Assembly (NCBI GenBank): GCA_009746045.1
Contig: RPFO01000670.1
Coordinates: 517,954 to 581,953 of the forward strand
DNA from: Mesostigma viride
Lineage: Eukaryota; Streptophyta; Mesostigmatophyceae; Mesostigmatales; Mesostigmataceae
Direction: 5' to 3'
DNA length: 64,000 bases
Part shown: piece by piece, positions 1-64,000 of the stretch
Position numbering within the stretch: the stretch's first letter is position 1
Layout: each line of letters begins with the position of its first letter
Made by a program: the position numbers and the translations under genes
Notes under the pieces: generated by a model
Databases searched by the model: none
What the model saw: only the letters and a program-made list of their open reading frames with translations
Told to the model about the DNA's origin: nothing

Positions 1-19
1 GCTATCATCCCTCTTCCTC

Positions 20-54
<35 letters not shown>

Positions 55-130
55 AGTTGCTGCAGTTGCTGCAGTTGCTGCTGTTGCTGCTGGTGCTGCT
101 GCTGGTGCTGCTGCTGCTGCTACCACCGCC
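20..130. repeat. CTG/CAG trinucleotide-rich microsatellite
   Basis: A GCTGTT/GCTGCA/GCTGCT-type tract. It lies just downstream (minus strand) of the last visible exon of the histidine kinase gene, so it is probably intronic. It opens long Leu/Gln or Ser/Asn frames that are not genes. Confidence 0.85.
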
Positions 131-160
131 GCCGCCGCAAATCACTGCCCCCCCCCTTAC

Positions 161-3100
161 CCGATATGAGCGTGAGCATGCGCTTGGCCACGCCGATGAC
201 CATCTGCACGACCTCGTTGCGCCTGGCCTTCTGCCGATCCAGGGGGGGGGGCTCCTGCCGCATACAAAGGGTCGCAAGTAAGGCAGCGAAAAAAGCCAGA
301 GGGTGGATGCAAGAACCAGGGAAAGGGGTGGTAATGTGAGCGCAAGGGACCCAGTAAGGCCAGGGATGGCCCCTGATGACTGGAAATGATGTACTTGTCA
401 GCCAGTGAGGAAAGCTGGACCAGGTGGTGACTTTCGCAGAGAACAAGCGGAGTTTTATATATGTTAAGAAAAAGAGGAATGCAATTCTGAAATGCTCTCT
501 TCCATAGATTAATAAGAAAATGTAATCGCAGGAATGGATAAAGCGCAGTCGGCAGCGGGAATTTTATTTAAATGAAGGCCTTGAAAGCTTTCCATCTCCT
601 AAGCGCTGCCTCTTTGCCTGGACTCTTGAATAAAAGCTTTGATGAGTGAACTCGAAGAAGAGAGGGTTGGTTGCGTGAAATTAAAGGCGATTCCTCAGAA
701 TCAAACGAGAGTCAGGCAATGCAAACAACAGAAAAATCAATAAATGAAATAAAACGTAAAGTAGTAAGTTTTTTACGCAAGAAGTATGAAATTGAAATGG
801 CAGACGAAGCTAATAATTTGAATCAAAACGGACTGTTGAAACTGAAAGTATCATAGAGACGCTTACTAGCGTGAAGACACTGCAAGAGGAATTGGACAAA
901 TTAAAGATTGAAGTGCCTGGATGAAAAGACCGTGCTATGGCAGCTGGCCAACATGGGACGCTGTGGGTCGGCCGACAGGGCTCACCGCCACGCTGTGCAC
1001 AGGATGACCACATCACTGGGCCGGTTGGCATGCATTAATCAAGGCAGGCAGAAGAGACGGCCACAATGAGCGTGGCACCGCGGATGCCACTTTCTGTGGA
1101 CAAGCGGGTCACCATCACATGGGAGCTATGCCTGACCCTACCCGTGCACCATGTATGCTTTGCACTTATCAGCGACGTTGCACACGAACTGGGAATGACA
1201 GCAAGACATTGCAACGAGGGGTTCAGAATCAAGGAAAGTAACGAGCATCGAGAAAGCGCATCAGCTGATTTGCACACCGTTCTCCTCCAGCCAGCATCGT
1301 GCCAGCCCCTCACCTGCAGGGTGTGCAGCAGGCCGAGGATGCCATGCAGTGGGGTCTTGAGCTCGTGCACCGTGTACGCAAGTTGGCTGCAGCCATGACA
1401 GGCACCACAAGGGGCACGGCAAGTACGCACACGATGCAGGCAGACAAGGGCCATGGTCAGGGGGGCGGGCAAGCCACCGGGTTGGTTCACCTGCTGCAAT
1501 GGCACATTTTGATTAGTAAAACAGGCTAAAAATCTTCCTCCTCATCCCCAAAAAATATTCCCCCACCAAGTCTGTTGCCATTAAAATCTCCAAACAACTG
1601 CATTTTCTTTTGCTGGTTATCAAAATATGAGCAAAATGCGAGCAAAATGTGGCCATGTCTTGACAGGATCCCCATCACCAGGGCATTCTGGTTGCAGGGC
1701 CACCCATGCAGCAGAGCATCGGCAAATGGACCATGAGAAAGGACACAGCATGGTGCAGAAGATGCAAAGTTTGGTACGTCATCATCAGCATCGTCATCAC
1801 AACCCCCGTCTTCTTCGTACCGGTCCCTCTCCCTCTGCGATAACTCGGTGGGCGAGCACGGCTCGTGGTCCACGCCACCGACGGTGCCATCCTCGTGTCG
1901 CCGCGTGCGGTGGCTGGAGCCCTTGCCGCAGACCGCGGGGCTGTGAGCATACCACATGAACGCCAGTACCGGGTAGACACCCTGCGCACGCACATGGGGT
2001 AGGAACAAAAAGAGAGGGGGAGGGGAAAAAGGGAGGACGAGGAGGCGGGAGAGAACAAGCCAAGGGGGCAGTGTGGATCAGCAGCCTTTACTACTGTGGC
2101 AAGGAGAGCGCGGGGCTCTTGCATCGTACGTAAGATATTCTATGCACTCCATCCCTCACATTGTCCAGAGTTCGACTGTGACAAACTTCACCTCACGTTT
2201 TACAGCTTCGTCCATGAGTGACCATAAGGGTAGTACGTCCTACTCATGTTTGCCCCCGTGGGACTAGATAGTTTAGGGTAATGCTGGTATTTATCAGCGA
2301 ATGGCCAACGCACGGGCACTACTCTCCGGTAATGAGCTTTTTTGCAGATTGGCTAAGTTTGGGATGCCTTCGGATCAGGAGACCCCTACAGTCGCCAAAG
2401 TCTGCCAGAGGTCCGGTCGTACCGGGGCACGGAGCCGCATGGTACGGACGATACTTGGCACAACTTGGCAAGATCAACATTCAAAGCACATTCAATAGCA
2501 ATTGCAGTGATCGATCATTACAGTATTATACATCCCAAGCTGGCAAGCTGCTGATCAACCCATCGCACCCTCTCAATATCCCCTCACAGCACCATGGCAT
2601 GAGCATACCCCCTTGTTGCACCATGGCATGGGGAGCAACCATGCCCCACGAGCTGCACGTGCTTGCTACGTCCTGCGAGTGCGCCACTTGCTGCCACGAA
2701 CATGTTGTAGCCATGCAGCCACTCACCACCACAAACAGGTTGTAGCCGTGCAGCCACTCACCACCACAAACAGGTTGTAGCCATGCAGCCACTCACCACC
2801 ACAAACAGGTTGTAGCCATGCAGCCACTCACCACCACGAACATGTTGTAGCCATGCAGCCACTCACCACCACACACAGGTTGTAGCCGTGCAGCCACTCG
2901 CCACCACAAACAGGTTGTAGCCATGCAGCCACTCACCACCACAAACAGGTTGTAGCCATGCAGCCACTCACCACCACAAACAGGTTGTAGCCATGCAGCC
3001 ACTCACCACCACAAACAGGTTGTAGCCGTGCAGCCACTCGCCACCACAAACAGGTTGTAGCCATGCAGCCACTCACCACCACAAACATGTTGTAGCCATG

Positions 3101-6100
3101 CAGCCACTCACCACCACAAACATGTTGTAGCCATGCAGCCACTCGTCCGTCTTCTCGTGGAGCTGCGCAAGGGTGGTCATTGACACCAGCTGTGGCGTGT
3201 GCCGGCAGAAACAGACAGGAGATGCAGGCAGGACACACAGGGGATGCAGGCAGAGGTTTGCGCGTGTGCATACGTGGGTGTCAGGCGCCAACCAAGGGAG
3301 GCATGGTAACCGCACCACATGCCTCCCATCCAGGGACCAGTGCAAGCAGAGATGTGCACAGGATGAGGCGCATGCAACCATATGCATTCACCAACAATAC
3401 GATCAGGGCAGGGACCGGGGGATGGCACAAACATGCGATGCAATGGTGGTGGCAGGCGGTTGGGCAAAAACTTTGCGCGCATGCCCATGCTTGCTTCCCA
3501 CGCATGGATGGTGTGTGTGGCCCCACAAACCACAAGGACAATAGAAACGTGGGAATGAGAGGACAGGCAACAGCAAGAAAACAAGACGCATGAGAATAAA
3601 GAAGAATGGCACCATGAAATAAGCAACCAGGGAGGCAGCCTGCCTTGCCATGCATCACAAGGGAGGCATGACGGCGCACCTTATTAATGTATTCATTTAT
3701 TATGTATTTATTTTGCATACCTTGAGCACCGGAAGATACACCCATGACAGCGCGGTGAAGGCAAACATCAGCCAGTCCTGCCGTGACGCCAAGGGCAGGT
3801 AGCGAATCAGGCAGCGCCATCCGTCCCCCGCCGCGTCCTTCTCCTTGCCCAGGCTCAGTGCCACCGCGGCCGAGGCGAGGGATGCAGCGGCGGCAGCGGC
3901 AGCCGAGCGGGGGGACGGTGCCTTGGAGGCGGACGCGAATGATCCGGCCACCTGCATGCCGCCACTGTCGGGCAAGCCGTCTCTCACCTTCCTCTGATGG
4001 GGAAACCGAGTGGGCCAAGGAGGGATGAAAGCAGGGTATGCATACACCCATTACTCGTCGGGCCAAGGAAAAAGATGGAGCTCCAGTGACACACACCAGT
4101 GTTTGAGACACTAGATTCTAAAACTAGAAACTACACGCTAAATTCTCCAGATTCGTGCCAGTAGACGCAGCCAGAGATCTCAATGGCCCCCAGTCTGGCT
4201 GCGGTCATCACCCCGTCAGGCCAGAAAGACGTCACAAATGCAGGCACGCTTACAAGCACGGCACATGTTACCACAACTCCGCCAGTGCCCGCTGCATGCC
4301 AGGGACACCTTTATCAAGGAGACAACCTTTATGTCCGCCAGCTGCCCATACTGGGGCTACAAACCAGCAACCCACCGCCATGTTACAAGCTCAAGACAGG
4401 CTCCATAAAGACGCTTCTTAGGAGGGGGAAACACGGCAGACGGCATGATGTACCTGTAGCCCTGGGTGCGGCGTGGCAGAATCCAAACATCTACACCGCA
4501 TCCCCACCTTGTTGCTACCTAGTGGGGTTTGCGAGGCTAAGCCCCTAATGTAGGACCTTCTGGGAGCCATCAAGAAGCAATAACTGTACACATAAATCAG
4601 ACACTACAACAGTTTAGAAAACCCTAACGCACACTGTGTGTCCATGCATGCATGGTTGTGTGTGTCCATGCATGCATGCATGCATGCATGTATGTGTGTG
4701 TCTGTGTGTATATGCGTGTGTGTGTCTGTGTGTCTCTCTGTGTGTGTGTCAGTGCGTGCATGCGTGCGTGCTTGCCAGCCCACTCACCGTGACGATCAGT
4801 GTGGGCGCCAGGTGCTTGAGCTTGAAGGAGCACTGCATGGTGACCACCGCCAGCAGCGCGTAGCCGTGCAGCGCACAACCAATCAGCAGCATGGGCCAGG
4901 ATAGGCCGTGTGACGCCGCGCCCGAGGTGACCAGCACGCCCCCCCCTTCGGCACACGTGTCGGGGTCCGGGGCGATGTGGGTGCCCCGCAGCTCGCGCGT
5001 GCGGAAGAGGAGGGAGAACGCGAGGAAGCCGCCGATGTTGGCACAGATGGTCCATGCCAGCTGGCGGGACGTAGTCAAGGGGGGAGCGGCCAGGGCAGTG
5101 GATACGGCGATGCCAAGTCAACAAGGCAGTCCACAAGGCACACAGCAAGGGTGGGATGGAGCATGCGTAGAAGGTGGGGTGCAACATCGCTGCCGAGGGG
5201 GTGGCCACCTGGATAGGGCGGGTGAGGCTTGGGGGCGCGTGCGGTAGACAGCACGCATGCAACAGGTGAATGACTGCTGTGACCAAGCTGCACATACAAG
5301 ATGATGCACATACATCGACATGATGCGGATACCGATCACCAAGACAATGCACGCGCAGAGAGGGGCCAGTGCTTGTGGAACACATCGCACCACCCGACGA
5401 TTCGATACACGCTCTATGTAGTCAGGGAAGGGCACCAGGTGGCAGCATATAACGCCATGATGCGGATACGGTGTGCAGTGGTGGGAGCATGCAGGCAGGC
5501 AGCGGGTGGGAGCACGTGCTGTGAGCAAGCCATCTCGTGACGTCGGCCAAAAGAAGGCACACGGCATTACATGTGAATGGACAGTATCAGGCATGGCGCA
5601 CAGGGGGCATGGGAACAGACCTTATCCTTCCTGCTCTTGGTGAACAGGTTGAAGAAGAGGATGGCCGCCAGGCTGGACAGCAGCCAGAGAGACAGGTGGT
5701 AGCCATTTTGGAACCCACCTGCGGGACAGGCAGCATATCCATGGCATAAACATGCAGCATGTCCGTGCAAGTAGCGCGCAAACATACAAAGTGTCACATG
5801 CACACCTACACACATGCACACACGCGCACACGCGCACAAGGGGCAAAGTGATGCCCCCCTCCCCTTCCTCCACCCCCCCCCCCCCCCCCCTCAAAAACCA
5901 TTTTATGATGTGCAGGCTGTTAATACATCCATGATGACAGGTATTCATGCTCACAAGCCACGCGAACGGCTCCCCATACCCTTCTCTGTGCCCAGCCCCA
6001 AGCAAGATCTGCGTAGTACTGTTAGCCACCCATCCCGCTTCCTCCTCCTCCCTCTCCCCCTCTCCCCTCTCCCCTCTCCCTCTCCCCCTCTCCCCCTCTC

Positions 6101-7904
6101 CCCCTCTCCCCTCTCCCCTCTCCCCTCTCCCCCTCTCCCCTCTCCCCTCTCCCCCTCTCCCCCTCTCCCCCTCCCCCCTCCCCCTCTCCCCCTCTCCCCC
6201 TCTCCCCCTCTCCCCCTCTCCCCCTCTCCCCCTCTCCCCCTCCCCCTCTCCCCCTCTCCCCTCTCCCCTCTCCCCCTCTCCCCTCTCCCCCTCTCCCCCT
6301 CTCCCCCTCCCCCTCTCCCTCTGCCCCTCTCCCCCTCTCCCCTCCCCCTCTCCCCCTCTCCCCCTCTCCCCCTCTCCCCCTCTCCCCCTCTGCCCCTCTC
6401 CCCCTCTCCCCCTCTCCCCCTCTCTGCCGCTTTCTCACATGCTTGCTTACTATACCTGCACGACAACCAGTTCTCTTCCCCTCCTTCCCCTGCTGTGCAG
6501 CAAGCGCTCAGGCTGCTAATCATCGCTTCTAGCCACGGTGGACATGGCCACTAGACAGAGTGACCTACAAAGTGACCTGCAGAGACACCGGCAGAGCGGC
6601 GGGCAGCTCCTGTTGGCATCCCCATGCGATTCCCAACACTGTCTCTCAGCAACAGCTTGGATTGGACAAGGCATGCCACCGTGGCGGTTAAAAGTATAAG
6701 GGACCCTCCGGCACCATCCCCAGGCAGCATGCTACCGCTGCCACGCAGGAGGGCATCCCTGTGGACGGCACACATGGCCATGATGCCTCAGAGCACAATC
6801 GTAATGTCCGACCCCACTCATATCCCCATCGCACTTGTCGCTTGTGTCAAGGTGGGCACATCACGGACCTGCCATCAAGGTGGCACACGACCTGCCATCA
6901 AGGTGGCACACGACCTGCCATCAAGGTGGCACACGACCTGCCATCAAGGTGGCACACGACCTCCCATCAAGGTGGCACACGACCTGCCATCAAGGTGGCA
7001 CACGACCTGCCATCAAGGTGGCACACGACCTGCCATCAAGGTGGCACACGACCTGCCATCAAGGTGGCACACGACCTCCCATCAAGGTGGCACACGACCT
7101 GCCATCAAGGTGGCACACGACCTGCCATCAAGGTGGCACACGACCTGCCATCAAGGTGGCACACGACCTGCCATCAAGGTGGCACACGACCTGCCATTAA
7201 GGTGGCACACGACCTGCCATCAAGGTGGCACACGACCTGCCATCAAGGTGGCACACGACCTGCCATCAAGGTGGCACACGACCTGCCATCAAGGTGGCAC
7301 ACGACCTGCCATCAAGGTGGCACACGACCTGCCATCAAGGTGGCACACGACCTGCCATCAAGGTGGCACACGACCTCCCATCAAGGTGGCACACGACCTG
7401 CCATCAAGGTGGCACACGACCTGCCATCAAGGTGGCACACGACCTGCCATCAAGGTGGCACACGACCTGCCATCAAGGTGGCACACGACCTGCCATCAAG
7501 GTGGCACACGACCTGCCATCAAGGTGCCACACGACCTGCCATCAAGGTGGCACACGACCTGCCATCAAGGTGGCACACGACCTGCCATCAAGGTGGCACA
7601 CGACCTGCCATCAATCTTATCAGCGAACGCAATAAGGCGTGTGCTGACCGCCCAGACGCCCGCATGCCACATGGTGCCTGCTGAGCAAACCGCCACAAAG
7701 CTTTGGCAAACCGGTGTGGCAGCCTTGGCCTGTTGCCTGGCCGGCTTGATGATGACTCATGAAGATTGGGCTATCGGTACTCTGATGTGCAGGGCATTCC
7801 CCAAATGGCCATTGTCGGCTCCAGCATGGCGGCGGCATACCTAGCGCACTGCTGTGGGAGTAGAGCCCGAACGCGCTCACATGCAGCGTGACGAGGTAGA
7901 CCTC
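161..7904 (-). CDS. Membrane-bound sensor histidine kinase-like protein, partial (8 exons seen)
   Basis: Exons in transcription order: 7904-7841, 5718-5621, 5060-4788, 3993-3721, 3162-3112, 1981-1821, 1386-1314, 254-161. All junctions are GT-AG and the reading frame is continuous over 362 codons. The 1386-1314 exon carries the phospho-acceptor H-box [19 protein letters not shown] (His codon near 1365-1367). The next exon continues the HisKA helix ([20 protein letters not shown]). Earlier exons encode hydrophobic segments: [56 protein letters not shown]. The likely design is an N-terminal multi-pass sensor followed by a dimerisation/phosphotransfer domain. The ATPase domain and any receiver domain lie beyond the left edge. 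The first exon(s) upstream of 7904 were not found, so the start is unknown. Identification rests on the H-box plus the helix behind it. The sensory module matches no family I can name. Confidence 0.74.
2690..3157. repeat. 35-bp minisatellite containing exon end plus splice donor
   Basis: About 13 head-to-tail 35-bp units. The first unit (minus strand) is the 3' part of exon 3162-3112 of the histidine kinase gene ([11 protein letters not shown]) plus its donor GTGAGTGG. The following units repeat the same coding end and donor with few changes (CATG/CAGG variants). Because 35 is not a multiple of 3, all three minus frames rotate through each other and stay open. Confidence 0.95.
4630..4775. repeat. 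CATG and TG microsatellites
   Basis: Runs of CATG and TG/TGCG directly after the donor of the exon ending at 4788, in an intron of the histidine kinase gene. Confidence 0.85.
6046..6425. repeat. CCCCTCT polypyrimidine tract
   Basis: About 380 bp of CCCCTCT/CCCTCTC-type pure pyrimidine on the plus strand, in the intron between histidine-kinase exons 7904-7841 and 5718-5621. It produces open frames on both strands that are not genes. Confidence 0.95.
6866..7616. repeat. 23-bp minisatellite, about 33 copies
   Basis: Head-to-tail units containing GACCTGCCATCAAGGTGGCA, nearly identical (CCTCCC and GGTGCC variants are visible). It lies in the same intron as the polypyrimidine tract. On the gene's strand each unit contains GGCAG followed by GTCGTG, a weak donor-like string, but I found no parent exon. 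Confidence 0.95.
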
Positions 7905-8629
7905 CTGGGGGACAGGCACCAAGGAAGAGTTGGCAGGGGGACGATGAGTGGCCCACGGGGCACAAGAGGGTGTTCGACATGCATGCATGCGTGTGCCAGT
8001 AGCCAGCGGAACCACACTGGAGGAGACAGGGGATCTGCGGGAGGTACCGGACTGCAACCAGGCTCGAGTGAACAGGGGCTGAATATTCCTTTAGGTCCTG
8101 CCAAGCAGGACAGAATGCAGCACATTGGCCCACATTCCCATGCGCTGACAGCCGTACGCTGATATAGGCCTTCTAAAAGGTGTGTGAAGATGACAGCAGA
8201 GCATGCAAGTACATTTGACGCCCAATGCCTCACCCCATGCAGCTCTTGCGCTGAATCCACACAGACCACAAGTCAATCAAAAGCTGTGGACAGGGAGGGT
8301 AAAGTTGGTGTGTTTAACTTTTGCAAAGCTTTGTACTGGTCTAAGATGAACAGACCCACCTAAACCAACGTTGGGTAAAACGTAAGGTTATGTAGACATG
8401 TGTAATGGTAGTGGTGCTGGGAGGGTGGATCACATCAGACTAGACACGAAAGTTAGTCTACAATAGCGCGGCATCTAAAAAGATTGCGTTGTCCTATTGT
8501 AGTAACTTTTACATATGCAGTCAGCCTCAGACCGGCTCGCACCAGGAAATTACTTTAAAACTGACACACGCTGTTGGACATGCGCCGGTTGGTGCCTGAC
8601 AGGGTTTTACCATGCTGGTACCTTTGCGA

Positions 8630-9115
8630 CATGGCAGTCAAACAGTTACCTTATCAAACAGTTAACTTATCAAACAGTTACCTTATCAAACAGTTACCTT
8701 ATCAAACAGTTAACTTATCAAACAGTTAACTTATCAAACAGTTACCTTATGTGTGGCAGTCAAACAGTTACCTTATCAAACAGTTAACTTATCAAACAGT
8801 TACCTTATCAAACAGTTACCTTATCAAACAGTTAACTTATCAAACAGTTAACTTATCAAACAGTTACCTTATGTGTGGCAGTCAAACAGTTACCTTATCA
8901 AACAGTTAACTTATCAAACAGTTACCTTATCAAACAGTTAACTTATCAAACAGTTAACTTATCAAACAGTTACCTTATGTGTGGCAGTCAAACAGTTACC
9001 TTATCAAACAGTTAACTTATCAAACAGTTACCTTATCAAACAGTTAACTTATCAAACAGTTAACTTATCAAACAGTTACCTTATGTGTGGCAGTCAAACA
9101 GTTACCTTATCAAGC
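8630..9115. repeat. 16-bp tandem array with higher-order blocks
   Basis: Units of TTATCAAACAGTTACC or TTATCAAACAGTTAAC. They are grouped in blocks separated by GTGTGGCAGTCAAAC. The spacers start at 8751, 8873, 8979 and 9085, giving block lengths of 122, 106 and 106 bp. The difference of 16 is one unit. It may lie upstream of, or inside the 5' region of, the histidine kinase gene. Confidence 0.92.
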
Positions 9116-9119
9116 TTTG

Positions 9120-11829
9120 GCATCGCAAATCGCGAAGCCTTCTGCATAGGCTCCCTGTTGCGACGAAGACTACACACTTCATTAGGGTGTACTCGATCTG
9201 GTTTTAACTCTCACATTTTTTTCCTGTTTACATAAAGCACATGGAGTGGATGATTGACTCGTGCCAAGTATAAATGCGGGGTACGAAACTCACCCCGGGC
9301 CTGACTTTCCTTCGGTCTGCTTGGAAGGCACCAAGAATCAAGTCCCAGCAGAGGACGACCCCGAAGACGAATGCGCCGGAGACCGTACTTCGGCATGAAG
9401 CGGCAGAGAACGGCATGGTTCACCCTTACTGGCTGCCGTTAAGCCCCATACGAAACCTCGGGATACTACGTATGCTGAGAAGCCTTTTGCATTCAACCAT
9501 GCCGCGGAAGCGGGGTAATCGATGGGGCTGGACACCTGTGGGTAAACAACATTGAATTCAAACCCTAACATTCTCCCAGCCTTTTATATCCGCAAATATT
9601 CCTTCCACTTGTGGCATTTTACTACGTCCAAACTAAGCGCATTTCACCAGCCCTTGTATGGGTCGCAGGCCGACGTCACTGACAAATGTAAAAGGTTTCC
9701 AAAACAGGTAGTCTATACCTGCCTCTACGGAGCGTTTCTCCAGGCATGATTGGCCCACCCTAATGCTTTCTCTTACGAGACCCACAGCATGAAAACGATC
9801 AGCTGCAAGGAGCATGCATTCATGTCAACTTGTCTTGCAATTACTGCCGACTAAAGAGGATATTTCGGCCGCCACATCAGGCTGGTGTCCGCAGATATTG
9901 CTGCCATCTCGAATGCGTTGTCATCTTCGCAGTCTGTTCCCGCGTCACGGATTTGCTTTGTGGCAGGTTCACCAGGGGGGGTGTCCGAAACAAAAATATC
10001 AGACACATACGCTGAAATTTTCCAAAAGTTGGCCCTTGGACCCTACCTACCTAGCACGTAGGCGCTATACCTAGCAAAACCCTGGGGTCCCAAGGGTTAT
10101 AGGGGTCGACCTAGGGAGCAAAATGATCAGCTCCGCGAGCTCTACAGTTTGAGCATATTGGTGTGTGGGAAAATTCCGGTTTTCTAAAATGGGTCATTGG
10201 CCGGCGCGACTACGCGATACTGGCACGGCACGGCGCTGGATAGCCGAAGCCTTGTAGTGGTGGCAGACGGCAGCATACTTCCGTGCCTAGGGGCAGCACC
10301 ATCTTGCGGGCAAACCCCCCCCCTCCTGTGGTCCTGCCAAAATTTTGACTGCAGATTTGGGTTCAGCTCGCCAAGTGCTATCAGTTTGTCCGTCAAACCG
10401 TTTCAAAATTCCGACCATACAGGGAGCTAGCAGAAATCCAAGTGTTTTGTTGTAAAAAACCCATATCGGCCCGGCACCCTACCTACCTACCCTTTAAGTT
10501 AACGGTTTTTGAGGCTCTGTAACTTCTAACCTAGAGACCCCTGGGGTTGCGACCAGTGGCAAACATGCTTGTTTTCGCGAGATCTACTCGAATCCAGCGT
10601 CGTGTAAATTTTCTTGTTTTTGGACACCCCCCCTGGGTTCACCGCGAACTTTATTACCCGGCTGTCCGTCCACATACATGTAGTGTCTTCCGTACCAGGC
10701 CTTGGGTCGCTGCCGCCACCCGCGGCCTGGATGCACCTTGCCGTTCAGCCTGCAAACCCGGGCCCAGGGTGCTGCTGCGGTTGTTACATGTGCCACTCTG
10801 GCGGCGTAGAAACAGAAGCCGTACTGCATCTGTAGAGTAGCTGTCCAGATTGGTACATCGAATGCTATCCAAATATGAAATATCCACCTCCAGGCCACCT
10901 CATACAGGATAATTTCGCCAAACGTTGTCATTGCGATGCTGACAAAAGGGCAAAGGAGAAAAGGTCATCGATGCAGGTTGATCCCAGTGATACAAGTGTG
11001 AAACTGACACAGAAAGGTTGATTCCCGTGATACTCTGTCGGGCAACGGGTGCAGCGTGGAAATAAACGGCCCTCTGACTGAACTGCTCTGAACCGACATC
11101 TGTTCACTGACTCAAAAATGGTACACGACGTCGCCACTCTGCAGTCAGGCACAGTCGTTGATGAGTTGAATTGAGTTCATTCCCGCGCCGGTGGTCCGAC
11201 AGGGTCAATAGTGGATCCAAAGACTGGTCCTGCCAGCCGGCACAGGGTCGACGGACAACGGTGCCATCAAACATCCATTCCTGTCTTCTGACAGGTTCCT
11301 GAAAGATATGATTGCAGAAAGATATGATCCGCAGAGCTCGCGCTGGCCGCTGGCGGACGCCTGCATGGTTTCCAATAGGAGGGGTGACATTCAGCCAAGC
11401 TAAATAGGGGCCGGATCCGGCTGCAGCCGGCCAGCCGCCGGTCCAGTATGTCTGGCCCCTATTTCCACATATTAGGGGCCCGTGCAGCACCAGTTGTCCA
11501 GCTCTGGCTGGCCCCCATCTTTTCGGCCCCTGTAGGGTCGAATCCAGGGGCCGATTTTTGTGCAGCCGTCCGAGTCTGACTAGTCAGCCCCTCTACCGGC
11601 TGAGACAGAGTTTGGCGCCCCCATTATCAGGTGTCCAAGCAGGGGCGGACTTTCGGGGGCAACCTTCGGACGAACCGTTAGGTTCGCCGGAATGATTGGC
11701 GAAGCTTATTATCAGATAATTAGTTAGATTATTATCTGATCTGGCGGAGCCTGGGTGGAGCCAATTTTCGGAAGAACATCCAAGGATCACGCCAGCTGCA
11801 CAACTGAAGGCACAACTACTGAACTACAT
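9120..11829. other. Gene-poor stretch, no recognised gene
   Basis: No frame here shows a recognisable domain or a credible exon with splice sites. An 11-bp perfect inverted repeat (AAATAGGGGCC / GGCCCCTATTT) sits near 11402-11466, inside a GGCCCC-rich zone that continues to about 11600. CCCTACCTACCT-type strings recur near 10040 and 10480. It may be old transposon debris. Confidence 0.5.
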
Positions 11830-12845
11830 CACAAAACTACGACACGCAGCCACATCGCTGCCGGCCCACCATGTAGGCCTGGGAGGGTCGATCAAGACCG
11901 CATGGGTCGCGACAAAGTCGGCCCGGGTGCGGCGGAATAACACAGTCAGCCACGGTGCGAGTGAGGGCGAGTGACAGGCGCTGCCGCCAATACGAGGACC
12001 ACGTGCGGGCAGACCACGGGGCGGTCTGACCCTCGAGGTCGAGGCGGTCTTCACGGCGCTGGCAGCACTCGTGGAAAAACTCCGCTGTCTTGGGGCCCAT
12101 GGCCCCGAACTCCTCAAGCCGCCCCCGGGATGACCCGGTGGGGCCCCACATTGCCGTAGGAGGCACTAAACTTGTCGCGCTCAGCCACAGCGGCAGCAGC
12201 GCCGGCATCCACAGCCGCCCGGAGGATGTGGCGACCGGAGAGCGGTAGAGCCACGGAGACATCGATGAGCAGGTGGCAACCCTGCCCGTCGTACACGTAG
12301 TCAAGCACGGTAATGTCGGGGCGGTGGTTGGGTGAGGAGAGGGCGGCCCCGTCCGCGTCCTCGCACTTGATGGCGGAGTGGGGAAAGACCGACCGAACCA
12401 TGGCACACACCACCCGGAGGAAAGCGGTATGGAGATAGAGGAACCAGTTCTGGTTCCGCTGGCCACCCATGCACGCGATGTAGTGCGTCCCAGTAGTATC
12501 CAGAGCAAGCCCGCAGCTGCCGCAGGACGCACCCGCCGTGATGATGAGAGGTTGCGGGGCAAAGAGCTGGTGGCGGAGAGCGATGGCGTAAAGGGCCGGA
12601 ACCAGCGTGAACAAAGGGCTCATGGGGAGGGCGCGCAGTAATGCGAACCCCACGCTCCCCTCAAGGGAAACGGAGTGAAGCCAAGCCTTCCCCTGATCGT
12701 TCAAGCTCGCATGCAGACCCATCCAGTCGGCACAGACTGTGTAGTATACCCGCGTAGGTCTTTTGTTGTTTTTCATGAACGCAGGCAGGGACTGACGACA
12801 TTGGACACGCCGGGCGTGCCCCCGATGATATATATGCTCACACAA
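11830..12845 (-). pseudogene. Non-LTR retrotransposon 3' fragment (CCHC plus restriction-like endonuclease region)
   Basis: The minus-strand frame 12845-12114 reads as the C-terminal part of a retrotransposon polyprotein. It has a knuckle CGSCGLALDTTGTHYIAC (C-x2-C-x9-H-x3-C), then RPDITV and LLIDVSVALP, the RPD...DV pattern of restriction-like endonuclease tails in early-branching LINEs. The homologous continuation (RLEEFGAMGPKTAEFF through SSYWRQRLSLAL) lies in another frame between about 12120 and 11940, so there is a frameshift near 12130. No reverse transcriptase core is seen upstream. It is a truncated, broken copy. R2/CRE-like or Dualen-like affiliation is an inference. Confidence 0.6.
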
Positions 12846-13040
12846 TGCCTGCTGAGGCTTGCGGCAGCGCCGCGGCCACTGCGGCTGACCCCATGCAGTC
12901 AGTCACCATGCACCGGCACTAGACTCAGTCTTCATGACGGCAGGCATGACGCCGGCTTAATTACACAATTAGTTTACAATATTCGGGTCTCAAGGATCAA
13001 GTGTATGCGGTATTGCAATATGGGTCCGGCTCAAGGATAT

Positions 13041-13326
13041 ATAGTTCAATTGAACTGAATTGAATTGAATTGAATTGAATTGAATTGAATTGAATTGAAT
13101 TGAATTGAATTGAATTGAATTGAATTGAATTGAATTGAATTGAATTGAATTGAATTGAATTGAATTGAATTGAATTGAATTGAATTGAATTGAATTGAAT
13201 TGAATTGAATTGAATTGAATTGAATTGAATTGAATTGAATTGAATTGAATTGAATTGAATTGAATTGAATTGAATTGAATTGAATTGAATTGAATTGAAT
13301 TGAATTGAATTGAATTGAATTGAATT
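13041..13326. repeat. (TGAAT)n pentanucleotide satellite, about 56 copies
   Basis: A near-perfect TGAAT array, slightly imperfect at its left end. It abuts a dispersed element at its right end (GGAACATAACTCCG). Three minus frames are open across it only because the unit lacks stop codons. Confidence 0.97.
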
Positions 13327-13630
13327 GGAACATAACTCCGTGTGGATCGGTACATGTAGCACATACTGTATCCCTGAGAAGGGGCATATCATTGGCTTTT
13401 AATACATTCTGGGCTATACTACTAATTCCTGCAAGGGTAGGATATAAACTAAACCTCTGGGTGCACAGAGTGCACCTGCACAGTGCACACCACTATGTAT
13501 TCCAGCACCTAGCTAGTAGGGGGGCGCAGACATATAATAGGCCCCGGCCCGGGAAGATCATCATGGCTATACAAAGGCTAGGGCATGGCTTCTCGACAGA
13601 GGGTGACTCTCTGCGTAGGCAGAGCTTATA
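13326..13630 (+). mobile_element. Dispersed short element, family A, copy 1
   Basis: Landmarks in order: GGAACATAACTCCG, ATCCCTGAGAAGGGGCATAT (slightly varied here), TACATTCTGGGCTA, CCTGCAAGGGTAGG, GTGCACCTGCAC, ATGGCTATACAAAGGCTAGG, GGCATGGCTTCTC. The same order is found at 15232, 37870 and, inverted, at 17405 and 39930. It has no coding capacity and is SINE- or MITE-like. Confidence 0.75.
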
Positions 13631-13639
13631 TTAATTGGC

Positions 13640-14050
13640 TAAATTCTTAATGCATCATCCATGGGGAGTCCCATTATAGGCAGGGCGCGTGGCTAAATTC
13701 TTAAGGCATCATCCCTGGGGGCCATTATGGGCGCACATGCGCGTGGGCCACAGTTCAATTGCGGTAGCACAACTCAGCACTCATCATTGATCATCATTGC
13801 AATTTGTTAAATCAGTGTTCATGATCAGTGTTCATGATGAATGGAATGAAATGTTTGGACATTGCTTTCATAATAAAAAGCACCATTGCAATATTTATTA
13901 TAATGATCGGCTGGCTGCGCTGCCGCCTACTAGCTGAGTGTCATCTGATGCATGTCAGAAGCCGGTTGGGTGGTGCCGTCAAGCACCATGAAGTATCATT
14001 TTCGCCTTTAGATATCAGTAGTGGATCCCACACATCATGATGAGTTTTCT
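13640..14050. other. Non-coding, imperfect duplication
   Basis: No gene is seen. GGCTAAATTCTTAA followed by GCATCATCC occurs twice about 57 bp apart near 13636 and 13690. Similar words follow family A copy 2 near 15500, so this may be the outer part of the element. Confidence 0.4.
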
Positions 14051-14122
14051 ATCAAGGAGACAACCAGCGCAGGCCAGAAATCGGGAGAATCCGGACCATG
14101 GTAGCTCGAGCCTGCCGTTATC
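14051..14122 (+). repeat. 70-bp dispersed repeat, family B, copy 1
   Basis: Begins ATCAAGGAGACAACCAGCGC and runs through CGGGAGAATCCGGACCATGG to AGCTCGAGCCTGCCG. Near-identical copies lie at 17410-17475 and 38353-38424, all in the same orientation. Confidence 0.85.
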
Positions 14123-14370
14123 TTGTCCGCGTGTTCGAGTCGTTCAGGATGATGAAGATGAATGGTGATGGAAATGTGTATCCTAATTGCATGTGCATTG
14201 CCAACTATGGCTGGCTTACGTGTAGAGCGACTAGATGACCTAGACGGTGGGGCCGGAAACAGCATGCTTGATCAGGGCGTGTGTTTCGAGCCTAACTGGC
14301 CGGGAGTTTCTATGATTGCCGGCTGAGGATCGAAACGTCTCATCCAAGTAATCGCAGTCTAGGACATAAT

Positions 14371-15160
14371 ATGGCACGCAAACTGAACGTGACAGCAAGC
14401 GCGACACTCTGGACACCGCCACCACTCATGCAACCACCACTCCGCCGACGGACGGGACCGCCACCACCGACTACGCCATTGATCACCGCCCAGCTCCTCA
14501 AGCTCCGGATCGCCCGAGGACTCAACCACGCCTTTGCCATCGAGTGCTTGCGAAACACCGCGGGCCTCACCATCGACTAGCCGGCGGTGAAGCCGGACCT
14601 AGCTAATTAAAAGTTGCCGCCAGGCTGCCGCAACGCCCCCGCTGGCCCAGTCGGCGAGGCACCTCCCGGCCACCCAGCCAGACCTGCATGGGCCGCCATG
14701 CTGCTGCCGAACTGGTCATATACCACTTCCACTGGCACCTAGCTCCACCATCGCTGCACAGTTCAAGCAACAGACGCTCGACCTCCGCCGGTGAGGAGGC
14801 CGAGAGCTAGCTCTCGACAAGCGCAGCCGCAACGTCATCGTCAAGCACTTCGACCAGCCGGCTGCCGGCCATGTAAGATGACCTCCAAGTCCCTCAAGTG
14901 CCAAGGCGTTTGAGAACAAAATCCTTGGGTTAAGCCCCCATGGATCTCACCGGTGACCTCGGTCAAGATGGAGGCTATTGATCCGCCTTCCCCACTCGCG
15001 TGGTAATGCTGGCCCGCCCCCGCTTCTCCTCATGTTGATACATGGCGGACAAGCTGGAGTTCCTCAAACGTCCGGCAAGCGGCTCGAGTCGTATAGGGAC
15101 CTCCTACATGCTGGACGACGATCACTTGACTGACCCTGGCGCAGCAACAACTGAACGGCT
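14371..15160 (+). pseudogene. Decayed LINE ORF1-like copy
   Basis: In broken frames this strand matches, piece by piece, the ORF1-like fragment at 15660-16656 (minus). Matching pieces are AIECLRNTAGLT, AAQFKQQTLDLR, DKRSRNVIVKHFD, KAFENKILG, GNAGPPPLLL and the nucleotide string GACCCTGGCGCAGCAACAAC. Stops and indels are frequent. It is broken near 15160, where sequence complementary to family A (CATGCAGAGAGCC...GCCCTAGCCA) begins. Confidence 0.6.
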
Positions 15161-15231
15161 TTGCCCATGCAGAGAGCCACTCTCTGCTGAGACACCAATG
15201 CCCTAGCCATTGCGTAATTAATTAATTAATT

Positions 15232-15510
15232 AGGAACACCACTCCGTTGGGAGTAAATGTAGCACATATCCCTGAGAAGGGGCATATGGCCTATATTAAA
15301 TACATTCTAAGCTACTTCCTGCAAGGGTGGGAATGTAAACAACACTTGCTCCGTAGGTGCACTAGGGCACCTGCACCACCGGCCAGAGTCTCGGGCAACA
15401 CCCAGCTAAGGGGAGCTCGTCATAGGTGGGGAAGATCATCATGGCTATACAAGAGCTAGGGCATGGCTTCTCAGCAGAGAGTGACTCCCCGCATGGGCAC
15501 TGCGTAATTA
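15232..15510 (+). mobile_element. Dispersed short element, family A, copy 2
   Basis: The best-preserved landmark set: GGAACACCACTCCGTTGGGA, TATCCCTGAGAAGGGGCATA, TACATTCTAAGCTACTTCC, TGCAAGGGTGGGAATGTAAA, ATCATCATGGCTATACAAGA, GGGCATGGCTTCTCAGCAGA. A TTAATTAATTAATTAGG run precedes it. An inverted partial copy of its far end lies at about 15163-15207, so the element sits between inverted repeats. Confidence 0.75.
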
Positions 15511-15659
15511 AATAAAGCTAGGCATCATCTGGAGGGTGGCTCATCATAGGCACACATGTACATGACTAAAAAGGCTAGCTAGGCCTCAGCTGGTATAGTG
15601 CCTGTAGTAGGCGTACATGTACATGGCCACGGTCTAACTATGCTACACTACTGCTGCTG

Positions 15660-16656
15660 TATTCCCCTAGGCTGGGGCTTCTGGAGTCGCTGGGGCCGCG
15701 GTGGTCGAGGGGGTCGCGTGCCAGGGCTTGTGGCCGACGTAGATGGCCGCCCCCTTCCAGTACACCGGCTGGCCCGCCTTGGTCTGCCGGAGCTGGAGGT
15801 AGGTCGGCCATAGCTCCCGTCGCCGTTGTTGCTGCGCCAGGGTCAAGTCGTCGTCCACGGTGAAGGGAGTGTTCTCGAGCCGCTTGCATGCGGCATCTGA
15901 GAAACGAAATCTTGTCCGCTGGGCTCTTAAAGATGAGAAGAAGCGGGGGCGCCCCTGCCTTACCCCGCGCGCGGGGGAGGCGGTGGGCGGTCAGCTTAAT
16001 CTCACCAAGAAGGCCCATGCGTGCAAGGATTTTGCTCTCAAACGCACGTGCAAGCTTCTCGGAATTCTCACCTTCCTCCATGTCGAAGTTCTTGAGTATG
16101 GCGTTGAGGCTGCGCTTGGCGAGCTCGGCCTCCTCGCGGAGGTCAAGCGTCTGCCGGTGGAGCTGGGCTGCGACGGCGGAGGTGGTGGAGGTGACCTATG
16201 TTGCTTTTAAAGCATGTCCGCCCAGGTCGTGATGGGAGGAGCATCGCCGGCCAGGCCAGCAGGGGCTGGCTTGGCGGCAATGTCCTTCACCGCCTGGGCG
16301 GTGAGGCCTGCGGTGTTCTGCAGGACCTCGATAGCGATGGCATTGTCCGCGCTGGTCGATGTCGCGGAGCTGGGCGGTGATGGCGTTGGAGGAGGCGGAG
16401 GGGGGCGGGGGATGGAGGCGAGGAGGGTGGCGGTGGCGACGGGGATGGTGGGAAGCTCAGCAGCCAGCGTGCCTCCCATTGCCGCCACATCTGTGGCAAG
16501 GGGGGTCACGTGTTGCTCGAAAGCTTCCTTAAGGAGGGTGCGGATGGTGGCTTCGGTGGGGAAGGTGGGGGGGGGCAGTGGGGAAGCCCATATCGCGGCT
16601 TCGGAGCGTCCAAGGAGGGAGCTAAGGGCGTAGCGTTGGAGCTTGGGGCGATTCAT
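15660..16656 (-). pseudogene. LINE ORF1-like (nucleic-acid chaperone type) fragment, frameshifted
   Basis: Three adjoining frames make one ORF1-like protein. The first is 16656-16207, a Pro-rich start with AIAIEVLQNTAGLTAQAVK. After a frame change near 16200 come QLHRQTLDLREEAELAKRS, NAILKNFDMEEGENSEKLAR and PPLLLIFKSPADKISFLRCR to about 15890. After another change come DDDLTLAQQQRRRELWPTYL and KAGQPVYWKGAAIYVG, ending near 15667. The D-D-L-T...RR.LWP...G..V.WKG.. tail is the usual C-terminal pattern of L1/Tx1-like ORF1 proteins. No intact frame remains. The copy at 14371-15160 is the same family, older. Confidence 0.62.
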
Positions 16657-17204
16657 GCGGTGAACGATTGGGAGAGCGTGATCGGGGTCGGCAGGCTGGC
16701 CATCACCATGCAGGCCAGCGGCCGCGGTTGTGGGACGTGAGGTGCGCGCACAGGGTTACAAGCGAGGCGTGCGTGCCGAAAAACACGTCTTCCATGAAGG
16801 CGGATGGGCGGCGAGTCCCGTAGTCTGGTTCGTTGATGTTAAGGCGATCGCGTCCCAGTGCGGCTCAGCAGAGCGACTGCGCTTAGGTTCAGGCGAGGCA
16901 GGCAAGCCCGGAAGGCTGGGCGAGCACCAGTGCACGACTAGTGTCACAGTTGCCGTCTGGGCCGGTCATGGGCGAAGCTGCAGCCGTATTTTCATTGCCA
17001 AGCGCAGCCGCCAGGCTGTGTTGCGTCGAGAGGCATTTGCTCATCGTAGATTGCGTAACGGCTTCGGAAAATTATATCAGCATGTGCGTCGTAGAAAGAC
17101 GCATCGATTGTGATATTCACGGCTAAATTTGGCGCTCAAACGTGAAAGTTATGAGCTCCGCCGTCAGCCATGGCTACCTCGTGGCTCATATGCCTTAATG
17201 CCAT
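16657..17204. other. No gene recognised; possibly 5' end of the LINE fragment
   Basis: Open frames exist on both strands, but none has a recognisable motif or support from a second copy. Confidence 0.35.
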
Positions 17205-17405
17205 CGCTTAGCCATGATTATCTTCCTCCGGCCCCATGTCAGGCCTCTTTTGGTATATGATACACAATGAGGGTGCAGGTGCACATATTTAGTTGTCTCA
17301 CTTAACATTGTGCAACCGGAGTAGGTGGCAGTTTACATCCACCACCTGCAGGTTGTAGCTCAGAATGTATCAAAAACCATGTGCCCCTTCTCAGGGATAT
17401 GTGTT
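17205..17405 (-). mobile_element. Dispersed short element, family A, copy 3 (inverted, divergent)
   Basis: Reverse-complement landmarks: TAGCCATGATTATCTTCC, GGTGCAGGTGCACAT, CCTGCAGGTTGTAG, CAGAATGTATC, GTGCCCCTTCTCAGGGATAT. It joins directly to family B copy 2. Confidence 0.65.
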
Positions 17406-17409
17406 ACAT

Positions 17410-17475
17410 ATCAAGGAGACAACCAGCGCAGGCCACAAATCGGGAGAATCCGGACCATGGTAGCTCGAGCCTGCG
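17410..17475 (+). repeat. 70-bp dispersed repeat, family B, copy 2
   Basis: ATCAAGGAGACAACCAGCGC through AGCTCGAGCCTGC, as at 14051 and 38353. It begins exactly where family A copy 3 ends. Confidence 0.82.
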
Positions 17476-17807
17476 GACATATTAAATGCGACAACTATGT
17501 TTTAATTAATCTATTTAATTAATCGTGAAGGTCCTCATAGGTTCAAGCCTGTGCTGCATCGTTATGACACAGATTTCTTACGCGACTTAGTGGTGCCCTG
17601 CATCGAGGATTGGTTGCCTTGTTGATCAATATGCTGGTGATTTGCAGCCAGTCACAGCGATAAGCTTGTCACAGAAACCCAAAGGAATGCATCCAGACTA
17701 AAACTGGATTTGTCTGCAGTTTAAACCCCAGTCGCTCACCCGTGACATCAGGGCCCCCTCCCTGTGGGAAAGTTCTAGACTGTTGGTTATGGATGTTGAA
17801 AACATCC

Positions 17808-20800
17808 TCACATGATGTACGGGGTCTGATCCATGCGGTACTCCCTCAGGATCACCGGCACACTCGTTGGTGGAATCTGCATGCAAAGAGGGCAGATCAG
17901 CAGCAGTCACCCGGTAGATGTTGCCAGTTTTACATAAACTCTTGACTAGAAGCAAGCAACCCTCCTAGCATGCACGGAGTTCACACCACAACTAAATACA
18001 AAAAAAAAGGGTGAAACAGATGAAGTATTGCAAAAACAAAGTCCCCTCATTAGACCCGTATTTCTGTAATTGAAAGGTACAGCCAGATGAGACAAACAAC
18101 AGAAAAGGCAGGATCAGAAACTTGCCAGACCAGCCAGAAACATGTTAGGTTTAGCTATTTGGTGCTAAGCAGCTGTAGGGGACCTAAAGAAATTCCACCA
18201 CAGTAAAAAAATGACACAAATAGGCCAGTATTAATGCAAACACAGGCAAATGAGTGTCTCCTCTTTCCCCAACCTCAAGAAAAGAACGTGCGTGCATGGG
18301 CCTAAACTTATTCCTTTCTAAGTTTGTAAACAGGATGAATAATATGCTTTCTGCGCCAACCCTCCCCAAAATACACTGTATCTCCCCCTCGCCACTTACC
18401 ATCCCATACTCGGTGATGATCATGTTCACAAACTTGGCAGGCATCGCATCGTATCTGCCCAGCCACAAGGCATGCACACGCAGGAAGGGAGGCATGTCAA
18501 CTCCCGCACAAGGGGTCGCATAAACACACAGTTTGCACACGCCAGCCTACATGCTACGCAGCATCGCAAAAGAGTTTGCCAGCGATAGCATTTCCCATGG
18601 CGGCCGCCACCAACGCAGCAGCAAGGCTAACCTGCGGCACCAGAAAGCAGCGGTCGCACGGTTTGTCCGTACACTGAACAGAAGAGAGCCGCGGTTGCCA
18701 CGCTAGCATGCACAGTAAAGAAAGCGGCCAAAGTTGCAGGGGAAAGAGCGCAGGGCAGGAGCGGCACCGTGGGGCGCACTGGTCTGCGTGCATTCCAATA
18801 ATGTCCAGTCAGCATGACCCGCCGATGCAGGCCTTGTGGGCCGATGCGATGCTGCTGAGGGGCGCTGTGGGGTTGTGGGTGTCCAGACACCGTGTGAAAG
18901 AAGGTGCCTGCCATCGGCCACTGTGCATACATGTCACCCCAACAAACTCCTTTTCGCCTAAATTGCCCATGGGCCAAACAAGGATTTCTAGCTTGTAACA
19001 TTGTGGAATGGTCAAATTGGGGAGGACCATACGCGTGAATCACGGTGTGCGCGCTGTGCCTCGTGACATGCCACAGTGCCCCGTCTAGGCCATGCACAAG
19101 CTCAATCGGTATAACACTATGCAAGTCACATTCCATATTGGCAGTGCATCCCGCTGCCAAGTCGCTGGGCACCCCAGGGTCATGCATGACGCGAACCCTG
19201 GTGAGCCATGCATGCAGCCCCAAGAAATATTCGACCCCGCAGGACGAGGGGCCGCCCTCGCGCAGCCTAGTATCACGGTCACTGTAATAGGAGGGGTGGC
19301 GTCACAGCAAAACTGCCCACTCCAAGTTTCGTCTGACGGGGCTCTGACAGACGTGGAGCGAGCTCCAATTAATACCGCCCCGTCGCCAGAACAATTAAAA
19401 AGGAGTGCGCTCAAGTTGGCTTTTTTAGGACGACGCGCGAGGAAAATAGATCCGGAGTGCGCTCGGCAAACACACCCGGTTTTCAGGAAAGGTGCATGCG
19501 CGCTCACCGTGAGACTAGGTGTTGGTCCGGCGCTTTGGCTTACATCCCGGAGTGAGGTACTAGCGTGGACGTACTAATGCACACATACGTAAGTAGTACT
19601 ACGGTACATATACGGTCATAGTTTATAGGACACGTGGCAAAACTAGGAGTGATCTTGGTGGCGTCAGATACAAGTCCTGACTGTGCCGACACCTCCCTAG
19701 CGTATAAATGCCACGTGTCACATGTCCAACGTGCACTCCGTTTCGCCCCGACGGACCCATTTTGGCAAAGGTGTGCGCTAAGCCATTTTTCACTTTGGCT
19801 GGTGACGGACGGCGCTGGACGGCAAAAGAGTGTGTGGGCTCAAGTAGGAAACTGGGGGGGTATGTCCCCCCTCCTACTGTAATGGTCACCATCAGTCGAG
19901 GGGTCGCCCTCGCGAGGCCTGGATACGTTGCGCGCTGGCAAACTCACGTGAGGTGGAGCAGCCGAAGCTGGTCGATGTCCTGCCACCCTGCCAGGGAGGT
20001 CACGTCCGAGCGCCCTTCGACGGATGCCAGCAGGTCCGGGTCCCCTGCCTCGCCCAGCCATGAGGGCGGGGTGGGACGGCACGCAATGATACTGAAATGT
20101 TAGGAGTGAGGCTTGGGATGCATGCCAACACGGTCCTTAGTACCTGTGTGGGTAAATCCATCTAAATTGCATTCTGGGGATATGTCTCCAAGCAACTGCC
20201 AAAGCACCTGGTGGGATATATCTCCAAGCACCTGGCCACTAGCATAGGCGTTGGTAAGGTACCCAGCGGGGAGCGGGCGTACCCCCTTGGTCACGTACCC
20301 AGCACGTTAAAGCACATGGGGAAGCAACGCCACCTACCCAGCTCGTTGGAGCAGATGCTGTCCAGCTGGACGCGCTCCGTGAACTTGCACGTCTCGCTGC
20401 AGATAAGCACCGGCTTGCCGTACGCATGCGCCATCTGGAGAGGGGGGTGGGCGGGGGTGGGGCCGGTGGGGGGGGGTAGGCGCGGGGGATGTGGGGGGTT
20501 CAGCGTGGTGACAGCAGGGCAATGCCAGAAATGAGGGTATGCAGGGAGATGCATCCCATGTCAGCATGAGGCAGGGGATGCGCAGGGGCCAACAGGAACG
20601 GGCGTGCCCCCCCCTGCTGCCCACTGGCTGCTGCATGCTGCCATACGTATGCGATGTGGGACGCCATGCGTCCGCTCCTCATCCTGTCCCCCTAGGCCAG
20701 TGGCTGCCATCACATCTACTCGGTATGCTGTGACATCTGGTGCTCACGGCATCGTGTGTGATCCACGAAGGCACAGGTCGGTTGTCCACATCATGTAGGG

Positions 20801-23800
20801 CAGGTCCACGCAGCCACATCATGATTGGAAAGCTTGCACGCGTAGTCTTGCGCACGTATTTATGCGTGTCGCGTATAGCCTCCAGGAACAGCCCGAGTCA
20901 GCCTCACATCATCATGGGAAAGCTTGCACACGTGTCGCCTACCTCACATCGCGGATCATGCCACAAGCACCGTGAGCTGCCATCGCGCATTTATCGTGGC
21001 AAAATCAGCTTGGCACAGCGTGGAATTCTTTCTGGCCACCAAAGCCAGAAAGCAGGCAACTGTTGTGTACTGTGCCAGAAAGACACACCACCCCTGTACA
21101 AAGGCATGCCAGAGCTCGCCGTCGCGCTGCTTGCCTGGTCGCAGGGACAGCCGATGGCGTGGCCACTAGCTGGTGTGGCAGTGGATGAAAGGAACAGCCA
21201 CACGCCCCACCTACCATGGCAGTGGATGGAAGGGGCTGCAACACGCGCCACCTACCATGGCAGTGGATGGAAGGGACAGCCACACCCGCCGCCTACCATG
21301 GCAGTGGATGCAGCACCAACGCCCGACACGACGAAGCCGTTGCCCAGCACCGCGGTGGCACCGAGGATGACCTGCCGCACGTCACCCACGTCCCAGCAGG
21401 GACCCATCTCCCCCCCCCGCCCAACATCCCACAGTCCACAGTCACAACAACGCAAGGGAACGGAATGGTCATGCAATGCTGGCGGACAGGTGGGGAGGAG
21501 CTGCGGCCCCTCAAGTACGCAAAAACAATAAAAAGTGTGAGGACAAAGAATGACATGGATGAGACCAAGAGGTGCCCAGGAGGCTATCCATAAAGGCATC
21601 GATGCGTGAGTGCAGCACCAGCCTGGTGGATGGGACAAGGTTTGCAGCGACTGGGATGACCCAAGTCCACGGCATTCCTTCACGATATGGAACCACCCAG
21701 CTGCGGAGAGCATCGAGGATGCATGGCAGGCATAGCCAAAGCCGAAACCATGGCCGCCAGCACTACCGATGGCGGTGTTTACACCGCTCATCTGCTATCT
21801 ACACCACGCCTGTGTGAGAGGGAAGTGGGCCACGTGCGGCCCCGGCAGAAGAAGGGTGCGCGGCGTGTCTGGGTCATGGCAACTGCTCCTTGGCAGTGCT
21901 GCCAGCTCAGCGCGCAACCTGCACCAACATGCCTTGCCAGTTGCCACCAGCACAAAACGGGTGGACCCCAGACACGAGCATGCGTTTCAGGGCGCATCGC
22001 GTGGCGTGCGGAAAGGGAAGAGGTCGCTTTGCCCAGTTCTAGCTCACCTTGGTGGCTTCGCGCATGATGAAGGAGAGGCCCCCCGTGAGTGTGTACGTGC
22101 AGTGCAGGCCCGCCCTGGCGAAGACCACAGGTGCCAGCATCCCCACATGCAAGAGGCATCGCCACACAAGAGCCATCGCCACACAAGGAGAGTCCACATG
22201 GGAGGGGTAGACGCGAGGAGACATGCAGAGGAGACATGCAGCGGTGCAAGCAGGCCGCCGGCCAGCGCCAGATGCCAAACGGTGTACATGCGTCAGCAGG
22301 CAGCCAACAAGAGCACTCCTGGCAGTTGCAGTCCGTGCTCTTGCCCACATGCCTAGAGGCGCAACACGCACAAAAAGGATGTGCCGTGAGGCGTGCAAGC
22401 AGCCTGGGTGCGTGCCCACGCCTGTCGGCGCGGGGATGTCTGACAAAGAGTCCCTCCCCGTGCAACTAAGCCGAGGAAACCATCTTGTATCTTAGTGACC
22501 TCATCCACGGGCACTGGAGTAATGTACACCCGCTCCTTTGTGTAGGATGCCGCAACGCATGGGCGGGGAGCCCATGGCCCACAGATGCCGTCCACATGCA
22601 AAGGGCTGACGTGAGGGCACAAAGGCGCAACGGCCCGCCGTCCCTCATGACACACGGCACTGCCAGCCATACCAAAAGGGCACACTCACCCTTATGCATA
22701 GAGTAGCAACAGCATACCACTATCATGGACACATACCAAAGTCCATACCACCATCTATCAACAGTACTGGGTCAGTGCACACACACCCTAATGCATAGAA
22801 CAGCATGCCACTATTATGGGCCAAAGTCCATACCACCATCTGTCAACAGTACTGGGTAAGTGCAAGGGGTGGCACGCATACATGGGGCGGTTTGGCTACA
22901 CTTTGGGCGGCCTTGGAATCAAGATTCCCCGATAGTTGCAAACTTCTGCCAGAGGTCCTGCATTCGCATCATAGAAGCACCCTCTCATCCTAGCATGTGG
23001 CAGTGCAAGGGATCATACCGTAGCAAGTTCTTGAGCAGCGCGCGCCCTTCAAAGCGAGGCCGGGAGTCCACCTATCCGCCACCACCCATGGAGAAAAAGA
23101 CGCAAAGTACGTGGAGGATTAGTTCTATAGGAGCATACCGATTTTGTGAAAAATGGACGCCGGTGGCCTTCCCAACATCTCACAAGGGTAGAATCAAGTG
23201 CGCGCAGGGGCGCTGGCTCTAGCCAAGTGCAGGGGGCCTTGAATTATGTGTAGCGACGTGTGAAGAAGCGGCGCATTCAACCAAGCGGCGCATTCAACTA
23301 TGCTTTCAGCGAGCTTGTGCAATTGCATGGACGTGGGGAGAGACGTGTGTGTATGAATGTGCATGAGTGTGGTTGTGGGTGTCTGTGTTTGTGTGTGAGC
23401 GCGGGTATGGTTGCTGTAGTACTGTGTGCGAGTTGCTTGTGCGGGGCGCTCCACTCACCAGCACAACGCGGAACCTCTTGCCCATGGCATGAGCGCGCAG
23501 CAACAAGGTCTCGACGGCCAAGTAGCTGCACACAGGCAGACAAGGTAGGCAGGCAAGGTGGGCAGACAGACAAGCAACGAGTTATATAAGTGCAAGCACG
23601 CAAGCGCATGACCTTGGCCAGCACGCCAGAATGCACACTTGCTTGTCATGCACACGCATTTTTCTCCGGCCATCGCGAGTGCATCCCCATGGTCAACCCC
23701 TCAGTTCATGAGCAGTGATGCACGTGGTTGAAACTGCAACCATGAGGGTGAATGCCAGGGCCAAGCGTCGCTGGAGCTACCATCATTAGTGCCACGACAT

Positions 23801-24403
23801 GGTTGGCGGCCTCGGGTAAGGTGAGATAATTAAGCACTCCCACCCCCCTCCCACCCCCACCCCTCGATTTTCCATGCAAAAGTTCGCAACAGACACACAA
23901 GACATGCCCGATGCTGGCTTCCACCCATGCGATGGGCCGGGTGACGAGCGGGTAGACGTTGCCCTGCTTGGATGCCAGCCGACCCGTGGCGCGCTCGCAG
24001 GGCTGCCGATGATGTCGCCGTCGCCGGCACCCGGCTGCTGCTGGCATTTCATGCACATGATGTGGCCAGTGATGCTGCTTGTATAAGCGGCACCATGCTT
24101 GCTTGCCAACAACCGACAAGCAGCTGCTGCCGACACCACGGGCCAGTTGTACACTACACCCCTGCTCCTGCACCCCCGCTCCTGCACCCCCGGTCTTGCA
24201 CACGCACTCCTGCACACGCACTTGTGCTATTGCACTCGTGCACATCCCAGCACATGCAACCTGACCCATGTGCGCGCCGACCCCCATGCCCACCTACCGG
24301 CCGTGCGTGACGACCACATCGCCATCCTGAATCTTGTGCACCGCAAAGTTGACCAGCGTCTCATTGGCGTGGACCAGCTGCAGCGGGGGCGAGCAAGCAA
24401 GCA

Positions 24404-24434
<31 letters not shown>

Positions 24435-24473
24435 GTGTGTGCGTGTGTGCGTGCGTGTGTGTGTGTGTGTGTG

Positions 24474-24545
<72 letters not shown>

Positions 24546-27500
24546 TGTGTGTGTGTGGGCGCGCGCCCGCGTGTGTGTTGGGGGGCGAAAAGGGCATGCG
24601 TGTCAGTATAAGGGGTTTGGACGCACGTAACGCCCTCCCACACCGGGGGCCATCACCAGCATGTGCATGCATTCGCCGAGCCTTGGCAGCGCCCACTTGT
24701 GGCACAGTCATGGCCCGCATGCTATCGTGGGGATTGCCGTGGGAAGCCGTAGTGGAGCAAGGGTCCAGGAGCAAGGGCCCAGCCTCGCCATGCGGAGATG
24801 GGAGGGTGGCAGGACTCTGTTCCCGCGCGGGAGCATCCACCAACGCGCCGCGCCACCTGCCCTGAAGCACAGCACTGACCCCAGGGCTTCCTTCAATGTC
24901 TTGACCTCATGCTGGAACATTGCTAGCACACGATGCTCCCAGACTCAAGTCCCCACCTTTGCACCGAAATAATTGCCCCCCGCCCCCGCGCACCTTTTCG
25001 TGGATGTAGCGGTCGATGGCATCGGCCAGCCGCTGCCGCATCTCTGACTCCGACAAGACGACTCCCGACTCCCGCTGCGTGGAAGAGAGGCAGCGCACAC
25101 GACAGCAGTTGCCAGAATAAGCCACCACGCATATGCCAGGGGACGCAAGACGCGGGCTTGACAGAGGGGGGTGGGCATGACAGAGGGGGGTGGGCATGAC
25201 AGAGGGGGGTGGGCATGACAGAGGGGGGTGGGCATGACAGAGGGGGGTGGGCATGACAGAGGGGGGTGGGCATGACAGAGGGGGGTGGGCATGACACAGG
25301 GGGGTGGGCATGACAGAGGGGGGTGGGCATGACAGAGGGGGGTGGGCATGACAGAGGGGCGTGGGCATGACACAGGGGGGTGGGCATGACAGAGGGGGAG
25401 CCCACCCGCTATCCAGCCTGACAAGCACAGCCTGCTCCCTTGCCCTCCCATTACCATGCCTCACAACATGTATCTCCCACACCAGGTCGTGGGCTCATCC
25501 AGTGGACATGGGTATTTAACCGCTTACACAACTTCAACCACTGGAGAGTGATTGCCCTGCAAAACTGCAGCCATCGCAGGAACAGGCCAAGGCAAGAACT
25601 CCATGGATGGGCGTATCGCGCCGCAAGGCTCCATTGGGCCAAGATTATGGCAGAACTGTTTGTTTTGCAGCCCCCCCCCCCACACACACACACACTAATC
25701 AGCTCGACTTGCTCGCAAGCACTCAACAGAGCCAGTGAGCATGTGCCTTTTTGTGTGCGTGTGTGCTTGTGTGCTTGTGCCTGCTTGTGCGCACGTGCAC
25801 ACTAGTGCGCTCCTATGTCCTCTAATGTGCTTGTTTTGCCCGTGCGCTGCCTCACCTGGTCTACTGACGCCACCAGCCGCTTGAGGTGCTTCACCGCATT
25901 GCCCATGCTGGGGCATGTCACGCCATGATGCAACGCCACGCCAGGCGATGATATAAGGCCACGCCATGTGGAAATGGATAGCCATGCCACGGGGGAGGGG
26001 GACCGCGCCATGGGGGGGTGGGCAGGTGGGGGCGGGAAGAAGGTGATGGGGAGGATGGGATAGCGCACAGGGAGGGTGAGACATACAGAAAGGGTCATCT
26101 TGAAACCCCCACAGCGATGAGAGTGTCCCTGACCACCCTACCGGCACGCTTATACCCCACATGAGCATGCCGGCAGCTATAGGCATGCGTGCGCGTGTCC
26201 GTTTGTACCGAGAGCCAGCATCCTTGATTGTCATCCTTCGTCATAGTACGGCTGCGTGTTCCAGCGTAGGCAATAAGAACATCCCCTGGGAAGAGATAGC
26301 CTCACGAGCGCATGCACCAAACCATTGCTGAGGTGGGAGTTAAGTTCTTTACAGGCAGTCCCTCGCGTGACTCGTTCACTGCTGGTCGCGGTGGAGCCCT
26401 TGCATGCCGGGCATGCAGGATCCAGGGCCCAGCATGATGCCGGCCCCACCCAGCCCACCTACCCATGCCACCTGAGCATATGCGTGGGTGGGAGACGAGG
26501 GCGCATGTGCGCACGACGCACTCGGACTCACATGGGCCGGCGGGTTGCCTTACCTGACACACATGGGCCTGCAGGTTGCCTTACCTGACACACATGGGCC
26601 GGCGGGTTGCCTTACCTGACACACATGGGCCCGCGGGTCGCCTTACCTGACACACATGGGCCGGCATGTGACGAGGAAAGAGATCATGGTGTTGAGGCGG
26701 TTGCCCAGGTCGCGCGAGAAGGACTTGTGTGGTGGCAGCACGTAGTCCTCGATCACTTGCCTGCCGATGAGCGCAAGGGGAGGAGGGACACGTTGGTTGG
26801 TTGGTTGGTTGGTTGGTTGGTTGGTTGGTTGGTTGGTTGGTTGGTTGGTCGGTTGGTCGGTCGGTCGGTCGGTCGGTCGGTCGGTCGGTCGGTCGGTCGG
26901 TCGGTCGGTCGGTCGGTCGGTCGGTCGGTCGGTCGGTCGGTCGGTCGGTCGGTCGGTCGGTCGGTCGGTCGGTCGGTCGGTCGGTCGGTCGGTCGGTCGG
27001 TCGGTCGGTCGGTCGGTCGGTCGGTCGGTCGGTCGGTCGGTCGGTCGGTCGGTCGGTCGGTCGGTCGGTCGGTCGGTCGGTCGGTTGGTTGGTTGGTTGG
27101 TTGGTTGGTTGGTTGGTTGGTTGGTTGGTTGGTTGGTTGGTTGGTTGGTTGGTGGGTTGGTTGGTGGGTTGGTTGGTGGGTTGGTTGGTGGGTTGGTTGG
27201 TGGGTTGGTTGGTGGGTTGGTTGGTGGGTTGGTTGGTGGGTTGGTTGGTGGGTTGGTTGGTTGGTTGGTTGGTTGGTTGGTTGGTTGGTTGGTTGGTTGG
27301 TTGGTTGGTTGGTTGGTTGGTTGGTTGGTTGGTTGGTTGGTTGGTTGGTTGGTTGGTTGGTTGGTTGGTTGGTTGGTTGGTTGGTTGGTTGGTTGGTTGG
27401 TTGGTTGGTTGGTTGGTTGGTTGGTTGGTTGGTTGGTTGGTTGGTTGGTTGGTTGGTTGGTTGGTTGGTTGGTTGGTTGGTTGGTTGGTTGGTTGGTTGG

Positions 27501-30500
27501 TTGGTTGGTTGGTTGGTTGGTTGGTTGGTTGGTTGGTTGGTTGGTTGGTTGGTGGTTGGTTAAATAAGTTGGGTGTGTAGAGGGTGCAGTGCGGGAGGTT
27601 TGGGGTTGCAAAATAAGGGGGCACTGGCGGGTCAAGCAGCTGAGAGATCACAGAAGCTCTCGCAACACTTGCGCTGGGTGGGATGCAAGCTGTGGCCACG
27701 CAAGCTACACCAACGCTTCTCGCTCGTTCCTTTGATCCATCAAAGCGCAATTACATACCCGCGTGCACGCCATCGACTGTGCATCAACGCCTAGAATGCA
27801 TGAGTCTGGGCCACGCCAGCCGCTATTATGCCCCGAACACTTATAATGAACAACTTGGGAGGAGCCAAACACATCATGCGCGACCACCACGTTACAGCTG
27901 GCAGGCCAAGAGGGGCCATGTTCACAACAGCAAGCACACTTACAATTGGCACTTGCACCACATGCATGCAAGCCTTCCCCCCCCCCCCCCCCCATCTTGT
28001 TTGTTTAGCCTGCAGCGTGTACTCGAAAACCAGTCCCATACTTGAGCGCCTCGAGCACCCCCACCTCCCACCTCCTGCATCTGTTGCAGTTGCTAGCATT
28101 TCATACTTTCCTTTCCTCAACCCACACTTGCCTTCAACCCGCACCTTACTGCTGCGCCTCGAGCATGCTGCGGGCCCCACCCTACCTATTGCACACCATC
28201 CACCGCGCATCATGTGACCCTCTCCCTTACTTGAGCGCCTCGAGCATGCTGCGGCAGCGCGCGTTGGATCCCACGATTGTCCCCTCCGCGTACTTGAGGC
28301 CCAGCTGGTGTGGGTGGCAGCAGCCAGAAAATAAGGCAAGGGGGCCAGCCGCCAGCACACAAAGGCCATGGGACGAGCCGCCAGCACACAAAGGCAATGG
28401 GACGAGCCGCCAGCACCAGGAGTCCAGTGCCCCGCGGCCAAACAGATGCAAGAAAGACACAGGGTGGCGTACAGACAACAAGCGGGCGAGGGTCGGAGAT
28501 GTGTTGCGCACACATGCAGACATGCACACAGAAGAGACGGCGGTAAGCCGCGCATCTACCTTATGAATGCATTCAGGGGCATGTGCGAAACAAGGGCAGT
28601 TTCTGGCCGAAAGGGAGCGGTGGAGGAAACGTGCAGCAGCCGACCCATGATTCGCCCATCCAGGGCGAGACCGGACCGACTCAACACGCGATATCGTCCA
28701 CGCCATCCAGACAAGACCACAGAGTCAGGAAAGTGCATTCCAACGTGACAGGGGAAGGGACAACGACGGCCGGCTCATTCCTTGGCACGGTTACGTCGGG
28801 GGGTGGGGTAGAAAGGGCGGGCTCCACCACCCTACCGCTTGTAGTATTACATTTATACCAACCAACTTTTCCAGATTTTATACCAACCAACTTTTCCAGA
28901 TTTTATATCAACCAACTTTTCCAGATTTTATATCAACCGACTTTTCCAGATTTTATATCAACCAACTTTTCCAGATTTTATATCAACCACCTTTTCCAGA
29001 TTTTATATCCACCAACTTTTCCAGATTTCATATCCACCAACTTTTCCAGATTTTATATCAACCAACTTTTCCAGATTTTATACCAACCAACTTTTCCTGA
29101 TTTTACATCAACAAACTTTTCCAGATTTTATATCAACCAACTTTTCCACATTTTATACCAACCAACTTTTCGAGAATTTATATCAACAAACTTTTCCAGA
29201 TTTTATATCAACAAACTTTTCCAGATTCTATATCAACCAACTTTTCCACATTTTATACCAACCAACTTTTCGAGATTTTATATCAACAAACTTTTCCAGA
29301 TTTTATATCAACCAACTTTTCCAGATTTTATATCAACCAACTTTTCCAGATTTCATATCGACCAACTTTTCCAGATTTTACATCAACCAACTTTTCCAGA
29401 TTTTATATCAACCAACTTTTCCAGATTTTATATCGACCAACTTTTCCAGATTTTATATCAACCAACTTTTCCAGATTTTATACCAACAAACTTTTCCAGA
29501 TTTTATAACTAACCAATCTTGCCCAAATCATGATTCTATTTGGATTAAAAGCTACCCTGCATGAACCCTACCGCACGGTTGATGCGAAAGACAACAACTG
29601 GCAGGGCGCCGTGTGCGGGCTACAGTTTGTCTGGATCAAGACGGGACACTGGCAACGAGGGATCTGTACCCAGGCAGGTTGTGGCCAAGCCTTGCATGGC
29701 CCTGCATGCGACAATCCTCCAGGGTGGCGCCGCCGGCACCCAGACCACCGGATATCCTTGCAATGCCCGCCCACACCGCCCACATGGCAGCGCCACGACG
29801 CTGGGGCAATCCCACCACGTGCCGTAGCCAGCAACCCCGCCTACCGCGGTGTCGACCCACCCTCATAAAGCACCTGCCGCGTTGACAAGCCACCCTAGTA
29901 AGCCACCTACCCTGTTGTCGACAAGCGTGCCACCTACCGCGGTGATGGCGGGGTGGAACTGGGTGGTGCTGAAGCCAATGCGGCGCACGGTGTTCTGGAG
30001 CGCCTCACGGTCAAACTGGGCACAGGGCAAGAAACGCACGACCACGCAGCAAAGGCACACAGCAGGGGGGGCTGTCAGGGGCACTCAGCAGGTGGCACAG
30101 AGCAGGAAAGGGCCGGAAATGGGGGATGTTTAGGGTGGGGAAAGAGGACAGACGAGCGCACGAAAAAATGGACAAGGATGCCAAACCATGGTCCGATAAG
30201 TGCACTGTGGCATGGTCCGGTATGCGTGTGCAGGACTAGGTAGCAGGGCCGCAGCAGGGGAGGCCTGTTTGCTGATGGAAACAACGCCATGACTGCTATG
30301 TGCTGCTTTGCTGGCGCAAGGCGTGTAGCGGCGGTTGAAGTGTAGAGATAAGGACGCATGACTCTAGAGATGGAGACGGGCCCCAAAAGAGATAAGGACG
30401 CATGACTCTAGAGATGGAGACGGGCCCCAAAAGAGATAAGGACGCATGACTCTAGAGATGGAGACGGGCCCCAAAAGAGATAAGGACGCATGAATAAAGA

Positions 30501-32426
30501 GATGGAGCGGGCCCCACTAGTGGACGCATGGCTTTTGACAACGGGGCGACCCACCACCCACGGGGGTGGATACGGGGGTGGATCCCCACGGTTCGCGCAC
30601 ACAAGAGACCTATCATCGACGCCATGACCTATTATCGTCAATGTCGGTGAAGCGGAGGCATGGACACCAGTCAAATAAGCGTATGGGCTGGCTAATGTGG
30701 GCACAATGGAGCAATGCAATGGCGCAGGATGGCTATGAGTGCATGGCTGCACGCAGGGGCGATCCTCATGGCCACGTGCATGGCAACCACCCCGACCGTG
30801 GGCCCAGCGGCCCAAGCTCACCCGTGGCAGGTGTAAAATTAACTCTCACCTGTGGCAGATGCAAGAATAACTCTCACCTGTGGAAGGTGCGAGAATAACT
30901 CCACGGCTTTGGAGGATGCGGCGGGCTGTGGCACGCCTGTCTTCTTGGCTTGCTTCGCCACCTGTGCGAGGTGTAGGGCGCAGGGTGTGATGTGTAGGGT
31001 TCAGGGTGCAGGGTTTGAATGCAGCGATGAGCTCGAGGTAGACGTGCCATCAGGCTTGGAGAGGGAAGGCGGCAGCGGGGGCAACGTCGTGGGGAAAGGA
31101 TGGAACATGCATGGCGATGTATGATGGTCCAGATGCCATGAGCCACATGCGCTGTCTCACCACTTAGCGCCCCACTATCGCAGCATGTGTAGGTGGCGTA
31201 GGCCCCAGCAGGCTTGCATGCGTGCCACCTGGCAGTGCCACCGCCCCTAATCTTCTAGCGTGCACGGGACGTGGGGGCATGAGGGGGGCAACGAGTGTGG
31301 CCACCCGCGGCACACCCCCTAGGTACAGGGGAGTTCCCATGACGGCGGGCACACACACACATTCCATGCAGACAACACAATTGAGTCCCGATATCACGGG
31401 AATCCAACTATAATCTAAAGCGGATGACTTGAAAAGCCATAGGCCACCTCGTCTATCCCAGCCCCGCCCCGTATAACCCCAACCCACCCAGTGTGTGCAT
31501 CCACCAACGTGCTGTCATCACCCTGCTGTCATCAAGGTGTGCACCCACCTGCTTGTCATCCCACCCACCTGCTTCTTGTCGTCAAACTGCAGCCGCACGC
31601 CCGGCCGTGCGGCCTTGGTGCTGGCCTCCTTGGCCGACGCGCCTCCCCCGCTGGCCTCCCTCGCGCCCAGGTTGTTGCTGCTGCTCTGGCGCTCGGGCGC
31701 ACGCGGCTCGGCCGCCTTGGCCGCCGGCTTGGGAGGGGACCCGCCCGCCCCTGAGGGTACCTGGCGCGAGGCCTCTTTGGCAGCGCGCTGTGCTTCCTGG
31801 ATCGCCCGTCGCTCCGCGCGAGTGGGGCGAGGTTTCTCCTCAGGAGGGGGGCGCGTCGAGGGGGCCCGGGGGCCATCACCACCGGTGGCAGGGGTGCCTT
31901 TGCTGCTGCTGGAGCCAGGTTCCGCCGCCGCAGGTTTGGGAACGGATGCCGGCGTGGATGCGACGTGGGACGCGTCGCCGGTGGGCGTCGCGGCGCCCTG
32001 GGCCGGCACCTTGGAGGGGGTGATCACGGGCTGCTGAGCTACCGCGGCTGGGGCCGCCGTTAGGGCGGCTTGGTTGCTAGAAGATGTGCGAGAAGTTACC
32101 TCCAGAGGCGGCTTTTCCTGCGCAGCATCCTTTTTGAAGGCGTACGAACTGGAAGCTAGCGAGTCAGTCCGTGAAAACACGGCTTCCGCCGTGGTGCCCG
32201 AGCTCGTTGCAGGCGGGGACTCCGGAACGTGGTCCGAGCTCAGCAATGCGGGCGGAATGATGACCGGAGATGGCTCGATGTCCATCTTGTCATGCACCGT
32301 CGGCGGAAGAGGCACCGGTATAGGAGACGACATCTCCTTGCCAGTATTGAACCCCACGGTTCGCACCCTGGGGTCGCTCGGAGCACGGGATATGGGAGGG
32401 TGAGGTGGCATGTTCCTGTCCGCCAT
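17808..32426 (-). CDS. EIF2B4: Translation initiation factor eIF2B subunit delta
   Basis: Sixteen GT-AG exons, in transcription order: 32426-31569, 30961-30878, 30015-29938, 28304-28231, 26760-26647, 25907-25856, 25074-24994, 24377-24298, 23525-23459, 23071-23019, 22114-22048, 21371-21297, 20434-20338, 20044-19948, 18454-18400, 17876-17808. They sum to 2001 nt, in frame, 666 residues. The N-terminus (1-286) is a Pro/Ser/Ala-rich arm ending in the lysine/arginine-rich [16 protein letters not shown] block (about 202-217). The rest is the Rossmann-like IF-2B regulatory domain: [144 protein letters not shown]. In the eIF2B decamer delta sits in the regulatory core that reads phosphorylated eIF2-alpha. 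The start is the ATG at 32426. The same frame extends upstream only to a non-ATG codon. Confidence 0.95.
21179..21310. repeat. 41-bp tandem copies of eIF2B delta exon 12 end and donor
   Basis: CAGTGGAT starts at 21179, 21220, 21261 and 21302, exactly 41 bp apart. On the gene strand each full unit ends CATCCACTGCCATG followed by GTAGGC or GTAGGT. The first unit (exon end at 21297) is the real exon 12 boundary. The others lie in intron 12. Confidence 0.95.
24403..24560. repeat. TG/CA dinucleotide microsatellite
   Basis: A nearly pure TG run with occasional CG, in eIF2B delta intron 7, just upstream (minus strand) of exon 24377-24298. Confidence 0.95.
25155..25400. repeat. 19-bp minisatellite, about 13 copies
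   Basis: Units of TGACAGAGGGGGGTGGGCA in eIF2B delta intron 6, ending about 80 bp before the acceptor of exon 25074-24994. Confidence 0.93.
26524..26663. repeat. 31-bp tandem copies of eIF2B delta exon 5 end and donor
   Basis: CCTTACC (donor complement) starts at 26548, 26579, 26610 and 26641, exactly 31 bp apart. On the gene strand each unit reads GGCCCATGTGTGTCAG followed by GTAAGGC. The 26641 unit is the real exon 5 boundary (TCRPMCV). A fifth, diverged unit (GGCCCATGTGAGTCC) follows. Confidence 0.96.
26793..27563. repeat. (GGTT)n / (GGTC)n tetranucleotide array in blocks
   Basis: About 770 bp in eIF2B delta intron 4. A short GGTT block is followed by a roughly 250-bp pure GGTC block, GGTT again, a stretch of (GGTTGGTGG-type) 12-mers, then a long pure GGTT block. 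Reading it in three frames gives WLVG/GRSV/PTNQ repeats that are not proteins. Confidence 0.96.
28038..28256. repeat. Three dispersed copies of eIF2B delta exon 4 end
   Basis: The true exon end complement (ACTTGAGCGCCTCGAGCATG, 28229-28256) recurs at about 28146-28172 (GCGCCTCGAGCATGCTGCGG) and 28038-28058 (ACTTGAGCGCCTCGAGCA) in intron 4. On the gene strand the copies carry GTAAGG or GTATGG at the donor position. Confidence 0.85.
28850..29510. repeat. 25-bp AT-rich minisatellite, about 26 copies
   Basis: Units of ACCAACTTTTCCAGATTTTA plus TATCA, with point variants, in eIF2B delta intron 3. It is AT-rich in contrast to its GC-rich surroundings. Confidence 0.95.
30345..30510. repeat. 44-bp tandem repeat, nearly 4 copies
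   Basis: AGGACGCATG starts at 30351, 30395, 30439 and 30483, 44 bp apart, with GACTCTAGAGATGGAGACGG between. It lies in eIF2B delta intron 2. Confidence 0.95.
30817..30905. repeat. 28-bp tandem copies of eIF2B delta exon 2 end and donor
   Basis: CTCACC (donor complement) at 30817, 30845 and 30873, 28 bp apart. Gene-strand units read GTTATTCTCGCACCTTCCAC then AG|GTGAGA. The first is the real boundary (ELFSHLPQ). The second also ends CACAG|GTGAGA. The third ends CACGG|GTGAGC. Confidence 0.95.
31500..31585. repeat. 20-bp degenerate copies of eIF2B delta exon 1 end and donor
   Basis: Gene-strand GACAAGAAGCAG|GTGGGT (true boundary at 31569) is followed 20 bp later by GACAAGCAG|GTGGGT, then by two shorter, weaker copies (TGATGACAGCA). 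Confidence 0.8.
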
Positions 32427-33443
32427 TTCGTCGGACCTGGTCAATTCAAGACTTTTGTTCTTACTATGCTATGTTTCTCTAACAATGCCAACTACCAGTG
32501 CTTGCAGACATCAGCTCTCAAAACGAGCTAGCTGGTAGATTTACTCGAAGGTAATATCTTCCCCTAACGTGACATCGGAAACCACATGCTACAAGGATTT
32601 ACCGTCGATCCAAGTTTGCGCAATGGCAATTTTAGTGGTCGTGCAAAAATGCTAGGTTAGCAGTGTGTCATTACTCCATGGCCGCCCCGTTGAGCCAGGC
32701 TGCACGAACGCCGAGTAATCATCGTCACCAATTGCGCACGAATGAATGTTACATTGAAGGTACAGTACTTACCCAAGCGACAAGGAACTATGCAGAGTCA
32801 TACCCATAGTACCACTATACTAGATTTTATAGCCAATAAATTTAATACCCAAATACCGATTCTGATTTCCTCTCAGCATTATGAATAGATACTCGAAATA
32901 GATCTCAATTGGCTATGGAAGTGACGGAACGACCATCAACTGCTCAGACGAGCGAAAAGATCAAGTCAAGACTCAAGACTCACAACCTGTCTGGCTAGTG
33001 GCTACGCCCGGCGTGGGAATTGGGATCCTACAACCACAACAACTTGAAAGTTTAAGTTATCCACGTCCAGGACACGTCGATGAGCCTGCTGCTCGAGCAC
33101 TTTCAGAACAGGAAAACAGGTAAGGAAACATTTGCGATGGCGGATTAACCAAGTCGCAAAAGTTGGTACCGCTAATTTATTTGAGGCAAGTTAAACGCCC
33201 TTATTTAAGTCTAGCAAGGGCGAGATTGGCCATAGACGCCGTTTTCTTCAAGATTTTTTGCTTCTACGGGCAGTGCAATGTCCCCTAGCTGACGGTCAGC
33301 ACACGTCGAGAGAGTTATTGGCAAGCTTCCGCACGAGTGTGAAAAAATTTTGCTTAGCAACGTGCATTCTTTATCTCCGTGTGCGGTGATACATGCTTTA
33401 TATGCTTTTGTAATCGGAAAAGAAATGAAGTTTGGCACCCCGC
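32427..33443. other. Divergent intergenic region between eIF2B delta and the Nudix gene
   Basis: About 1 kb, AT-richer than the genes, with no open frame of note and no recognised repeat. It must hold both promoters if the starts are right. I see no convincing TATA element at either end. Confidence 0.6.
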
Positions 33444-35183
33444 ATGCCGGGCTTCCGTCTTCCCGTTCCGTCTGCCAATTTTCCTGGCATCTGCTGCACG
33501 CCGGCCATCATGCATAATTATTACACGCGTGTTAAAAACTTGACAGAATACAGAGCGGCAGGCATTCTGCCTTTCACATGCAACGCAGTGGGCGAGATTG
33601 TCGTCCTGCTCGGGGCGGAGAGAGCCAAGCCGCGAAGATATGCTGCTCGTCACCCGCGCATTACGCTCCCTGACACCGGTGCTTCTGTGGCGTCGGGAAC
33701 GAAGCCCTGCGGCCGCGGGCGGGGAGGCGGTCTTTTGCCATGGCGCGATTTCGGCGGCTCGAGGGAGGCTCAGGATGCGGATTGCGAGGCCACCGCGGCA
33801 CGGGAATTCAGCGAGGAGACCCTGGGGATGTTTGGCGGTGCCTCCATGGATTCCCGCAGCATCGCGCATTCCACAGAACGCATGGCGTCGGCTCTTCGGC
33901 TCCATCGCAGCGACACTACGCCCACCGATGTGCTGCGCATTGAGAGCGTACCCGACGGCAGCAGAACCGCAAACCTGGGCAAGTACGTCATGTTCGTCGC
34001 GCGCGTGGCGTTCCTGGACCCACTGCTCCTGCGGTTGGCGGCGGCCGAGAACCACCTGCGCCGCTGCCTGCCCGGCTGCGAGGAGAAGGCGGACTTTGTG
34101 TGGGTGAGCGCGCTCAGCCTGCTGCACGCGGTGGAAGCCTCGGGAACATCCGGCAGCGGTAACTATCTGCCCAGCGCGCCCATCACCATGCCCAGCCCTG
34201 AGGGATTCGGCCCCAGGAGCCGCCACACGCGTCCCAAGGGCCTTGGGGAGGACCTCCCCCCCCTGCCGCTGCCGTGGCATGCCAGCGCACGCCCCTGCTC
34301 CTCATCCCCCGCGCACCCCCGCGGCCACGGTGGTAGTGGCACGCGGTTGCTGCTGGACCATGCGTTTGTGGCCACGTTGCGGACGGCAGTGGGGTCCGGC
34401 CAGCTGCGTGCGTTCTTCAACAGCCTGACACATGGCGTGCGTGCCGCGGTCACGCGCACGTGCCGCCTAGCCCCCACGCTGTCACCATGCACGACCCAAC
34501 CCCCCATGCCATATGCGTGCACAGCACAGGACACGGAGGAAAACCCCCAGACGCGTGGCGACATGCAAATGGGGGCAGGAGAACCCAATATTTCTACGGG
34601 GTCGTGCGGGAGCAGCAAACGTCTCGTGAACCACGCATGTGTGTGCGCCACTGCAGCCTCTAGCGTTGACGAGGGAAGCAGCGGCCGCGGTGACACGATC
34701 ACACCCAGAGGGGCGTTCGTGGTGGAACATGCCTCCCCCTTGTTCCCGCGACAAGCACTAACTGGCAGCCATGCGTGCTGGGATTCCCAACGGTTGTGTG
34801 GGAAGCTGGATGGCCCGCAGCAGGCCCATGAGGGCTGGCATGAGGGCGCTGGGATGGTGGCATTGCCCACCGGACTTGGTCACGCGTGCGTGGTTGGAAG
34901 GGTGGCTCCTGGGTGGCAAACGCCCACGGGCCACACGGACAATGGCCACCGTGTTCTGGAAGGAAACCATGGTCGAATCTCTAGACAGAGAGGCGGTCCA
35001 CGCAGGCATACCGATAGGGCCGGACACGCACGCGGGTGCCATGGCATCCATGGTGGCAGCATAAGCAAGCACCGTTCGCCCACCAGCCCGCTGCCGAACC
35101 CCAGCCACATGCTCTACTGGCTAATGCACCTGCGCAAGAGCGGGATGTTAGCAGAAGGGCAGGAGGGTGCGGTGTCGGCCTAG
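33444..35183 (+). CDS. Nudix hydrolase domain protein
   Basis: One open frame, 579 codons from the ATG at 33444. A second candidate ATG at 33510 begins MHNYYTRVKNLTEYRAAGIL and may be the true start. The first strand of a Nudix fold (YRAAGILPF...EIVVLLGAER) is followed by the Nudix box GGSREAQDADCEATAAREF then SEETLG (about residues 104-128). The REF.EE core is intact. The usual first box glutamate is replaced by an acidic D, as in the GG+RE..D variant of the family. Nudix enzymes cleave a nucleoside diphosphate linked to a variable group. The substrate cannot be told here. A basic, glycine-rich insert separates the first strand from the box. From about 34440 (donor-like GGC|GTGCGT) to about 35100 the frame turns low-complexity and reads like an unspliced intron. 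HMLYWLMHLRKSG at 35107-35145 looks like a final exon. Confidence 0.75.
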   Translation: MPGFRLPVPSANFPGICCTPAIMHNYYTRVKNLTEYRAAGILPFTCNAVGEIVVLLGAERAKPRRYAARHPRITLPDTGASVASGTKPCGRGRGGGLLPWRDFGGSREAQDADCEATAAREFSEETLGMFGGASMDSRSIAHSTERMASALRLHRSDTTPTDVLRIESVPDGSRTANLGKYVMFVARVAFLDPLLLRLAAAENHLRRCLPGCEEKADFVWVSALSLLHAVEASGTSGSGNYLPSAPITMPSPEGFGPRSRHTRPKGLGEDLPPLPLPWHASARPCSSSPAHPRGHGGSGTRLLLDHAFVATLRTAVGSGQLRAFFNSLTHGVRAAVTRTCRLAPTLSPCTTQPPMPYACTAQDTEENPQTRGDMQMGAGEPNISTGSCGSSKRLVNHACVCATAASSVDEGSSGRGDTITPRGAFVVEHASPLFPRQALTGSHACWDSQRLCGKLDGPQQAHEGWHEGAGMVALPTGLGHACVVGRVAPGWQTPTGHTDNGHRVLEGNHGRISRQRGGPRRHTDRAGHARGCHGIHGGSISKHRSPTSPLPNPSHMLYWLMHLRKSGMLAEGQEGAVSA

Positions 35184-35984
35184 GAAGGAGCGGATGTGGC
35201 ATGTGGCCGCTGGCTGGTGGCATGATGTGGCCATCCGGACCAAGGTGGCCCAGCAGCCAAGTCAAGCACCCTAGACTTATTAAGACTCGGGCGGTTCAAA
35301 GGGCTGGGCAACACACACATGCCGGTAGGCAACGTCGAGATGACGTGTGCACAAGGGCGAACCAGTGCAGTGCCGGAGGCCTGCCCATTAATGAGGCCCT
35401 GTACATACTGTTGGATGTCTCATTGATACTGTTGTACATATATAATGGTTAGTTGATAGAAAGCACAGTGAGCTGGGAAGCACCCCCAAGGCCACCTCCA
35501 ATGGACACCCCTGATGCCTTATCTAGAGATCATGTACATCATGCGGGATAACTGCGAACAGGAACCCATAGTATACGGGAATATGTAGCCAGTGTTACCA
35601 CACCATGACACCCCCCTAAGACATGCATTCGTTCATTCACGCGCCTCCTTTCGAGAGTACAAACTTTTCGATCGAAAATCTAGATACCTTTCATCCCTGG
35701 TTGATGCACAGCAAGCTAAATGACATGTTCGACCTCCTCGTGTGTCATATGATAAAGATAAATTGTGGAAGGGACGTGTCATGTGACTGAGCAAACAGAT
35801 CACAGTCACACGACACGTGCAGTTGCAGGGATCGATCGGTCCAGTCTTAAGTAAGTAAGTAAGTAAGTACTTGCGTGTCATGCGCAAAGGCATGCCACGG
35901 AGTACTATGCTAATCTCATTAGAAAAATAATTACACAAAAGTTTAATCAAAATATCGTCTGCATCATCCCCCAACCGTTAAGCA
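35184..35984. other. Intergenic, no gene recognised
   Basis: No motif-bearing frame. A short AAGT run lies at 35848-35868. Palindromic CATGTGACTGAGC...CAGTCACACGACACG words lie near 35778-35818. Confidence 0.5.
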
Positions 35985-36800
35985 CTAGATGGGGATGTAA
36001 TCCTCATCCGAGCTGTCCTCTACTGTAATGGCAGACGAGGCGGTAGTGTAGCGGCTATCCTCAGGACCAATAACCTCCACCTGCGGACTTCTACCCTGGC
36101 TAGCAGCGGGCCGCGGGGCCCGTGGGGAGAAAACAGGAGCATACCCCTCGGGAAGGTGCTTATCGCAGATGGCAGCCCATTTCTCCTTGTCAATCATGGG
36201 GGCGCGGAGTACGGATAGTCCCAGAAGCCCTGCATCTTCAAGCAGTTGTGTCACATAGGTCCGGGTCGCGCCGCGCCGGTGCCCGGCGCGCGCAAGTTTG
36301 CCAGTGGGTTGCGATGGGACAAGGGGACCCTGCCATAGGAGGAGGTGTCTACCTGGTTGGCCCGTCTTAACCAGGTTAAGCCCCCCGGCAGGGCCCACAT
36401 CGGTATTCACCTGGTCTGTGCGGGCAAGATGGCCGGCAAAGAGGAGGCGGCGGCGTCGGATGGTATGGGTGACAAGAATGAGCTTGCAGTAGAGCTCGGC
36501 CCGGGTGCGGCGTTCTTGGTAGCGGACGCCGAGGATATGACGGAGCATTCGAGTGACGGTGCCGTCAAGCTGCTGGCTCAGCGCCTGGTCCAGGGCCTCG
36601 CAGCCATAAAGGAGGATGCTGAGGACAAGGGCCTTGAACATAATGCGCTTGCGTCGCGCACTCAGGTAGCGGCAGGTCCAGAACCTGTCGAGGCGGAGGA
36701 GGGCCGCCCAGGCCTGGCCAATGCGGGTGTTGATGTCGTCGGCCGTGGAGGGAAGCCACTGGCTGCCAAGGAGCTTGAAGCGAGTCTTACCAATTTACTT
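35985..36800 (-). pseudogene. LINE reverse-transcriptase C-terminal fragment, 5'-truncated
   Basis: The minus-strand frame 36641-35985 carries the standard post-RT tail of non-LTR elements: KALVLSILLYGCEALDQ, LDGTVTRMLRHILGVRYQ, RRRRLLFAGHLARTDQV, ending in an acidic DSSDEDYIPI and a stop. About 150 bp further upstream, in other frames, the RT-thumb side (TADDIN.RIGQAWAALLRLD) continues to about 36800. It is related to, but a different subfamily from, the plus-strand copy beginning at 36845. The two lie head-to-head. Confidence 0.65.
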
Positions 36801-36844
36801 AATTCTATTATTACTTTAATTAATACATATACCTCCATGGGGAT

Positions 36845-37735
36845 CGACCTGGCTGGACTGAGGAGACCTGGCTGGACTGTCTGGGCCTGGAGGCGAGGGC
36901 GGTGGGGTTGGCCATCTGGATTAGTGTCAAAACTGAGGCGATGGTGATTGGGGCCTCCAGTAGCCCACCGCTGCCCCGCCTGCTCGACGGTACGGAGGTC
37001 CCGTTCCGCGATCGCTTCAAACTGTTGGGGAGCATGCTCCCTGACACCGCAGACGATGTGGACATCCGCATCGGCCTGGCCTGGGCCAGGCTCCGTTCGC
37101 TCAACACCTACTGGCGCTCGAAGGGCCTGGGCGAGCACCGCAAGCGCATGCTCTTCAAGGTCCTCGTCCTCACGGTGCTCACGTATGGCGCCGAGGCGTG
37201 GACACTCACGGACACACTGGCAGCTAAGAAGCTAGACGGCACGGTTTACAGGATGCTGAGTCCGACAGGTCCTGAACACAGGGTTTTCCAAGCGCCCGTC
37301 ATTAGAGTCTTTGTATCAGGGTATGCCTCGTATTTCGGACGAGATTAGGCAGTGTAGCCGGATAGCATTTGTAGGACACCTTGCTCGCACCAGCCAGGTC
37401 GACACCGCCCTTGGTCTGGCCGGCAGGCCCCCAGCGGCTTGGCCAGCCAGGGAGGCATATAACTCTGACCTGGCCTGGGGCCCCCCAAGGGCATTCCCAA
37501 AAGGGTAGGGAAACATGCCAGTGATGCCACGAACTACATCCAGATGTTGCTGGCCGACCTAGTGGTCCCAGCCCAGTTTGAACACCGCATGGATCCATCC
37601 ACTCTCTCTCCCTTCTTTGGACTGCCATGCAGAACAAGACGCGGTGGCAGACGATTGTCAAGGCTCACACGCCAGCCCCCGTGGGCAAGCCACCTCCCCC
37701 CAAGCGGAGGCGGCGTTTTGATGAGTAGTGTAGTT
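36845..37735 (+). pseudogene. LINE reverse-transcriptase thumb and C-terminal fragment, 5'-truncated
   Basis: Plus-strand pieces: VKTEAMVIG, FKLLGSMLPDTADDVDIRIG, GEHRKRMLFKVLVLTVLTYG, AEAWTLTDTLAAKKLDGTVY up to about 37258. After indels come AFVGHLARTSQVDTALGLAG (37365-37425) and, in another frame, RWQTIVKAHTPAPVGKPP then PPKRRRRFDE and a stop (37640-37728). The following non-coding tail (TAGTTAGGATTTTTCTAGA...CATCCATC) is also found after the copy at 41510. Confidence 0.65.
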
Positions 37736-37869
37736 AGGATTTTTCTAGACTAGATAGCTTGAGGTTAGGTTCGTTCGATTACGCGGCTCACCTTCAATCC
37801 ACCCATCCATCAAGGAATATGTGCTACATGATCTCCCAACGGAGGCATGTTATAATTTAATTTTAATTT

Positions 37870-38165
37870 AATGGGGATCGAGGATATGTAACACATATCC
37901 CTGAGAAGGGGCATATGGTTTTCAATACATTCTAGGTTCACTACATTCTAGGCGACAACCTGCAGGTGGTTGTTGTAAACTGCCACCTACTCGAGGTGCA
38001 CAATTGAGGTGCACCCGCACCACCATGTATTCCAGCAGCTGTGCAAACTGCAAAGTTGCGGACATGATGGCTGGGTGGAAGATGATCATGGCTAGGCGAT
38101 GGCTTGGGCGTCGGATGGTGTCTTAGCATAGATCGGCCATAGTGGCTCTCTGCATGGGCAAAGCA
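37870..38165 (+). mobile_element. Dispersed short element, family A, copy 4
   Basis: TATCCCTGAGAAGGGGCATA, ATACATTCTAGG (twice), CCTGCAGGTGG, GGTGCACCCGCACC, GATCATGGCTAGGCGATGGC, CTCTGCATGGGCA. An AATTTAATTTTAATTTAATG tract precedes it. Confidence 0.68.
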
Positions 38166-38352
38166 TGGCTGATTTCATTACGGATGCAGTATATAAGGCT
38201 GCCCCATGATCTGGACAGAGCCCACACATAGGCTTGGAACACACGCATTTATAGAGGCGCCGATTTCGGATAATATAAAGGCCTCGATCCCGGAGCCTGA
38301 GGGTTTTTAGGGGCATTCCCAGGGTTCACCCACGTACTACCCCCTCAATACT

Positions 38353-38424
38353 ATCAAGGAGACAACCAGCGCAGGCCAAAAATCGGGAGAATCCGGACCA
38401 TGGTAGCTCGAGCCTGCCGTTATC
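38353..38424 (+). repeat. 70-bp dispersed repeat, family B, copy 3
   Basis: Nearly identical to 14051-14122, and also followed by GTTATCT. Confidence 0.85.
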
Positions 38425-39320
38425 TATCAATGAGACCAGATTACTACAACCATGCAACCGGTCGGTTGGTGCGTGCGACCATTCGGCTCGATTTCCAGTT
38501 CCAAGCCATGCACCACTGCAAGCGCCGCGCCCCAGTGGTACGTCCTGACTGCCACTGTATACTGCGCTGCGCCCGGTCCGTGGGGATCCTGAGGACAGGC
38601 TGTCTGGATGTACGTACGGACACCGACCACGAGCGGAAAAGGTGCCCACAGGCGTACCTGGCGGCCCTGGACCGGCCAGGCGGACGTCGACGCGCTGGCC
38701 CAGGGTGCTCCCAACGCTCAGCAGTGCCATTTTATTTGCGGGCTTTGCGGCCCGCGCCCCGTTAACCCATGGGTTAATTAATTGCTGACGGCCCGGCACC
38801 TGCCGGCCATGCCACGCCGACGCCCCGGCCCGCTCTATACCGCCAGGACCCCAATTAAGGTCTTGCATGGCCGCCTGGCAACGCCTCAAGCGTATAACCG
38901 GGACCCGCTGCTAGCTGAAACCAGTGCCGAGTTAAGGCCGCCCTTGTGGAGGCCTATGCACGTGTTCAGGACGCAGAGGCGGCCTTAAGTGCATCGCAGA
39001 TGCCAAGGCCTGCCAAGCTCACTACCAGGGCAATTAGGAAATGTGGTATATACCTCCTCGACCGGGGCTCGGCGGTCGGCGGCAGCGCACCCCGTGGAGC
39101 ACACGGCCGGGGGACGGCGCGGCGCCGGTCAGCCTAGTTGACCGCTGGTTGGCCCACAATGTTTCCTTTACAGGTGGGGCCCGCGTCCCCGGCTCCCCGC
39201 CAATTCACCCCGAGACGGCCGCCCGTCTCGATGTTGCCAGCCTCCCCCGTCCTCCACCGCGGACTACCAACCAAGTCCCCGCGCTGCCTTGCCACCAACG
39301 TTCGACGTCGTCCACGCCCG

Positions 39321-41520
39321 CCCTTCACTTTGGAGGTATTGGACGGCGCCCTTGCTCGCTTGCGGTACGACGCGGTGGTCGGTGACGACCACCGGCTTTC
39401 GATCAGCTGATTGAGCGCTGCTGAAGACCCTTGACCTGGCGGTGCGGGAGCTTCTGCTGGTGTTCTGCAATCGTGTTCTGCTCTCTGATGAGCCTCCGCC
39501 AGCTGCTGCATGAGTGGCAGACGGTCATCCGAGGCATGCTGTGCAAGCAGGGCTCCGCTGCTGACCCCGGCAACTACCGGGGGGTCTGCCTCCAGAGCAA
39601 CGCGCTGAAGGTCTTCAACTTAGCGCATGATCCGGCTTTAGAATTCAGCCATGCCGTATGCCTATGCAGAGAGACGCTCTCTGTTGAGAAGCCATGCCCG
39701 CCCTAGCCCTTGTATAGCCATGATGATCTCCCCTCGGCATGACAGGCTCCCCCTTAGCTGGGCATAGCTTGATAGATCACGGGAGCGCAGGTGCCCTGGC
39801 GCACCTAGTCTGAGCAAGTGTCGCTTACATTCCCACCCTTGCAGGAAGTAGCCCAGAATGTAAAAGCCATATGCCCCTTCTCAGGGATATGTGCTACATG
39901 TACTCCCAACGGAGTTATGTTCCTAATTAATTAAAATTAATTAATTAATGATCCGGCTCCGAGCCGCGCTGGACCCCCATCTGGGTGAGTGAAGATGGGT
40001 TTTCGTCGTGGCCGCAAGACGTACTGTCATGGCTGTATTTGTAGCGCGCCGGCCAGTTGATGGAGGAGGTACGTGCGTCGCATTTGCCCTGACGGTTTTC
40101 CGTTAATTAATTGGTTTCATTAATTTTTGTTGACTACTATATCAAGATTCAAGGCTTTCGACACGGTCCTCGATCTGGGAGGCTCTTCGGGCCATCCTAG
40201 CCCTGGATATCGCATGCCCCCAGCATTATATTTATTATTGCTGCCAGTTCGCCGGCTGTATGAGGGCTCACATGCAGGCAGTAGTGCGGAAGGCACCACC
40301 CCACCATTCCCCCTCAGTCACCACGGGGTGTACATGGCAAGGTTGTGTCCTATCCCCATATCTTCTGATTTGGCACGCCGCAAAGGTGAAAACCATATCT
40401 GTTCATTATTGTCGTGGATCTGACACGTCATGCCCCAGGCACGTGCGCGCTTTACTGCATTTCGGGGTTCGAGCCCGGCTTGCCGGCTTGGACATCCTTA
40501 GTGACGATCGCGAGTATGGCGTCGGTGGCCCCGCTTACCGCCTGTCCGACCTGATTTACTGATGCGGATCGATGACTACCCTCATTGGCCGCCCCGAGCA
40601 CATTCAGCAGACCTGGTTGGACTGTCTGGGCGGTGGGGTTGGAGAGTAGTGTCAAAACTAGAGTCGATGGTGATTGGGGCTACCAGTTACCCGCCGGAGC
40701 CCCGGCTGCTCGACAGGAAGGAGGTCCAGTTCCGTGCATGATCGCTTCAAACTGCTGGGGAGCATGCTCCCCGACACCGCCGACGATGGACATCCGCTTC
40801 GGTTTGGCCTGCAGGCCGGCCAGGCTTCACTCGCTCAAACCCTACTGGCACAGCTCGCGAAGGATCTGGGCGACGACCGCAAGGGAGTGCTCTTCAAGGT
40901 CCTGGTCCTCACAATGCCGGGTGCTCGATCACCGATGGCGCCGAGGCATGGACGCTCACGGTCCACGGACACGCTGGCCACCCGGCTGTCCAGACGGCAC
41001 GGTTACCAGGATGCTTCGACAGGTCCTGAACGTGGAGTTTTCCGCACATAGGTCTTTAGAGTATTTAAGTAATTAATTTAGAGTCTTTGTATAAGGATAT
41101 GCCTCACATTAATTTCAGACGAGATTAGGCAGCGTAGGATACATAGCGCATTCGTAGGACATCTTGCTCGCACCAGTCAGGTAGACACGTACCGACCTCT
41201 GTCTGGCCGGCCCGGCCCAGCACGGCTTGGCCAACCAGGGCGGTAAATCCTGACCTGGCCTGGCCCCAGGGACATTCCTAGAAAGATGGGTAAACCTGCC
41301 ATGAACTATACACAGCAGTTGCTGGCCGACCTAGTGGTCCTGGAGCCCACTCCAGTTTGAACACCGCATTTCCTCCCTCTCTCTTGAGCACTTGGACTGC
41401 TGCGCAGAACAAGAAGAGGTGGCAGACGATTGTCCAGGCTCACACGCCAGCCCCTGTGGGCAAGCCCCCCACCACCACCACCCCAAGAGGAAGGGGCGCT
41501 TTAATTTGTCGTCAGAAAGC
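39321..41520 (+). pseudogene. Decayed LINE polyprotein (RT core to C-terminus)
   Basis: RT landmarks in the right order but in shifting frames: pre-RT linker PFTLEVLDGALARLRYD (39321), NYRGVCLQSNALKVF (about 39570-39615), RLRAALDPHLGE (39945), RASHLP then FVDY...KAFDTV of palm motif A (about 40075-40165), GCTWQGCVLSPYLL of motif B (about 40325), FKLLGSMLPDTADD (40748), GHLARTSQV (41160), and the C-terminal basic tail (41450-41505). Stops, indels and an inserted family A element at about 39655-39930 break it. It is the same family as 36845-37735, down to the 3' tail near 41825. Confidence 0.65.
39655..39930 (-). mobile_element. Dispersed short element, family A, copy 5 (inverted, inside LINE)
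   Basis: Reverse-complement landmarks: AGAAGCCATGCCC, GCCCTTGTATAGCCATGATG, GCTTACATTCCCACCCTTGC, GCCATATGCCCCTTCTCAGG, CTCCCAACGGAGTTATGTTC, then an ATTAATTAA tract. It interrupts the LINE between the RT start and palm motif A. Confidence 0.75.
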
Positions 41521-43183
41521 AACAAACGTGAAAACGCCAGCTGCCCAAATCTGAGATTCCGCGGAACACAGAAAGTAAGAAAGCCTAGAAGCTACCAGCA
41601 AGGAATCGAACATAGGACCTTTGGCATGATTTCGCGGCTGTGTGAGTCTCCTGATCCGAAGGCATCTCAGTTAACGTTTCGAAACAGCCTGGGCAACTGC
41701 GAAAAACCTCTTTACCGGACAGGGGTGCCAATATGTCCGATATTGCGGAATCTATAGAAGATGACGTTCACCACTAGACCTAAGTGTGCAGGAGTACTAC
41801 GCACGGACGCTTTAGTTGCTGAGTAGAGTAGCTAGGATTTTCTGGATAATTAGCTTAGAGTTAGTGCAGAGTTAGCTTAGTTCGGTTTCGCGGCTTCGCC
41901 CACCTCCATCCATCCAGCATTGTGTTGCCACTAATTCGGAAATTCGCTAGATTTGCTACGTGAGATTGGTGCGTGCATGTGAGCCTTGGAATATATCACT
42001 GAGACAACCATATCGTTGTTCAATCAGATTCTCCAGATTTCCGGCTGGTTGTATGATTGATATGTTCAATTAAGCTACTGTAGCTTTGAGCTTGCATGTA
42101 TTTGAGCCTTATACGTACAACAATTAACCTTAATTAATAAGTGCATGAAACAAATTATTATTCCTAGCTGGACGCAAGGCGGTCCAACATCGTGTGAGGG
42201 CTAGAGCAGAGTTGTCTGAGATACATATGAAATGCGCGAAGGTCGTGGAAGCCGCGCGTGTATGTGGCAGTCTGTAAGAAGACCTGCATAGATCGACAGA
42301 ACGACGGACATGATCTATAATTATGTGCAGTTGTCAATCTAATGCAGGATTGACTCTAGGGATCATGCAGGTTTTACGTACTAGGGGCACTCGACATGTG
42401 CAGGAAGCATTCCTCTGGCCAACAACAAATTTTATGAATTACCAATTCCGCATGCATGCAGAATTGGAGCGTATGTGATTTAAGGTGAATTCATTGAGGA
42501 ATATTTTATTGGTAATTTGGAAGGTGATCCCAAGGTTTATCTCACCAGCTTCAAATGGCCGGATACAGCAATAGCATGTTGATGAGAAATGAGTGCGGAC
42601 ATGCCCCGCTTTGGTCTATCAGTCCATGCAGAATGCGAGCTGGCATGCATGGCCCCCATGAGCTTAATGAAGGTACCTCTCATGAATGCAGTGACTGGCA
42701 CCTGGAATAGTGGGCGCGGGGAAACTGCCAGCCTCATGTGCCCATAGGGTCAGAGGGAAGCCTTCACTATAACTCTGCCTACACACACACACACTACAGC
42801 CAACATTGCAGCCTCAGTAGCCGCCCGTGTTTTTGCACATTGCCGGTAAACGCTGTTATTGGAAGCCACCATGCACCCCTGCTGCTGCATGTGCTGGCAA
42901 GTGAACGTCCAGCTTCCAGCGGCTGCTTATCTGTGGGAACAAGAGCAGGCAGACGGCCCATGTGGGCCCACATGGTTTCTAGCGGGCAGACCAATATGTG
43001 GCTGTTGTCTCAGCGCAAGCGTGTTCACGGCATGCATGTCTCCTTGCCAGCACGCGCGCTAAAGCCTCAAATCGACCCAATCGGGATCCAAAGGTGGACC
43101 CACTGCTAACGGATACAACCGCCGATCGCAGCATGCCGCATGTTCTGTCTTTCTGCACCGTCACCACATTTCATGGGAGCTGC
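41521..43183. other. LINE 3' tail and intergenic sequence, no gene recognised
   Basis: LINE-like 3' tail words run to about 41920. Around 41640-41700 a short segment shares a 21-bp word with 2370 (inverted). The rest is AT-rich with no motif-bearing frame. It lies downstream of the EF-Tu stop codon. Confidence 0.5.
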
Positions 43184-46100
43184 TTACATAACCTTGGCCA
43201 CGACGCCAGCGCCCACGGTCTTGCCACCCTCGCGGAGCGCAAACCGGAGACCTGCGCGCACGTCCCAGCACAAAATCGCAAGTCAGGCCTGCGCTGTACA
43301 TGATGTCCCCAGGGTCCCAGGCTCGAAAGCACGCATCAGGGCCATGTATGGTATGGTAACCCGTAAAGAGGAGCAGCATAGAGGCTAGTAATTATAGATA
43401 TCATGAAACGCAGTGCATATGTGGCTGGCATCCCCTTACTCTGACAAATGATTGACCTCACCAGAGCATGGCCGGCATGACCACACCAAGCATAAGACTG
43501 CATGGGAGCAACCTTTCCCCCCTTTCCAACTCACATTTCGCCCCAGCGGGGAAAACGGCAGGTGCCATGCGAAAACAGCATGCTGCCTGCTAGTACATAT
43601 TAGGCAAGTATGCCAGCAGCAAATAGGCAGAACATACAAAGTACGAGGGAAGAGCGGCCAACGACCGCAGGTGGATGACCCCAAGGTGGATGAGCCAAGA
43701 GCATGGCCGTTGTGGCCAGTCATTAAGCACCCACGCAACCACGGCTACACCTCGTTGGCTACCGGTGCAGAGAAGATGCCAGCATGATTATGCGCACTGG
43801 CAGAGAAGATGCCAGCATGATTATGCGCACTGGTAGTGCAGATGCCAGCATGATTATGCGCACTGGTAGAGCAGATGCCAGCATGATTATGCGCACTGGT
43901 AGAGCAGATGCCAGCATGATTATGCGCACTGGTAGAGCAGATGCCAGCGTGATTATGCGCACTGGTAGAGAAGATGCCAGCATGATTATGCGCACTGGTA
44001 GAGAAGATGCCAGCATGATTATGCGCACTGGTAGAGAAGATGCCAGCATGATTATGCGCACTGGTAGAGAAGATGCCAGCGTGATTATGCGCACTGGTAG
44101 AGAAGATGCCAGCATGATTATGCGCACTGGTAGAGCAGATGCCAGCGTGATTATGCGCACTGGTAGAGAAGATGCCAGCGTGATTATGCGCACTGGTAGA
44201 GAAGATGCCAGCATGATTATGCGCACTGGTAGAGCAGATGCCAGCGTGATTATGCGCACTGGTAGAGAAGATGCCAGCGTGATTATGCGCACTGGTAGAG
44301 AAGATGCCAGCATGATTATGCGCACTGGTAGAGCAGATGCCAGCGTGATTATGCGCACTGGTAGAGAAGATGCCAGCGTGATTATGCGCACTGGTAGAGA
44401 GGATGCCAGCGTGATTATGCGCACTGGTAGAGAAGATGCCAGCGTGATTATGCGCACTGGTAGAGAAGATGCCAGCGTGATTATGCGCACTGGTGGAGCA
44501 GATGCCAGCGTGATTATGCGCACTGGTAGAGCAGATGCCAGCGTGATTATGCGCACTGGTAGAGCAGATGCCAGCGTGATTATGCGCACTGGTAGAGAAG
44601 ATGCCAGCGTGATTATGCGCACTGGTAGAGCAGATGCCAGCGTGATTATGCGCACTGGTAGAGCAGATGCCAGCATGATTATGCGCACTGGTAGAGCAGA
44701 TGCCAGCATGATTATGCGCACTGGTAGAGCAGATGCCAGCGTGATTATGCGCACTGGTAGAGAAGATGCCAGCGTGATTATGCGCACTGGTAGAGCAGAT
44801 GCCAGCGTGATTATGCGCACTGGTAGAGCAGATGCCAGCGTGATTATGCGCACTGGTAGAGAAGATGCCAGCGTGATTATGCGCACTGGTAGAGAAGATG
44901 CCAGCGTGATTATGCGCACTGGTAGAGAGGATGCCAGCATGATTATGCGCACTGGTAGAGAAGATGCCAGCGTGATTATGCGCACTGGTAGAGAGGATGC
45001 CAGCATGATTATGCGCACTGGTAGAGAAGATGCCAGCGTGATTATGCGCACTGGTAGAGAGGATGCAAGCGTGATTATGCGCACTGGTAGAGCAGATGCC
45101 AGCGTGATTATGCGCACTGGTAGAGCAGATGCCAGCGTGATTATGCGCACTGGTAGAGCAGATGCCAGCGTGATTATGCGCACTGGTAGAGAAGATGCCA
45201 GCGTGATTATGCGCACTGGTAGAGAAGATGCCAGCATGATTATGCGCACTGGTAGAGAAGATGCCAGCGTGATTATGCGCACTGGTAGAGAAGATGCCAG
45301 CATGATTATGCGCACTGGTAGAGCAGATGCCAGCATGATTATGCGCACTGGTAGAGCAGATGCCAGCGTGATTATGCGCACTGGTAGAGAAGATGCCAGC
45401 GTGATTATGCGCACTGGTAGAGCAGATGCCAGCGTGATTATGCGCACTGGTAGAGCAGATGCCAGCGTGATTATGCGCACTGGTAGAGCAGATGCCAGCG
45501 TGATTATGCGCACTGGTAGAGCAGATGCCAGCGTGATTATGCGCACTGGTAGAGAAGATGCCAGCGTGATTATGCGCACTGGTAGAGCAGATGCCAGCGT
45601 GATTATGCGCACTGGTAGAGAAGATGCCAGCGTGATTATGCGCACTGGTAGAGAAGATGCCAGCGTGATTATGCGCACTGGTAGAGCAGATGCCAGCATG
45701 ATTATGCGCACTGGTAGAGAAGATGCCAGCGTGATTATGCGCACTGGTAGAGAAGATGCCAGCGTGATTATGCGCACTGGTAGAGAAGATGCCAGCATGA
45801 TTATGCGCACTGGTAGAGAGGATGCCAGCGTGATTATGCGCACTGGTAGAGAGGATGCCAGCGTGATTATGCGCACTGGTAGAGAAGATGCCAGCGTGAT
45901 TATGCGCACTGGTAGAGAGGATGCCAGCGTGATTATGCGCACTGGTAGAGCAGATGCCAGCGTGATTATGCGCACTGGTAGAGCAGATGCCAGCGTGATT
46001 ATGCGCACTGGTAGAGAAGATGCCAGCATGATTATGCGCACTGGTAGAGCAGATGCCAGCGTGATTATGCGCACTGGTAGAGAAGATGCCAGCATGATTA

Positions 46101-49100
46101 TGCGCACTGGTAGAGCAGATGCAAGCATGATTATGCGCACTGGTAGAGCAGATGCCAGCGTGATTATGCGCACTGGTAGAGCAGATGCAAGCGTGATTAT
46201 GCGCACTGGTAGAGCAGATGCCAGCGTGATTATGCGCACTGGTAGAGCAGATGCCAGCGTGATTATGCGCACTGGTAGAGCAGATGCCAGCGTGATTATG
46301 CGCACTGGTAGAGCAGATGCCAGCATGATTATGCGCACTGGTAGAGCAGATGCCAGCGTGATTATGCGCACTGGTAGAGAAGATGCCAGCATGATTATGC
46401 GCACTGGTAGAGAAGATGCCAGCGTGATTATGCGCACTGGTAGAGAAGATGCCAGCGTGATTATGCGCACTGGTAGAGCAGATGCCAGCGTGATTATGCG
46501 CACTGGTAGAGAAGATGCAAGCGTGATTATGCGCACTGGTAGAGCAGATGCCAGCGTGATTATGCGCACTGGTAGAGCAGATGCCAGCGTGATTATGCGC
46601 ACTGGTAGAGAAGATGCCAGCGTGATTATGCGCACTGGTAGAGAAGATGCCAGCATGATTATGCGCACTGGTAGAGAGGATGCCAGCATGATTATGCGCA
46701 CTGGTAGAGCAGATGCCAGCGTGATTATGCGCACTGGTAGAGAGGATGCCAGCGTGATTATGCGCACTGGTAGAGCAGATGCCAGCGTGATTATGCGCAC
46801 TGGTAGAGCAGATGCCAGCGTGATTATGCGCACTGGTAGAGAAGATGCCAGCATGATTATGCGCACTGGTAGAGAGGATGCCAGCGTGATTATGCGCACT
46901 GGTAGAGAGGATGCCAGCGTGATTATGCGCACTGGTAGAGAAGATGCCAGCATGATTATGCGCACTGGTAGAGAAGATGCCAGCATGATTATGCGCACTG
47001 GTAGAGAAGATGCCAGCGTGATTATGCGCACTGGTAGAGAAGATGCCAGCGTGATTATGCGCACTGGTAGAGCAGATGCCAGCGTGATTATGCGCACTGG
47101 TAGAGAAGATGCCAGCGTGATTATGCGCACTGGTAGAGCAGATGCCAGCATGATTATGCGCACTGGTAGAGAGGATGCCAGCGTGATTATGCGCACTGGT
47201 AGAGCAGATGCCAGCGTGATTATGCGCACTGGTAGAGAAGATGCCAGCGTGATTATGCGCACTGGTAGAGAAGATGCCAGCATGATTATGCGCACTGGTA
47301 GAGCAGATGCCAGCGTGATTATGCGCACTGGTAGAGAAGATGCCAGCGTGATTATGCGCACTGGTAGAGCAGATGCCAGCGTGATTATGCGCACTGGTAG
47401 AGCAGATGCCAGCATGATTATGCGCACTGGTAGAGAAGATGCCAGCATGATTATGCGCACTGGTAGAGCAGATGCCAGCGTGATTATGCGCACTGGTAGA
47501 GCAGATGCCAGCGTGATTATGCGCACTGGTAGAGCAGATGCCAGCGTGATTATGCGCACTGGTAGAGCAGATGCCAGCGTGATTATGCGCACTGGTAGAG
47601 CAGATGCCAGCGTGATTATGCGCACTGGTAGAGCAGATGCCAGCGTGATTATGCGCACTGGTAGAGCAGATGCCAGCGTGATTATGCGCACTGGTAGAGA
47701 AGATGCCAGCATGATTATGCGCACTGGTAGAGCAGATGCCAGCGTGATTATGCGCACTGGTAGAGAAGATGCCAGCATGATTATGCGCACTGGTAGAGCA
47801 GATGCAAGCATGATTATGCGCACTGGTAGAGCAGATGCCAGCGTGATTATGCGCACTGGTAGAGCAGATGCAAGCGTGATTATGCGCACTGGTAGAGCAG
47901 ATGCCAGCGTGATTATGCGCACTGGTAGAGCAGATGCCAGCGTGATTATGCGCACTGGTAGAGCAGATGCCAGCGTGATTATGCGCACTGGTAGAGCAGA
48001 TGCCAGCATGATTATGCGCACTGGTAGAGCAGATGCCAGCGTGATTATGCGCACTGGTAGAGAAGATGCCAGCATGATTATGCGCACTGGTAGAGAAGAT
48101 GCCAGCGTGATTATGCGCACTGGTAGAGAAGATGCCAGCGTGATTATGCGCACTGGTAGAGCAGATGCCAGCGTGATTATGCGCACTGGTAGAGAAGATG
48201 CAAGCGTGATTATGCGCACTGGTAGAGCAGATGCCAGCGTGATTATGCGCACTGGTAGAGCAGATGCCAGCGTGATTATGCGCACTGGTAGAGAAGATGC
48301 CAGCGTGATTATGCGCACTGGTAGAGAAGATGCCAGCATGATTATGCGCACTGGTAGAGAGGATGCCAGCATGATTATGCGCACTGGTAGAGCAGATGCC
48401 AGCGTGATTATGCGCACTGGTAGAGAGGATGCCAGCGTGATTATGCGCACTGGTAGAGCAGATGCCAGCGTGATTATGCGCACTGGTAGAGCAGATGCCA
48501 GCGTGATTATGCGCACTGGTAGAGAAGATGCCAGCATGATTATGCGCACTGGTAGAGAGGATGCCAGCGTGATTATGCGCACTGGTAGAGAGGATGCCAG
48601 CGTGATTATGCGCACTGGTAGAGAAGATGCCAGCATGATTATGCGCACTGGTAGAGAAGATGCCAGCATGATTATGCGCACTGGTAGAGAAGATGCCAGC
48701 GTGATTATGCGCACTGGTAGAGAAGATGCCAGCGTGATTATGCGCACTGGTAGAGCAGATGCCAGCGTGATTATGCGCACTGGTAGAGAAGATGCCAGCG
48801 TGATTATGCGCACTGGTAGAGCAGATGCCAGCATGATTATGCGCACTGGTAGAGAGGATGCCAGCGTGATTATGCGCACTGGTAGAGCAGATGCCAGCGT
48901 GATTATGCGCACTGGTAGAGAAGATGCCAGCGTGATTATGCGCACTGGTAGAGAAGATGCCAGCATGATTATGCGCACTGGTAGAGCAGATGCCAGCGTG
49001 ATTATGCGCACTGGTAGAGAAGATGCCAGCGTGATTATGCGCACTGGTAGAGCAGATGCCAGCGTGATTATGCGCACTGGTAGAGCAGATGCCAGCATGA

Positions 49101-52100
49101 TTATGCGCACTGGTAGAGAAGATGCCAGCATGATTATGCGCACTGGTAGAGCAGATGCCAGCGTGATTATGCGCACTGGTAGAGCAGATGCCAGCGTGAT
49201 TATGCGCACTGGTAGAGCAGATGCCAGCGTGATTATGCGCACTGGTAGAGCAGATGCCAGCGTGATTATGCGCACTGGTAGAGCAGATGCCAGCGTGATT
49301 ATGCGCACTGGTAGAGCAGATGCCAGCGTGATTATGCGCACTGGTAGAGCAGATGCCAGCGTGATTATGCGCACTGGTAGAGCAGATGCCAGCGTGATTA
49401 TGCGCACTGGTAGAGCAGATGCCAGCGTGATTATGCGCACTGGTAGAGCAGATGCCAGCATGATTATGCGCACTGGTAGAGAAGATGCCAGCATGATTAT
49501 GCGCACTGGTAGAGCAGATGCCAGCGTGATTATGCGCACTGGTAGAGCAGATGCCAGCGTGATTATGCGCACTGGTAGAGCAGATGCCAGCGTGATTATG
49601 CGCACTGGTAGAGCAGATGCCAGCGTGATTATGCGCACTGGTAGAGCAGATGCCAGCGTGATTATGCGCACTGGTAGAGCAGATGCCAGCGTGATTATGC
49701 GCACTGGTAGAGCAGATGCCAGCATGATTATGCGCACTGGTAGAGCAGATGCCAGCGTGATTATGCGCACTGGTAGAGCAGATGCCAGCGTGATTATGCG
49801 CACTGGTAGAGCAGATGCCAGCATGATTATGCGCACTGGTAGAGCAGATGCCAGCGTGATTATGCGCACTGGTAGAGAGGATGCCAGCGTGATTATGCGC
49901 ACTGGTAGAGCAGATGCCAGCGTGATTATGCGCACTGGTAGAGCAGATGCCAGCGTGATTATGCGCACTGGTAGAGCAGATGCCAGCATGATTATGCGCA
50001 CTGGTAGAGCAGATGCCAGCGTGATTATGCGCACTGGTAGAGCAGATGCCAGCGTGATTATGCGCACTGGTAGAGCAGATGCCAGCGTGATTATGCGCAC
50101 TGGTAGAGAAGATGCCAGCGTGATTATGCGCACTGGTAGAGCAGATGCCAGCATGATTATGCGCACTGGTAGAGAAGATGCCAGCATGATTATGCGCACT
50201 GGTAGAGCAGATGCCAGCGTGATTATGCGCACTGGTAGAGCAGATGCCAGCATGATTATGCGCACTGGTAGAGCAGATGCCAGCGTGATTATGCGCACTG
50301 GTAGAGCAGATGCCAGCATGATTATGCGCACTGGTAGAGCAGATGCCAGCGTGATTATGCGCACTGGTAGAGCAGATGCCAGCGTGATTATGCGCACTGG
50401 TAGAGCAGATGCCAGCGTGATTATGCGCACTGGTAGAGCAGATGCCAGCGTGATTATGCGCACTGGTAGAGCAGATGCCAGCGTGATTATGCGCACTGGT
50501 AGAGCAGATGCCAGCGTGATTATGCGCACTGGTAGAGCAGATGCCAGCGTGATTATGCGCACTGGTAGAGCAGATGCCAGCGTGATTATGCGCACTGGTA
50601 GAGCAGATGCCAGCATGATTATGCGCACTGGTAGAGCAGATGCCAGCGTGATTATGCGCACTGGTAGAGAAGATGCCAGCGTGATTATGCGCACTGGTAG
50701 AGCAGATGCCAGCGTGATTATGCGCACTGGTAGAGAAGATGCCAGCGTGATTATGCGCACTGGTAGAGCAGATGCCAGCATGATTATGCGCACTGGTAGA
50801 GAAGATGCCAGCATGATTATGCGCACTGGTAGAGCAGATGCCAGCGTGATTATGCGCACTGGTAGAGAAGATGCCAGCGTGATTATGCGCACTGGTAGAG
50901 CAGATGCCAGCGTGATTATGCGCACTGGTAGAGAAGATGCCAGCATGATTATGCGCACTGGTAGAGAAGATGCCAGCATGATTATGCGCACTGGTAGAGA
51001 AGATGCCAGCATGATTATGCGCACTGGTAGAGAAGATGCCAGCGTGATTATGCGCACTGGTAGAGCAGATGCCAGCATGATTATGCGCACTGGTAGAGCA
51101 GATGCCAGCATGATTATGCGCACTGGTAGAGCAGATGCCAGCGTGATTATGCGCACTGGTAGAGAGGATGCAAGCATGATTATGCGCACTGGTAGAGAAG
51201 ATGCCAGCATGATTATGCGCACTGGTAGAGCAGATGCCAGCATGATTATGCGCACTGGTAGAGAGGATGCCAGCATGATTATGCGCACTGGTAGAGAAGA
51301 TGCCAGCATGATTATGCGCACTGGTAGAGAAGATGCCAGCATGATTATGCGCACTGGTAGAGCAGATGCCAGCGTGATTATGCGCACTGGTAGAGAAGAT
51401 GCCAGCATGATTATGCGCACTGGTAGTGCAGGAAATTCTTACCATCCATGCCAAACATCCACACTGCGACAGTATGTGCGCAGGCATCATAGGACCGAAC
51501 AGGGCATGCACCAAATGATGCGAGCGTGGGTAGTGTCCACCTTGCCTGGTAAATGGGCAGCCGCCGCCAGTGGCAGCATGCCCTACCCCGCCATCGTTGC
51601 CTCCTGCTCGACCACCCTCCTTGTACTCTGCCACGTGGATGCCTTGTGTGCACCCAAACGCAGTCCCCCCAAATGCCCCCTAAATAGGCACGACACCGGT
51701 TCCATCCATCACTACAACTTGTCCATCACAAAAAACCTACACCCGACACAGTAAACCTGTACCCTGGTCCATGACAATAGACCTGTACACAGTTCCATCA
51801 CAAAAAACCTGTACCCACCTTGTTCCATGGGAATCGGGTGGATTAGCTTGAAGGTGCACGTCACGTTGTCCCCCGGCATGACCATCTCAACACCCGTGGG
51901 GAGCGTGACGCTACCCGTGATGTCGGCGGTGCGGAAGTAAAACTGGCGGACGAGGGAGAACGGGGCAGTTGGCAGAAGAGGCAAAGCATGTCAGTGAAGC
52001 AGCAAAAACACGACATAATGAGAAAGCAGCGACAACATACCCATTGGCGCAATGACGGGCACCTGTGCCAGTACAGCATTGGATGCCCCGAATCCGTGCC

Positions 52101-55100
52101 GCCCATGTGCCACTTCACCCCATGAAGGTGAAACATAATTAGCTTGTTGTGGCATGGCAACCTGACACTTTCCATCCTGTGATCAAACAGCTCTGCGGCC
52201 TATTCAAGTGCCGGCCAGAGACCAGACGTGCCCCTCTCCATGGCGTGTGCAAACCTGTGGGCCTTGAGCTTACAAAAATGTGTAGGCCTTGAGCGTACAT
52301 AAATAAAGCTTACAGAACCAAGACACCGTAAAGCCACATGCTGCGGCCACGCGCGCACCTGCGGCCGGTAGTTTGAGAAGAAGGGAGTGTGGCGGCCGCC
52401 CTCCTCCTTGGTCAGGATGTACACCTCGGCCTCAAACTTGTCGTAGCACTTCATGGTACCCGGCTTGCACACCACCTGCCCGCGCTCCACGTCCTCGCGC
52501 TTGAGGCCGCGCACCAGCAGCCCCACGTTGTCCCCCGCCTGGCCCTCATCCATCGTCTTCTTGAACATCTCCACGCCCGTCACCGTAGTCTTCAGTGCCG
52601 CGGGCTGAACAGGGCCCAAGGGGTGTGGCGACACACACAATAGGGACAAGACAGGGGATGGGCGGTGGCAGAGCATCAGAAAAACACATCTAAGTCCTTT
52701 TGTTTGGCCTTGCCAAAAGGCGGATCTGGCATTTGTGCGCACCATCACCATGCCCTGATCAAGGGACAGCGCTCTTTTTGCCACGACCATTACACTACCT
52801 ATCCACCCTGATGCCTCCATCGATCGGCCACACCCAACTTTGTCATGACCTCAAACCCCCACCGCTACTGTGCCACCTGATCCACCTTGATGCCTTCATC
52901 CACCACCACCTCTACCACCCACCTTGATGCCTCCATCCACCACCACCTCTACCACCCACTTTGATGCCTCCATCCACCACCACCTCTACCACCCACCTTG
53001 ATGCCTCCATCCACCACCACCTCTACCACCCACCTGGATGCCTCCATCCACCACCACCTCTACCACCCACCTGGATGCCTCCATCCACCACCACCTCTAC
53101 CACCCACCTGGATGCCTCCATCCACCACCACCTCTACCACCCACCTGGATGCCTCCATCCACCACCACCTCTACCACCCACCTGGATGCCTCCATCCACC
53201 ACCACCTCTACCACCCACCTGGATGCCTCCATCAACCACCACCTCTACCACCCACCTTGATGCCTCCATCCACCACCACCTCTACCACCCACCTGGATGC
53301 CTCCATCCACCACCACCTCTACCACCCACCTTGATGCCTCCATCCACCACCACCTCTACCACCCACCTGGATGCCTCCATCCACCACCACCTCTACCACC
53401 CACCTGGATGCCTCCATCCACCACCACCTCTACCACCCACCTTGATGCCTCCATCCACCACCACCTCTACCACCCACCTTGATGCCTCCATCCACCACCA
53501 CCTCTACCACCCACCTTGATGCCTCCATCCACCACCACCTCTACCACCCACCTTGATGCCTCCATCCACCACCACCTCTACCACCCACCTGGATGCCTCC
53601 ATCCACCACCTCCTCTACCACCCACCTTGATGCCTCCATCCACCACCACCTCCACCACCCACCTTGATGCCGATGATTTCCACGTCCTGCCCCGTCTTGA
53701 TGATGCCCTGCTCGATGCGGCCGGTGACCACCGTGCCGCGGCCCTGCAGCCACCGCCGTCGTCAATGCAAAAAGCAGCACAGGCAGCAACACAGGCCTCA
53801 CAGATCAAAACAGGCCTCACAGACCCGCCGGGCCAGCATGGCCCATGGATGGCCAGGCGTGTGACGAGACTCGCTCTGGCCAACCAGCAGCACACGGCTG
53901 GAACAGGAAATGTGGGGAACTGGAGGAGACCAAAGGGACAACGTCCAGGGTGTCGAGTACCCTGTTTCAGTCAGTTCCGATGGGCACGACACGAGCGCAC
54001 AGTACAGGGAGGTCCCGGCAGGGTACGGCGGAGGCTGACTGCCATTCAATCAAGACCGCCGGTGCTGCCAAACCACGGGCTGGGCCGATGCAGGATAACT
54101 GCGTGGCTTCACCACAAGAGACCTGTGCACCGCTGGAAGGGGCAGTGCCGATGGGCGAACACCATCGCAAGACACTGACAGCCGGCACTGCGAGTGTTGA
54201 AGTCATGACCGTGCTCCAGCTCCTATATCTACCCTACGAACTGCACGCCCTTTGATTCCTCAAATTCATAATGCAAGTCAAGGAAAAAGCCAGCAAACAC
54301 ACGTGCTAGCTGGTACGCTCTTTTAGCAACCACAAAAGCAAACCATTTAAGCAAGTGAGTGAACATCGGATGGGGGAGGGGCAGTAACGTAGGGCGCGTG
54401 TGCGTGACGGCGGCGGCATCAGCGCACCGAGATGGTGAACACGTCCTCCACCGGCATGACGAACGGCTTGTCCAGCGCGCGCGCGGGGAGCGGGATGTAC
54501 TCGTCGCACTGCTTCATCAGCTCCATGATGGCGGGCTTGCCCAGCTTGCTGTCGATGCCCTGCAGGGCCTGCAGCGCGCTGCCGCGCACGATGGGGATCT
54601 TGTCGCCATCAAACTTGTAGAAGCTCAGCAGCTCTGCACGCGAAAAGTACACAGGAGGGCAGAGGATACGTGTAAGTAGCGCAGCCCTGCACTCTCACGC
54701 AGAAAGGGAGAAAGAAAAGAGGAAAGAAAAAGTAGGGCCATGCAGCGAGACGAGGCACAGCCACGCAGGGGGGACAACGGATACCCAGGACCGAGAAGAA
54801 AGGGTGGCTGAGGGAAACTCGTGCATGGCAGACTCTTGGTGCATAGGGAGAGCGGACCCATGCACAGCACAAGCAGAACCACAATGGAACGATATATTCA
54901 CAACTAGCGGAATGACAAAAATACCCTGTAGTTCTTATTGTGAGTGCGGATGGGCTTGGCGAGTGTTCCTATGTATGAACACAGCTGCCACACCGCGGCT
55001 ACTGCTGACCACAGCATGCCTGCACCGCAGCCTGCTGCCCCCCATCGCTATGGGAAAGAAAGGCTAGGCTTTTTCAGTGAGATAGTTTGGTACCATACCG

Positions 55101-58100
55101 GCTTTTTCAGTACATACAATACAGTACATGCAAAACCCATTTCCATACAGTACATACAGTAACCCATTCGATACAGTACATACAGTAACCCATTCGATAC
55201 AGTACATACATTAAACAATGCCATATATATGCATCGACAATTGCATGCGTGGCAAAGCAAAGCCCAACATGGGCTTGCAGCACCCCAAAGGCAGCAGCGA
55301 AGCACATAGGAATGCATAACAGCGCAGCCGCTGGCTAGTTTGCCCCCCGTCCACCCACACATGCGCCACGCGCTTGCTTGCCACCCCCAACTGGGCCAAA
55401 CCCATGCCCCCTGCACTCCATCCCAAACCACACAGCTCCACCCCCACCCGCACCACACCCTCAGAACCATCTCTACCCCCACCCACCCCTGCCCTAATGC
55501 CCCCCCCCACACCCCACCCACCCTCGACCCCACCCCCGAGCCCACGCACCCCTACCCTACTGTCCTCCACCCCCACGCACCCCTCAGCTCCATCTCCACG
55601 AGTTCCAGCAGCTCCTCGTCCTGGACCACGTCACACTTGTTCAGGAAGCACACCAGCGAGGGGACGCCGATCTGGGGACCCGCAGATGTGCAGGGGGTGG
55701 CAGGGTGGAGGTAAATGCCCGTGGGTGGCAGGGTAAAGGTGCCAACATCAACCCATGCTCATGCAAAGGATATGACGAGACGCATTAGTCCACCTTGGGG
55801 AACAGTTCCTGGCCAGTGGCACTCCAAACAGCGTTGCCCCGAAGGAAAGGGTCCAACATCTTCCCAAAGGATGTGTTGCGCAGATTCTAGGGAATGGATG
55901 CTCCGTGGCACGCAAGATCAGACGCACAGCTGGAGATGAAGAAGTACATGCCGCACTTCAACTCAGAGAACTTTTACAGGGATATCAGGCTGGGCGACAA
56001 GGCTGTCACTACGTATAACTTGTCACATAAGCATCATGATCTGTCAAATCCTGGAAAGAACCTGGAGCCATCTGGGTTGCCTCGCTGCCACATGCAATCC
56101 CAAGCTGGTTAGGACGCCAACGTGCTTCCATGCTCGCATCACAGTGTTCGTTCTGAGACATCGCACCCACGCCCACCCGGCAGGGTGGCTCACCTGGCGC
56201 GCCAGCAGGATGTGCTCCCTGGTTTGGGGCATGGGGCCATCAGGGGCAGACACCACCAGGATGGCACCGTCCATCTGCGCTGCGCCTGTGATCATGTTCT
56301 GATGCGCAGCTCGTGGGGGATTAGGACAGCAAGCACGGCAACAACGGGCATCAGATGGGCAGCTCGTGGGGGATTAGGACAGCAAGCACGGCGACAACGG
56401 GCATCAGATGGGCAGCTCGTGGGGGATTAGGACAGCAAGCACGGCGACAACGGGCATCAGATGCGCAGCTCGTGGGGGATTAGGACAGCAAGCACGGCGA
56501 CAACGGGCATCAGATGGGCAGCTCGTGGGGGATTAGGACAGCAAGCACGGCGACAACGGGCATCAGATGGGCAGCTCGTGGGGGATTAGGACAGCAAGCA
56601 CGGCAACAACGGGCATCAGATGGGCAGCTCGTGGGGGATTAGGACAGCAAGCACGGCGACAACGGGCATCAGATGGGCAGCTCGTGGGGGATTAGGACAG
56701 CAAGCACGGCGACAACGGGCATCAGATGCGCAGCTCGTGGGGGATTAGGACAGCAAGCACGGCGACAACGGGCATCAGATGGGCAGCTCGTGGGGGATTA
56801 GGACAGCAAGCACGGCGACAACGGGCATCAGATGGGCAGCTCGTGGGGGATTAGGACAGCAAGTACGGCGACAACGGGCATCAGATGGGCAGCTCGTGGG
56901 GGATTAGGACAGCAAGCACGGCGACAACGGGCATCAGATGGGCAAGTTTTGGTGGGTGCGCGATGGGTAACCAAAGCGGTGTACGTTCGGGTAGCGGAAA
57001 CAGCAACACTGGGCACCAGATGCTCATGTCCCGGTCATTGGTGCGCTGGTGGCCATGTTATTGGGGGAGGGAGGCCTGCTGGCCATGGGCGATCCATGGC
57101 AAGGGATGAGGATGTGCGCCATGTGATGAGGATGCCAGCAAGGTCGGCATGCTGACCAGGGCAACCGGACAACCAAGGGTGGGCGCGTCCAAGTGCATCA
57201 AAGATGGGATGAGGATGGCCAGTAATACGCTGCCGACACCTTCGGGGGGCCAGCACAAATACGTAAGTGAGAACGCAGCCGATTGGACAAAGAAGGGAAA
57301 GATAGCCCAATGACAGCTCATCCCCAAGGAATCCTCCAGCATCCTCATGCGCAGCCACTGCCACTCCCTCCAAGCACCCCCACAGCACCCCCACAGCACC
57401 CGCCGGGACTTGCCTCCACCCATCAACGTAAGTAGGCGATCACCTCCGCGGCTGCCCCTATGCAGATCATCCAAAGCACTTCCCTTGCCGTGCCGACACA
57501 AACACTCCATGCGGAGTCCTTGATCAACCTATACCAGTAACCAAATCACATGCCTTGATGTGACTAATCAGATCATCCAAAGCATGTACCTTGACATAAT
57601 CCGCATGCCCTGGGCAGTCCACGTGCGCGTAGTGGCGTTTGTCGGTCTCGTACTCCACATGGGCCTGCCGCGCCACGACGCCGACACCGTGACCACGCAG
57701 ACGCAAGGAGGGCCGCATGTGGGCGTTGCAGTTACAACACAAATGTTTTTTTTTTCAGTCAGTCGGGGTGTGAGGGCAAACGCAGGCCAGGGATTCTGCC
57801 TCGAAAGACATTGACAAGACACTAACTTTAGACTCCAGACCTTTCAAACCTTCGATTACAAGAAACCCAAAAGATAATCCCATGAATAGCAAAACAAGCA
57901 AGTACGCACTGCCATCCGTGGGTAGTGCCTATGCATGGCATCCCTCCACTCCCTCTATGGGCACATGCTACACAGGAGTGACTGCCTGGCGCTCCCGTGC
58001 CAACCGCACCTTGCATTGAAACACACAGGCCCCCCTTTGGACCCTTGGGCGTTAGCTGCTGCCACCAAACCTGCCCATCATGAGCCCGCCCCCACGTTCC

Positions 58101-60348
58101 GCTACCCCCCCGCTCAACCCCCCCTTCGATCCCCTTGCCCAAGCCCACCCCCACCATGCACAGTTCCCTGTACCATGGCGCCCCTGTATGTGCTGCACAT
58201 CCCCTGCCTCCACTCACGGTGGCGATGGTGATGCCGCGCGCGCGCTCTTCGGGCGCCTTGTCGATCTCGTCAAACGCCATGAACTTGGCCTTCCCCAAGT
58301 CCGCTAGCACCTGGGGGGGGCCACATGGCGATCGCGCAGCCCGGGGTATCGCGCCACAAGGGTGGCAAAAGGAGGGGGGGAGGAGCAGATGGTGGCAGCG
58401 ATGGGGTAGTGGAACAGCAAAGGGAAGGGGTTGTGAGGTCCAGTGAGAAGGGTGCGAGCAAGCAGACCTGAGGAAAGAGGTAGGTTGCAAGACGGCGAGC
58501 AGGCCAAGCCCATCCTATCTCTCTTTGCCAGTGGCAAATCTACTTCCAAGCTCCCACCTCCTTCCGAACCTGGGGGGAAAGGGACACCATCCGTGCAACG
58601 ATGCAATGCCTGCTGGGCCTCCTATGCCAAAGAGGTGGAGCCTGCAGAAAATTCAAAGGAAAATCAAAAGGCACGGCTGGCGTGCTGCGGTTCCTGGCAT
58701 ATACCACAGCCAAACAAACGGACCGCACCTGGCCCACCAGCTGCTGCCAACCAACACTTGTCGCCGACAGCTCCACATCCCCTTCCTCTTGCTTGTCTCT
58801 CTTGTACTCCTGCCATCATTCTCATGATGTTGCTTCCCTTTCTCCCCTGTCATCACCACCGCGCGAGTGTCTTCAGCCAGACGTCGGGGGCAGATCGACG
58901 GCCCCGTAGTTTTGTGATGACGGCGTCATTGATGACCCCCCATGCATGCTAAACAGAACTGTGCACATCCTACTGCAACCCAGAGGAACCGTGCCTGCTG
59001 CCAGACGTGCCTTTGTGATGGTGAGGGTGAGCTTGGTCTTGCCCTACCTAGATGCTGGCGGCGGTGAGCGTGGTTTTGCCCTACCTTGGTGATGGCGGCG
59101 GTAAGCGTGGTCTTGCCGTGGTCAACGTGGCCGATAGTACCAATGTTGACATGGGGTTTACTGCAGAAGGGGGGGTGGGGGGGTGGGGGGGGCAGCAGGG
59201 TTTGGGATGGGGCATCCAACAGCAGGGGGTTACGCCGGCGTGTGAGGAGCGAACACAACCAGGGCATAACATATCGGATGCAGGTGGGTATGCGCGCTCG
59301 ATGGCACGCAGACACAAGCTACACCTGACAGCCTAAACCAGGGACCAGCATTATAAGGCACCAGCTGACGCGGACGATTTCGGAGCCGATAACCATGCGC
59401 GACCCCCCCTGCAGCAGATACACACATCGCTTGTGCTGTGAGGTATCAGCTGCTCCCATGGCACAATCATGGCCAACAAGGGCTGCGCCTCCATGCTACG
59501 CCACACATCACCAGCCTAGCCGGGTTGATGAGAGGAACGGCGGAAACACTCCACACAGCTCAGTAGCCACAGCCCACGACCACATCGGCACCATGGCCGC
59601 ATTCATGCACACATTTGCAAGCACGAATGGTGGTTGACAAAACAGCATCGACCTCGCCACCCATGTCAAAGCGCGTCCACCCGAGGAAAGGGCGGCTCAT
59701 CTGCAGGAGGGATGTCTGGTTGTTAGTGCGGACGCGGGTAAACGCCGCCATCGCAACACCTGCCACAACAAACAAACGAACAAAATGCGGCACACGGCAC
59801 TCACAAGGAACGCCGCCAGCCACAAGGTGGTGAGCACCCTCAAGGCTCGTGCATCCAAGGCACTTTCCTCAATGACTCTGCACATGTGCCCTTTTCAGCA
59901 AGAAGCAGGGATACTCACTTGCGGATGTAGGTAGACATGAAGCGTTCGCTTGGCGTGAAAAAAGGGCCAGGAAGCGCAGACGAACCGACGTCCGCTGCCA
60001 CAGGACGAGGAAACAGCACCAGGTGGCGGGCAGTTGAGGAGAGATGAGTTCATTACTTACCTGTCACTGCATGTGTTTCAACCCGTGTGCATGTGCCTGA
60101 GCGTTTCTTTCTTACCTTTTCCCTCCCAATGTGCGTGTGTGCGTGTGTGTGTGCGTGCGTGCGTGCGCGTATGTGTATGTGTACGTGTGTGAGGGGTTGA
60201 GATGGAAAGTGTTGATGGTGCGGGCCGGCAGGCGGGCATGCGTGCATGCTGGTGGGGGAAAAGGATATACGTGAACGCAGGTGCGCTGCTGTTACGCCAT
60301 GGCAGGGAAAGGCTAAGGGTTACCTGCAGCAGCACATCTTCCTAACAT
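43184..60348 (-). CDS. TUFM: Elongation factor Tu, mitochondrial (nuclear-encoded)
   Basis: Twelve GT-AG exons, in transcription order: 60348-60324, 59994-59919, 59160-59085, 58310-58218, 57664-57590, 56298-56194, 55671-55581, 54633-54428, 53743-53663, 52604-52359, 51942-51819, 43251-43184. They sum to 1266 nt, in frame, 421 residues. A short Ala/Phe/Arg targeting arm (about 1-33, ending FMSTYIRN) precedes the GTPase. The P-loop is GHVDHGKT (44-51), the switch region [16 protein letters not shown], then DCPGHADY (106-113), NKCD (161-164) and SAL (199-201). Domain 2 has [13 protein letters not shown]. Domain 3 has [18 protein letters not shown] and ends [14 protein letters not shown]. It is closest in wording to plant mitochondrial EF-Tu. 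It carries aminoacyl-tRNA to the mitochondrial ribosome. The oddity is gene size: 17.2 kb for a 1.27-kb message, half of it one satellite-filled intron. All GTPase residues are intact, so I take it as functional. Confidence 0.97.
43772..51426. repeat. 33-bp minisatellite, about 232 copies, filling EF-Tu intron 11
   Basis: Head-to-tail 33-bp units containing ATGATTATGCGCACTGGTAG. Two sites vary most: ATG/GTG at the unit start, and GAA/GCA/GAG in the AGA-G(A/C)(A/G) segment. Rare units have GATGCAAGC instead of GATGCCAGC. Because 33 is a multiple of 3 and the unit lacks stops, three frames stay open for about 2,600 codons (plus-strand unit [11 protein letters not shown]; minus-strand units [11 protein letters not shown] and [11 protein letters not shown]). 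These are artefacts: the array lies wholly inside intron 11 (51818-43252). Confidence 0.98.
45940..49305. repeat. 1,683-bp higher-order tandem duplication inside the 33-bp array
   Basis: The rare GATGCAAGC variants at 46118, 46184 and 46514 recur at 47801, 47867 and 48197. Each offset is exactly 1,683 bp (51 units). The order of ATG/GTG and GAA/GCA/GAG unit types between them is also the same as far as I compared. Two adjacent 51-unit blocks, about 45.94-47.62 and 47.62-49.30 kb, are therefore a recent segmental duplication within the array. The outer edges are approximate. Confidence 0.9.
51722..51829. repeat. Degenerate copies of EF-Tu exon 11 end and donor
   Basis: On the gene strand, CATGGAACAAG|GTGGGTACAGG is followed at about 27-bp steps by GATGGAACTGTGTACAGG, CATGGACCAGGGTACAGG and a weaker fourth copy, each with TTTTTTGT- or CTATTGT-like filler. 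Confidence 0.72.
52885..53662. repeat. 37-bp minisatellite derived from EF-Tu exon 9 end and donor, about 21 copies
   Basis: Gene-strand units contain GAGGCATCAAG|GTGGGTGGTAG. The true exon 9 end is GGCATCAAG|GTGGGTGGTGG (boundary at 53663). The array begins at that boundary and fills most of intron 9. Variants are TTGATGCC and TGGATGCC on the plus strand, so only some units keep the AAG|GT donor. Confidence 0.94.
55105..55215. repeat. 26-bp tandem repeat
   Basis: About 3-4 units of CATTCGATACAGTACATACA (26-bp period with AGTAAC) in EF-Tu intron 7. Confidence 0.85.
56302..56945. repeat. 53-bp minisatellite abutting the EF-Tu exon 6 acceptor, about 12 copies
   Basis: CAGCTCGTGGGGGATTAGGA starts at 56307, 56360 and every 53 bp onward. 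The last copy touches the acceptor of exon 56298-56194. On the gene strand the acceptor reads GAGCTGCGCATCAG|AACATG, whereas units read GAGCTGCCCATCTGATGCC. The acceptor-proximal copy may therefore be a modified unit. Confidence 0.94.
57540..57610. repeat. Degenerate copy of EF-Tu exon 5 end and donor
   Basis: Gene strand: TATGTCAAG|GTACATGCTTTGG (true boundary 57590) is followed about 36 bp later by CACATCAAG|GCATGTGATTTGG. The copy has lost the GT. GCTTTGGATGATCTG recurs once more near 57470. Confidence 0.6.
59004..59120. repeat. 37-bp tandem copies of EF-Tu exon 3 end and donor, 3 units
   Basis: GCCCTACCT (donor complement) starts at 59041 and 59078, 37 bp apart. Gene-strand: true end CACGCTTACCGCCGCCATCA then CCAAG|GTAGGGC, next copy CACGCTCACCGCCGCCAGCA then TCTAG|GTAGGGC, then AAGCTCACCCTCACCATCAC with AAAG|GCACG. 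The second keeps a full donor, the third does not. Confidence 0.92.
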
Positions 60349-61949
60349 GCTGCATCCCCCATCACTCTCCTTGAAGCCTCACATAATCCCTGACACATAG
60401 AACCAGCCTCATACCTCTATATAGACTCACGGAACCAGCATGCCGCGTCCCCTGCTTCAAGGCTTTACTGTGACTGACAACGTGCGGGAAAGCTAGCAAT
60501 ATGAATGTATTGTTAACCCTGACATACATATATCGTGTTTTTTCCCCTTCTTGTTTATGTTTTTTCGATGCCCCCTACCCGGGCACAGATGTCATGGCAT
60601 ACGTACAAGACCTACGCACGCGCACATGATTTGTTTAAGCTTTACCCAACGTACCAAATCTCTCGGCAGCCACTGCCATTGAAGCAACGGTGATGCCCCC
60701 CGTGCGGGCCGTCTGCAGAACACACAGGTGCATCATACGAGGAAAGAAACTTCAATCCATCGCTGCCCAACCTACGAGAACGCTGCCCTGTGCACCGCTG
60801 CATGCAACATGTCCACATTACTGGGTGTAATCAAACTTTCCCCCAACCCCAGATAGTCGATACGCTCATGTCATGGCAAATATCGCCCAACAAATCAGCG
60901 GCTCGCTGGGCGCCAAAAAAATGGTATTCGTCAAATTCCGCCAAAAAAAAGGCGTGCTTGTACAGCTCTATACTGCCCCATAATAATACAACACAACGTT
61001 GCAGACGCGTCGTACTAGCACATAGAAATGCTGGTTGCACGTCAATAAATTTGCAGTGTGCTTTTCCCCTACTCCACAGCGGCCGTACCATTTGCACATA
61101 TGCTGAGATGCCCCGAGCCCATGTTCCCACGCACGCAGAGCTACCAGCCAACAGCCGGGCAGCTATTGGGAGGCCTGCCATCCTTGGTATTAAAATGCCG
61201 TCTCACGGTGGGGTGTCCGCAGTGCTCTCTTGTCTGATCCCACCTCCACCGGCTACGCACCAGGCACGCGAGCGCACCCGAGTGTCGGCACTCGGCAATG
61301 GCGGTCTGGTCACTTGTGTTCACGTAAAGGGTTGCCAGCCATGCAGGCTGCGGAAATGGCAGGTTGGCAGCGTTGCGGGAATCGTCGCGTCATGGAAACC
61401 CCGCGTTAAGTTCACGCATGCGCCCCTGCTCTGCCCATGCCCAGCGTGCACCTTGAAGGTACGGCGTACCTGTCAGGTATAATCCAAGGGACAAGGCGCA
61501 GGGCCGCAAATGTGATTTTTACTACTGTACAGTACAGGACACTGGGACAGTGTAAACAATGCATCCGTTATTCCTACTGTACAGTAGGTTTCCCTCCGGA
61601 TTCCGGAAATCGAAATACGAAAAATATGGGTGCACGATAGTCATGGAGGAAATGAAATTAGGTAGACGAAGCAAATGCAATACGCCGAGCAATAAAACAC
61701 AGGCGGATTGACATAGACCTTCAGGATGTTTTCCCAAATTTAACGGGCATAGAAAAAAGATCTAATGCTTCATCAGATGTCGATATAGCCGCAATGGGGG
61801 GCTCTGTCAAAGCGCGCGTAGGATAGCATGGAACATGTATCTCGAATTGGCGTTTTAGGTAGCCTCTGCTAGATGTTTGACACCTTCGTCTGAAGCGGTA
61901 TTGTGGCCTTAAGCGCTCTGGCGGCGGGAGATCCCCCGTTTTGCCGATA
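60349..61949. other. Divergent intergenic region between EF-Tu and the plus-strand gene
   Basis: 1.6 kb with no motif-bearing frame on either strand. It must hold both promoters. A 16-bp perfect palindrome CCTACTGTACAGTAGG lies at 61573-61588, and the related TACTGTACAGTACAGG lies near 61523. Confidence 0.55.
60416..60426 (-). promoter_or_regulatory. TATA-like element upstream of EF-Tu
   Basis: The minus strand reads GTCTATATAGA about 70 bp upstream of the EF-Tu ATG (60348). Position and sequence fit a TATA box. The transcription start is not known. Confidence 0.4.
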
Positions 61950-63249
61950 ATGAGTCAGACTCAGCAACCAGATGGCAACGAGAAGCTGGGTCCTCGCGCC
62001 CTGAAGCTTCGAGAATCATTTCTAAAAGCCACGGACAGTTTTCTAAATAGCTGGAAACCACAGGTACGTTCGTACTTCACTGAAGTCTACACCGGTAACG
62101 CACTACGCTAACTTGCTGACATGATGATTGCGCTCAAACACCATCATCTCCCTAGGCCTTTTCTTCCCCATACAGTAGTGAGAAGCGAGCCCGTTATGGA
62201 GGGACGACCCTTCTGCACCGTAAGCGACAATGATTGGCAGATCCCGTCTGAGGAACCACGCGGGTTGGGGTTGGGAAGGATTGCGAGAATTCCGAAGGGG
62301 GCCAGGCAAGGCATAGCACAAGGTTGCCCAGACTCCCTGGGATCTCTGTTTTGTCATCTGGGCACTTTGCTAGCTCGTAGTTCGCTGCCTATTCTTGTTG
62401 CTTGTGCGCTTGACTCGCCTCGCATCTGATTTCGTCTGCGAAGCCACTGCTGGCCCTTATGGTATTTCTGCTGTACTTCATCAGGAGGATGGACTTAACA
62501 ATGCAATTCAGCAGCAGGTGCACATGGGATACCTCTGGCCCAGCGTTGCTAGAACTGCTCTGAATGGATCCTGATTGGCGACCTGACGTTACCTAGCCAC
62601 AGTGTCCATCTAGCTAGCCGTGCCGCCCTCTGCAAGCCAATCACCAGGCAGCCCCTGGTGTGTGCATTTGGTGGAAGCCATGCACTTTCCATCAGGCGCG
62701 AGAGCCCCAGGGTGGCTGCAGCGACTGTGAGAAAACACCACCCAGGGAATGTGTGCAGCACCTTTCCCAACACCCATGTGCACCCCGCCCTCAGCCGGTC
62801 TGGTTTCATACATGTCGCCAGGCTCTGCGTTGCCTGGGGCCACCCGATAGCCTGGGCTGGCATGGCCAACCATCATGCTGGCAGCAGCTTGCAGTGCCTG
62901 TCTGTGTGTTCTGTTCTAGATGTAGTATTGGCAAACATGGCAGTTTCTTACCCATGGCATTGCCCTGAATTCCCCCATGCTGCTTGCACACACGCACCCA
63001 TAACTGCCGTCCCTGCCGGCTTCCTCTTCTCTCCCCCCGACTGCCACTGCTCCAACCTCTTCCCTTTTACCCCTTGCTACCATTCCTGCCCACACTCATT
63101 CTCACCCGTCTGTGCTCTGGGTGTGGCCCATGCCGGCATGCCCTGGTCATGCCTGCATCCCTCTCTCATGCGCGCAGGCCGTTGATGACTGCTTCGCTGG
63201 TCTGGAGGACCGCTACCTCAAGTGGATGCGCCTGCTCGTGCTGCAGGAG
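61950..63249 (+). CDS. Unrecognised gene, first two exons (partial)
   Basis: Exon 1, 61950-62063, begins at an ATG and encodes 38 residues (MSQTQQPDGNEKLGPRAL ... SFLKATDSFLNSWKPQ), then CAG|GTACGT. Exon 2, 63178-63249, follows a pyrimidine-rich acceptor (GCGCAG|GCC) and adds 24 residues in the same phase (AVDDCFAGLEDRYLKWMRLL, VLQE), then GAG|GTGGGT. Both are charged, helix-prone and stop-free, with good splice signals. The short F...L...C F..LE pattern vaguely recalls small coiled-coil kinetochore subunits of the Nnf1/PMF1 type, but that is too weak to assign. The rest lies beyond the right edge or in unfound exons. It is divergent from EF-Tu. Confidence 0.55.
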
Positions 63250-63271
63250 GTGGGTCGCAGTGCGGGGTCCA

Positions 63272-63630
63272 GCAGGCAGCAGGCAGCAGGCGGCAGGCAG
63301 CAGGCAGCAGGCAGCAGGCAGCAGGCAGCAGGCAGCAGGCAGCAGGCAGCAGGCAGCAGGCAGCAGGCAGCAGGCAGCAGGCAGCAGGCAGCAGGCAGCA
63401 GGCGGCAGGCGGCAGGCGGCAGGCGGCAGGCGGCAGGCGGCAGGCGGCAGGCGGCAGGCGGCAGGCGGCAGGCGGCAGGCGGCAGGCAACAGGCAGCAGG
63501 CAGCAGGCAGCAGGCAGCTGGCAGCTGGCAGCTGGCAGCAGGCAGCAGGCAGCAGGCAGCACACTGCAGGCAGCGGGCAGCGGGCAGTGGGCAGCGGGCA
63601 GCGGGCAGCGGGCAGCGGGCAGCAGTACCA
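63272..63630. repeat. (GGCAGCA)n heptamer array with GGCGGCA block
   Basis: Heptamers GGCAGCA, then a contiguous run of GGCGGCA (about 63392-63485), then GGCAGCA/GGCAGCT/GGGCAGC variants, in the intron after exon 63178-63249. The array is bracketed by GCAGGAG|GTGGGTCG at 63244-63257 (the real exon end) and again at about 63641-63655. Confidence 0.95.
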
Positions 63631-63655
63631 TGCCCTGACGGCAGGAGGTGGGTCG

Positions 63656-64000
63656 TGACAGCAGGCGTGTCCTATCACGTATGTGGCGGGGGGCACCAGG
63701 TTGCCCAGAGGACATTCACGTCCTATGGGGCACGGCATGGTGGGTGCCATGGGATGGCTCACGGGGCAAGCTGGTGGGCATGTGGATGGCCGCACGCATG
63801 GCCCATCGTGCCATGCACCGCGTCGATGCCTGTGGTGCACTTGTTGTTGTTGGCCGCTTGTTTTCATTGCCCATATCCCGGTGCCTTGTGTCATGGGTCG
63901 GCACTGATGGGATATCCCTGTGCCTAGCGGACGGGGAGGTGGGACGCGCACGACAAGTGGATTATACCTAGGCTGGCATTATGGTTGCCTTCTGCCACCT
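63656..64000. other. Right-edge stretch, no exon recognised
   Basis: Probably intron of the plus-strand gene. No splice-bounded frame with a motif is seen. Confidence 0.4.

Follow-up and report, generated by a model that had tools for sequence, protein, structure and literature searches.

Copies of exon ends and 5' splice sites in the introns behind them in Mesostigma viride: probable hotspots of small direct duplications

How introns lengthen and turn over their sequence is an old question. It is raised anew by a stretch of 64,000 nucleotides of Mesostigma viride nuclear DNA (the window), in which the last bases of exons recur, together with the donor, in the intron that follows. Are 5' splice sites places where duplications preferentially arise, or merely places where they are tolerated?

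A copy was defined by ungapped comparison of the 24 bp around a splice site (-16 to +8) at lags of 12-400, at a level of at least 18/24 or, more leniently, at least 16/24. The intron sample comprises 161 introns in 32 genes: 32 introns come from the window and 129 from kinesin genes of the same genome, the latter kept from 152 predicted, which makes 184 introns examined. Several tests rest on the first 111 introns. In the gene-model aligner the intron penalty was raised against spurious micro-exons ahead of any copy test. One pair of near-identical duplicate contigs (L038 and L021) agreed at 99.96% over 5,034 bp, with 0 mismatches and 2 gap openings.

For two genes of the window the exon ends were fixed independently of the arrays. 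The EF-Tu gene (43184..60736, minus strand), judged by its relatives to be of the mitochondrial type, showed 100% identity over 365 aa, and the 440-aa EF-Tu P0001 of the public Mesostigma protein set parses letter for letter into its 12 GT-AG exons. At each of exons 3, 5, 9 and 11, the four exons after which the earlier note had described copies, this protein agrees with the first donor. Arrays were found at exon 3 (37 bp x2.5 by TRF, spanning the donor, 59026..59117; exon end 59085) and at exon 9 (37 bp x21.4 by TRF, 52882..53671; exon end 53663), while the copies at exon 5 (57480..57610; exon end 57590) and exon 11 (51747..51842; exon end 51819) are decayed and weak, both scoring 14/24; the latter form a 26-bp array (TRF, x2.7 at 51747-51817). 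By eye, the exon 9 unit contains 9 exon and 28 intron bases, and despite its 21-copy array this exon reaches just 17/24 by the 24-bp rule. Exon 7, which is G-rich, is counted among the lenient window cases with 17/24.

The ends of the 16 exons of the eIF2B-delta gene (17808..32426, minus strand) were taken from the parse of our own 666-aa model; the protein has homologues. Arrays span the donors of exon 2 (28 bp x3.0, 30817..30901; exon end 30878), exon 5 (31 bp x4.5, 26525..26665; exon end 26647) and exon 12 (41 bp x3.3, 21176..21310; exon end 21297), all by TRF and all as previously claimed. Of the two other exons named earlier, exon 4 (28025..28254; exon end 28231) is followed by spaced copies at lags of 81 and 189, the second matching at 23/24, and exon 1 (31569..32426) by a weak 20-bp copy of its end (16/24). 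Exon 3 (16/24) and exon 13, whose copy at a lag of 39 has decayed to 19/24 (20290..20358; exon end 20338), are further cases absent from the earlier note.

The exons of the partial histidine kinase gene (7 exons, 161..5718, minus strand) were placed by eye; the gene contains a HisKA match under the curated cut-off. The last 33 bases of one exon (3112..3189, donor at 3111) are copied into the intron in an array that had been described as 35 bp x13 and was recovered by TRF as 35 bp x12.9 (2694..3144). Its unit comprises 33 exon and 2 intron bases, and the array contains 10 GTGAGTGG and 2 GCGAGTGG. On the plus strand a putative exon (63178..63249), placed by eye and without Pfam match, is followed at 63270..63657 by a 7-bp array (63270-63625) and then by an exact copy of exon end and donor, which from 63641 reads GCAGGAGGTGGGTCG. 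A Pfam scan of 7700-20400 and 31500-43500 yielded just a microsatellite artefact and the last exon of EF-Tu.

Within the window, 7/33 donors have a copy at a level of at least 18/24, and the "third of donors" estimated earlier is reached at the lenient level of at least 16/24 (11/33); the corresponding numbers for acceptors are 0/32 and 2/32. In the full sample a copy within 400 bp downstream (at least 18/24) was found for 33/161 donors, with event L018:305 counted twice, where 0.08 were expected from other introns, and for 7/161 acceptors (Fisher, 1.3e-5). Cases at a level of at least 17/24 occur in 19/32 genes, with heterogeneity between genes (P=0.024). At 400-1000 bp downstream, 2/111 donors still showed a copy of at least 18/24 compared with 0.04 expected. 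A second kinesin set of 5 genes with lower-scoring gene models gave 0/24 donors at a level of at least 18/24 and 3/24 at a level of at least 16/24. Introns with a donor copy are longer than those without (median 862 bp vs 576 bp, P=3e-4), which fits the proposed intron lengthening and does not by itself prove its direction.

Such numbers could also be obtained if duplications arose at a uniform rate and were purged from exons and acceptors, donors then being permissive edges instead of hotspots. Minisatellites are abundant in the window (54 TRF rows), few copies occur at acceptors or inside exons, and repeats cover 24% of the intron interior, which is not below the donor rate of 20.5%. Since the interior coverage matches the donor rate, the donor excess is visible only if each array is counted once; the coverage null counts every array copy and was therefore not used as the sole measure. 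Counted once per array, the intron first-copy rate is 4.3% and the matched expectation 6.95, compared with 33/161 donors observed. Uniform duplication with tolerance also fails to explain why strength-matched intronic GT pseudo-donors show no effect: copies were found at 5/87 of them vs 26/121 true donors (P=0.0015), and at 0/32 exonic pseudo-donors. Copies at donors are thus commoner than at random intron positions (once per array), acceptors and matched intronic GTs, which supports the earlier note's reading that DNA spanning donors is duplicated recurrently. The other-intron and pseudo-donor controls rule out the donor motif alone as the cause. G-rich intron starts were considered as well; the first 20 bases contain 39% G, and introns with and without a copy do not clearly differ.

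The starts of the duplicated segments cluster on the exon side. Event starts amount to 6.6/kb at [-40,-20) and 5.0/kb at [-20,-5) compared with 0.86/kb at [40,400), corresponding to ratios to the interior of 7.6 (P=6e-11) and 5.7 (P=6e-6). Pooled over 5-40 bp upstream of the donor, the once-per-array start density is 6.8x that of the intron interior (gene-bootstrap 95% 4.5-10.1), and just inside the intron, at [-5,40), the excess is merely 2.2-2.3x (P=0.03-0.08). Detection bias from the conserved exon was rejected as the source of this clustering, as the simulated visibility advantage of 0.95-1.44x is too small for 6.8x. In 161 introns 32 events straddle the donor. The exon part measures 9-74 nt (median 24) and does not exceed 40 nt in 32/37 events; five events added later, whose exon parts measure 27-74 nt, made the exon-side breakpoint less narrow and lowered the probability given to the positioned breakpoint proposed below. 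Uniform breakpoints would predict a longer exon part at long lag, but among the 26 events with a lag >60 a uniform exon-side breakpoint was rejected (KS P=5e-4). Taken with the start density and the pseudo-donors, this makes duplication at a uniform rate with mere tolerance at donors an unlikely account, if one to be taken seriously. The short exon part may in part result from selection against longer exon copies that would make strong rival donors. Units begin with G in 56% of the 32 events, compared with 30% of 107 events in the intron interior.

Copies of the exon end lie in direct orientation and are confined to the boundary region. In the 111 introns, at a level of at least 17/24, the exon end had no copy in the intron before it and the exon start had none in the intron after it. 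This bears on another possible origin, templated insertion during end-joining repair, in which a polymerase theta-like activity would copy exon ends as filler into intron breaks. Filler DNA should come from any template close by and in either orientation. In favour of filler, the first 111 introns contain 27 donor events, of which 15 are spaced and 12 tandem on ungapped alignment; many cases are therefore no minisatellites. For several copies with an exon part of about 90% identity, similarity of the intronic flank was not found in a comparison that uses intron-part scores alone. Simple tandem duplication should leave such similarity, and its lack counts against it. Furthermore, the best segment does not cross the donor in 6/38 exon-starting events, and in two of the sampled introns (L023:210 and L037:161) the copied exon segment ends 30-48 bases before the donor. 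Against filler insertion, inverted copies of the exon end are absent at a level of at least 17/24 (0/111), and more than 60 bases upstream of the donor only 0-1.4% of windows are copied. At looser levels inverted copies number 3 vs 1.2 expected (at least 16/24) and 12 vs 6.3 (at least 15/24), the slight excess at the loosest level counting against purely direct duplication. With gaps allowed, several spaced cases reach into the intron, and the exon parts of the 27 events (13-70) become longer than on ungapped alignment; as the query was cut 26 bp before the copy, the spacer values are upper bounds. Young cases visibly have a tandem structure. Head-to-tail arrays of many copies make up a minority of cases, those of the kinase, EF-Tu exon 9, L042:204 and L028:167. 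We consider filler insertion very unlikely, and a DNA-level tandem duplication appears to be the event.

Perfect copies (24/24) are not enriched, with 3/111 donors vs 2.4 expected, while copies of at least 23/24 are (9 donors vs 2.45 expected in 111 introns). The missing excess at 24/24, which is also what tolerance alone would lead one to expect, means that the donor excess may reflect longer retention instead of more frequent birth. Retention by selection, for instance if the copies bound U1 or tuned splicing by serving as decoys or back-ups for the donor, would agree with the excess of decayed over perfect copies and with the higher frequency of GTGGGT donors among cases (7/27 vs 5/84 others). 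However, among 19 copies selected by their exon bases only, positions +1..+6 are no better kept than -6..-1 (identity 0.82 for both) and the GT is intact in 14/19, so nothing shows upkeep of the copies as donors; nor do the lags prefer multiples of three (9/32). We regard selective maintenance as highly improbable. That the copies are left over from introns born when exon segments containing AGGT were duplicated in tandem (Rogers model) is a practically negligible explanation: such birth is a known process according to PMC4974935, but the end of the intron then repeats the exon end, and neither this nor the intron start at the start of the next exon was seen in any of 161 introns at a level of at least 14/20. 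Exon ends match the end of their own intron no better (6.38) than the ends of other introns (6.49; 161 introns).

In summary, we consider it probable that direct duplications recur at the real 5' splice sites of Mesostigma viride, where they are tolerated and their copies then decay or expand. Genuine 5' splice sites would be hotspots for small direct (tandem) duplications with one breakpoint in the exon, in most cases 10-40 nt before the donor, and the other 20-300 bp into the intron, and such breakpoints would lead to an exon end and donor repeated downstream. The duplication would be tolerated because the exon would still be terminated by the original first donor, which is presumably the one used, while the additional copies sit in the intron. 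Some duplications would then expand to minisatellites and the rest decay, an old copy being recognisable chiefly if its original, the exon with its donor, is conserved. Duplications spanning the acceptor also occur, more rarely; their scarcity is perhaps due to use of the extra upstream AG.

What might place the exon-side breakpoint at a distance of, mostly, about 10-40 nt from the donor is a more speculative matter. It could be set by a protein-RNA complex that sits on the active splice site, either a paused or backtracked RNA polymerase II or an early spliceosome, a proposal that we rate as rather doubtful. Replication colliding with the complex, or repair primed by nascent exon RNA, would re-copy the DNA from the breakpoint, and splicing itself would mark the sites of intron duplication and growth.

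The arrangement had been thought to be without described equivalent, but the human CBS gene provides a known precedent in one gene. Its 31-bp VNTR, c.1444_1467+7(16_21), is designated as 16-21 copies of exon bases 1444-1467 (24 bases) plus intron positions +1 to +7 (PMC2630376) and is located at "exon 13-intron 13" in a table entry (PMC1395315). By this name each CBS unit should carry the donor, as the donor-straddling units of Mesostigma do, and the 24-nt exon part equals the median in Mesostigma; if a complex on the splice site does set the breakpoint, the CBS unit would be another product of that process. Whereas CBS is one polymorphic locus in one species, Mesostigma has cases at 33/161 donors (at least 18/24) and in 19/32 genes (at least 17/24), many of them old, low-copy duplications. 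Tandem duplications at or across intron boundaries that create extra splice signals are also listed in PMC4974935 for potato RdRp, fission yeast 24-bp repeats and ATP2A1. There the duplication makes a new intron with its ends, whereas in Mesostigma the introns pre-exist and the duplication is donor-side; that of potato RdRp straddles the acceptor, the rarer side in Mesostigma. Arrays such as those with 13 units of 35 bp and 21 units of 37 bp resemble ordinary intronic minisatellites, but unit starts in Mesostigma cluster 5-40 bp upstream of real donors and are not random. The main text of either Mesostigma genome paper contains no word beginning with "splic" (PMC6947507, PMC7027972).

In about one fifth of the sampled exons the last ten to forty bases and the splice signal are copied into the intron behind, and the 5' splice site thus appears to be a preferred place of duplication in many genes. 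The donor ladders offer splicing studies a natural series of candidate competing donors, and the pattern in Mesostigma suggests looking for CBS-like repeats at the donors of human genes. If splicing or paused transcription indeed positions the duplications, RNA processing would directly shape genome structure.

We assigned the window to C1779:517954-581953 of the source assembly, which comprises 2,243 contigs and 439,911,974 bases. A spliced EF-Tu gene on the minus strand showed 100% identity over 365 aa with the protein jgi/Mesvir1/24947 of Mesostigma viride, which we take the label Mesvir1 to denote, and 12 GT-AG exons from 60736 to 43184 reproduce all 440 residues of the Mesostigma EF-Tu protein exactly. 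Together with the eIF2B-delta gene (32426-17808; 16 exons; best homologue 49% identical, 99% of the query covered) and a partial histidine kinase gene, whose 7 exons were placed by eye and whose HisKA match of 21 bits lies under the curated 26.9, it forms the window set of 33 donors (5' splice sites) and 32 introns. The counts exclude the plus-strand gene, which was identified by eye alone. Kinesin motor exons were searched across the whole genome (134 rows) and exon-intron models were built with a purpose-written spliced profile aligner. A first set of 17 kinesin genes retained 79 of 95 predicted introns under exon-score rules fixed ahead of any copy test; a second of 5 genes retained 24 of 28 and a third of 7 genes 26 of 29, bringing the full sample to 32 genes and 161 introns. 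The kinesin gene L038, on the short contig C622, duplicates L021 on C2 (99.96% over 5,034 bp) and is either a haplotig or a very recent copy.

Other repeats were noticed in the window. The last EF-Tu intron (8,567 bp) holds a 33-bp tandem array at 43769-51431 (7.66 kb; 232 copies; 96% matches), both strands of which carry long open frames, and a 53-bp x12 array at 56301-56944 stops two bases ahead of EF-Tu exon 6, excluding exon sequence. A 4-bp CAAC/CGAC repeat (26792-27561, 770 bp, in blocks of differing variants) stops about 30 bp ahead of the eIF2B-delta exon 5 acceptor (3' splice site). On the minus strand at 35870-36800 a 269-aa open frame, followed by a short ACTT-repeat tail, resembles by eye the terminal part of a reverse transcriptase protein of LINE type; it gave no Pfam matches.

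Copies were counted by comparing 24 bases (-16 to +8) around each donor, ungapped, with its own intron at lags of 12-400, and acceptors by the mirror image of this rule. At 18/24 identical bases 33 of 161 donors carried a copy, compared with 6.95 expected from resampling matched interior positions and with 7 of 161 acceptors, bearing out the earlier note's observation of recurrent copies at donors. Its estimate of about a third holds for the window at the lenient 16/24 (11/33 donors; acceptors 2/32) and fails at 18/24 (7/33; acceptors 0/32), a level attained by 0.1% of 2,624 exon-interior positions of the window. Donors and acceptors numbered 20/79 and 4/79 in the first kinesin set, 0/24 and 1/24 in the second, and 6/26 and 2/26 in the third. 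Genes were heterogeneous overall (P=0.024); the 0/24 reflects either true heterogeneity or poorer gene models in that set. Leaving out the paralogue L015 changed little (donors 19.6%, start-density ratio 6.8).

Donors compared with other introns (25,304 pairs) gave 0.08 expected at 18/24, against the 33 observed. Intron-interior positions lie inside some repeat in 24% of cases, first copies making up just 4.3%. Counted once, the 148 events comprised 32 straddling donors, 9 straddling acceptors and 107 others. Five of the 9 acceptor-straddling events cluster in two kinesin genes, L029 (introns at m 133, 201 and 237) and L042 (introns at m 204 and 303). Event starts per kb were 6.6 in [-40,-20), 5.0 in [-20,-5), 2.0 in [-5,20), 1.9 in [20,40) and 0.86 in [40,400), with a pooled density ratio of 6.8 (gene bootstrap 4.5-10.1; one of 33 events counted twice). 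In a visibility simulation exon-anchored and interior duplications were detected at a ratio of 0.95-1.44. Intronic GTs matching the strength of the top three quarters of true donors carried copies in 5/87 cases versus 26/121 true donors, and those matching the top half in 1/26 versus 22/81. Among 111 introns, no inverted copies of the exon end, exon-end copies in the previous intron or exon-start copies in the next intron reached 17/24; at a loose 15/24, inverted copies numbered 12 versus 6.3 expected.

The share of 20-bp windows copied downstream was highest, 20.5%, for the final 20 bases of the exon, falling to 2.5% at -40 and 0-1.4% between -60 and -80; over the initial 80 bases of the intron it was about 10%. 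Where the best segment crosses the donor (32 events), the exon part measured 9-50 nt (median 21) and lags 21 to 306. Six further rows begin in the exon without crossing the donor on a single ungapped diagonal: one is event L018:305 again, with a gap, and the segments end one base before the donor (L019:66), precisely at the exon end (L023:135), or 30 and 48 bases before the donor (L023:210 and L037:161), or continue at a different lag (L041:286). With these rows (n=37) the exon part was 9-74 nt, median 24, and at most 40 in 32/37. A uniform exon-side breakpoint was rejected (P=5e-4; 26 events with lag >60, scanned to 80 bases; P=1.7e-6 without the added rows). Simulated detection rises just from 0.53 at an 8-nt exon part to 0.87 at 60 nt, so detection does not account for how rare long exon parts are. 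A tandem structure is seen in young cases (L014:206, L029:290 and the arrays). Older copies chiefly retain the exon end and about 6 intron bases, a bias that conservation of the original at these bases, with drift of both intron copies, would produce; flank similarity is absent in some old copies. Copied donor bases showed no special conservation.

The earlier note's view that nothing equivalent had been described is wrong at the single-locus level: the name of the human CBS VNTR, c.1444_1467+7(16_21), gives 16-21 copies of 24 exon and 7 intron bases (PMC2630376), and PMC1395315 enters it as exon 13-intron 13. Intron gain by tandem duplication, as outlined in PMC4974935, is a neighbouring process and not the same, since its signature was found in 0/161 introns. 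No genome-wide report of such donor duplications was found in the literature searches, though absence in print was only weakly tested.

In summary, the results support the view that duplications are concentrated at genuine 5' splice sites, whether by birth or by long retention. The two are not separated, because perfect 24/24 copies showed no excess (3/111 donors versus 2.4 expected) and copies at >=23/24 did (9 versus 2.45, 111 introns). The scarcity of acceptor duplications would fit a use in splicing of the first AG that follows the branch point. The data further support the reading that duplications at donors are tolerated because the first donor still terminates the exon.
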